Of a stretch of 24,141 nt of DNA, positions 1 to 24,141 are shown one piece after another. The first letter of the stretch is position 1. Each line of letters begins with the position of its first letter. The notes below the pieces were generated by a model. It was not told where the DNA came from, ran no database searches, and saw only the letters and a program-made list of their open reading frames with translations. This DNA comes from a virus. Position numbers and translations under genes: made by a program. The stretch is taken from positions 1 to 24,141 of the IMG/VR virus record IMGVR_UViG_3300044971_003060; one strand, given 5' to 3'.

Positions 1-149
1 CTTTAGATAGCGAAAAAGATGTGCGTAATCTTGTACAAAATAGTCATAGGGTTACTAATGTTGAAATCTGGTCTGGGAAAGAAAAACTTTCAGATTCTCA
101 GGTTATTGACATGATTAACCAAGAAGAACCAGAACTTATTAACTCTTAG
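1..149 (+). CDS. C-terminal end of an unidentified gene (partial)
   Basis: An open frame enters from the left edge (codons start at base 3) and runs 48 codons to TAG at 147-149. The tail is charged and soluble (ends NQEEPELINS) and shows no recognisable domain. It is one of the few + strand genes and is followed by a stem-loop, as expected for a gene end. The start lies outside the window, so function cannot be assigned. Confidence 0.6.
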   Translation, partial: LDSEKDVRNLVQNSHRVTNVEIWSGKEKLSDSQVIDMINQEEPELINS

Positions 150-164
150 TATCCGTAAGCCTAG

Positions 165-185
165 CCCCTAGCGACACGCTGGGGG
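165..185 (+). terminator. Stem-loop after the partial + strand gene
   Basis: A 9-bp stem, CCCCTAGCG against CGCTGGGGG (one T-G pair), closes a 3-nt loop 15 bases after the upstream stop. The T tract is poor (ATTAGTT), so termination may be weak. Confidence 0.55.
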
Positions 186-194
186 ATTAGTTAC

Positions 195-222
195 TTGACT
201 ATACCCGTATATGTTCTATAAT
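195..222 (+). promoter_or_regulatory. Promoter for the 49-aa membrane protein
   Basis: TTGACT (195-200) and a perfect TATAAT (217-222) are separated by 16 bp. This promoter lacks the TGTCA box 11 bp upstream of the -10 that is common elsewhere in the window. Confidence 0.75.
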
Positions 223-250
223 AGTATTACAAGATAGAGAGAGGGACACA

Positions 251-400
251 ATGAAGCAAAAGACATACGCACTCACCAAAAGAGGAGAGTCGGCAGTTAT
301 GTTTGCTCAGGCATTACTACTGGTCGGTATTGGGTTTGCCGTATTAAACATATTCGCTAGAGTTGTTGTTTGGTTAGGCGATTTCCTAAACATCATATAA
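251..400 (+). CDS. Small membrane protein, 49 aa
   Basis: ATG at 251 follows a purine-rich GAGAGAGGG ribosome-binding site and a good promoter; TAA is at 398-400. The N-terminus is basic (MKQKTYALTKRGES), then residues 15-49 are almost entirely hydrophobic, consistent with one or two membrane segments. It is a monocistronic unit with its own promoter and a strong terminator, converging on the holin gene. A lysis-related role is possible from position alone, but no family is recognised. Confidence 0.65.
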   Translation: MKQKTYALTKRGESAVMFAQALLLVGIGFAVLNIFARVVVWLGDFLNII

Positions 401-415
401 CCTAGAAAAACAGAA

Positions 416-450
416 GCCCCCTAATTCTTGGCTAGGGGGCTTTTGCTTTT
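416..450 (+). terminator. Strong terminator, probably bidirectional
   Basis: GCCCCCTA (416-423) pairs perfectly with TAGGGGGC (433-440), followed by TTTTGCTTTT on the + strand. On the minus strand the same stem is followed by a weaker T-rich stretch, so it can also end the holin transcript. Confidence 0.85.
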
Positions 451-461
451 GTGGGTATTAG

Positions 462-695
462 TTAGGTTGTTGGGTCATTATTAACGGCAGAGAAAACGGC
501 GTTCATCTCATCTTCTGATAAGTCACCATCTGCCAAATATGCACGAGATAGTTTTTCAACAACTACCGCAACACCACTAATTCCAGCCATCATGACTGCT
601 TTCCATAATTCAACTCCAGCAATCGTACCCGCACCAACAACGCCAAGAGCTGACGCTAGAAATGTTGCGAATATTCTTCCTAGAATTTTTTTCAT
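462..695 (-). CDS. Phage holin, r1t-like type (77 aa)
   Basis: The protein has two hydrophobic segments (about residues 7-27 and 32-47) followed by a charged tail with the pattern DGDLSEDEMNAVF. Two-helix small proteins with this kind of acidic tail are typical of actinophage r1t-like holins, which open the inner membrane so that the lytic enzyme reaches the wall. The ATG at 695 gives a standard KK-hydrophobic N-terminus; a longer TTG start at 740 adds 15 polar residues and is less likely. The transglycosylase gene lies next upstream on the same strand, forming a lysis cassette. Family assignment is by pattern only. Confidence 0.7.
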   Translation of the reverse strand: MKKILGRIFATFLASALGVVGAGTIAGVELWKAVMMAGISGVAVVVEKLSRAYLADGDLSEDEMNAVFSAVNNDPTT

Positions 696-811
696 TTTTT
701 TAACTGACAAGAGGTCCGTCCTTCCAAGGGTATACCTCAAGTACTAACCAAATAGCACTTATGTAGTAAAACAATTTTACTAAAGAAGCCGCAGTGTTAG
801 TTTGCTGCTTG

Positions 812-866
812 TATTTTTTAGGGGAGGTGAGCTGCTTGTTCTGTTAGGCAGCTCTACGGCAAGTTG
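812..866. repeat. Island with a reverse B-box and hairpin
   Basis: TATTTTTTAGGGG at 812-824 is a B-box in the rarer orientation. Next to it GAGCTGC and GCAGCTC form a 7-bp inverted repeat around 830-853. It lies between the transglycosylase and holin genes; no gene is seen here. Confidence 0.6.
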
Positions 867-1547
867 TTAGTTTTGGTTAGGGAATTTGGCTGACCATTTA
901 TAGAAACTACTTCTGTCAGGCTTCCCACTTCTGTCATATGCATTAGGACCAATGTTCCAAGGTCCCCAATCCGTACCACCTTTACTCATCTGAAAGGCAA
1001 CGCGGGCATTTATTGTTGGGTCATATAAGTCTGAGTTTGACTTAAGTCCGTACTTCTCTAATCTGTAGGGACCTAAATCTCCAATCATGTTTATCTGAAA
1101 TAAACCAAAAGATAGATCTCCAGACTTAGGATTGTTGTTTAGTGCGTTTGGATTACCAGTTGACTCTTTCATGACAACAGCCCAAGCAGTCCGTAAACTT
1201 TCTCCCTTAAAACCAGCAGAGCGAAGAAGACTTATTAAATAATCATCTTCTATAAAGTGCTCTGGTTTCTTGGTCATGCCCGTATCAAGGGCTAGTTTTG
1301 CTCTTTCTTGTTCTACCTTAATTCTGAACGCTTCTTGAGCCATCCTGATAGATGTTTCGCGTTGTGTAGCGTAGGCACTTTCTATGTATGTCGTGTATGT
1401 CATTAAGAATATGGATGTAAACAGCACACTTATTGCTTGTTTTTGTTTTCGGGTAACACTATTCCTAGTTTTATTCAAACTTTTTTCCTTTGTTAGGGGA
1501 TAGGGGATATAGCCAAATAACTCGGCTAAGTGTCTCTGTTTCTTCAT
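867..1547 (-). CDS. Membrane-anchored lytic transglycosylase / endolysin
   Basis: 226 aa. Residues 38-54 form a hydrophobic segment after a basic stretch (RKQKQ), fitting a signal anchor. Residues 62-87 are helical and charged. The C-terminal 125 residues carry the SLT (lysozyme-like) signature: catalytic glutamate in AVVMKES (E128), then NPNALN, then SFGLFQINM (147-154). This domain cleaves the peptidoglycan glycan strand. The next gene downstream is the holin, so this is probably the lysis enzyme, exported by its anchor; a virion-associated muramidase is the alternative. No strong ribosome-binding site is visible before the ATG at 1547. Confidence 0.8.
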   Translation of the reverse strand: MKKQRHLAELFGYIPYPLTKEKSLNKTRNSVTRKQKQAISVLFTSIFLMTYTTYIESAYATQRETSIRMAQEAFRIKVEQERAKLALDTGMTKKPEHFIEDDYLISLLRSAGFKGESLRTAWAVVMKESTGNPNALNNNPKSGDLSFGLFQINMIGDLGPYRLEKYGLKSNSDLYDPTINARVAFQMSKGGTDWGPWNIGPNAYDRSGKPDRSSFYKWSAKFPNQN

Positions 1548-1590
1548 ATGTCGCTCTATCTAGTATACCAAGTATATCAGTATCTACATA

Positions 1591-1630
1591 TAAAAGTAAG
1601 TCTATGCGTGTCGCCAGAGCACACATAGAC
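1591..1630 (-). terminator. Terminator after the HDAC-to-membrane-protein operon
   Basis: An 11-bp stem (GTCTATGTGTG with CACGCATAGAC as read on the minus strand, one U-G pair) is followed by TTACTTTTATA on the minus strand. It separates the upstream operon from the transglycosylase gene. Confidence 0.7.
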
Positions 1631-1661
1631 CTACCCGTATGCAGAGAGAGGTAGGAAAGGT

Positions 1662-1811
1662 CTATCTCTCTCTTACAGACAAAGTTGCAGCAGTTAGCGA
1701 GGCAAAGCCAAACGCTACAACCCACTCAACTGAATTTTGATATGCAGAAATAAAACTTGCTACAGCAAACAATGTTGCAGCAACCGAACTCCAAATAATG
1801 TTACTTTTCAT
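1662..1811 (-). CDS. Two-helix small membrane protein, 49 aa
   Basis: ATG at 1811 opens a 49-codon frame ending TAG at 1662. The sequence begins MKSNIIWSSVAATLFAVASF and has hydrophobic stretches at about residues 5-22 and 30-44, ending in RER. It starts 4 nt after the stop of the HTH gene, so it is likely translated from the same mRNA, and a terminator follows. Its place beside the lysis genes suggests a holin/antiholin-like or pinholin-like role, but this is inferred from context. Confidence 0.7.
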   Translation of the reverse strand: MKSNIIWSSVAATLFAVASFISAYQNSVEWVVAFGFASLTAATLSVRER

Positions 1812-1815
1812 GAAC

Positions 1816-2043
1816 TTAGATATACCTACCTTTCTTATCTCTACTCATAGCCCCTGCTCTATCTGACCTACTACTTGTTCTACCTAGGAGTCTTGTAGAT
1901 GCATCTCTAAAAGTTACCCCAGACATTAGTATTGCTTTGCGAGCCGTGCGATATGCAACGCCTAACTCGCAAGCAACATCTTCTACAGATAGCCCAGATA
2001 AATACAGATCTGCTGCCTTCTGTGAAATTCTTTTGCTTTTCAA
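1816..2043 (-). CDS. Small helix-turn-helix DNA-binding protein
   Basis: 75 aa with a predicted HTH at about residues 8-40 (AADLYLSGLSVEDVACELGV, then AYRTARKAIL), similar to resolvase-type or sigma region 4-type HTH folds. The tail is basic (SRSDRAG, RDKKGR). The only reasonable start is TTG at 2043. It is preceded by AGGGGA, a plausible ribosome-binding site that belongs to a B-box repeat (2048-2059). The gene starts 7 nt after the HDAC stop. It may regulate lysis or late genes, but the target is unknown. Confidence 0.65.
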   Translation of the reverse strand: MKSKRISQKAADLYLSGLSVEDVACELGVAYRTARKAILMSGVTFRDASTRLLGRTSSRSDRAGAMSRDKKGRYI

Positions 2044-2047
2044 GCTT

Positions 2048-2059
2048 CCCCTAAAAAAT
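2048..2059. repeat. B-box at the HDAC stop codon
   Basis: CCCCTAAAAAAT flanked by AAGCTT. Read on the minus strand it supplies the TAG stop of the HDAC gene and the AGGGGA before the TTG start of the HTH gene. Confidence 0.8.
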
Positions 2060-3019
2060 CTGAGCTGCTGTAAGCTGATCAGCTGGATCAGTTGTTTTTT
2101 CCGTAACTCCTGAGTAGACAGTCTTTACAACTTCAGCCCAAATTTTTGGTGTGTGCGTGTATGGCTGATAACCACCAGCACCACCAATAAGAACTCTGCC
2201 GTTTGAATACTTGTTTGCAATTTTTGCGATTTGTTTTGCCGCATATGCATAACCTGGGTAATCAAACTGCAAACCACTTAGTGGGTCAGTTTTGTGTGCG
2301 TCTGCACCTGTTGCAAGTAGCACGACATCTGGTTGATACTTGTCTGCAAGTTCAACGATTTCATCTATTGCTTTTGCAAACATTCCATCCCCTGCACCAT
2401 TTGGTAGCGCCCAGTTATAAGCATGGTTTTCTATGTCATGTTCATTACCTGAGAATGGATAGATATCCCTTTGATGTATTGAGCATGTTGGAATATCGGT
2501 ATCCAACAATAACTTTTCAACACCATCACCATGATGTGCATCCCAATCGATGTACATAGGTTTTAGATTAAATCTATGAAACTCTTTTGCTGCGAAAGCC
2601 ATATCGTTAAATACACAGAAACCACTTGAATGGTTGTAGTGAGCATGATGCTTCGCACCTTGAGGATTGAAAGCAACTCTTGCTTCTCCAACTATCATTA
2701 ACTCAGTCAGCCGTGCAGTTCCTGCGAACATTTGCAAAGCCGTAGTTCCTAATTCTTTATTCTTACCTGACCACTCAGATGAAAAGCCTTGTTCTACTAC
2801 ATCATCTACATAATTTTTGTCATGTATTTTGTAGAGGTCTTCTTTGTCATAGTCCTTAACTGATGGTTCAATTTGTTCTATGCGGCCTGATTCTAGAGCT
2901 TCCCCTAAAAAATTTACAGCAAGAAGAGCTCTGTCTGGGTTAGTTGGGTGACCTTCACCTAACTGCCAATTCAGATACTCATTGCCGTATGCAATAAATA
3001 GTTTGTCATTCGTTTTCAA
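2051..3019 (-). CDS. Histone-deacetylase-family (AcuC/APAH-like) Zn hydrolase
   Basis: 322 aa, close to the usual length for bacterial HDAC-like proteins. All catalytic features are visible: the His pair in GAKHHAH (H124, H125), metal ligands in YIDWDAHHGDG (D160, H162) and GADAHKTDP (D240), and the transition-state Tyr in GGAGGYQPY (Y284). The family removes acetyl groups from lysines, polyamines or similar amides. The start is TTG at 3019, overlapping the phosphatase stop by 14 nt, so translation is probably coupled. A B-box lies in frame inside the gene (codons for NFLG, residues 36-39) and another forms its stop. The substrate is unknown; host protein deacetylation or acetyl-polyamine metabolism are the obvious options. 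Confidence 0.85.
   Translation of the reverse strand: MKTNDKLFIAYGNEYLNWQLGEGHPTNPDRALLAVNFLGEALESGRIEQIEPSVKDYDKEDLYKIHDKNYVDDVVEQGFSSEWSGKNKELGTTALQMFAGTARLTELMIVGEARVAFNPQGAKHHAHYNHSSGFCVFNDMAFAAKEFHRFNLKPMYIDWDAHHGDGVEKLLLDTDIPTCSIHQRDIYPFSGNEHDIENHAYNWALPNGAGDGMFAKAIDEIVELADKYQPDVVLLATGADAHKTDPLSGLQFDYPGYAYAAKQIAKIANKYSNGRVLIGGAGGYQPYTHTPKIWAEVVKTVYSGVTEKTTDPADQLTAAQIF
2902..2913. repeat. B-box inside the HDAC gene
   Basis: CCCCTAAAAAAT within coding sequence, preceded by GAGCTT as in intergenic copies. On the minus strand it is read as N-F-L-G. Confidence 0.75.
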
Positions 3020-3545
3020 TTAAATCTTTTCCTCTCCAGTTTGCTTCGTTTATCGATAGCAACCATTTTTTGAAATCTTCGTTACACATCACCCATTGAC
3101 TTCTTGCATCCGTAATGGTGCTTAGCGCATGCTCAGCCGTGTAACCTTGTCTTACTAAAACTAATGCGTTCACCAAGCCAGAGCGATTAAGCCCAGCCAA
3201 GCAACGAACTAAAACTCGTTTTCCTTGTTTAAGTTCTTCGTCTACATATTTTGCTAGAAAGAATAAATCTTTAGCAAATACGTCTTTACCTACTTCACCA
3301 TCGTGAAATGGGTAGCGTAGTTCCTTTACCCCCCAGTCGGCAGGGTTTGACCAAGCATGAAGGGTAACGACCGTGTCGAATTCCTCTGTTGTGATGCGAG
3401 GTTCATAATTCGCATCTAAAACTTTCATTCCGATTATGTCGTCGTCGTCAGTTCCCCCTTGCCATAGGTTAGGGGCTACTTCTGTCCATATGTCTTTTGG
3501 GAGGAAATCGTCGTAGTTTGCGTCATCGTATGTTGTTAATGTCAT
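3006..3545 (-). CDS. Dual-specificity / tyrosine-type protein phosphatase
   Basis: 179 aa. The CX5R phosphatase loop is clear: VRCLAGLNRSGLV with C115 as nucleophile and R121 binding phosphate. D82 in FHDGE is a good general acid. The N-terminal LWQGGTDDD motif also occurs in DSP-like proteins of actinobacteria and their phages. It would hydrolyse phospho-Tyr/Ser/Thr in the cytoplasm. ATG at 3545 is preceded by GAGAGG at good spacing. It is the first gene of an operon with the HDAC-like gene, and the overlap suggests the two products are made in step. Target proteins are unknown. Confidence 0.85.
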   Translation of the reverse strand: MTLTTYDDANYDDFLPKDIWTEVAPNLWQGGTDDDDIIGMKVLDANYEPRITTEEFDTVVTLHAWSNPADWGVKELRYPFHDGEVGKDVFAKDLFFLAKYVDEELKQGKRVLVRCLAGLNRSGLVNALVLVRQGYTAEHALSTITDARSQWVMCNEDFKKWLLSINEANWRGKDLIENE

Positions 3546-3564
3546 TATATCCTCTCATTAAAAA

Positions 3565-3594
3565 AGTATAGCATGAACGCTCCGAGCATCCAAA
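3565..3594 (-). promoter_or_regulatory. Putative promoter of the phosphatase/HDAC operon
   Basis: Minus-strand TATACT (3570-3565) with TTTGGA 18 bp upstream. The -35 is poor, so a phage factor or weak basal use is possible. Confidence 0.4.
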
Positions 3595-3607
3595 TCGGGC
3601 GTCTGAG

Positions 3608-3637
3608 TTGACTTGCAGGCTTTGCTAGTGTTATAAT
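3608..3637 (+). promoter_or_regulatory. Leaderless promoter of the ART operon
   Basis: TTGACT (3608-3613), 18-bp spacer, TATAAT (3632-3637). The ATG at 3644 lies 6 nt after the -10, so the mRNA should begin at or next to the start codon. Confidence 0.75.
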
Positions 3638-3643
3638 AGATTT

Positions 3644-3913
3644 ATGACAAACAAATGTTCTCACCCTTGTATTACCTGCAGAACATCTTACTATTGGAAT
3701 CAAAGTAAAACTCTCAACGAGGGAGAATACCTTGGAGAACTTAAATTCACAACAGAGGGTGTTGATGAGAGATTTAATTTTAAAAGATATGTTGTAACAA
3801 TTAAAAAATCAAACACCGTATTAGTCTATGAAATTTTTAAGAATAGAAAACAAGCAAGAATTTTCTTAGAAGCAGAATTTGAAAAACTAACTACAAAAGA
3901 GACAACAAGATGA
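3644..3913 (+). CDS. Unknown 89-aa protein, Cys-rich N-terminus
   Basis: The start at 3644 sits where transcription should begin, giving a leaderless mRNA. The N-terminus has CSHPCITC (Cys 5, 9 and 12), possibly a partial metal site, followed by a basic beta-rich body and a helical end (RKQARIFLEAEFEKL). The stop overlaps the next start as ATGA. It may assist the ART-like protein encoded directly after it, but no family is recognised. Confidence 0.7.
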   Translation: MTNKCSHPCITCRTSYYWNQSKTLNEGEYLGELKFTTEGVDERFNFKRYVVTIKKSNTVLVYEIFKNRKQARIFLEAEFEKLTTKETTR

Positions 3914-4551
3914 GTATTAATACAGATAACAGTTTAGAAATGCTCAAGCAATACTCCAATGTAGAACTATGCCCAGAGTTACAGAAATTTGTTGTTGACA
4001 CTGAAATCGGTAAGTACATAAAGCACCCTTTAGTATTCTCACCTCTAGTTTTACCAGGACTTGCGAACCAAATGCTAGAACAAAAAAACAAGCAACTACG
4101 AGAAGCTTTAGATACCAAAAATTTCAGTCGATACGTTTTTCTACACGAAAGACCGTACAGACTCTCGGCATTCAAAGACATCAAACATCAACTAACTGAT
4201 GAGAACTACTGGAAACTTCTGTCAAGCATATGGACTGACACTGAAAACTCACACCAAGACCTAGGCACTTGGAAGAACCTTTTCAAATCTAAGAAAAATC
4301 AAAGGCACAATTTGATGACCGAAGAAGAACTAACAACTATGGAATCTTTAGATGACACGGTAACTATTTTTAGGGGTTGTGTGAAGAACCTTAACGAAGA
4401 CGGTTTGTCTTGGACTCTTGATAGAGAACGTGCAGAGTGGTTTGCTAATAGGTTCGACCAAAAAGGAATTGTCATTGAAAAAGCGATAGGCAAGGAAGAA
4501 ATTGTTGCTTACTTCAGTGGCAGAGGGGAACAAGAAATTATAGTTATTTAA
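3910..4551 (+). CDS. Putative mono-ADP-ribosyltransferase (R-S-E type)
   Basis: 213 aa. The C-terminal third fits an R-S-E ART core: Arg in TIFRG (R155), a STS-like GLSWTLDRERAEWFA (S167, T169) and a terminal GEQEIIVI with the ExE pair E207 and E209. Enzymes of this class transfer ADP-ribose from NAD+ to proteins or nucleic acids; T4 Alt and Mod proteins are known phage examples with host RNA polymerase and ribosomal targets. The N-terminal 140 residues (with HERPYR and YWKLLSSIWTDTE) are alpha-helical and of unknown role. It is translated by ATGA overlap from the preceding gene and its stop overlaps the convergent Ntn peptidase gene by 8 nt. ART function is inferred from motifs. Confidence 0.65.
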   Translation: MSINTDNSLEMLKQYSNVELCPELQKFVVDTEIGKYIKHPLVFSPLVLPGLANQMLEQKNKQLREALDTKNFSRYVFLHERPYRLSAFKDIKHQLTDENYWKLLSSIWTDTENSHQDLGTWKNLFKSKKNQRHNLMTEEELTTMESLDDTVTIFRGCVKNLNEDGLSWTLDRERAEWFANRFDQKGIVIEKAIGKEEIVAYFSGRGEQEIIVI

Positions 4552-5116
4552 CTTCGTGTTTCTGAATAACGGTATTTATTGGTTCCCCAGTTCCTGGGTC
4601 GAGTTGTGCAGCAATTTGAACAGAGTTTTTAACTACAGTCCGTGCAATAGTTAAAGTTCTTTTCTTAGTACTTAACTCTGAAAAAATAGCGCCAAGTGCA
4701 TAACTAGCACCTGAACCTAAAGCATAGATACCTCTAGAGTCTCTAGCCCACTCGTAGTTAGAACCAAGTTCGTAGATAGTTCCATTAACTACAACCATTA
4801 TGTAAGAGTCTTGCTCTCCCTCTTTACCGTAACCATTTTCTTCAAAACAACTTTTTAGTTCAGGTATAAATTTGCTAGTAATAAATTTGTCTAGTTTCTC
4901 ACCAACTTCATTGTTAGTTGGGATTGGTGGTTTGAAAGAGTGAGCCATCAAATTTATAGCTCGCATGTCTCCAGCTGCCCCTAAAAAATATGGACCATTC
5001 TTAACCAGCTTGGGATTATCTTTTGGAAGAAGGTAAAGTCTGTTTTCTTCTGTAACTCTTGAGTCATAACCTATTACAGCCCAACCCTCTCCTTGAATTG
5101 CTGCAAGTGTTGTCAT
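4544..5116 (-). CDS. Proteasome/HslV-like Ntn-hydrolase
   Basis: 190 aa starting MTTLAAIQGEGWAVIGYDSR. Removal of Met exposes Thr2, the expected N-terminal nucleophile of proteasome beta and HslV subunits; D18 in GYDSR and Lys in NPKLVK match the supporting Asp and Lys positions, and LGSGASYALGAI matches the conserved Ser/Gly loop. I chose ATG 5116 because it leaves Thr in position 2 and overlaps the upstream stop as ATGA; an earlier in-frame start (5131) would bury the nucleophile. No ATPase partner of ClpX/HslU type is adjacent. Likely roles are degradation of host or phage proteins, or self-processing. A B-box lies in frame (codons for YFLG). Confidence 0.8.
   Translation of the reverse strand: MTTLAAIQGEGWAVIGYDSRVTEENRLYLLPKDNPKLVKNGPYFLGAAGDMRAINLMAHSFKPPIPTNNEVGEKLDKFITSKFIPELKSCFEENGYGKEGEQDSYIMVVVNGTIYELGSNYEWARDSRGIYALGSGASYALGAIFSELSTKKRTLTIARTVVKNSVQIAAQLDPGTGEPINTVIQKHEVK
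4978..4991. repeat. B-box inside the Ntn peptidase gene
   Basis: A perfect CCCCTAAAAAATAT, preceded by AGCTG. On the minus strand it encodes Y-F-L-G in the same frame as the HDAC copy. Confidence 0.8.
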
Positions 5117-5358
5117 TCGAATGGATTCCAAATATCTTCTCGTAGGACTTCAAATCTTTCTGAATTATGTGAGTTAGTTTTAGAAATGTCTTCGTTTTCT
5201 ATTAACTTATCTAACGACAAGACAGCCGTACAACCACTATCCTCAAACATGATTACTAATTTTGTATCGCCATCAAGTAGGTCGTCAACGATAGCCGTAT
5301 AGAACGGAACTTCGTGCCCATTAGGGTGATAATGGCGCTCAACAATCTTCAGATTCAT
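5113..5358 (-). CDS. Unknown 81-aa protein upstream of the Ntn peptidase
   Basis: ATG at 5358, stop TGA sharing bases with the ATG of the peptidase (ATGA), so the two are translationally coupled. The sequence is acidic and mixed alpha/beta, with VPFYTAIVDDLLDGDTKLVIMF in the first half; no domain is recognised. It could be an adaptor or inhibitor of the peptidase. A leader with two hairpins (5403-5468) lies upstream. Confidence 0.7.
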   Translation of the reverse strand: MNLKIVERHYHPNGHEVPFYTAIVDDLLDGDTKLVIMFEDSGCTAVLSLDKLIENEDISKTNSHNSERFEVLREDIWNPFE

Positions 5359-5402
5359 ACCAAAATTTTATCCCCTAATCCAGAGGTTTATCGGTAGCAA
5401 CA

Positions 5403-5468
5403 CCAGTATCACTTTGAGAGAGGGTAAGTGACACTGGCGCAGGGGGTATTAGGGTGGGTTACCCCCTG
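5403..5468 (-). ncRNA. Double-hairpin structured leader candidate
   Basis: Two stems lie almost back to back: CCAGT-a-TCACTT with AAGTGA-c-ACTGG (5403-5437) and a perfect 9-bp CAGGGGGTA with TACCCCCTG (5440-5468). On the minus strand they sit 45-110 nt before the start of the 81-aa gene, where a regulatory leader would be. No known riboswitch is recognised. The rest of 5359-5683 holds a B-box-like variant and a terminator but no gene that I can support. Confidence 0.5.
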
Positions 5469-5584
5469 TTCCTATGGGCGGAATAATTAAACTCGACGCT
5501 TAACCATAGTAGTAAAAGTGTAATATAAACAAGAAACCTTGATTCTCAAAAAGTGACCGTATGCCGCAACCCAGCTGATCCATC

Positions 5585-5598
5585 CCCCCAAAAAATAT
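5585..5598. repeat. Variant B-box
   Basis: CCCCCAAAAAATAT (C for T at position 5), followed by GTGAAGGCAGCC. The downstream GTGAAGG is shared with the copy at 9092. Confidence 0.6.
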
Positions 5599-5615
5599 GT
5601 GAAGGCAGCCAGGTT

Positions 5616-5658
5616 AAAAACAAAAATACCCTTAGATGTTTTCCATCTAAAGGTATTT
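5616..5658 (-). terminator. Terminator of the GQYH-family gene
   Basis: AAATACC/GGTATTT and TTAGATG/CATCTAA pair with one central mismatch. The minus strand continues with a T-rich run (TTTTTGTTTTT). Confidence 0.75.
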
Positions 5659-5683
5659 ATGTCTAGTATTTAAGAAACTAAAG

Positions 5684-6070
5684 TTAGATAGTTTCTAAAA
5701 TTTTTCTTTGTTTCCAACCATCACCATAAGTTTTTACTCTAAAAGCCATTTCCATAGAAATTGCTAATGATTCAGTAATGTCGGTGTAATCCCTTTCAGG
5801 GTTTTCCCCCTTTGGAATGTAAGGAGTGTCGGATTCTTCTGTGTAATCTCCGTACACAACAACTCTGTCTCCAGCCCAATGACCTGACATTGGAGTTGCT
5901 AGTAAGTCACCACCACCTCTTTGTGGAGACGTCATAACCAACAAATAGAGAGCATCTGATAAAGAACCCTGCACATTTAAGTGCTCAAGTTGCTTTGCAC
6001 CCAAACCCAATCCATGTGGATTAACTATTTCTTTCTTGTCTATATTTACTAACGAGTGATATTGTCCCAC
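5684..6070 (-). CDS. Conserved actinophage protein starting GQYH (128 aa)
   Basis: GTG at 6070 is preceded by AAAGGTAGG. The protein begins VGQYHSLVNIDKKEIVNPHG and contains GGGDLL and GHWAGDRVVVYGDY; proteins with an MGQY start and a WAGDR motif occur in actinobacteria and their phages without known function (recalled, not searched). The fold appears alpha/beta with several conserved Gly/Trp positions. It is a single-gene unit with its own promoter and terminator. The function is not known. Confidence 0.7.
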   Translation of the reverse strand: MGQYHSLVNIDKKEIVNPHGLGLGAKQLEHLNVQGSLSDALYLLVMTSPQRGGGDLLATPMSGHWAGDRVVVYGDYTEESDTPYIPKGENPERDYTDITESLAISMEMAFRVKTYGDGWKQRKILETI

Positions 6071-6092
6071 TTTGTCCTACCTTTCTAAATCT

Positions 6093-6121
6093 ATTATAGA
6101 AACTAATAACTAAAAAGTCAA
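6093..6121 (-). promoter_or_regulatory. Promoter of the GQYH-family gene
   Basis: TTGACT, 17 bp, TATAAT on the minus strand. It is directly followed upstream by an A-box inverted repeat (6129-6158). Confidence 0.8.
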
Positions 6122-6128
6122 ATTTTAA

Positions 6129-6211
6129 AAAGTTAGTTCTCGGGAACTAATAACTTTTGCGTGAGCTAGCTGCCAGCTGGAGCTGCCTTCTCCACTTCCC
6201 CTAAAAAATAT
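6129..6211. repeat. Composite repeat island (A-box plus B-box)
   Basis: GGGAACTAATAACTTT (A-box) with a shortened inverted copy, AAAGTTAGTTC, on its left side, then AGCT-rich sequence, then CCCCTAAAAAATAT at 6198-6211. No gene is seen here. Confidence 0.75.
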
Positions 6212-6228
6212 TTCGTCTTCGGCCGCAA

Positions 6229-6255
6229 AAAAATAAACCCGAGCGATTGCTCGGG
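6229..6255 (-). terminator. Terminator of the 74-aa gene
   Basis: CCCGAGC/GCTCGGG with a 4-nt loop, followed on the minus strand by TTTATTTTTTT. Confidence 0.9.
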
Positions 6256-6281
6256 CTTATCTTTGTCGGCGTCTTTACTTT

Positions 6282-6506
6282 TTAATTCAAACCATGACGC
6301 TCTCGGTAGTCTCTAGATTCATCTACAAATCTTTTAACTGAATCGTTTAAGTCAACTATCTGACTTGGTGAGAGTAATGCGCTCATTACTCCAGTTAGGT
6401 GGGCATACATACTGCCCGTGTTGCCGTAATGTGCTTCAAGCAACTCTTTGCACTCATCTAGCAAGTCCCATTTAACTTGGCTAGTTACCTCTTTTAATGT
6501 TTCCAT
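6282..6506 (-). CDS. Unknown 74-aa helical protein
   Basis: The start is placed at ATG 6506 (METLKEVTSQ) because a -10 box ends 6 nt upstream, giving a leaderless mRNA; a longer frame to 6545 would translate the promoter. The protein is helical and soluble with no recognised motif. It has its own promoter and terminator. Confidence 0.65.
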   Translation of the reverse strand: METLKEVTSQVKWDLLDECKELLEAHYGNTGSMYAHLTGVMSALLSPSQIVDLNDSVKRFVDESRDYRERHGLN

Positions 6507-6512
6507 ACTTCT

Positions 6513-6541
6513 ATAATAACCTAGACCCCTGACAAAAGCAA
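6513..6541 (-). promoter_or_regulatory. Leaderless promoter with TTGTCA box
   Basis: Minus strand: TTGCTT, 17 bp, TATTAT, ATG 6 nt later. TTGTCA lies exactly 11 bp upstream of the -10. Confidence 0.75.
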
Positions 6542-6569
6542 ACACGCCCCCAAACTTTCGAGGGCGTGT
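6542..6569 (-). terminator. Terminator whose U tract is the next -35
   Basis: ACACGCCC pairs with GGGCGTGT. On the minus strand the stem is followed by TTGCTTTT, which is also the -35 region of the downstream gene. Confidence 0.8.
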
Positions 6570-6583
6570 CTGACTAAGTTTAT

Positions 6584-6922
6584 TTACTTAGTTACTAACT
6601 TAATGTAAGGGTTAGCATAACTTACTGCTTCCCAAACTTCAGAGAAATTAGTTTTTAGTTTTTCTCTGTCAATGTCGGTGCGTGGTACTTCTTGTAGAAA
6701 CACACGAGGGACACCATTGATAATTCCCTCTTTGGCTTCGCCCATTAAGTCAAAAATAACTTTTTTAACTTCTTTTTCTTGGGCTTCTAGTGCTCTTAGA
6801 GTACGGCGCACTTCATTTAATTGATTGATGTGGTTCACTATGTCGGTAGATGTTAAATCTACTGCCTTAGATGTGCTGACCACTTCGGTAGTAACTACGC
6901 GATTGATGATTGTAGTTGTCAT
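6584..6922 (-). CDS. Coiled-coil protein, paralogue of the 110-aa protein at 17156-17488
   Basis: 112 aa. A Thr/Val-rich N-terminus is followed by a coiled coil (INQLNEVRRTLRALEAQEKEVKK), then an INGVPRVFLQ segment and a KLKTNFSEVWEAV C-terminus. The order coiled coil, (I/L)NGV, DxxxLKxxFSE matches the paralogue at 17156. The shape resembles the small domain seen with YqaJ-like phage nucleases, but this is only a resemblance. Both paralogues carry the same kind of hairpin leader, so they are probably co-regulated. Confidence 0.65.
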   Translation of the reverse strand: MTTTIINRVVTTEVVSTSKAVDLTSTDIVNHINQLNEVRRTLRALEAQEKEVKKVIFDLMGEAKEGIINGVPRVFLQEVPRTDIDREKLKTNFSEVWEAVSYANPYIKLVTK

Positions 6923-6980
6923 GGTTTTGTCTTTGCCTCTTTTTCTTTTTAGTTAGGTAGCGCCTTGCTACTAACTTCTT
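6923..6980 (-). promoter_or_regulatory. Hairpin leader L1
   Basis: The 5' UTR contains TAGCAAGGCGCTA (core at 6970-6958) and ends with GAGGCAAAGACAAAACC before the ATG. Closely related leaders precede 7712, 17488 and the + strand gene at 9665. Confidence 0.65.
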
Positions 6981-7135
6981 ACTTCTATAATAGATGAAAC
7001 CCCTGACAAAAGCAAGTCGATTTCTTCCATTTCTTTTCTTATTTTTGCAGCCATAAAGATACGCCCAGCGTCGGTATGTTCTTGAGCAATTCTCTTTAGT
7101 CTGCTTCGCCTTGCTTGTAGTTGTTCTCTATTCAT
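6971..7135 (-). CDS. Small basic helical protein, 54 aa
   Basis: ATG at 7135 lies 6 nt after a -10, giving a leaderless start. The sequence is Arg/Lys-rich (MNREQLQARRSRLKRIAQEH) and helical throughout. The last third of the gene contains the promoter of the next gene, so coding and promoter functions overlap. Function is unknown; nucleic-acid binding is possible from charge alone. Confidence 0.6.
   Translation of the reverse strand: MNREQLQARRSRLKRIAQEHTDAGRIFMAAKIRKEMEEIDLLLSGVSSIIEVRS
6987..7015 (-). promoter_or_regulatory. Promoter inside the 54-aa gene, with TTGTCA box
   Basis: TTGCTT, 17 bp, TATTAT; TTGTCA lies 11 bp upstream of the -10. It drives the leader L1 gene. Confidence 0.75.
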
Positions 7136-7141
7136 ACTTCT

Positions 7142-7164
7142 ATAATAGATTAAACCTCTGACAA
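7142..7164 (-). promoter_or_regulatory. Promoter with TTGTCA box but no normal -35
   Basis: TTGTCA, 11 bp, TATTAT, then a leaderless ATG. The position 17 bp upstream reads CCGAAA, so the TTGTCA box is the better conserved part here. Confidence 0.7.
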
Positions 7165-7228
7165 TTTCGGGGATTTGTGTTTTCGGCGTGTCGGGCTTGA
7201 CCAGGAAATTAGCAGCCAGAAGATTTTA

Positions 7229-7372
7229 ATATTTTTTAGGGGAGAGCTGCTTCGCAGCGGCGGCAGGCGGCAGAACTAATAACTTTTTCTTGCGAGCCGC
7301 GCAGCACCTCCACCGCCACCACCACCAACACCACTTCCACCTCGAACTTCCATCTGTCCCCCTAAAAAATAT
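7229..7372. repeat. Composite repeat island
   Basis: Reverse B-box at 7229-7242, GCTGCTTCGCAGC-type hairpins, an A-box (GAACTAATAACTTT at about 7274), CCACC repeats, then a forward B-box at 7359-7372 followed by ACGAAGGTAGCAGC. A 60-codon frame crosses it, but I do not regard it as a gene. Confidence 0.7.
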
Positions 7373-7403
7373 ACGAAGGTAGCAGCAAAAATTTTTGCAT
7401 AGG

Positions 7404-7435
7404 GCAAAAAAAATAGCCGCGCTTTCGCGAGGCTA
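7404..7435 (-). terminator. Terminator of the 86-aa gene
   Basis: TAGCC/GGCTA plus CGC/GCG around a GAAA-type loop, followed by an uninterrupted run of eight T on the minus strand. Confidence 0.85.
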
Positions 7436-7451
7436 CTTTTCTTTATTTCTT

Positions 7452-7712
7452 TTACCAAGCAGGTGGAACAAATCCACTTGGTGGCTCTGGGGTTTCGTCG
7501 TAAATAATTACTTGACCATCGTGGTTTTCTAGTGTTGAAACGCTGTAGTCCATTTCAATCCCTCGATTACGTTCGTAACTATCTGGCAAATCCGAGATGT
7601 TAAGTTCATCATCAATAACTTTGTTGATGAGTGACTTTGCTTGCTCGTCATCTGCTGCCTCGAACCAAACTTGGTTCATTGAAACTTCATTAAATCTAAA
7701 TGAATATAACAT
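7452..7712 (-). CDS. Unknown acidic 86-aa protein
   Basis: ATG at 7712 follows leader L2; an internal ATG (residue 12, NQVWFEAADDEQAKSL) is also possible. The protein is acidic and ends in a Pro-rich stretch (ETPEPPSGFVPPAW). The form VWFEAADDEQA suggests a small alpha/beta phage protein of the type that monitors or modifies other factors, but no family is recognised. Confidence 0.6.
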   Translation of the reverse strand: MLYSFRFNEVSMNQVWFEAADDEQAKSLINKVIDDELNISDLPDSYERNRGIEMDYSVSTLENHDGQVIIYDETPEPPSGFVPPAW

Positions 7713-7766
7713 GTGTTAGTTGTTTCCCTCTTTCTCTAAGTTGTAGCGCCTTGCTATCAACCTGTT
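7713..7766 (-). promoter_or_regulatory. Hairpin leader L2
   Basis: Contains TAGCAAGGCGCTA (7756-7744), identical in core to leader L1, flanked by GTTG/CAAC arms, and then AGAGGGAAACAACTAACAC before ATG. Confidence 0.65.
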
Positions 7767-7772
7767 AAATCT

Positions 7773-7795
7773 ATTATAGCAACACCGACTGACAA
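7773..7795 (-). promoter_or_regulatory. Promoter with TTGTCA box
   Basis: TTGTCA, 11 bp, TATAAT. No good hexamer is present 17 bp upstream (AGAAAA). Confidence 0.7.
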
Positions 7796-7799
7796 TTTT

Positions 7800-7913
7800 C
7801 TATGCTTCGCAATCGTGTCCGTACATACATTCTTCGCTGTCAAAGAATGTTGAATCACATTCGTTGCATTGCCAAAATATCTTGCCTTTTTCAACCATCA
7901 TTAGTAATGACAT
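7800..7913 (-). CDS. Zinc-finger-like microprotein, 37 aa
   Basis: ATG at 7913 is preceded by AAGGTGG at close spacing. The sequence has CNECDS, then CMYGHDC, giving a C-x2-C and a C-x5-C pattern that could bind one zinc. The stop overlaps the promoter region of the next gene. Short zinc ribbons of this kind often act as adaptors; the role here is unknown. Confidence 0.6.
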   Translation of the reverse strand: MSLLMMVEKGKIFWQCNECDSTFFDSEECMYGHDCEA

Positions 7914-7937
7914 GTTCCACCTTGCCTCTCTAACTCT

Positions 7938-7967
7938 ATAATAACACACCGCAGCGACAATTTTCAA
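7938..7967 (-). promoter_or_regulatory. Promoter with TTGTCG box
   Basis: TTGAAA, 18 bp, TATTAT; TTGTCG lies 11 bp upstream of the -10. Confidence 0.7.
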
Positions 7968-7969
7968 TA

Positions 7970-7997
7970 AAAAACCCCCCGTATGTTTACAGGGGGT
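7970..7997 (-). terminator. Terminator of the 56-aa gene
   Basis: ACCCCC/GGGGGGT stem with a run of T on the minus strand (TTTTTTATT) that runs into the next promoter. Confidence 0.85.
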
Positions 7998-8019
7998 AAT
8001 TATTTTTAAATCCAGTTAG

Positions 8020-8190
8020 TTAGATTGTGAGTTCTACAGAATCTGGCACAACGTGCTCTAGTGCTCTAACTATTGCGTGTTGGAGGGTGTCTTCTCCTCG
8101 TTCAACTAAAAGTTCTCCCGTTACAGCGTCGTACACATCAACTTTGTACCAGCCATCAAACTCGTGTATTTCTATTGTTAGCGAATGCAT
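8020..8190 (-). CDS. Unknown 56-aa protein
   Basis: ATG at 8190 is preceded by AAGAGGAAATAA, and TAA is at 8020-8022. The protein starts MHSLTIEIHEFDGWYKVDVY and looks like a small beta-alpha fold. It is acidic and has no signal peptide. It has its own promoter and terminator, which supports it as a gene. No family is recognised. Confidence 0.65.
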   Translation of the reverse strand: MHSLTIEIHEFDGWYKVDVYDAVTGELLVERGEDTLQHAIVRALEHVVPDSVELTI

Positions 8191-8214
8191 TTATTTCCTC
8201 TTTTCTTAAAACAA

Positions 8215-8243
8215 ATAATACCAAAATTATTTAATAAACGCAA
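8215..8243 (-). promoter_or_regulatory. Promoter of the 56-aa gene
   Basis: TTGCGT, 17 bp, TATTAT on the minus strand; no TTGTCA box. Confidence 0.65.
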
Positions 8244-8278
8244 GCCTCCGTAATTTTTACGGGACGCCGCTTACAAAC

Positions 8279-8332
8279 AAAAAGTTATTTTTTCCTGGGG
8301 CCGCGCCTTCGATCAGTTCCCCTAAAAAATAT
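8279..8332. repeat. Composite repeat (A-box variant plus B-box)
   Basis: AAAGTTATTTTTTCCTGG is a diverged reverse A-box; GATCAGTTCCCCTAAAAAATAT follows with the B-box at 8319-8332. Confidence 0.65.
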
Positions 8333-8347
8333 GACAGCTGCTGAAGG

Positions 8348-8393
8348 TTAAAAATAAAGAAAGACACGGGGTGATTATGGAGTAAACCCCGTG
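8348..8393 (-). terminator. Terminator of the DUF2958 gene
   Basis: CACGGGGT pairs with ACCCCGTG; the minus strand continues TCTTTCTTTATTTTT. Confidence 0.8.
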
Positions 8394-8440
8394 CCTTTCC
8401 TTTTTCCTAACTTCTACGCATCTCTCGTGCGTAATTAAAG

Positions 8441-8770
8441 TTATGAAACTTTCATCACTTCTTTAAGTGGTCGAGGAGTCCAATACAAATCTCTCTCAAC
8501 TGCTGGTACTTCCGTGCCAAACATTTTTGTTGTTACTTTGTCTAGTTCGGAAAGACTGAAAGTTCCTAGTTCGTTCTCGAAACCCTCAACATACCCGAAG
8601 AAGACATCCTTGCCATCAAACTCGGTGGCGTACCAAGTCCAATTAGAGTACGGGCTAAAGAATTTCACCTGTACTACTGCGTCCAAGCCTTTTTCTTCTT
8701 GCGAATAAAGGTCTGGCATTTTTTCTATGAGTTCCTTGGTCATTAGTTTATGACCTCTTAAATTACTCAC
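8441..8770 (-). CDS. DUF2958-family protein
   Basis: 109 aa matching the DUF2958 pattern by eye: TKELIEKMPDLYSQE, VQVKFFSPYSNWTWYATEFDG, FFGYVEGFENELGTFSLSELD, and ERDLYW near the end. This family occurs on phages and plasmids beside DNA-handling genes and has no established activity. Two starts are plausible: GTG 8770 (with GAGAGGT upstream) and ATG 8743 (with AGAGGT upstream); the family normally starts close to TKEL, which favours 8743. Confidence 0.8.
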   Translation of the reverse strand: MSNLRGHKLMTKELIEKMPDLYSQEEKGLDAVVQVKFFSPYSNWTWYATEFDGKDVFFGYVEGFENELGTFSLSELDKVTTKMFGTEVPAVERDLYWTPRPLKEVMKVS

Positions 8771-8793
8771 GGCTTACCTCTCTTTCTACTTCT

Positions 8794-8822
8794 ATAATAA
8801 CCTAAACCTCTGACAAAATCAA
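8794..8822 (-). promoter_or_regulatory. Promoter with TTGTCA box
   Basis: TTGATT, 17 bp, TATTAT; TTGTCA 11 bp upstream of the -10. It overlaps the stop codon of the 49-aa gene. Confidence 0.75.
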
Positions 8823-8968
8823 TTTCTCTGGTCGTCAATGGCTCTGCGTTTTTTCTCTGACCTTGTCCGATTTCTTTTCGTTCGCCTGTCATCAAAGATT
8901 TGATGCTTCTGGTCTTGTACGTAGCTGCCTCGACCCATAACAAATTTTTTTAAGAAACTATTTTTCAT
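8819..8968 (-). CDS. Highly basic 49-aa protein
   Basis: ATG at 8968 lies inside the end of the 24-codon gene (11-nt overlap). The frame ends TGA at 8819. The second half is Arg/Lys-rich (RRTKRNRTRSEKKRRA), suggesting RNA or DNA binding. The stop lies within the next promoter. No family is recognised; the existence of the gene rests on start/stop overlap and context. Confidence 0.5.
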   Translation of the reverse strand: MKNSFLKKFVMGRGSYVQDQKHQIFDDRRTKRNRTRSEKKRRAIDDQRN

Positions 8969-9032
8969 TCTTATCGTTTTCCTTTACGGGTGCAGGATAT
9001 CCGTACCAATCCCACCAACCTAGCTTTTCCAT
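8958..9032 (-). CDS. 24-aa Trp/Tyr-rich microprotein
   Basis: The frame reads MEKLGWWDWYGYPAPV and then a polar tail, with GAGAGGG ribosome-binding site at good spacing and a promoter just upstream. The aromatic core (WWDWYGY) is unusual for random sequence. Its stop overlaps the following 49-aa gene, so it may also act as a translational lead-in peptide. Confidence 0.5.
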   Translation of the reverse strand: MEKLGWWDWYGYPAPVKENDKNEK

Positions 9033-9057
9033 AAAATTTCCCTCTCTTTCTACTTCT

Positions 9058-9087
9058 ATAATACCACGAAATAAGTTCTTGCCGCAA
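9058..9087 (-). promoter_or_regulatory. Promoter with a B-box directly upstream
   Basis: TTGCGG, 18 bp, TATTAT on the minus strand. A B-box (9092-9105) begins 4 bp beyond the -35. Confidence 0.65.
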
Positions 9088-9091
9088 GCTT

Positions 9092-9240
9092 CCCCTAAAA
9101 AATATGTGAAGGTAGCTGATCTCCAGCTCCCAGGCAGCTCTAGAAATTAAAGTTATTTGTTTAGCTGCAGGTGTAGCTGCAGGTGCAGCTCTAATTCCCC
9201 TAAAAAATATTTAAGCTCCCAGGCAGCTCGAGCTCGCTGC
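9092..9240. repeat. Composite repeat island with two B-boxes
   Basis: B-boxes at 9092-9105 and 9197-9210 flank AGCT-rich sequence with short tandem units (AGCTGCAGGTGT, AGCTGCAGGTGC) and two copies of CTCCCAGGCAGCTC. The region 9033-9291 has no supported gene. Confidence 0.75.
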
Positions 9241-9245
9241 ACATG

Positions 9246-9282
9246 AAAATACCCCGCGTGCCAAGTTTCAGCACACGGGGCA
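9246..9282 (-). terminator. Terminator of the 82-aa gene
   Basis: A 12-bp stem, TGCCCCGTGTGC with GCACGCGGGGTA on the minus strand. Two G-U pairs exist only in the minus-strand RNA, so that is the functional strand. Confidence 0.8.
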
Positions 9283-9291
9283 TTTAGTTAT

Positions 9292-9540
9292 TTAGTTGAC
9301 CGCAAACACTTTGGTGTTACGAGCGTATCGAACTAAGACTTTGATTCCAAGTCGCTCCGCATCAGATTTATTTAGATACGAACCGCTTCTAGAATCTTTG
9401 AAGTCTTTGTTATCGCGCCAGTCTGCTTTTATCTCAGACTGATTCTTGTAATCCCTGCCGTATGCTGGAACCGCTTCAATGTAATTCACTGTTTTTACTA
9501 CCTCACTTTCATTTACTAGATTACCAGACATCACTGACAA
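9292..9540 (-). CDS. Unknown 79-82-aa protein
   Basis: The frame begins TTG at 9540 or ATG at 9531 (MSGNLVNESEVVKTVNY). It contains DYKNQSEIKADWRDNKDFKD and a basic end with VLVRYARNTKVFAVN. It is a single unit with a strong terminator. A -10-like TATAGT lies just upstream. It is divergent from the + strand cluster at 9587. No family is recognised. Confidence 0.6.
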   Translation of the reverse strand: MSVMSGNLVNESEVVKTVNYIEAVPAYGRDYKNQSEIKADWRDNKDFKDSRSGSYLNKSDAERLGIKVLVRYARNTKVFAVN

Positions 9541-9586
9541 AATTAACTATAAGAAATTTTGTGTCTGATTTGGCTGCCGACCTATT

Positions 9587-9609
9587 TTGTCAGTCGAGTG
9601 TTCTATAAT
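9587..9609 (+). promoter_or_regulatory. + strand promoter with TTGTCA box
   Basis: TTGTCA (9587-9592), 11 bp, TATAAT (9604-9609). The same geometry as on the minus strand shows that the box follows transcription direction. Confidence 0.75.
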
Positions 9610-9615
9610 AAATTT

Positions 9616-9664
9616 ATAGAAGTTAGCAGGGTGCAAACTTTGAGAAAGTGAGGAAACACAAACC
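9616..9664 (+). promoter_or_regulatory. Hairpin leader L4
   Basis: GTTAGCAGGGTGCAAAC, then TTTGAGAAAGTGAGGAAAC, then ACAAACC before GTG. It aligns with leader L3 (17518-17530 region) nearly base for base. Confidence 0.6.
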
Positions 9665-9847
9665 GTGAAAGTTTGGAACATAGACTGGGTAGATGAAGAC
9701 GGTAACCATAATGTAGGTACTGCTTTGTTTGCATCATTAGAACTGGCAGAATTGTACCTAAGAGTAATGCTTAATCCAATGGTGGAGAAAGGCTTCGACG
9801 GCAACACCTACACCATAGGCGAGTTAGTCGTAGTTACAGAACTCTAA
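9665..9847 (+). CDS. Unknown acidic 60-aa protein
   Basis: GTG at 9665 follows leader L4. The protein (KVWNIDWVDEDGNHNVGTAL, then a helix ELAELYLRVML) looks like a small beta-alpha domain. A strong terminator follows. The initiation region GAGG-N5-CAAACC-GTGAAA is repeated at the gene starting at 10145, so the two may share ancestry or control. Confidence 0.7.
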   Translation: MKVWNIDWVDEDGNHNVGTALFASLELAELYLRVMLNPMVEKGFDGNTYTIGELVVVTEL

Positions 9848-9856
9848 ATTAAAAGC

Positions 9857-9888
9857 GCCTAGTCCCTGATAAATTTCAGGGGCTAGGC
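9857..9888 (+). terminator. Terminator of the 60-aa gene
   Basis: 13-bp stem GCCTAGTCCCTGA with TCAGGGGCTAGGC. The G-U pair forms only in + strand RNA. The T tract is weak (AATTTA). Confidence 0.7.
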
Positions 9889-9901
9889 AATTTAGAAGAA
9901 A

Positions 9902-9923
9902 TGTCAGTCCGCTATGTAATACT
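9902..9923 (+). promoter_or_regulatory. Weak promoter for the 65-aa gene
   Basis: ATGTCA, 11 bp, AATACT, ten bases before the ATG. The geometry repeats the TGTCA-N11 pattern, but the -10 is poor. Confidence 0.4.
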
Positions 9924-9932
9924 AATAAAACT

Positions 9933-10130
9933 ATGAAAGATAACAATAAAGCAAGTGAATACGGATACCAAGCCCTTATGGGTACCATCTTCGGAACTGG
10001 TTATAAACAGCCAGTAGACGAAAACCCGATAGTACAAAAGCGTCGCGCTGAATGGTTGCACGAACATTTAACAGATGATGAAATCTGGGAAATTTACGAC
10101 ACCCTAAAGTGGCAGCAGGAAATGAAATGA
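9933..10130 (+). CDS. Unknown 65-aa protein
   Basis: ATG at 9933, stop TGA at 10128-10130. The second half (VQKRRAEWLHEHLTDDEIWEIYDTLKW) is strongly helical and amphipathic; the first half is Gly/Asn-rich. No domain is recognised. It is followed by the 64-aa gene, whose ribosome-binding site overlaps this stop. Confidence 0.65.
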   Translation: MKDNNKASEYGYQALMGTIFGTGYKQPVDENPIVQKRRAEWLHEHLTDDEIWEIYDTLKWQQEMK

Positions 10131-10144
10131 GGAAAAACCAAACC

Positions 10145-10339
10145 GTGAAAATTTATAGAGTATCCTTCGTTGGAAAATACGGTGAAGCAGATGTTCTCGT
10201 TGAGAGTAACATCAACCATCTAGATGAAGAAACGTCAAACATTATTATTGACGAAGGCATCAAGATTGGTTATCAAATACACGGAACAGACTTCCGTGAT
10301 CGTTTAGACACTTACGCGATTACCGCGATGCCTGCCTAA
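10145..10339 (+). CDS. Unknown 64-aa protein
   Basis: I place the start at GTG 10145 (VKIYRVSFVGKYGEADVL), because the preceding ATGAGGAAAAACCAAACC matches the initiation region of the gene at 9665. A longer frame from ATG 10109 would read through that site. The protein looks like a small beta-alpha-beta domain (DEETSNIIIDEGI). A strong terminator follows. Confidence 0.65.
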   Translation: MKIYRVSFVGKYGEADVLVESNINHLDEETSNIIIDEGIKIGYQIHGTDFRDRLDTYAITAMPA

Positions 10340-10350
10340 TCAAATAAAAG

Positions 10351-10388
10351 TTACCCCTCGTAGAAATACGGGGGGTAATTTTTTTTTC
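10351..10388 (+). terminator. Strong terminator ending the + strand cluster
   Basis: TTACCCCTCGT pairs with ACGGGGGGTAA, then nine T. Confidence 0.9.
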
Positions 10389-10409
10389 GTGTGCCGTAGC
10401 AGCTGGAAA

Positions 10410-10504
10410 ATATTTTTTAGGGGGAGGAGCTGATGCGCAGCTCGGAACCAAAAGTTTTTACTTTAGCTGCGCGAACTAGCTGCAACACTTCCCCTAAAAA
10501 ATAT
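10410..10504. repeat. Composite repeat with opposed B-boxes
   Basis: A reverse B-box (10410-10423) and a forward B-box (10491-10504) enclose AGCT-rich sequence and a diverged A-box (AAAAGTTTTTACTTT). This is the only clear inverted pair of B-boxes on this small scale besides 7229/7359. Confidence 0.7.
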
Positions 10505-10511
10505 CTCAAGT

Positions 10512-10559
10512 AAAAAATGACCCCGAGCCCGTTTCCCACAAAAAGCTCGGAGTCATTTT
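10512..10559 (-). terminator. Terminator of the CxxC/HxxC gene
   Basis: 15-bp stem AAAATGACTCCGAGC with GCTCGGGGTCATTTT as read on the minus strand, followed by TTAC. The wobble pairs favour the minus strand. Confidence 0.8.
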
Positions 10560-10561
10560 GG

Positions 10562-10607
10562 TTTAACGGCAAGAGAGAAAGGGGAAATTTGTATTCTTGC
10601 CGTTAAA
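10562..10607. repeat. Perfect 13-bp inverted repeat
   Basis: TTTAACGGCAAGA (10562-10574) and TCTTGCCGTTAAA (10595-10607) with a 20-nt A/G-rich loop. It lies 4 nt from the stop of the gene at 10611-10856, in tandem with a terminator. Confidence 0.75.
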
Positions 10608-10610
10608 GTT

Positions 10611-10856
10611 TTATTGTGGAACTGGAAATCCACCTGTCATAATTTCCCAACACGCTGGGTGCGTGCCTGAAACAATTTGCTCGCGCAAAGTTTTATCTAA
10701 GTCGGGGAAAGCATCTTGAATTAGCGCACCGATTTGTCTTGCCATAAATCCGATTGCTGGAACTTCAACTTCACCCTCTTGACTACAAATACCACAAACT
10801 GGCGTTCTCATCAAAACTGTTTGCTTTTCAAATATTTCTGTGACATCTTTTGTCAT
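10611..10856 (-). CDS. Phage zinc-finger-like protein (CxxC, HPxC)
   Basis: 81 aa. CGIC (C21, C24) and HPAC (H66, C69) make a likely Zn site. The segment AFPDLDKTLREQIVSGTHPACWE resembles a conserved actinophage hypothetical family (recalled, not searched). ATG at 10856 has a good GAGGTGGG ribosome-binding site and a consensus promoter. Function unknown. Confidence 0.75.
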   Translation of the reverse strand: MTKDVTEIFEKQTVLMRTPVCGICSQEGEVEVPAIGFMARQIGALIQDAFPDLDKTLREQIVSGTHPACWEIMTGGFPVPQ

Positions 10857-10876
10857 TTTCCCACCTCTCTACTTCT

Positions 10877-10905
10877 ATAATACATTACTAGAAACTACTT
10901 GTCAA
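10877..10905 (-). promoter_or_regulatory. Consensus promoter (TTGACA-17-TATTAT)
   Basis: A full -35 is present and no TTGTCA box is seen; the -35 overlaps the stop of the coiled-coil gene. Confidence 0.8.
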
Positions 10906-11110
10906 GCCCAGCCGTAACTTTTTTCTTAGCCTTGTCAATCTTTGTTTTGGTTCTTTTCTCTACTAAATCAAATTGCTTGTTGAGATTTTTATAGATGTGA
11001 TTTAGTTCGACATTAAACTGTTGCTCAACTCGGTCTAACTTTTTGTTAAAGGTGTCAAGTATTTTAATTTCGTCTGGCTTCCGTATTGCATAGATTAGTT
11101 CACTCTTCAT
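10895..11110 (-). CDS. Lys-rich coiled-coil protein, 71 aa
   Basis: ATG at 11110 preceded by AAGGAAG. Residues 15-65 form a long charged helix with heptad character (LDRVEQQFNVELNHIYKNL), ending with KIDKAKKKVTAGLDK. It follows the small membrane protein in an operon. A scaffolding or nucleic-acid role is possible; no family recognised. Confidence 0.65.
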   Translation of the reverse strand: MKSELIYAIRKPDEIKILDTFNKKLDRVEQQFNVELNHIYKNLNKQFDLVEKRTKTKIDKAKKKVTAGLDK

Positions 11111-11117
11111 TTCTTCC

Positions 11118-11276
11118 TTACCATCTCTTTCTGTTTATGTGCTTGCCCTTGTTGGCATAGTCAAAAATAGTTATTATAATAGTTATTGTTATTAAAGTAA
11201 AACCTATAAAGACAAGACCCGTTTCAAAATAGCTTAAATCGGGCAGCATCTTTTCCCCTAAAAAATAATCTTTCAT
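11118..11276 (-). CDS. Single-pass small membrane protein (43-52 aa)
   Basis: The long form starts at ATG 11276 (MKDYFLGEKM); the first codons lie in a B-box. An internal ATG at 11249 is preceded by AGGGGAAA from the B-box at ribosome-binding distance and gives 43 aa (MLPDLSYFETGLVFIGFTLI), which I consider equally likely. The middle is a clean membrane segment rich in Ile/Thr, with a basic tail (KGKHINRKRW) likely cytoplasmic. It is between two genes of the same operon. Confidence 0.6.
   Translation of the reverse strand: MKDYFLGEKMLPDLSYFETGLVFIGFTLITITIIITIFDYANKGKHINRKRW
11255..11268. repeat. B-box at the start of the small membrane gene
   Basis: CCCCTAAAAAATAA. Read on the minus strand it encodes Y-F-L-G and also provides AGGGGA before an internal ATG. 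Confidence 0.7.
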
Positions 11277-11282
11277 TTGGTT

Positions 11283-11591
11283 CTACAAATCCTTGCCGTA
11301 AACTTCTTTTTCAATTATTTTCTCGTACTCGGTTACTTCTTCTTCGCTCCAACCAAGTATGGCAGCGAACTTGTGGAGAAGATGTGTAGCCGTCATTTTT
11401 TCAGAAAGCATGGCAAAGAATATCTCTTGCTTCACGCCGCCTACTTCTTTTCCCCCAAAAAAGTTATCTTCGGGGTTGTAGTTCTTAATCCACTTTTCGT
11501 GCTCGGAAAGAAAAGCTCCAACCGAGCCGACTAAAATATCTAGTTCTTCCCTGGATATTTCTATGTTTATTTTCTCTGTATCATTTGTCAT
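11283..11591 (-). CDS. Unknown acidic helical protein, 102 aa
   Basis: ATG at 11591 directly follows the TAA of the upstream gene (TAAATG), so translation is coupled. The sequence starts MTNDTEKINIEISREELDIL and ends with a charged helix (SEEEVTEYEKIIEKEVYGKDL). It includes a Gly-rich loop (FFGGKEVGGV). No domain recognised. Confidence 0.65.
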   Translation of the reverse strand: MTNDTEKINIEISREELDILVGSVGAFLSEHEKWIKNYNPEDNFFGGKEVGGVKQEIFFAMLSEKMTATHLLHKFAAILGWSEEEVTEYEKIIEKEVYGKDL

Positions 11592-11837
11592 TTATTTTTT
11601 GCCCGAACCTTTCATTAAATCATTGTATCCCAAGCCCATGACATAATTAGTTATTTCATCTGGAACAACTCTTTCATCAGTAACCTGGATATCATCAACC
11701 CAATAAGCGATTGTGTGGTCTTCTACACCCTCTTCATCAAACAAAAAAGAAACTTCGTAGTTTTTGTTTTCATTGAAGATAGTGAGTGTTGTTTCCCAAC
11801 GGCAAGCCGTAGGTTTAGTTCTTTTAATTTCTCTCAT
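11592..11837 (-). CDS. Unknown 81-aa beta-rich protein
   Basis: The ATG at 11837 lies 6 nt after a TATAAT, giving a leaderless mRNA. The protein alternates short strands (TTLTIFNENKNYEVSFLFD, IAYWVDDIQVTDE) and ends in a basic tail. It is the first gene of a five-gene stretch down to 10611 that includes the small membrane and coiled-coil proteins. No function assigned. Confidence 0.65.
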   Translation of the reverse strand: MREIKRTKPTACRWETTLTIFNENKNYEVSFLFDEEGVEDHTIAYWVDDIQVTDERVVPDEITNYVMGLGYNDLMKGSGKK

Positions 11838-11843
11838 AAAACT

Positions 11844-11872
11844 ATTATAACACTCACTACCGACAAAAGCAA
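11844..11872 (-). promoter_or_regulatory. Leaderless promoter with TTGTCG box
   Basis: TTGCTT, 17 bp, TATAAT; TTGTCG 11 bp upstream of the -10; ATG 6 nt downstream. Confidence 0.75.
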
Positions 11873-11879
11873 CCTCATT

Positions 11880-12431
11880 TTAGAAATGGAAATCAACCAC
11901 AACTAAGTACTGATTACCTCTTTTTTCAGGGTCAGCAAGTTTCTCTCTGAAATACCTAAGTTCAGCCGTGTACTCTTCCATGTCATAGACACCAGAAGAA
12001 GAGTTCCACTCTCCACTAAGTATTTGTAAAATAGACTTTGCTTGCCATAACTTCATACGACCCTCAAAGTATTCGTGATTCATCTCTGGTTCAACTTCTG
12101 GGTTGTAGTTAAACACATAAGTATTTAAGTCAAAACTATTTCCAAGTCCCTCGAGACAATGTTTAACTTCAATACTGCGAGCAGATAGAAAGTCTTTAAT
12201 TACTTTTTCTGCAAGTTCTGGGTCATCTTCATAGCGCATTGAACCTTGTGGGTGTTTTTCTCCAAAAACATCTCCAGCCCAGCGGCCAGCAAGACCTGAA
12301 CCAAAAGCGCCTTCGCCATGCCAATCAGACCAATCGGGGGAAAGTCCGTCAATAGTTAATTTGTTTTCTACTCTCGATACAGCTTGTTCGTGACTATCTG
12401 CTTCAATAAGTAAAACCTGTGCAACATGCAT
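11880..12431 (-). CDS. Unknown 183-aa phage protein with WxxWH and AGRWAGD motifs
   Basis: ATG at 12431 is preceded by AGAGAGGAAAC at good spacing. The N-terminal strand-helix (HVAQVLLIEADSHEQAVSRV) is followed by a Trp-rich loop (SPDWSDWHGEGAF) and GLAGRWAGD, a motif also seen in the GQYH-family protein at 5684-6070. The C-terminal half is helical, ending in NQYLVVVDFHF. Shared WAGD motifs suggest distant kinship or convergent design; function unknown. Confidence 0.65.
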   Translation of the reverse strand: MHVAQVLLIEADSHEQAVSRVENKLTIDGLSPDWSDWHGEGAFGSGLAGRWAGDVFGEKHPQGSMRYEDDPELAEKVIKDFLSARSIEVKHCLEGLGNSFDLNTYVFNYNPEVEPEMNHEYFEGRMKLWQAKSILQILSGEWNSSSGVYDMEEYTAELRYFREKLADPEKRGNQYLVVVDFHF

Positions 12432-12457
12432 AGTTTGTTTCCTCTCTTTCTAAATCT

Positions 12458-12487
12458 ATTATATAACTAACAACTGACAAAAGTCAA
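12458..12487 (-). promoter_or_regulatory. Promoter with TTGTCA box
   Basis: TTGACT, 18 bp, TATAAT; TTGTCA 11 bp upstream of the -10. TTGACTTTTGTCAG forms a small inverted repeat. Confidence 0.75.
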
Positions 12488-12498
12488 GTAAGTAGTTA

Positions 12499-12966
12499 CT
12501 ATCCGTACATGGGAACAAAAGTTCCGTCAGACTTTTCTCCCCCAAAATATCTTCCGTTAACGAGTATTTCGGATAGCAAACTTTCTGCACCTTGTATCAT
12601 TTCTTTAATTTCATGAGTAACATAGTCAAGGTGTTCTCCGTCCATAGAATAGAAATCAAACCAGGAATTGTTAATGTGGATTAGTTTTTCTTCTTCTAAA
12701 GCGCGAGAAAGTTTTTTATCCGTGTTGTATCCAGCAGAGATTAAGCCTTCACCATTACGGTAAACATTTCCCTGTGTATCTTGGTAGCGAGTCTCTCCGT
12801 CACAATAAACAAGCAGACTCCAATCCAAGCCGTCTTGTTCTAAAGTAATTTCTGCTATGCAATCTAAACCCGTATAAAATACTGCGTCTTGCCTGTAAGT
12901 TTTTGGAGTAGGTATTTTCCATTTAACTTTAAGAGTTCCTTGCCCGTCAGCTGTTATCTTCTCCAT
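12499..12966 (-). CDS. Unknown 155-aa protein, leaderless
   Basis: ATG at 12966 is 6 nt after TATAAT. The protein is beta-rich in the first 75 residues (TLKVKWKIPTPK, IAEITLEQDGLDWSLLVYC) and helical later (THEIKEMIQGAESLLSEIL). It is acidic and ends YFGGEKSDGTFVPMYG. No known domain is recognised. Confidence 0.65.
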   Translation of the reverse strand: MEKITADGQGTLKVKWKIPTPKTYRQDAVFYTGLDCIAEITLEQDGLDWSLLVYCDGETRYQDTQGNVYRNGEGLISAGYNTDKKLSRALEEEKLIHINNSWFDFYSMDGEHLDYVTHEIKEMIQGAESLLSEILVNGRYFGGEKSDGTFVPMYG

Positions 12967-12972
12967 AAATCT

Positions 12973-13001
12973 ATTATAGAGTAAGTCAAGCCGCTTGTCA
13001 A
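12973..13001 (-). promoter_or_regulatory. Leaderless promoter with a B-box directly upstream
   Basis: TTGACA, 17 bp, TATAAT. The B-box at 13007-13020 begins 5 bp beyond the -35. Confidence 0.8.
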
Positions 13002-13006
13002 GAGTT

Positions 13007-13063
13007 CCCCTAAAAAATATTTTGCTAGCTGCAGATCCGAGCTCGGGAAATAATAACTTTAAT
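13007..13063. repeat. B-box plus A-box in reversed order
   Basis: CCCCTAAAAAATAT (13007-13020) precedes GGGAAATAATAACTTT (about 13047), the reverse of the usual A-then-B order. Confidence 0.7.
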
Positions 13064-13093
13064 TTCTTTGCTCGGGGAAGGTTTGCTTGCCGT

Positions 13094-13179
13094 AAAAAAA
13101 AAATGAACCTGCTAGACGCGAGTGGACACTACTCGCTGGAAGGACGAATACCCAAAGAAAGGGTCTCACGCCTAGCAGG
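13094..13179 (-). ncRNA. Three-way-junction RNA ending in a T10 tract
   Basis: Outer stem CCTGCTAG/CTAGCAGG (13108-13115, 13172-13179) encloses two hairpins: GCGAGT/ACTCGC (13118-13136) and ACCC/GGGT (13150-13164). On the minus strand the outer stem is followed by TTCA and ten T. It lies directly after the VWA gene and probably terminates it. The inner hairpins are more than a terminator needs, so a stable 3' RNA may be released. Confidence 0.6.
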
Positions 13180-13192
13180 AACTCTATTAAGG

Positions 13193-14968
13193 TTAAGGGG
13201 CAACCGATGCTTTTTGTAGCGCCTTGCCTGCCGCTTTACCAATTTCTGTGGCAACTTCTGCTGGATTAACTGTACCCGACAAAACTACTGCACCTGTGTT
13301 GTTACACAACTTTTGTGCATAATAATCTTGGTGGATTGGAATAAACAACACTCCAACGCCTGACTTAGCGCACTCCTGTACCCAACGCAAAGCCTTTTCT
13401 GCCTCGACTCTTTTGTAGTTAGCGTCACTAACAACAACTAATAATCTTGCACCTCGACCACCGAGTAAATTAAGGTTTCCATTTAACGCCTTAAATCCTC
13501 TGTCAAACTGTTCAGTATTATCAACTGCTGAATAAGTTGTCACATTATCCAACTTCTGACCTACTCGTAAAGTTGGGAATACAGAATTTCCAAAGTAAAC
13601 CATAGAAACTTTACCTTGTACTCTTCTAACTGCTTCACTCATAATCCACGCTGTTGAAGCCATTGGTCCCATGGCAGGGTGCATTGACCCTGAAATGTCA
13701 ACCATAATTCCTACAGACAAAGTTGGGTCCTCTGTGTGTTTGCGTATAGTTCTGCGCCACGCTTCGGTAGGAGTGTTAACTCCTCGTTCTTTCATAGCAC
13801 TTGCTTGAACCAAACTACGAGTACGCAATCTTCCTGGAGGAGTTACGCTGTTAATTTCAAACTCGTCACGCTCGCGATATTTTGCGCGTTCAAGTATCTG
13901 TGCAACTTTTACTGCTGCAACTCTTTCGTCAGAGTTAGGTTTTCTAACATCAACTATTACGCTAGAAGTAGAGTTATCTGTTGCAGAAGTTCCGTCTGAA
14001 TAAACTTCTTTTGCAATTTCTGTATGCTCTTCTTCTAACTTTGACCTGTCTTTTCTTCCTTTAACAATTTCTTTCCACTCTTCGTCTTGTTCCATTTCTA
14101 TAACTTCGCTAGTGGAAGAAGTTTCAACTTGGTCTTTAGTTTCTTGTAAAGCTTCTTTTAATGCTTCAACAAACATTTGTTGTAGTTGTTTGTTCTCTTC
14201 ATTATTTTCGCCTTTTTCTTCTTTCTTTTCACGAATAAGTTTTACCCACTCTTTTGCGATTGGATAAGTTAATTCCATATTTGTATCTATAGTGTGTGTC
14301 TGAAACTTTCGGGCAAGTTCAACTAACTTAGAAACTAATTCTGCTCCTAAGAAATCATTAAGAATTTTGCTAAGACTTTCTACTTCTTCTTCAAGTAGAA
14401 CTCCTGCTTCAACTCTTGCTAATACTAAACCAACTAAAAAGGCAGCAGAAGATACAGAAGAAGAGTTCTTAAACTTTTCCTCTGCTTCATCTACAACAAT
14501 TTCCATAGCGCAGGAGCGCAAGAAAGGACGAAAGGTGTTATCAGTTGATAAACCTCTACCCTCAATACGAGATTCTTCTAACAACATTAAAGCGTCAAAC
14601 TCATCTTTATCTGTCAATTCTTCCATGGCTTTTTTAATATCCCACCTAGAGAACCTAGCGTGGAACGCTTCATGCAAGATTGCACCTACAGCTTTTGGAA
14701 ACTCAAACTGATTCTTTCTTTGTGTTAAATCTTTAATTTGTTCTGGTGTTGTTGCATTACCAAAAGCAATACCTACATTTACTTCTATTTCTGCTGTTTC
14801 TGGAATAAAGCATGCAGGGGCAGAACCACCTGCATTAGGTCCTACATAAGCAACTAAGTCGCTTCTTCTAGCAAACTCATTTACTAGAGTTGTTATATTT
14901 GCGCCAACTTTCAACCACTCGCTAGGAGTAACTTGTGCGCGTGTTTCATTTAATTTAATGTGTCCCAT
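13193..14968 (-). CDS. VWA-domain protein with N-terminal HExxH region
   Basis: 591 aa. The C-terminal part (about 415-585) is a von Willebrand A domain: MIDAS motif DISGS (D424, S426, S428), T/S-rich strand around 478, and VVVSD (D515). The N-terminal part has HEAFH (H99-H103) with EESRIEGR (131-138) downstream, a pattern found in VWA proteins related to metallopeptidases (DUF2201/CobT-like); zinc binding is plausible but proteolysis is not shown. A long acidic linker runs from about 245 to 345. The gene follows a MoxR AAA+ ATPase gene, its usual partner, and has its own promoter. Such pairs act as metal-insertion or complex-remodelling chaperones. The role in the phage is unknown. Confidence 0.85.
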   Translation of the reverse strand: MGHIKLNETRAQVTPSEWLKVGANITTLVNEFARRSDLVAYVGPNAGGSAPACFIPETAEIEVNVGIAFGNATTPEQIKDLTQRKNQFEFPKAVGAILHEAFHARFSRWDIKKAMEELTDKDEFDALMLLEESRIEGRGLSTDNTFRPFLRSCAMEIVVDEAEEKFKNSSSVSSAAFLVGLVLARVEAGVLLEEEVESLSKILNDFLGAELVSKLVELARKFQTHTIDTNMELTYPIAKEWVKLIREKKEEKGENNEENKQLQQMFVEALKEALQETKDQVETSSTSEVIEMEQDEEWKEIVKGRKDRSKLEEEHTEIAKEVYSDGTSATDNSTSSVIVDVRKPNSDERVAAVKVAQILERAKYRERDEFEINSVTPPGRLRTRSLVQASAMKERGVNTPTEAWRRTIRKHTEDPTLSVGIMVDISGSMHPAMGPMASTAWIMSEAVRRVQGKVSMVYFGNSVFPTLRVGQKLDNVTTYSAVDNTEQFDRGFKALNGNLNLLGGRGARLLVVVSDANYKRVEAEKALRWVQECAKSGVGVLFIPIHQDYYAQKLCNNTGAVVLSGTVNPAEVATEIGKAAGKALQKASVAP

Positions 14969-14992
14969 AATATTTGTGTCCTTTCATAATCT

Positions 14993-15022
14993 ATTATAGA
15001 GCATGAAAGGGGTGAGAGTCAA
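14993..15022 (-). promoter_or_regulatory. Promoter of the VWA gene, -35 within a terminator stem
   Basis: TTGACT, 18 bp, TATAAT on the minus strand. The -35 spans the loop and 3' arm of the hairpin at 15009-15033. An ATG at 14987 lies 5 nt after the -10 and could start a 10-codon leaderless uORF overlapping the VWA start. Confidence 0.75.
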
Positions 15023-15033
15023 ACTCCCACCCC
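15009..15033 (-). terminator. Hairpin between MoxR and VWA genes
   Basis: 11-bp stem GGGGTGGGAGT/ACTCTCACCCC in minus-strand RNA (one G-U that would be A-C on the other strand), loop TTG. The T tract is short (TTTC). It likely attenuates MoxR readthrough while carrying the next -35. Confidence 0.7.
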
Positions 15034-15058
15034 CCATGTCTGCCAAGAGAAAGTGAGG

Positions 15059-16147
15059 CTAAATCTTGGCAGGTCTGCACTCTTCGCCAAACACTCGAGT
15101 TAGGACATCAGCCACTAAAGGTCTGTCCAACTCAGGTGAGGACGCGAGCAAGTTTGAAATTGCAAAGTCAGTTCCAAACTCATTGTTGATATCACGAAAC
15201 GCAAGAAGTTCTCGCATTTGTGGTGCCCAAGAAGTTTCGCCTGAACTTTGTTTCTTAGATAGGTTTTGTGCAGCAGTAACTAAAGTTGTTGGTACACCTA
15301 ACTTGCGAGCAAGGTCCCAATCAGTTGTCATTTCTGCTTGCAAAGTGAAACGAGAAACTAATGCTTCACTTAATCTAACTCCTGGAGCATTTGGATTAGT
15401 TGCAGCAACCACAAAGAAATTGGGGTCTGCTTTAACTATTGGTCTTTCAGGATTCGCATTGACTTTTAATTCTCTGCGTCCGTCCATTAGTCCGTAAAGT
15501 ACAGATAAAACTTTCGGGTCAATCAAACCAATTTCATCAACAAAGTAAACGCCACCATTTTCTGCAGCTTTTACTAAATCTCCGTCAATCCACTCGAAAC
15601 CACCACTAGGAGTTTGTACATAACCACCAACTAAATCAGCGACTTCTGTATCACCTGTTCCCATGAGTGTGTAAACTCCACCCTCTTGTTCTGCAAACGC
15701 AGCCTCGATAAGTGCAGTTTTACCTGTTCCTGGCGCACCATAAAGCATGGTAAACATTGGTGAACCAATACTTTCAGAGAAATACTTTTGTGTTGCTTCT
15801 CTTGCTTTGCGTAGTGCAGAAACATCTTGAAAGTTTCCCCACTTGCGAGCATGATACTTATCGCCATTTGGACGAATATAAATATCTTCCTGAGAAGTTT
15901 CATCAAGTGCAACAACTGTTTTTCTCACAGCTCTTGGTTTGCGTGCTTCACCTGACGCTCTTTCTATAAATCTTCCGTAAGGCGTAACATCTGAGTTAAG
16001 TCTTAGTTGTGCTTCAACATCAAGTTTCTGAGTTGTTACATCAACTAGCATTTCCCAAAGGGTACGACTAACTAATGGTTGTTCAAAAGTTGCAACACCA
16101 CTAGGACCTAACTCTTTTAATTTATCTTTTAATTCTTCGTTGTTCAT
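15059..16147 (-). CDS. MoxR-type AAA+ ATPase
   Basis: 362 aa. Walker A GAPGTGKT (137-144), Walker B VYFVDE (200-205), sensor-1 AATNPN (249-253), and a SRF arginine (R266) are all visible; the helix between GTGD and EVADLVGGYV matches MoxR proteins. It would form a hexameric ATPase working with the VWA partner encoded next. ATG at 16147 is preceded by GTGAGGAAAAT. The gene upstream (16173-16685) is probably the third component. No other AAA+ gene is seen in the window. Confidence 0.9.
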   Translation of the reverse strand: MNNEELKDKLKELGPSGVATFEQPLVSRTLWEMLVDVTTQKLDVEAQLRLNSDVTPYGRFIERASGEARKPRAVRKTVVALDETSQEDIYIRPNGDKYHARKWGNFQDVSALRKAREATQKYFSESIGSPMFTMLYGAPGTGKTALIEAAFAEQEGGVYTLMGTGDTEVADLVGGYVQTPSGGFEWIDGDLVKAAENGGVYFVDEIGLIDPKVLSVLYGLMDGRRELKVNANPERPIVKADPNFFVVAATNPNAPGVRLSEALVSRFTLQAEMTTDWDLARKLGVPTTLVTAAQNLSKKQSSGETSWAPQMRELLAFRDINNEFGTDFAISNLLASSPELDRPLVADVLTRVFGEECRPAKI

Positions 16148-16172
16148 ATTTTCCTCACTTTTCTCTGAACAA

Positions 16173-16685
16173 TTATCTTTTGGTTATTGTTAGCGCTTCT
16201 GGATATTTCATACCCTTTTTCGCCTGTTGAATACGATAGACAACTTTTGTAGGAGTTCTACTTAAAGCAACATCTCTCATATCCTTATTAGAAACTTCTA
16301 CAACTATTGGGTTGTAAATAAGTTTCCAATTTGCTGAACCACCTGAACCCGAACCCATAATAAGTCTCTGAACTATACTTCTAAAGTTGCCTTGTAATCT
16401 CTCAATCACAAACTCTTCTCTAGACTTTGCTGGGTAGATAGCACTAATTGAACTACCTGATTCAATCAAACTCATGGCATTTGCTTCGTTAATGGTTGTA
16501 ATACGCCATTGACGCTTTGGTGCATGAGAGTGTAATTGTCGGTAATACAAACGAGCAGGGACAAACTGTCCTACCTCTGTATATCCGTCAGGAGTGATAA
16601 AGAATTGAACGAGAGATAATTTATCTTCTCTTCCAAGTTCTGCGTACACGGAATAACCTTGTACTTTACTTTCTTTGTCAATCAT
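16173..16685 (-). CDS. Unknown 170-aa protein in the MoxR operon
   Basis: ATG at 16685 has GTGAGGAAAC just upstream. The protein is beta-rich in the first half (VQGYSVYAELG, LVQFFITPDGYTEVGQFVPA) and has a Gly/Ser loop (MGSGSGGSANWK) later. It is encoded 25 nt before MoxR without a terminator between, so it is likely a partner or substrate of the ATPase. No family recognised. Confidence 0.7.
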   Translation of the reverse strand: MIDKESKVQGYSVYAELGREDKLSLVQFFITPDGYTEVGQFVPARLYYRQLHSHAPKRQWRITTINEANAMSLIESGSSISAIYPAKSREEFVIERLQGNFRSIVQRLIMGSGSGGSANWKLIYNPIVVEVSNKDMRDVALSRTPTKVVYRIQQAKKGMKYPEALTITKR

Positions 16686-16711
16686 GTTTCCTCACTTTCC
16701 TTTCTAACTCT

Positions 16712-16740
16712 ATAATACATTATCCAAGTGACATTTGCAA
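16712..16740 (-). promoter_or_regulatory. Promoter of the MoxR operon with TGTCA box
   Basis: TTGCAA, 17 bp, TATTAT; ATGTCA 11 bp upstream of the -10. Confidence 0.75.
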
Positions 16741-16752
16741 CTTGGGGCGTGT

Positions 16753-17028
16753 TTACTCTTTTACTGATTCATCATCAACCCATTGGTACTCGATACCTAA
16801 TAAGTCAAAGACTTTGTAAGACTCTGGGTCTTGGTCACTATTACCTCTACCTTTTTCTATCCACTCTGAGACAGCTCTGGCAGCAAGAGGTCTGTCTTGG
16901 TCCCTAACTTCCTCAATATGAGTAAAGTCTTCTTCTGTCCAATCAGTTGTGTCAATAATTGTTAAACCACTTGCATCACCATAATTTCCATCAACTGCAA
17001 AATAGTGTAAAACTTTTACTTCTCTCAT
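16753..17028 (-). CDS. Unknown acidic 91-aa protein
   Basis: ATG at 17028 has a strong AAAAGGAGA ribosome-binding site. The protein starts with a strand-rich part (REVKVLHYFAVDGNYGDASG) and is acidic (DTTDWTEEDFTHIEEVRDQD). It has its own consensus promoter with a B-box just upstream. Function unknown. Confidence 0.65.
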   Translation of the reverse strand: MREVKVLHYFAVDGNYGDASGLTIIDTTDWTEEDFTHIEEVRDQDRPLAARAVSEWIEKGRGNSDQDPESYKVFDLLGIEYQWVDDESVKE

Positions 17029-17051
17029 ATAAATCTCCTTTTCTTATTTTT

Positions 17052-17080
17052 ATTATAAAGACTAAAGCTTTTGTTGTCAA
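17052..17080 (-). promoter_or_regulatory. Consensus promoter with a B-box directly upstream
   Basis: TTGACA, 17 bp, TATAAT; the B-box at 17084-17097 begins 3 bp beyond the -35. Confidence 0.85.
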
Positions 17081-17083
17081 GTA

Positions 17084-17097
17084 CCCCTAAAAAATAT
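17084..17097. repeat. B-box upstream of a -35
   Basis: Perfect CCCCTAAAAAATAT. Together with copies at 9092 and 13007 it defines a position 3-5 bp upstream of -35 boxes. Confidence 0.85.
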
Positions 17098-17102
17098 TAC
17101 TG

Positions 17103-17138
17103 TAAAAGAAAAGTTGGGCTGGGATCTCCAACCCAACT
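17103..17138 (-). terminator. Terminator of the 110-aa coiled-coil gene
   Basis: AGTTGGGTTGG pairs with CCAGCCCAACT (minus strand, one U-G), then TTTTCTTTT. Confidence 0.85.
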
Positions 17139-17155
17139 AATCTTTGTGAACTATC

Positions 17156-17488
17156 TTAAATAGTCTTTAAGAAAGTCCAAGGCGTAGACTTCTGGACTTT
17201 TTCATATATTTCGCTGAAATCTTTTTTCAAGACTTCCATGTCCACAAAGTTTTTAGTTCTGTGTTCAAGTTTTAGTCGAGTGACACCATTGAGCGTTCCA
17301 ACTTCAGCGCCATTTAGAAGTTCTCTAAGTTGTGCGTCAATTTGTTCTTGCTCTTTTTTTAGTTCAGCAATAGTTGCCTTAACTTGGTTAAAGCTCTGCA
17401 TTAACTGTTCTGCGTTAGTTCCATCTAATACGGCAACAACATCAGAAGTTTTAACTGTAGTTGTTGTAGTTACTGTCGATACTGACAT
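17156..17488 (-). CDS. Coiled-coil protein, paralogue of 6584-6922
   Basis: 110 aa. Thr/Val-rich N-terminus (SVSTVTTTTTVKTSDVV), coiled coil (FNQVKATIAELKKEQEQIDA), then TLNGVTRLKLEHRTKN and MEVLKKDFSEIYEKV. The layout and spacing match the paralogue. The C-terminal part resembles the small module associated with YqaJ-like phage nucleases. It uses a leader of the same type (L3). Its function is not established. Confidence 0.7.
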   Translation of the reverse strand: MSVSTVTTTTTVKTSDVVAVLDGTNAEQLMQSFNQVKATIAELKKEQEQIDAQLRELLNGAEVGTLNGVTRLKLEHRTKNFVDMEVLKKDFSEIYEKVQKSTPWTFLKTI

Positions 17489-17537
17489 GGGTTTTGTTTT
17501 TCTCCATTTCTCAAAGTTAGCACCTTGCTACCTTGAT
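17489..17537 (-). promoter_or_regulatory. Hairpin leader L3
   Basis: GGTAGCAAGGTGCTAAC (core 17530-17518), then TTTGAGAAATGGAGAAAAAC and AAAACCC before ATG. It is nearly collinear with leader L4 on the + strand. Confidence 0.65.
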
Positions 17538-17543
17538 ATTTCT

Positions 17544-17573
17544 ATTATAGAACCCCCCACTGACAAAAGTCAA
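17544..17573 (-). promoter_or_regulatory. Promoter with TTGTCA box
   Basis: TTGACT, 18 bp, TATAAT; TTGTCA 11 bp upstream of the -10. Both elements lie within the hairpin at 17552-17583. Confidence 0.75.
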
Positions 17574-17583
17574 GTAGGGGGGT
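17552..17583 (-). terminator. Hairpin overlapping a promoter
   Basis: Minus-strand ACCCCCC-TA-CTTGAC pairs with GTCAGTGGGGGGT. It follows the 132-aa gene and includes the -35 and TTGTCA of the next one. Confidence 0.6.
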
Positions 17584-17592
17584 CTAAATCTT

Positions 17593-17991
17593 TTACTTTG
17601 CTATAACTGGCTTTCTTGTGTTAAAGCAAGGCAAAAACTCTGAAACTGGCATACCAGTTGCGATTGCGTTCTTTATCAAAAAAGTCAGTTTGTTCTTGCC
17701 CCTATTTTTTCCTTTAACAAATTCAATCATTTGCTCGGAGATAAGAAGCAAGTTATGTGCTTTTTCAACTTCGCCATTTACCCAAAACAAAATTGCCGCA
17801 CAAGTCAAAGCATTAGCTTTTTCGTAGTATGGTCTTTTTGTTCCTACAATAAAAAGAAGTTCGTTAGCAGTATGCACTTGTTCATCTTTAGAAAAAGTAT
17901 TAACTGCCAAATCTAAAAATTCGTCTCTTTTTTGAGCACCATTTTTAATTGAAACTTCCTTGAATAACTTTTTATTTAATGGAATATCCAC
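17593..17991 (-). CDS. Helical 132-aa protein, resembles the C-terminal part of DUF4192
   Basis: GTG at 17991 follows AGAGAGGAAAT. The protein is all-helical; KANALTCAAILFWVNGEVEKAHNLLL and AIATGMPVSEFL resemble the repeating helical region at the end of actinobacterial DUF4192 proteins, also found alone in phages (recalled, not searched). Basic overall. Function unknown. Confidence 0.55.
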   Translation of the reverse strand: MDIPLNKKLFKEVSIKNGAQKRDEFLDLAVNTFSKDEQVHTANELLFIVGTKRPYYEKANALTCAAILFWVNGEVEKAHNLLLISEQMIEFVKGKNRGKNKLTFLIKNAIATGMPVSEFLPCFNTRKPVIAK

Positions 17992-18017
17992 TTTTATTTC
18001 CTCTCTTTCTAATCTCT

Positions 18018-18046
18018 ATAATAACATACCCCTCTGACAAAATCAA
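18018..18046 (-). promoter_or_regulatory. Promoter with TTGTCA box
   Basis: TTGATT, 17 bp, TATTAT; TTGTCA 11 bp upstream. The region is also a CCCCT/AGGGG hairpin (18029-18051). Confidence 0.7.
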
Positions 18047-18063
18047 AGGGGCAGTTATAGTTT

Positions 18064-18693
18064 TTAGGAATTAACTTTTTCTTCGCTAACTACTCTTGGG
18101 CAATCGGAATAGAAATACTCTTCATCATTTCCTTCGGCACAATTACAACTACCGACATCACCCATTTCTACATAGGCTTTGTGGCTCAGTTCTTCTTCAT
18201 ACCTTTCTTCTGTTAGTTCTCCGTTTGCATATTCATTTATTCCCCAGAATTGCATGCCTGGCTCAACATACATAATTTTGAACTCAAGGGTAGGAAACTT
18301 TTCTGCAAGTATTTCTATAATTGGAATACATGGAGACCATGCCGTCCACATAGAATAACCAATCTCTCCTTTATCTAATAAATCTAGAAAGGCATAAGTT
18401 TCAAAAGAGTTCTCTCCATCAACATTTGCAACATCCCATTTAGTTCCCCAATGGTTTATATTCCACTGATACCAAGCCTCGCTTTTTATGTAAGACTCCA
18501 TTAGTTCTTCGTCTGGTCTTACTACATTCCAAAAAGCAAATACAGGATTACTAAACTTTGTAGTTTCAGTTTCCTCGTATTTAGGTGGCATTGCGTATTG
18601 TCTTTCATAAGGCGCTCCAACAAAATCTATAAGTTTTTGAAGTTCTGCTTTCTCGCCCTTGATTGTTAATTCATTTGAACACCAGTTTGGCAT
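18064..18693 (-). CDS. Api92 / YubB-ferredoxin-like protein (DUF1281 type)
   Basis: 209 aa starting MPNWCSNELTIKGEKAELQK, a highly typical start for Api92-like/YubB ferredoxin-fold proteins, with the second signature WNINHWGTKWDVANV at about 77-91. The fold is ferredoxin-like without visible Fe-S ligands; the family is carried by phages and plasmids and has no assigned activity. The tail has CNCAEGND and SDCP, possibly metal-related. Own promoter, GAGG ribosome-binding site. Confidence 0.8.
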   Translation of the reverse strand: MPNWCSNELTIKGEKAELQKLIDFVGAPYERQYAMPPKYEETETTKFSNPVFAFWNVVRPDEELMESYIKSEAWYQWNINHWGTKWDVANVDGENSFETYAFLDLLDKGEIGYSMWTAWSPCIPIIEILAEKFPTLEFKIMYVEPGMQFWGINEYANGELTEERYEEELSHKAYVEMGDVGSCNCAEGNDEEYFYSDCPRVVSEEKVNS

Positions 18694-18717
18694 TTAGTTC
18701 CTCTCTTTCTAATCTCT

Positions 18718-18746
18718 ATAATAGCATTTGACAAAAATAATGTCAA
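18718..18746 (-). promoter_or_regulatory. Consensus promoter (TTGACA-17-TATTAT)
   Basis: The spacer contains TTGTCA only 5 bp from the -10; TTGACA and TGTCAA form an inverted repeat. Confidence 0.8.
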
Positions 18747-18756
18747 GACTGACTGA

Positions 18757-18905
18757 AGGTTTCGGGAACTAATAACTTTCTAGTAACGCGTACAGCTGCT
18801 GTGAGGGGTAGGAGGCCAGACTTGTTTCCCAGGCTGGGAACTAATAACTTTCGCGTAACGCCGCAGCTGACCAAGCTGTTCCCCTAAAAAATATTTTTTA
18901 AGGGA
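18757..18905. repeat. Composite repeat with two A-boxes and a palindromic B-box
   Basis: Two copies of GGGAACTAATAACTTTC lie about 76 bp apart, each followed by TAACGC and an AGCTG segment. The B-box at 18881-18894 continues into TTTTTTAAGGG, making an almost complete palindrome. TTCCCAGGCTGGGAA lies between the A-boxes. No gene is seen in 18694-18992. Confidence 0.8.
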
Positions 18906-18942
18906 GCTGATCCGCAGCTGGAAAATACAAGTTGTTTTTTCT

Positions 18943-18976
18943 CAAAAAAATAAAACCCCCCAGTTTCCTAGGGGGT
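18943..18976 (-). terminator. Terminator of the zinc-ribbon gene
   Basis: ACCCCC/GGGGGGT followed on the minus strand by TTTATTTTTTT. Confidence 0.85.
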
Positions 18977-18992
18977 CTTATTACTTCACGGG

Positions 18993-19109
18993 TCAGTTTT
19001 CGTCACACTCAAAACACATGCCAACATAACGTGGCACTAAGTAAACCGTATCCTGCATAAAATCTGCAAAATTGTCGCACGTTGCGCACTCCGTTAATTC
19101 TTTTATCAT
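18993..19109 (-). CDS. Zinc-ribbon microprotein, 38 aa
   Basis: ATG at 19109 overlaps the stop of the 82-aa gene as ATGA. CATC (C8, C11) and CFEC (C32, C35) form a four-Cys zinc ribbon. A terminator follows. Such short ribbons occur widely in phages; partner unknown. Confidence 0.7.
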   Translation of the reverse strand: MIKELTECATCDNFADFMQDTVYLVPRYVGMCFECDEN

Positions 19110-19354
19110 TTGGTAACCAAACTTGCTGACTCAATAAACCCAGCACCGTTTAGTTCAGGGTCACGAGCAGGTATTAACACATGCCCGTTATCAAAAATTA
19201 AAACAATCGCACCGTCTGATTCGTACTCATCCCAACCAAAATCCTCAATCTCTGAGTCCGTCATAGGGCGAGCCGTTACTAATTTTGCACCGATAGCACC
19301 CTTACATTGGTCTGCATAAAATTGCTTAACTTCATCTTTAGTTTTTACTTTCAC
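19106..19354 (-). CDS. Unknown 82-aa protein
   Basis: GTG at 19354 preceded by AGGAGG-type sequence (TTAGGAGGCAAGA). It begins KVKTKDEVKQFYADQCKGAI and has SDGAIVLIFDNGHVLIPARDPE, a compact alpha/beta domain. Coupled to the zinc-ribbon gene by ATGA. No family assigned. Confidence 0.7.
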   Translation of the reverse strand: MKVKTKDEVKQFYADQCKGAIGAKLVTARPMTDSEIEDFGWDEYESDGAIVLIFDNGHVLIPARDPELNGAGFIESASLVTK

Positions 19355-19371
19355 TCTTGCCTCCTAAAATT

Positions 19372-19401
19372 ATTATAGAGCACGGGGATGACATTTGTCA
19401 A
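19372..19401 (-). promoter_or_regulatory. Promoter with TGTCA box
   Basis: TTGACA, 18 bp, TATAAT; ATGTCA 11 bp upstream; TGACAAATGTCA is a perfect short palindrome. Confidence 0.75.
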
Positions 19402-19418
19402 CCCCACCCCCATGCCGT

Positions 19419-20141
19419 CTATTTTTTGCTTGCACTAAAAACTATGTCTGCTTTGTTAAACACACATAAACCACATCGAACGCATGCCGATCCGTCTGTA
19501 GAAATTAAAGATAATCTTTTAGCATTCTCAGGGCACTTTGCTCCAGGCTTGCCAGTTATCTCTTTCATCTTTGCTTGCCCGACTTGAAAGTTGTCTGCAA
19601 GGTATGCAAGCCGAATGTTGTCTTTTTTCTTTAAGATAGTTGCAACTTCTATGTTGTCGTCATCCGTAGAGAAATATAAAGATAAGTTTTCAATCCCATT
19701 CAATGTTTGGGCTGAAGCTGCCACGCGAGTGTAAACCCAGAATTGAATATCAGAATTAGACTTAATGACTTGCTTCCACGCCAACGTATATTGTTGACTG
19801 AAGAAATCGCCGTCCCAGTGAATGCGAAATAGTTTTTCAGCATTGCGCTTTTCGCAGTCTTTTCTAAAGTCTGAAACCATGTTGTTTAATAGTTCAACCA
19901 TAGTTTGATAGTCGGCGTCTTTTAGTAAGTCCCAGTTTCTAGTGAGAACAGCTTTTACACTTTTGTACAGCTTTTCTAGTTTGCCTGCATAGCAAACTTT
20001 TTCACACATCGAAGTTGTGGAAGGGCAGGAATATTCTCTTCCTGCAGGTAACCCGAAGGTATTAGCAATTAATGCTTGATCGCCATTACGTGAAACAGCG
20101 TTAGCAACTTTTCTGTCTTTAGATCTTTGTAGTGTCTCCAT
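19419..20141 (-). CDS. Gene product 88 (GP88) family protein
   Basis: 240 aa. The N-terminus has the family signature NTFGLPAGREYSCPSTTSMCEKVCYAGK (three Cys: 39, 46, 50), the middle has FRIHWDGDFFS and WVYTRV, and the C-terminus has KCPENAKR then GSACVRCGLCVF (Cys 203, 220, 223, 226). The Cys arrangement suggests Fe-S or zinc clusters; GP88 proteins are common in actinophages, and their reaction is not settled to my knowledge. The ATG at 20141 seems to lie near the transcription start, right after the tRNA-Arg gene. Confidence 0.85.
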   Translation of the reverse strand: METLQRSKDRKVANAVSRNGDQALIANTFGLPAGREYSCPSTTSMCEKVCYAGKLEKLYKSVKAVLTRNWDLLKDADYQTMVELLNNMVSDFRKDCEKRNAEKLFRIHWDGDFFSQQYTLAWKQVIKSNSDIQFWVYTRVAASAQTLNGIENLSLYFSTDDDNIEVATILKKKDNIRLAYLADNFQVGQAKMKEITGKPGAKCPENAKRLSLISTDGSACVRCGLCVFNKADIVFSASKK

Positions 20142-20170
20142 AGATATAGTTTTACATATTTAAAATAATT

Positions 20171-20176
20171 TGTCAA
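20171..20176 (-). promoter_or_regulatory. -35 box of the GP88 gene next to the tRNA end
   Basis: TTGACA starts 2 nt after the tRNA discriminator base. The -10 is poor (TAAAAC, 16 bp downstream), with ATG 7 nt later. Confidence 0.45.
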
Positions 20177-20177
20177 G

Positions 20178-20251
20178 TCCCCTTGAAAGGATTCGAACCT
20201 CCGACCTTACGGGTAGAAACCGTTTGCTCTATTCCACTGAGCTACAAGGGG
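20178..20251 (-). tRNA. tRNA-Arg (TCT)
   Basis: Full cloverleaf: 7-bp acceptor CCCCTTG/CAAGGGG, D arm GCTC/GAGC, anticodon loop TTTCTAC (TCT), T loop TTCGAAT. Anticodon stem has one A-A mismatch at its base. CCA is not encoded. AGA is frequent in the AT-rich phage genes, which fits a supplementing role. Confidence 0.9.
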
Positions 20252-20252
20252 T

Positions 20253-20367
20253 AAAAAAGAGCAGCGACTACAAGATAGATCGGATGGAAATGGAGACAAG
20301 AGGCGGGTAGAAAGAGGTTAACACCCGTTACTTTGTTTACATCCGATATTTAATTGTAGTCGCGCTC
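20253..20367 (-). ncRNA. Structured RNA candidate upstream of tRNA-Arg
   Basis: Three nested stems: GAGC-GCGACTACAA with TTGTAGTCGC-a-GCTC as read on the minus strand (14 bp, ends 20259-20273 and 20354-20367), ATCGGATG/CATCCGAT (20279-20286, 20340-20347), and a CGGGT/ACCCG hairpin (20304-20308, 20323-20327). The minus-strand 3' end runs into TTTTTT (20258-20253), 1 nt before the tRNA, so it may end by termination or by RNase P cutting at the tRNA 5' end. No protein frame fits. No known RNA family recognised. Confidence 0.65.
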
Positions 20368-20387
20368 AAACCTAAACTATCATATTT

Positions 20388-20624
20388 CTAGTCTAAAAAC
20401 ACTTTCACTGCAAAATCTACGACTTCAGATGGCGCTTTACTTTCTTCTACCCATCCGTCTGGTCCCATATAACGAATATCCACTTCTCCCTTGCCGTCTG
20501 CAAGATTGTCTTCAGACATCCCTCTAATCAACCACTCTTCTCCGCTTGCCGTTTTAACATTGAAGTCACTTGCCAAAACTATTGGCGACCAACCCGTTGC
20601 GTTAAGTACAGTTACGCTTCGCAA
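20388..20624 (-). CDS. Unknown 78-aa protein with TTG start
   Basis: TTG at 20624 is preceded by GGAGGAG at 4-nt spacing and overlaps the upstream stop by 13 nt, so coupling is likely. The protein (RSVTVLNATGWSPIVLASDF, later EVDIRYMGPDGWVEES) is beta-rich and acidic. No family recognised. Confidence 0.65.
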   Translation of the reverse strand: MRSVTVLNATGWSPIVLASDFNVKTASGEEWLIRGMSEDNLADGKGEVDIRYMGPDGWVEESKAPSEVVDFAVKVFLD

Positions 20625-20965
20625 AATACTCCTCCATCGCTTTCTACACGTTTCATGCCGTTTTCCTCTAATTCAGCAAATAGCAAATCTACTACGGATT
20701 CAGTGTGACCACCGACATGCCAGTCGTACTTTTCAGCAAGACCTGGGGCACCGTTTTCGTAACGCTTCCAGTCATAGATCGTCACTACATGCTCGCCGTT
20801 AAGCAAAAGCATCCACTCGGTAGTTACCTTGCCGTCACCTTCGAATGCATCGTATTCATTTGGTAAACCGAAAACATTTTCAAGTTGCGCACGGGTTATA
20901 TTTACATAACCCTTCATTGACGTGCCGTTTGTTGCATCTGTTTCTGTAAGTACTTTAAAACTCAT
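20612..20965 (-). CDS. Conserved phage protein with TIYDWK and WHVGG motifs
   Basis: 117 aa. FGLPNEYDAFEGDGKVTTEW, VVTIYDWKRYE and YDWHVGGHTESV fit a widespread phage hypothetical family seen in many hosts (recalled, not searched). ATG at 20965 is preceded by AAGAGGAAAT. Paired with the following 78-aa gene. Confidence 0.7.
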   Translation of the reverse strand: MSFKVLTETDATNGTSMKGYVNITRAQLENVFGLPNEYDAFEGDGKVTTEWMLLLNGEHVVTIYDWKRYENGAPGLAEKYDWHVGGHTESVVDLLFAELEENGMKRVESDGGVFCEA

Positions 20966-20986
20966 ATTTCCTCTTTTCTATAACAA

Positions 20987-21014
20987 AGATAACATGTTAG
21001 TAAATTTATGTCAA
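20987..21014 (-). promoter_or_regulatory. Promoter of the WHVGG gene
   Basis: TTGACA, 16 bp, TTATCT. Confidence 0.6.
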
Positions 21015-21179
21015 ATCGGGGGATGGTAGGCGGGACTGCGCGATACCTGGGAAGTTAATCAATTTAAAAAACAACTGCGAGTTCTACCTGCAGAAAAAGC
21101 TTTACGAACCCTGGTGAGTAAAGTTATCCTACCCAATCCGTCAAGTAAAAGTCAAGTATTTATTTAATTATTTAGATCC

Positions 21180-21463
21180 GATCCATCCAGGTCAGCTGGT
21201 ATATAGCTCTAATTAAAAAGTTATTACTTCCTGCGATTGGATCCAATCCCTGGTTTACTTGCATTTTTCGATCCGTCTTCTAGTTTTAAAAAGTTATTAG
21301 TTCCCGTGGATGGATCAGCTCGGATCCGTTCCCCTAAAAAATATAGGGCTCGCTTACGCGCACGCCGTTCTTTCCCAGGCCGCTTAGCTCCGTTCCCCTA
21401 AAAAATATTAAAGGTTCCCGTTGTTGCATAATGTGAAACACGATCCGTTCCCCTAAAAAATAA
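21180..21463. repeat. Gene-poor island with three B-boxes and GATCC repeats
   Basis: B-boxes at 21331-21344, 21395-21408 and 21450-21463, each preceded by CCGTT; two of the three show GATCCGTT. Reverse A-boxes (AAAGTTATTACTTCC at about 21217, AAAGTTATTAGTTCCC at about 21287) and several GATCC units precede them. Positions 20990-21516 contain no gene I can support. Confidence 0.8.
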
Positions 21464-21516
21464 CTTCCCTGTTCGCAGGCCGCTTTTTCATAAAATCCAA
21501 TAGACTGGTTCTTCTA

Positions 21517-21590
21517 GGGGCGGTAGCTCAGTTGGTTAGAGCTACGGACTCATAATCCGTCGGTCCTGGGTTCGAGCCCCAGCCGCCCCA
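21517..21590 (+). tRNA. tRNA-Met (CAT), probably elongator
   Basis: Acceptor GGGGCGG/CCGCCCC, D arm GCTC/GAGC, anticodon stem ACGGA/TCCGT, loop CTCATAA (CAT), T arm CTGGG/CCCAG with TTCGAGC. Initiator features are absent. CCA is not encoded (ACAT follows). tRNA-Ile with a lysidine-modified CAT is a less likely alternative. It is the only + strand gene in this region. Confidence 0.9.
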
Positions 21591-21748
21591 CATAAGCTAC
21601 ACCTTATGCAAACTACACTTCCCTATTGAATCCGTTATAAATGTGTACATGGGCAGGCCGCTTTCCATACACCCTTAGTTTTAAGTCTGTACGGTTTTTC
21701 TTTATAATGAACCGTGCACCTGGGAGGGGCTATATAGCTAGGAAAGGG

Positions 21749-21798
21749 AAGTTATTAGTTCCTGCGAAGGCGCAGGCCGTTTTTCCCCTAAAAAATAT
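21749..21798. repeat. Composite repeat at a gene end
   Basis: Reverse A-box AAGTTATTAGTTCC (about 21750) and B-box at 21785-21798. The B-box supplies the TAG stop of the 33-aa gene. Confidence 0.75.
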
Positions 21799-21889
21799 TT
21801 TTATGGCCAAAGATAGAATCTAGGACATCTTCGTACTGGTAAGGGTCGTAGTCCGTTTCCTTTGTACAGTTTCCGTCTTTAAGTCCCAT
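21788..21889 (-). CDS. Acidic 33-aa microprotein
   Basis: ATG at 21889 with GGAG 8 nt upstream. The sequence (MGLKDGNCTKETDYDPYQYE, then DVLDSIFGH) is acidic and Tyr-rich. Its stop (IF-TAG) is built by a B-box in the same way as at the HDAC end. Existence is plausible but not certain. Confidence 0.45.
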   Translation of the reverse strand: MGLKDGNCTKETDYDPYQYEDVLDSIFGHKNIF

Positions 21890-21927
21890 GCCGTTTCTCC
21901 GATTTGACAAATGGTAGTTTATTAATT

Positions 21928-21949
21928 AGACTGTTGATAACAACTGTCT
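21928..21949. promoter_or_regulatory. Operator-like inverted repeat
   Basis: AGAC-T-GTTG-ataa-CAAC-T-GTCT: 8 paired positions with a symmetric central mismatch. It lies between the 65-aa gene stop and the putative promoter of the 33-aa gene (minus TTGTTA, 16 bp, TAAACT), so it could be an operator or a weak terminator. Confidence 0.5.
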
Positions 21950-21959
21950 AATATATAAA

Positions 21960-22157
21960 CTACTTGTTTTCAGATTCTCCTAATACATAACCGTATAACT
22001 CTAAAGCCTTGTTAGCCCTAGCCGTTACTCGAACATGTTCTTCACGGTGGGTGGCTAGTCTGATATCCGATTGAAGTTCTTCAGCAAGCTCTCTTGCCAG
22101 ATCTACCAGGTACAAAGAAGAGTTGTTACTTCCCGTGCCGTCATCTAAGTTGTTCAT
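21960..22157 (-). CDS. Helical 65-aa protein after the terminase-like gene
   Basis: ATG at 22157 lies 7 nt after the upstream stop; a longer frame into that gene is rejected because of the 100-nt overlap. The protein (SLYLVDLARELAEELQSDIR, then THREEHVRVTARANKALELY) is a charged helical hairpin. Phage packaging regions often carry such small helical proteins; no family assigned. Confidence 0.65.
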   Translation of the reverse strand: MNNLDDGTGSNNSSLYLVDLARELAEELQSDIRLATHREEHVRVTARANKALELYGYVLGESENK

Positions 22158-22164
22158 AAGCTGT

Positions 22165-23100
22165 TCAGTCCTTCTTATCTTTCTCTTCATCGGTTGATTC
22201 AGAATCTTCAGTAACAACAATCTCGGCGTCAATAACTCTGTGTTGATCCCCCAAAACTCCAGCAATCATGGTTGCTCCTTCGGCAAGCCGTTGAAGTCTT
22301 TCGGCAACAATCACATGGGCTGGCCGTGAGTCTTGGACATCAATACCGACATCTAACTCCACGCCTCCTCGAACTCCAGCGCGATCCAGAATCTCTGTTG
22401 CCGCTTTAAGGGCGACGGGTTCTGAGATTGCCGTTTCCATAAGTTGTTCAAGTTTGTCCACAGCGTATGGGGCAGCCTGAACAAGTTTGAGTCTTGCCCG
22501 TTCAACGTCAGCTCCAGGACGGCGAATTGTTTTTAGATGGATACGGCAGAGACCGTCATCCTTAATACGACCACTAAACCAAAGCTGGCATCGGATGCCG
22601 TCTGGTTTCACAATGCGGCACCGAGCAGGTAGCCCAAGAGGTGCCCGCTTTGAAGACTTCGGGCCGCCTTGCTCTTGTTCCTTTATGTAGGCGCGAGTAG
22701 CACCGACAACCCAAGGTGGGCAAAGTTTGTAGGCGGCGTCATCTGCCATAAGGTCGACGCCCGTAATGAAATCTGAGTTTGTGTTGTTGGGGTCGGAAAG
22801 AAGAGGTTTCTTTTCGGCAAGTGAAAGTAGACGGCGTTCACGGGACGACTCAATAGAGCGAGCCGCGATTAGCCCAGTTGGGCGGCCAGAGTTGTCATAG
22901 ACAGCGTCCCAGTTAAATTCGTTTCGGCGTAGGAGTTGACGGTTTTCGTAGGTATCCTCACACACACCCTTTTCTATCTCAACGATGCCGATGCGCGAAA
23001 GATCGGGGCGCAAATCCATTGGGTCATCGTGTCTAGGGATTGAGTCCGTTGGGTCAATTTCTTCTGGGTCTGGGCCCAGGAACTCTAATTCGTTGCTCAT
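22165..23100 (-). CDS. Putative terminase small subunit-like protein
   Basis: 311 aa. The centre has ARCRIVKPDGIRCQLWF and GLCRIH, a possible C-x7-C-x13-C-x2-H zinc site (about 160-190). The C-terminal region has LVQAAPYAVDKLEQLMETA and VALKAATEILDRAGVRGG, phrases common in actinophage terminase small subunits that recognise the packaging site. The N-terminus is acidic and Pro-rich, and the tail is very acidic (TEDSESTDEEKDKKD). The large subunit is not in the window. GC content looks higher than in the neighbours, consistent with a structural or packaging core gene. Confidence 0.65.
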   Translation of the reverse strand: MSNELEFLGPDPEEIDPTDSIPRHDDPMDLRPDLSRIGIVEIEKGVCEDTYENRQLLRRNEFNWDAVYDNSGRPTGLIAARSIESSRERRLLSLAEKKPLLSDPNNTNSDFITGVDLMADDAAYKLCPPWVVGATRAYIKEQEQGGPKSSKRAPLGLPARCRIVKPDGIRCQLWFSGRIKDDGLCRIHLKTIRRPGADVERARLKLVQAAPYAVDKLEQLMETAISEPVALKAATEILDRAGVRGGVELDVGIDVQDSRPAHVIVAERLQRLAEGATMIAGVLGDQHRVIDAEIVVTEDSESTDEEKDKKD

Positions 23101-23121
23101 TGAGGGTTTTTCTTTCCTATC

Positions 23122-23166
23122 AAAAAAGCCAAGACTCCCCTAAAAAATATTAAAGGAGCCTCGGCT
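23122..23166 (-). terminator. Terminator with a B-box in its loop
   Basis: AGCCGAGGCTCC pairs with GGAGTCTTGGCT in minus-strand RNA (G-U pairs), then TTTTTTG. The B-box (23137-23150) forms the loop and the start of the 3' arm. Confidence 0.8.
23137..23150. repeat. B-box within a terminator
   Basis: Perfect CCCCTAAAAAATAT. On the minus strand its T6 and GGGG are part of the hairpin. Confidence 0.8.
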
Positions 23167-23176
23167 CTTTAGTTAA

Positions 23177-23437
23177 TTATTTCTTCTTAGCTGCTGCCTT
23201 AACCACGATTTGCTTTGTGGTTTCACCAGCCAAAGATGGTCCTGTACTACCAAATGAGGAAGATCCAAATGAGGTTAGTACTGAGATGAAAGCAGCAGAG
23301 GCTGCTACCTGAAGTGAAGCGTTTAGGTCAACTGACAAGATACCTGCTGCGTCTGTACCCACTAATGCAAGTAGGGTTTGGACGAAAGTTTTGATTGCTC
23401 TCTCGGCAGTGGCCTTTAGGAAATCAACTTCGAACAT
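23177..23437 (-). CDS. Second holin, r1t-like type (86 aa)
   Basis: ATG at 23437 follows a strong AAGGAGAAAT ribosome-binding site. FLKATAERAIKTFVQTLLAL and LQVAASAAFISVLTSFGSSS match actinophage r1t-like holins, with two hydrophobic segments (about 14-29 and 41-57) and a basic tail (AAAKKK). Together with the protein at 462-695 it makes two holin-type genes in one phage region, 23 kb apart in the window. A longer frame to 23563 lacks a ribosome-binding site. Confidence 0.8.
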   Translation of the reverse strand: MFEVDFLKATAERAIKTFVQTLLALVGTDAAGILSVDLNASLQVAASAAFISVLTSFGSSSFGSTGPSLAGETTKQIVVKAAAKKK

Positions 23438-23613
23438 GTTTTTATTTCTCCTTGTTTTTTCGGTTGTGTCCGTTATATCCATAGTAAGCCGCTTTCTAGA
23501 AAAGAATTTTTGGGAAAATGGAGAGAGAACGCACCTAATTTTTGCCTCTTTTATAAACAACAAGTGGAAAAATGTGGGGTTTTATGGGGGAAAATGTAAA
23601 ACTTATATAATAG

Positions 23614-23647
23614 AAAAAAGGGCACCAAAAAATAATATTTGATGCCC
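23614..23647 (-). terminator. Terminator of the 81-aa membrane protein gene
   Basis: 10-bp stem GGGCATCAAA with TTTGGTGCCC on the minus strand, then TTTTTT. A TATAAT/TATTAT-like sequence follows, but no good -35 is seen. Confidence 0.85.
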
Positions 23648-23668
23648 TAAAAAGTGCTTTTGACCTTG

Positions 23669-23914
23669 TTAAAAATGGTCGCTAAGTCTTCCCCATTGTT
23701 TAGTTAAAGACTTTTTTAGTGCGTACTTTTTAATAACTTTGTAGGATCTTATAAGTACCCATAGCCCTGCTACTAGAAGTAGTGTGTTGGCTACATTGAA
23801 ATCCAAACCTAGTAAATCTTTTATGTAAAGACCTCCCCACCCATCTTGAATGAAGAAGTCAAAGGTCACTTCATCCTCTAGTTGGGTTGAGCTTTCAAAG
23901 AATATATCTTCCAT
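23669..23914 (-). CDS. Single-pass membrane protein, 81 aa
   Basis: ATG at 23914 directly follows the upstream TAA (TAAATG). The N-terminal half is acidic (MEDIFFESSTQLEDEVTFDF), then a hydrophobic stretch at about 40-57 (NVANTLLLVAGLWVLIRS) and a strongly basic tail (KVIKKYALKKSLTKQW). The charge pattern predicts outside-N, inside-C topology. Position before the holin suggests a lysis or membrane role; no family recognised. Confidence 0.65.
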   Translation of the reverse strand: MEDIFFESSTQLEDEVTFDFFIQDGWGGLYIKDLLGLDFNVANTLLLVAGLWVLIRSYKVIKKYALKKSLTKQWGRLSDHF

Positions 23915-24118
23915 TTAGAACTCCACCGTTGTGTTTTTCTTTATGTAGTTTTCTACTGCTACTTCTGGCACTCGAAAACTGTTACCAACCCTGACGCTAG
24001 GCAGTTCGTTGGAGTTTAGCAATCTGTAGACAGTCATTTTTGAAACTCTCATATGACTGGCAACTTCCTTAACAGTGTAGAACTTTAGTCCAGATTTTTG
24101 GTTTATTCCTGTTGTCAT
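23915..24118 (-). CDS. Excisionase/MerR-type HTH protein
   Basis: 67 aa with a clear winged HTH of the excisionase family: FYTVKEVASHMRVSKMTVYRLLN, then ELPSVRVGNSFRVPEVAVENYI. Such proteins act as recombination directionality factors or small regulators. No integrase is seen in the window, so a regulatory role is as likely. ATG at 24118 has AGGAAGAAG upstream. It is translated just before the membrane protein. Confidence 0.8.
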   Translation of the reverse strand: MTTGINQKSGLKFYTVKEVASHMRVSKMTVYRLLNSNELPSVRVGNSFRVPEVAVENYIKKNTTVEF

Positions 24119-24141
24119 GATTTCTTTACTTCTTCCTGTTC

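Follow-up and report, generated by a model that had tools for sequence, protein, structure and literature searches.

An oriented, lineage-specific box between the genes of one phage block, a candidate regulator site at transcription-unit boundaries

Several actinophage clusters are described as having intergenic motifs specific to the cluster, in many cases of unknown function (PMC3203893, PMC7302621, PMC9302106). The stoperators of cluster A mycobacteriophages (L5 and kin) are asymmetric sites of 13-14 bp, present in more than 20 copies, which lie in short gaps with one main orientation relative to transcription; as described in the relevant parts of PMC6550527 and PMC9283540, their motif differs among related phages and the sites occur throughout the genome. 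The SAS/ESAS elements of cluster K (PMC3203893) and Microbacterium cluster EF (PMC7302621) are asymmetric, oriented and placed immediately upstream of translation starts, and the same sections report a second, inverted-repeat box beside a subset of them, with a subcluster-specific sequence. In cluster M mycobacteriophages, many genes of one region are separated by the CR3 and CR4 repeats, which have stem-loops upstream, and inserted genes have associated CR3 copies, according to the passages on these repeats in PMC7953290. Microbacterium clusters EC, EG and EI and Gordonia phage CaiB (cluster DR) have cluster-specific motifs in small gaps; the EC motif is asymmetric, similarly oriented and 21-30 bp before starts, and the EG and CaiB motifs are also described as close to starts (motif sections of PMC7302621 and PMC9302106).

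We analyzed a 24,141-nt stretch of viral DNA (IMGVR_UViG_3300044971_003060, positions 1 to 24,141; hereafter the window) in which a short box, the B-box, recurs. With at most one mismatch, CCCCTAAAAAATAT occurs at 23 sites in the window (16 exact and seven with one mismatch), 19 of them forward and four reverse, and reads ATATTTTTTAGGGG in the sense direction; the reversed pattern, used as a control at the same tolerance, gave 0 sites. Allowing up to three mismatches, 34 matches were found in the window against 4.2 expected, a number reached in none of 100 shuffles, and the 12-mer core ATTTTTTAGGGG is present in 21 copies, where a second-order Markov model predicts 0.01. A chance origin of the set is rejected by these counts, the reversed control and the Markov expectation, in line with the earlier note, which had held a 12-base core to be unexpected by chance. 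All 22 copies listed in that note were confirmed, the one given as 812r actually beginning at 811, and a 23rd (CCCTTAAAAAATAT, 18891-18904, plus strand, one mismatch), absent from the earlier list, was added. This copy overlaps 18881-18894 (minus strand, exact) head to head, so that the palindromic extension seen earlier at 18881-18904 is present but consists of two overlapping boxes. The proposal of one main orientation following transcription held as well, 19 of the 23 copies running with the dominant strand (19:4). The plus-strand copy 10410-10423 additionally agrees with its own plus-strand gene, and three point the wrong way, namely the 23rd copy, 811-824 (plus strand, one mismatch, reading GTATTTTTTAGGGG on the given strand and opposed to the flanking genes) and 7229-7242 (plus strand, exact), the inverted partner of 7359.

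Most copies had been thought intergenic, and on a gene list curated by hand, by which 24% of the window is intergenic, 19 of 23 are (binomial p = 4e-9). Two of the other four carry a TAG stop: 2048-2061 (minus strand, as are all copies named below unless stated; one mismatch) that of gene 2051-3019, and 21785-21798 (exact) that of a 33-aa ORF (21788-21889). Only 2902-2915 (one mismatch), within gene 2051-3019 and possibly a coding coincidence, and 4978-4991 (exact), within the HslV-like gene 4544-5131, lie inside genes. A B-box is found in 11 of the 18 gaps of at least 110 bp, compared with two of the 24 shorter gaps, and boxes mostly occupy the long gap that follows a gene end, usually between a terminator-like hairpin and the next promoter. 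Copies past such hairpins include 5585-5598 (one mismatch, about 24 nt beyond that of gene 5684-6070), 6198-6211 (exact, about 20 nt beyond that of gene 6282-6506), 7359-7372 (exact, gene 7452-7712), 8319-8332 (exact, gene 8441-8770) and 9197-9210 (exact, gene 9292-9531). The convergent gap 10340-10610 holds one box per gene end, each pointing with its own gene and lying past that gene's terminator-like hairpin: 10410-10423 (exact) after plus-strand gene 10127-10339 and 10491-10504 (exact) after gene 10611-10856. A run of three copies, 21331-21344 (exact), 21395-21408 (exact) and 21450-21463 (one mismatch), lies near a plus-strand tRNA-Met, two tRNAs being the only matches of an RNA-family search at the gathering threshold, and 23137-23150 (exact) lies between genes 23177-23476 and 22165-23100.

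The hairpins themselves do not add an independent rule. Of 15 box-bearing gene ends, 11 have a terminator-like hairpin, compared with 13 of the 33 without a box (one-sided p = 0.03, rising to 0.21 when only gaps of 60 bp or more are counted), and with the window, G013 and L082 combined the association gives p = 0.003 for all gene ends and 0.32 for gaps of at least 60. By phage, a plain stem detector gave two-sided p-values of 0.08 in the window, 0.04 in G013 and 0.03 in L082, and a folding-based detector one-sided values of 0.03, 0.27 and 0.007, respectively. No signal is left after allowing for gap length, and the association was rejected as a rule in its own right.

A second box, the A-box (GGAACTAATAACTTT), accompanies the B-box set. 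At two mismatches or fewer, nine of ten A-boxes in the window have a B-box no more than 110 bp away (against a background of 19%, p = 3e-6); they take either orientation and form no regular inverted pair, and the distance is often 23-41 bp. On the plus strand these are 6143-6157 (no mismatch, 41 bp from B-box 6198), 7272-7286 (one mismatch, between 7229r and 7359), 13046-13060 (one mismatch, 26 bp from 13007), 18765-18779 and 18837-18851 (no mismatch, 102 and 30 bp from 18881); on the minus strand they are 8281-8295 (two mismatches, 24 bp from 8319), 21217-21231 (one mismatch, 100 bp from 21331), 21290-21304 (no mismatch, 27 bp from 21331) and 21748-21762 (one mismatch, 23 bp from 21785). In the relative L034, a recount of gaps by hand gave about ten distinct A-box sites, seven of them near a box; the raw count of 17 includes sites counted twice by overlapping patterns, and the p-value derived from it is to be ignored.

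The B-box set is confined to one block of about 22 kb made up mostly of small genes. The core occurs 0 times in 11.7 kb of same-species DNA to the left and 0 times in 89.4 kb to the right (101 kb in total), and one site of the 14-mer with one mismatch lies outside the block in G010. The idea that the motif spreads over the whole phage genome thus fails, and a genome-wide stoperator network is rejected. Nine same-species contigs, nearly identical strains (at least 99.86% identical), have the same 44-bp context at 79 of the 80 copies covered.

The block comes from a large group of uncultured relatives of Actinomycetia phage DSL-LC01; a search for near-identical DNA among named phages gave no match, and an AAA search of genome contigs for a host gave no relative among 32 candidate stretches. 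The window's box sequence is missing in most relatives tested, and many have an oriented box of their own. The nearest relative, G013 (AAA 73%), carries TGTAAATTTT at 16 sites, 15 of them sense, and all 13 copies of GTATTTTTTCC in L082 are sense; some relatives show little orientation bias in their top motif (13 of 21 in L036, 26 of 44 in L040). Box types, assigned by hand to 56 of 80 relatives with the 24 lacking a clear single box omitted, number 19 and need 18 changes, the minimum, on an AAA tree, which is a quick tree with weak deep branches. In a slot test across 14 relatives, whose genes were taken as long ORFs rather than gene-caller output and whose lineages are not independent (L048, L051 and L059 share one box), a relative's own box stood at 32 of 62 gene ends boxed in the window versus 18 of 99 elsewhere (permutation over genes, p = 0.0002). 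In the same 62 slots, antisense boxes occurred at two, reversed boxes at three and foreign boxes at 2.0 on average; part of the result may be due to long gaps being conserved. A lack of conserved copies in relatives had been named earlier as a sign against the proposed network: conservation is indeed mostly absent from the sequence itself but present in the gene-end slots.

Copies, direction, placement and confinement, together with the replacement of the box by differently spelled, equally oriented ones at many of the same gene ends, are observed directly, and they speak for a gene-control site that changes fast, and against chance or a mobile repeat. A small MITE- or REP-like mobile repeat spread through the gaps, one of the alternatives raised earlier, would fit the inverted pairs (7229/7359, 10410/10491, 18881/18891) and the short words common to gaps. 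It is disfavored and in our view very improbable, as there is no presence/absence among the nine nearly identical same-species contigs, the families found have little in common outside the box, and relatives keep the slots with their own sequences. We give equally little credence to a site for a host nucleoid or replication protein: an A/T tract of five or six is found in many boxes, but in this phage species the box is confined to one block, its spelling changes between related phages, and its orientation bias is strong.

Two other readings deserve more weight, although we consider both unlikely. In one, the box would be linked to the promoter of the following gene, either as an upstream site (UP-like or for an activator) or as a displaced -35, and be used by host polymerase with a phage factor. 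The UP-like position, suggested earlier as an alternative, fits three of the 23 sites, with an A/T-rich site directly upstream of a -35 at a distance of 3-5 bp: 17084-17097 (exact, about 13 nt past a terminator-like hairpin) and 13007-13020 (exact, in the gap after the VWA-like gene 13193-14968) precede TTGACA-N17-TATAAT by 3 and 5 bp, and 9092-9105 (exact) lies 4 bp upstream of a possible -35 found by eye (TTGCGG). By eye, the other 20 window copies lack such spacing, the two boxes of the convergent gap have no gene downstream in sense, and the block has a promoter-like element of its own apart from the box, TGTCA-N11-TATWAT (12 of 13 matches at N11). Relatives lend this reading more: in L061, all 11 plus-strand copies of TCCGTAAAAA stand at exactly 17 bp from a downstream TAYAAT (-10), and in the DSL-LC01 clade a lineage-specific box is joined to, or part of, the -10 promoter element. 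Because of the fixed spacing in L061, we raised our estimate for a promoter link slightly and lowered that for the regulator site favored below from an even chance to just under it. Given these two cases, the group need not share one mechanism. The other reading, which we hold improbable to a similar degree if slightly more so, places the signal in the transcript as a U-rich stretch plus AGGGG, serving translation initiation as a start-associated sequence or 3'-end processing. AGGGG is Shine-Dalgarno-like, box direction mostly follows transcription, and two of 23 copies end 5-6 bp before an annotated start, 2048-2061 (5 bp before gene 1816-2043) and 11255-11268 (one mismatch, between genes 11283-11591 and 11118-11249); 5585 and 7359 are directly followed by the ATG of no annotated gene. 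In several relatives, copies fall on a Shine-Dalgarno-like stretch together with a start codon (AGGTAAAAATG and similar), and the copy after the VWA-like gene runs into ATG in L031, L034, L036, L038 and L051, so that some boxes may be read as RNA. Against a general role of this kind, the remaining intergenic copies with an annotated sense gene downstream lie at least 37 bp ahead of its start, many copies stand past a terminator-like hairpin, where RNA should be scarce, and the position of the G run relative to the A/T tract is reversed between the window and L034.

At a little less than an even chance, we favor the B-box as a lineage-specific asymmetric cis-element, the candidate site of a regulator at transcription-unit boundaries; it is probably a protein-binding site acting on transcription between gene units. 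We infer that the box is read as DNA, that a regulator binds it and how that regulator acts: a phage-encoded or phage-modified protein would bind the B-box and act on transcription at unit boundaries, and the fixed box direction would stem less from a role in the core promoter than from a polar action on RNA polymerase that, like that of a stoperator, stops read-through. A bolder extension, which we offer only tentatively, is that of a one-way gap box across the group, its slots inherited and its spelling rewritten in each lineage in step with a candidate regulator, amounting to a stoperator-like specificity race within one block and a directional insulator between units.

Two helix-turn-helix (HTH) proteins had been proposed as binders, and the evidence on the one at 1816-2043 runs both ways. 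Its helix motif YRTAR, by our reading the recognition helix, recurs in 11 of 12 relatives (as YRTARKAI in eight) although their boxes differ, which makes it doubtful as the B-box binder. Some link to the box is suggested by a box at the start of its gene in the window, in L058 (exact) and in L038 (one mismatch); in the other ten relatives their own box is not at the start of the counterpart (at least two mismatches). This protein had no match among named phages at E<=0.01, and the HTH protein at 23915-24118 had none at E<=1e-5 in the relatives searched. No phage repressor was identified and no tyrosine integrase found; G010 has one resolvase-type frame of 231 aa. Sigma70_r2 was absent from the four records searched for a phage sigma factor, with the control matched. 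A search for a phage-type single-subunit RNA polymerase gave no match, nor did its control. Two WhiB matches at 29-30 kb in G010 are possible regulators with no link to the box.

Many related lineages carry differently spelled boxes at the same gene ends, a natural comparative series in which the protein recognizing them could be traced as a DNA-binding protein with a recognition surface that varies along with the box. Such a series would also make plain that repeated regulatory sites with one orientation are not always part of an immunity network spanning the genome.

Compared with cluster A stoperators as described in the sources above, the B-box set differs in being confined to one block instead of genome-wide, in that no counterpart of the immunity repressor that binds stoperators was found, and in being paired with an A-box and often standing behind a terminator-like hairpin. 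The stoperator-like comparison of the earlier note therefore survives in part, in the asymmetry of about 14 bp, the 23 sites, their location in gaps, their orientation with transcription and the divergence of the motif with phage lineage (19 types, 18 changes). As in the published descriptions of SAS/ESAS, the B-box is asymmetric and oriented, and the boxes of some relatives (L034, L038, L051 and others) have copies that overlap starts; a second box lies near a subset here too, but in either orientation and not as a regular inverted pair. Unlike SAS/ESAS, only two of 23 window copies adjoin an annotated start, and most lie behind gene ends. Like the CR3/CR4 repeats of cluster M, compared by their description only, it recurs in the gaps of one region, and the terminator-like hairpins at 11 of 15 box-bearing gene ends may correspond to their upstream stem-loops, with p = 0.03 overall and 0.21 for the longer gaps. 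Most B-boxes are not close to starts, unlike the motifs of EC, EG and CaiB, and turnover at conserved slots is a further difference from EC, EG, EI and CaiB, none being described for those clusters in the motif sections of PMC7302621 and PMC9302106. Like the motifs of those phages, the B-box is cluster-specific and repeated in gaps, and it is oriented as in EC. Cluster-specific intergenic motifs are already known in actinophages, and the B-box is a variant of such motifs.

The B-box, a dispersed 14-bp oriented motif, is genuine and much too frequent for chance: at up to three mismatches, it occurred 34 times in the window against 4.2 expected, and none of 100 shuffles held as many. At up to one mismatch, 23 sites were detected in the window (19 on one strand, 4 on the other), and the reversed pattern, used as a control, gave none. 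This search recovered all 22 copies listed in an earlier note, together with one overlooked there (18891, reverse). Read along the minus strand, the direction of most genes, the box is ATATTTTTTAGGGG, in many cases with AA directly after it. A second motif, the A-box (GGAACTAATAACTTT), was matched 16 times in the window at up to three mismatches versus 1.75 expected; nine of its ten copies with up to two mismatches, which occur in both directions, have a B-box no more than 110 bp away (19% background, p = 3e-6).

With genes curated by hand, 19 of the 23 B-boxes are intergenic (binomial p = 4e-9), and the boxes at 2048 and at 21785 each include the TAG stop codon with which a gene ends at that point. 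Boxes were present in 11 of 18 window gaps of at least 110 bp versus 2 of 24 shorter ones. Terminator-like hairpins were found at 11 of 15 box-bearing gene ends and, by our own reading of the hairpin output, measured from the nearest hairpin, the first box starts 10–54 nt past the T tract in nine of these 11; box 13007 starts 86 nt past it and box 23137 before it. After allowing for gap length, the hairpin was no independent predictor of a box. By eye, many short palindromic words were seen in the box-bearing gaps 5359–5683, 6071–6281, 9035–9291, 18694–18992, and 20966–21516; CAGCTG, CGAGCTCG, AGCTGATC, and CAGGCCGC are over-represented in the window, and such words also head the k-mer lists of three related loci (L083–L085).

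Nine contigs at least 99.86% identical to the window over the overlap carry its DNA 11.7 kb further on one flank and 89.4 kb further on the opposite one; the 24-kb record is evidently a fragment. The core ATTTTTTAGGGG was found 21 times in the window and in neither extension, and thus B-boxes form one block rather than a network spanning the genome. One same-species record (G010) has a single one-mismatch site of the 14-mer outside the block. The 44-bp context of the boxes was identical in 79 of 80 covered cases, with no sign of mobility, among nine contigs too similar to say much. Distinct from the box, a fixed-spacing motif, TGTCA-N11-TATWAT or TACAAT, lies at 6513, 6987, 7142, 7773, 8794, 9588, 11622, 12458, 16712, 17544, 18018, and 19372. 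With spacings of N9–13, the window had 13 matches (12 at N11) versus 0.7 in mononucleotide shuffles, and the nearest relative (G013) 11 (10 at N11) versus 0.95; just two were found in 89 kb of this phage's DNA outside the block, versus 3.5 in shuffles. The motif resembles a promoter specific to the block and, by eye, in some cases makes TGACA-NN-TGTCA with the −35. Histone-deacetylase-like (2051–3019), dual-specificity-phosphatase-like (3006–3545), and HslV-like (4544–5131) genes are clustered in this phage.

The AAA ATPase (15059–16147) retrieved 90 IMG/VR loci; we retained 80 of these, including two from the same species. It also matches (63.6%) Actinomycetia phage DSL-LC01, whose circular 129-kb genome was assembled from a lake-water metagenome and whose authors consider it highly likely to be an actinobacteriophage; farther matches were to phages of Microbacterium, Gordonia, and cyanobacteria. 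The window's own B-box sequence is nearly absent from relatives: at up to one mismatch, it was present in 9 of 50 records searched, seven being same-species contigs and the others G013 (two matches) and G031 (one). Many relatives carry their own dispersed, oriented box, such as TTGTAAATTTTTTAGG in G013 (TGTAAATTTT sense in 15/16), TATGTATTTTTTCC in L082 (13/13 one-way), GGGTAAAAAT in L034 (30/35 one-way at up to one mismatch), and CAAAAAGTAA in L051 (21/23), whose own two boxes are similarly paired (6/9 within 110 bp, 31–34 bp apart). Orientation bias may have been lost in some lineages, with little bias in L036 (GGGAAATTAT occurring, like its mirror, both ways round; 13/21 one way) and L040 (TGCTACTAA, 26 of 44 sites). 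By our reading, 24 of 80 relatives have no clear single box. In G003 (15001–30000), dense 10-mer repeats were seen (e.g., CCAGTTGCAC, 33 copies, and CTACAGGTGC, 27 copies, in 15 kb), perhaps, as a guess, repetitive tail-fibre or collagen-like genes. Placed on the AAA tree, which is weak in its deep branches, 19 box types hand-assigned to 57 rows required 18 changes, the minimum possible.

Box slots are conserved among relatives and their spelling is not. In 14 relatives, several sharing the same box, each lineage's own box was sought in sense in the 260 nt that follow the orthologs of the window's genes, and was found in 32 of 62 slots where the window has a box versus 18 of 99 where it has none (permutation over genes, p = 0.0002). 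Control counts for the same slots were 2/62 and 5/99 (antisense), 3/62 and 1/99 (reversed box), and on average 2.0/62 and 2.5/99 (boxes of other lineages). Part of this result may be due to conserved long gaps. Nine of the 14 lineages have their own box in the slot after the VWA-like gene (13193–14968). By eye, a segment like CGTCCTTCCAGCG..GTGTCC is kept across many lineages in this gap (12967–13192 in the window) and may form a conserved RNA structure.

The direction of the boxes, their position in gaps, and their change from lineage to lineage fit a candidate protein-binding site acting on transcription. In one clade, to which DSL-LC01 belongs, box and −10 form a joint sequence (e.g., TCTAAAGATGTTATAAT); the 20 copies counted in DSL-LC01 are all between 20 and 50 kb on a single strand. 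In L061, TCCGTAAAAA lies exactly 17 bp before TAYAAT, i.e., at −35, in 11/11 plus-strand copies. Box-promoter spacing in the window is free, and the convergent gap 10340–10610 holds two boxes, each past its own gene's hairpin and pointing along its own gene, with no downstream gene in their sense; both speak against a core promoter element there. A start-associated sequence would suit the copy after the VWA-like gene in L031, L034, L036, L038, and L051, which continues into the start codon, and is spoken against by the distance of window boxes from starts. The HTH protein at 1816–2043, put forward earlier as binder, is doubtful: its YRTAR motif is kept in 11 of 12 relatives although boxes change, and in its favour the lineage's own box lies at its start in the window and at the ortholog start in L058 and, with one mismatch, L038.

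Cluster-specific intergenic motifs are known in actinophages, often without known function (PMC3203893, PMC7302621, PMC7953290, PMC9302106). For the boxes of the DSL-LC01-related group, no description was found in open-licence literature, and the main text of the DSL-LC01 paper uses none of the terms repeat, intergenic, motif, or promoter. As the specific function of the candidate protein-binding site, we favour a polar block of transcriptional read-through, by which the box would act partly like stoperators, for which such a polar stop has been described (PMC6550527, PMC9283540).
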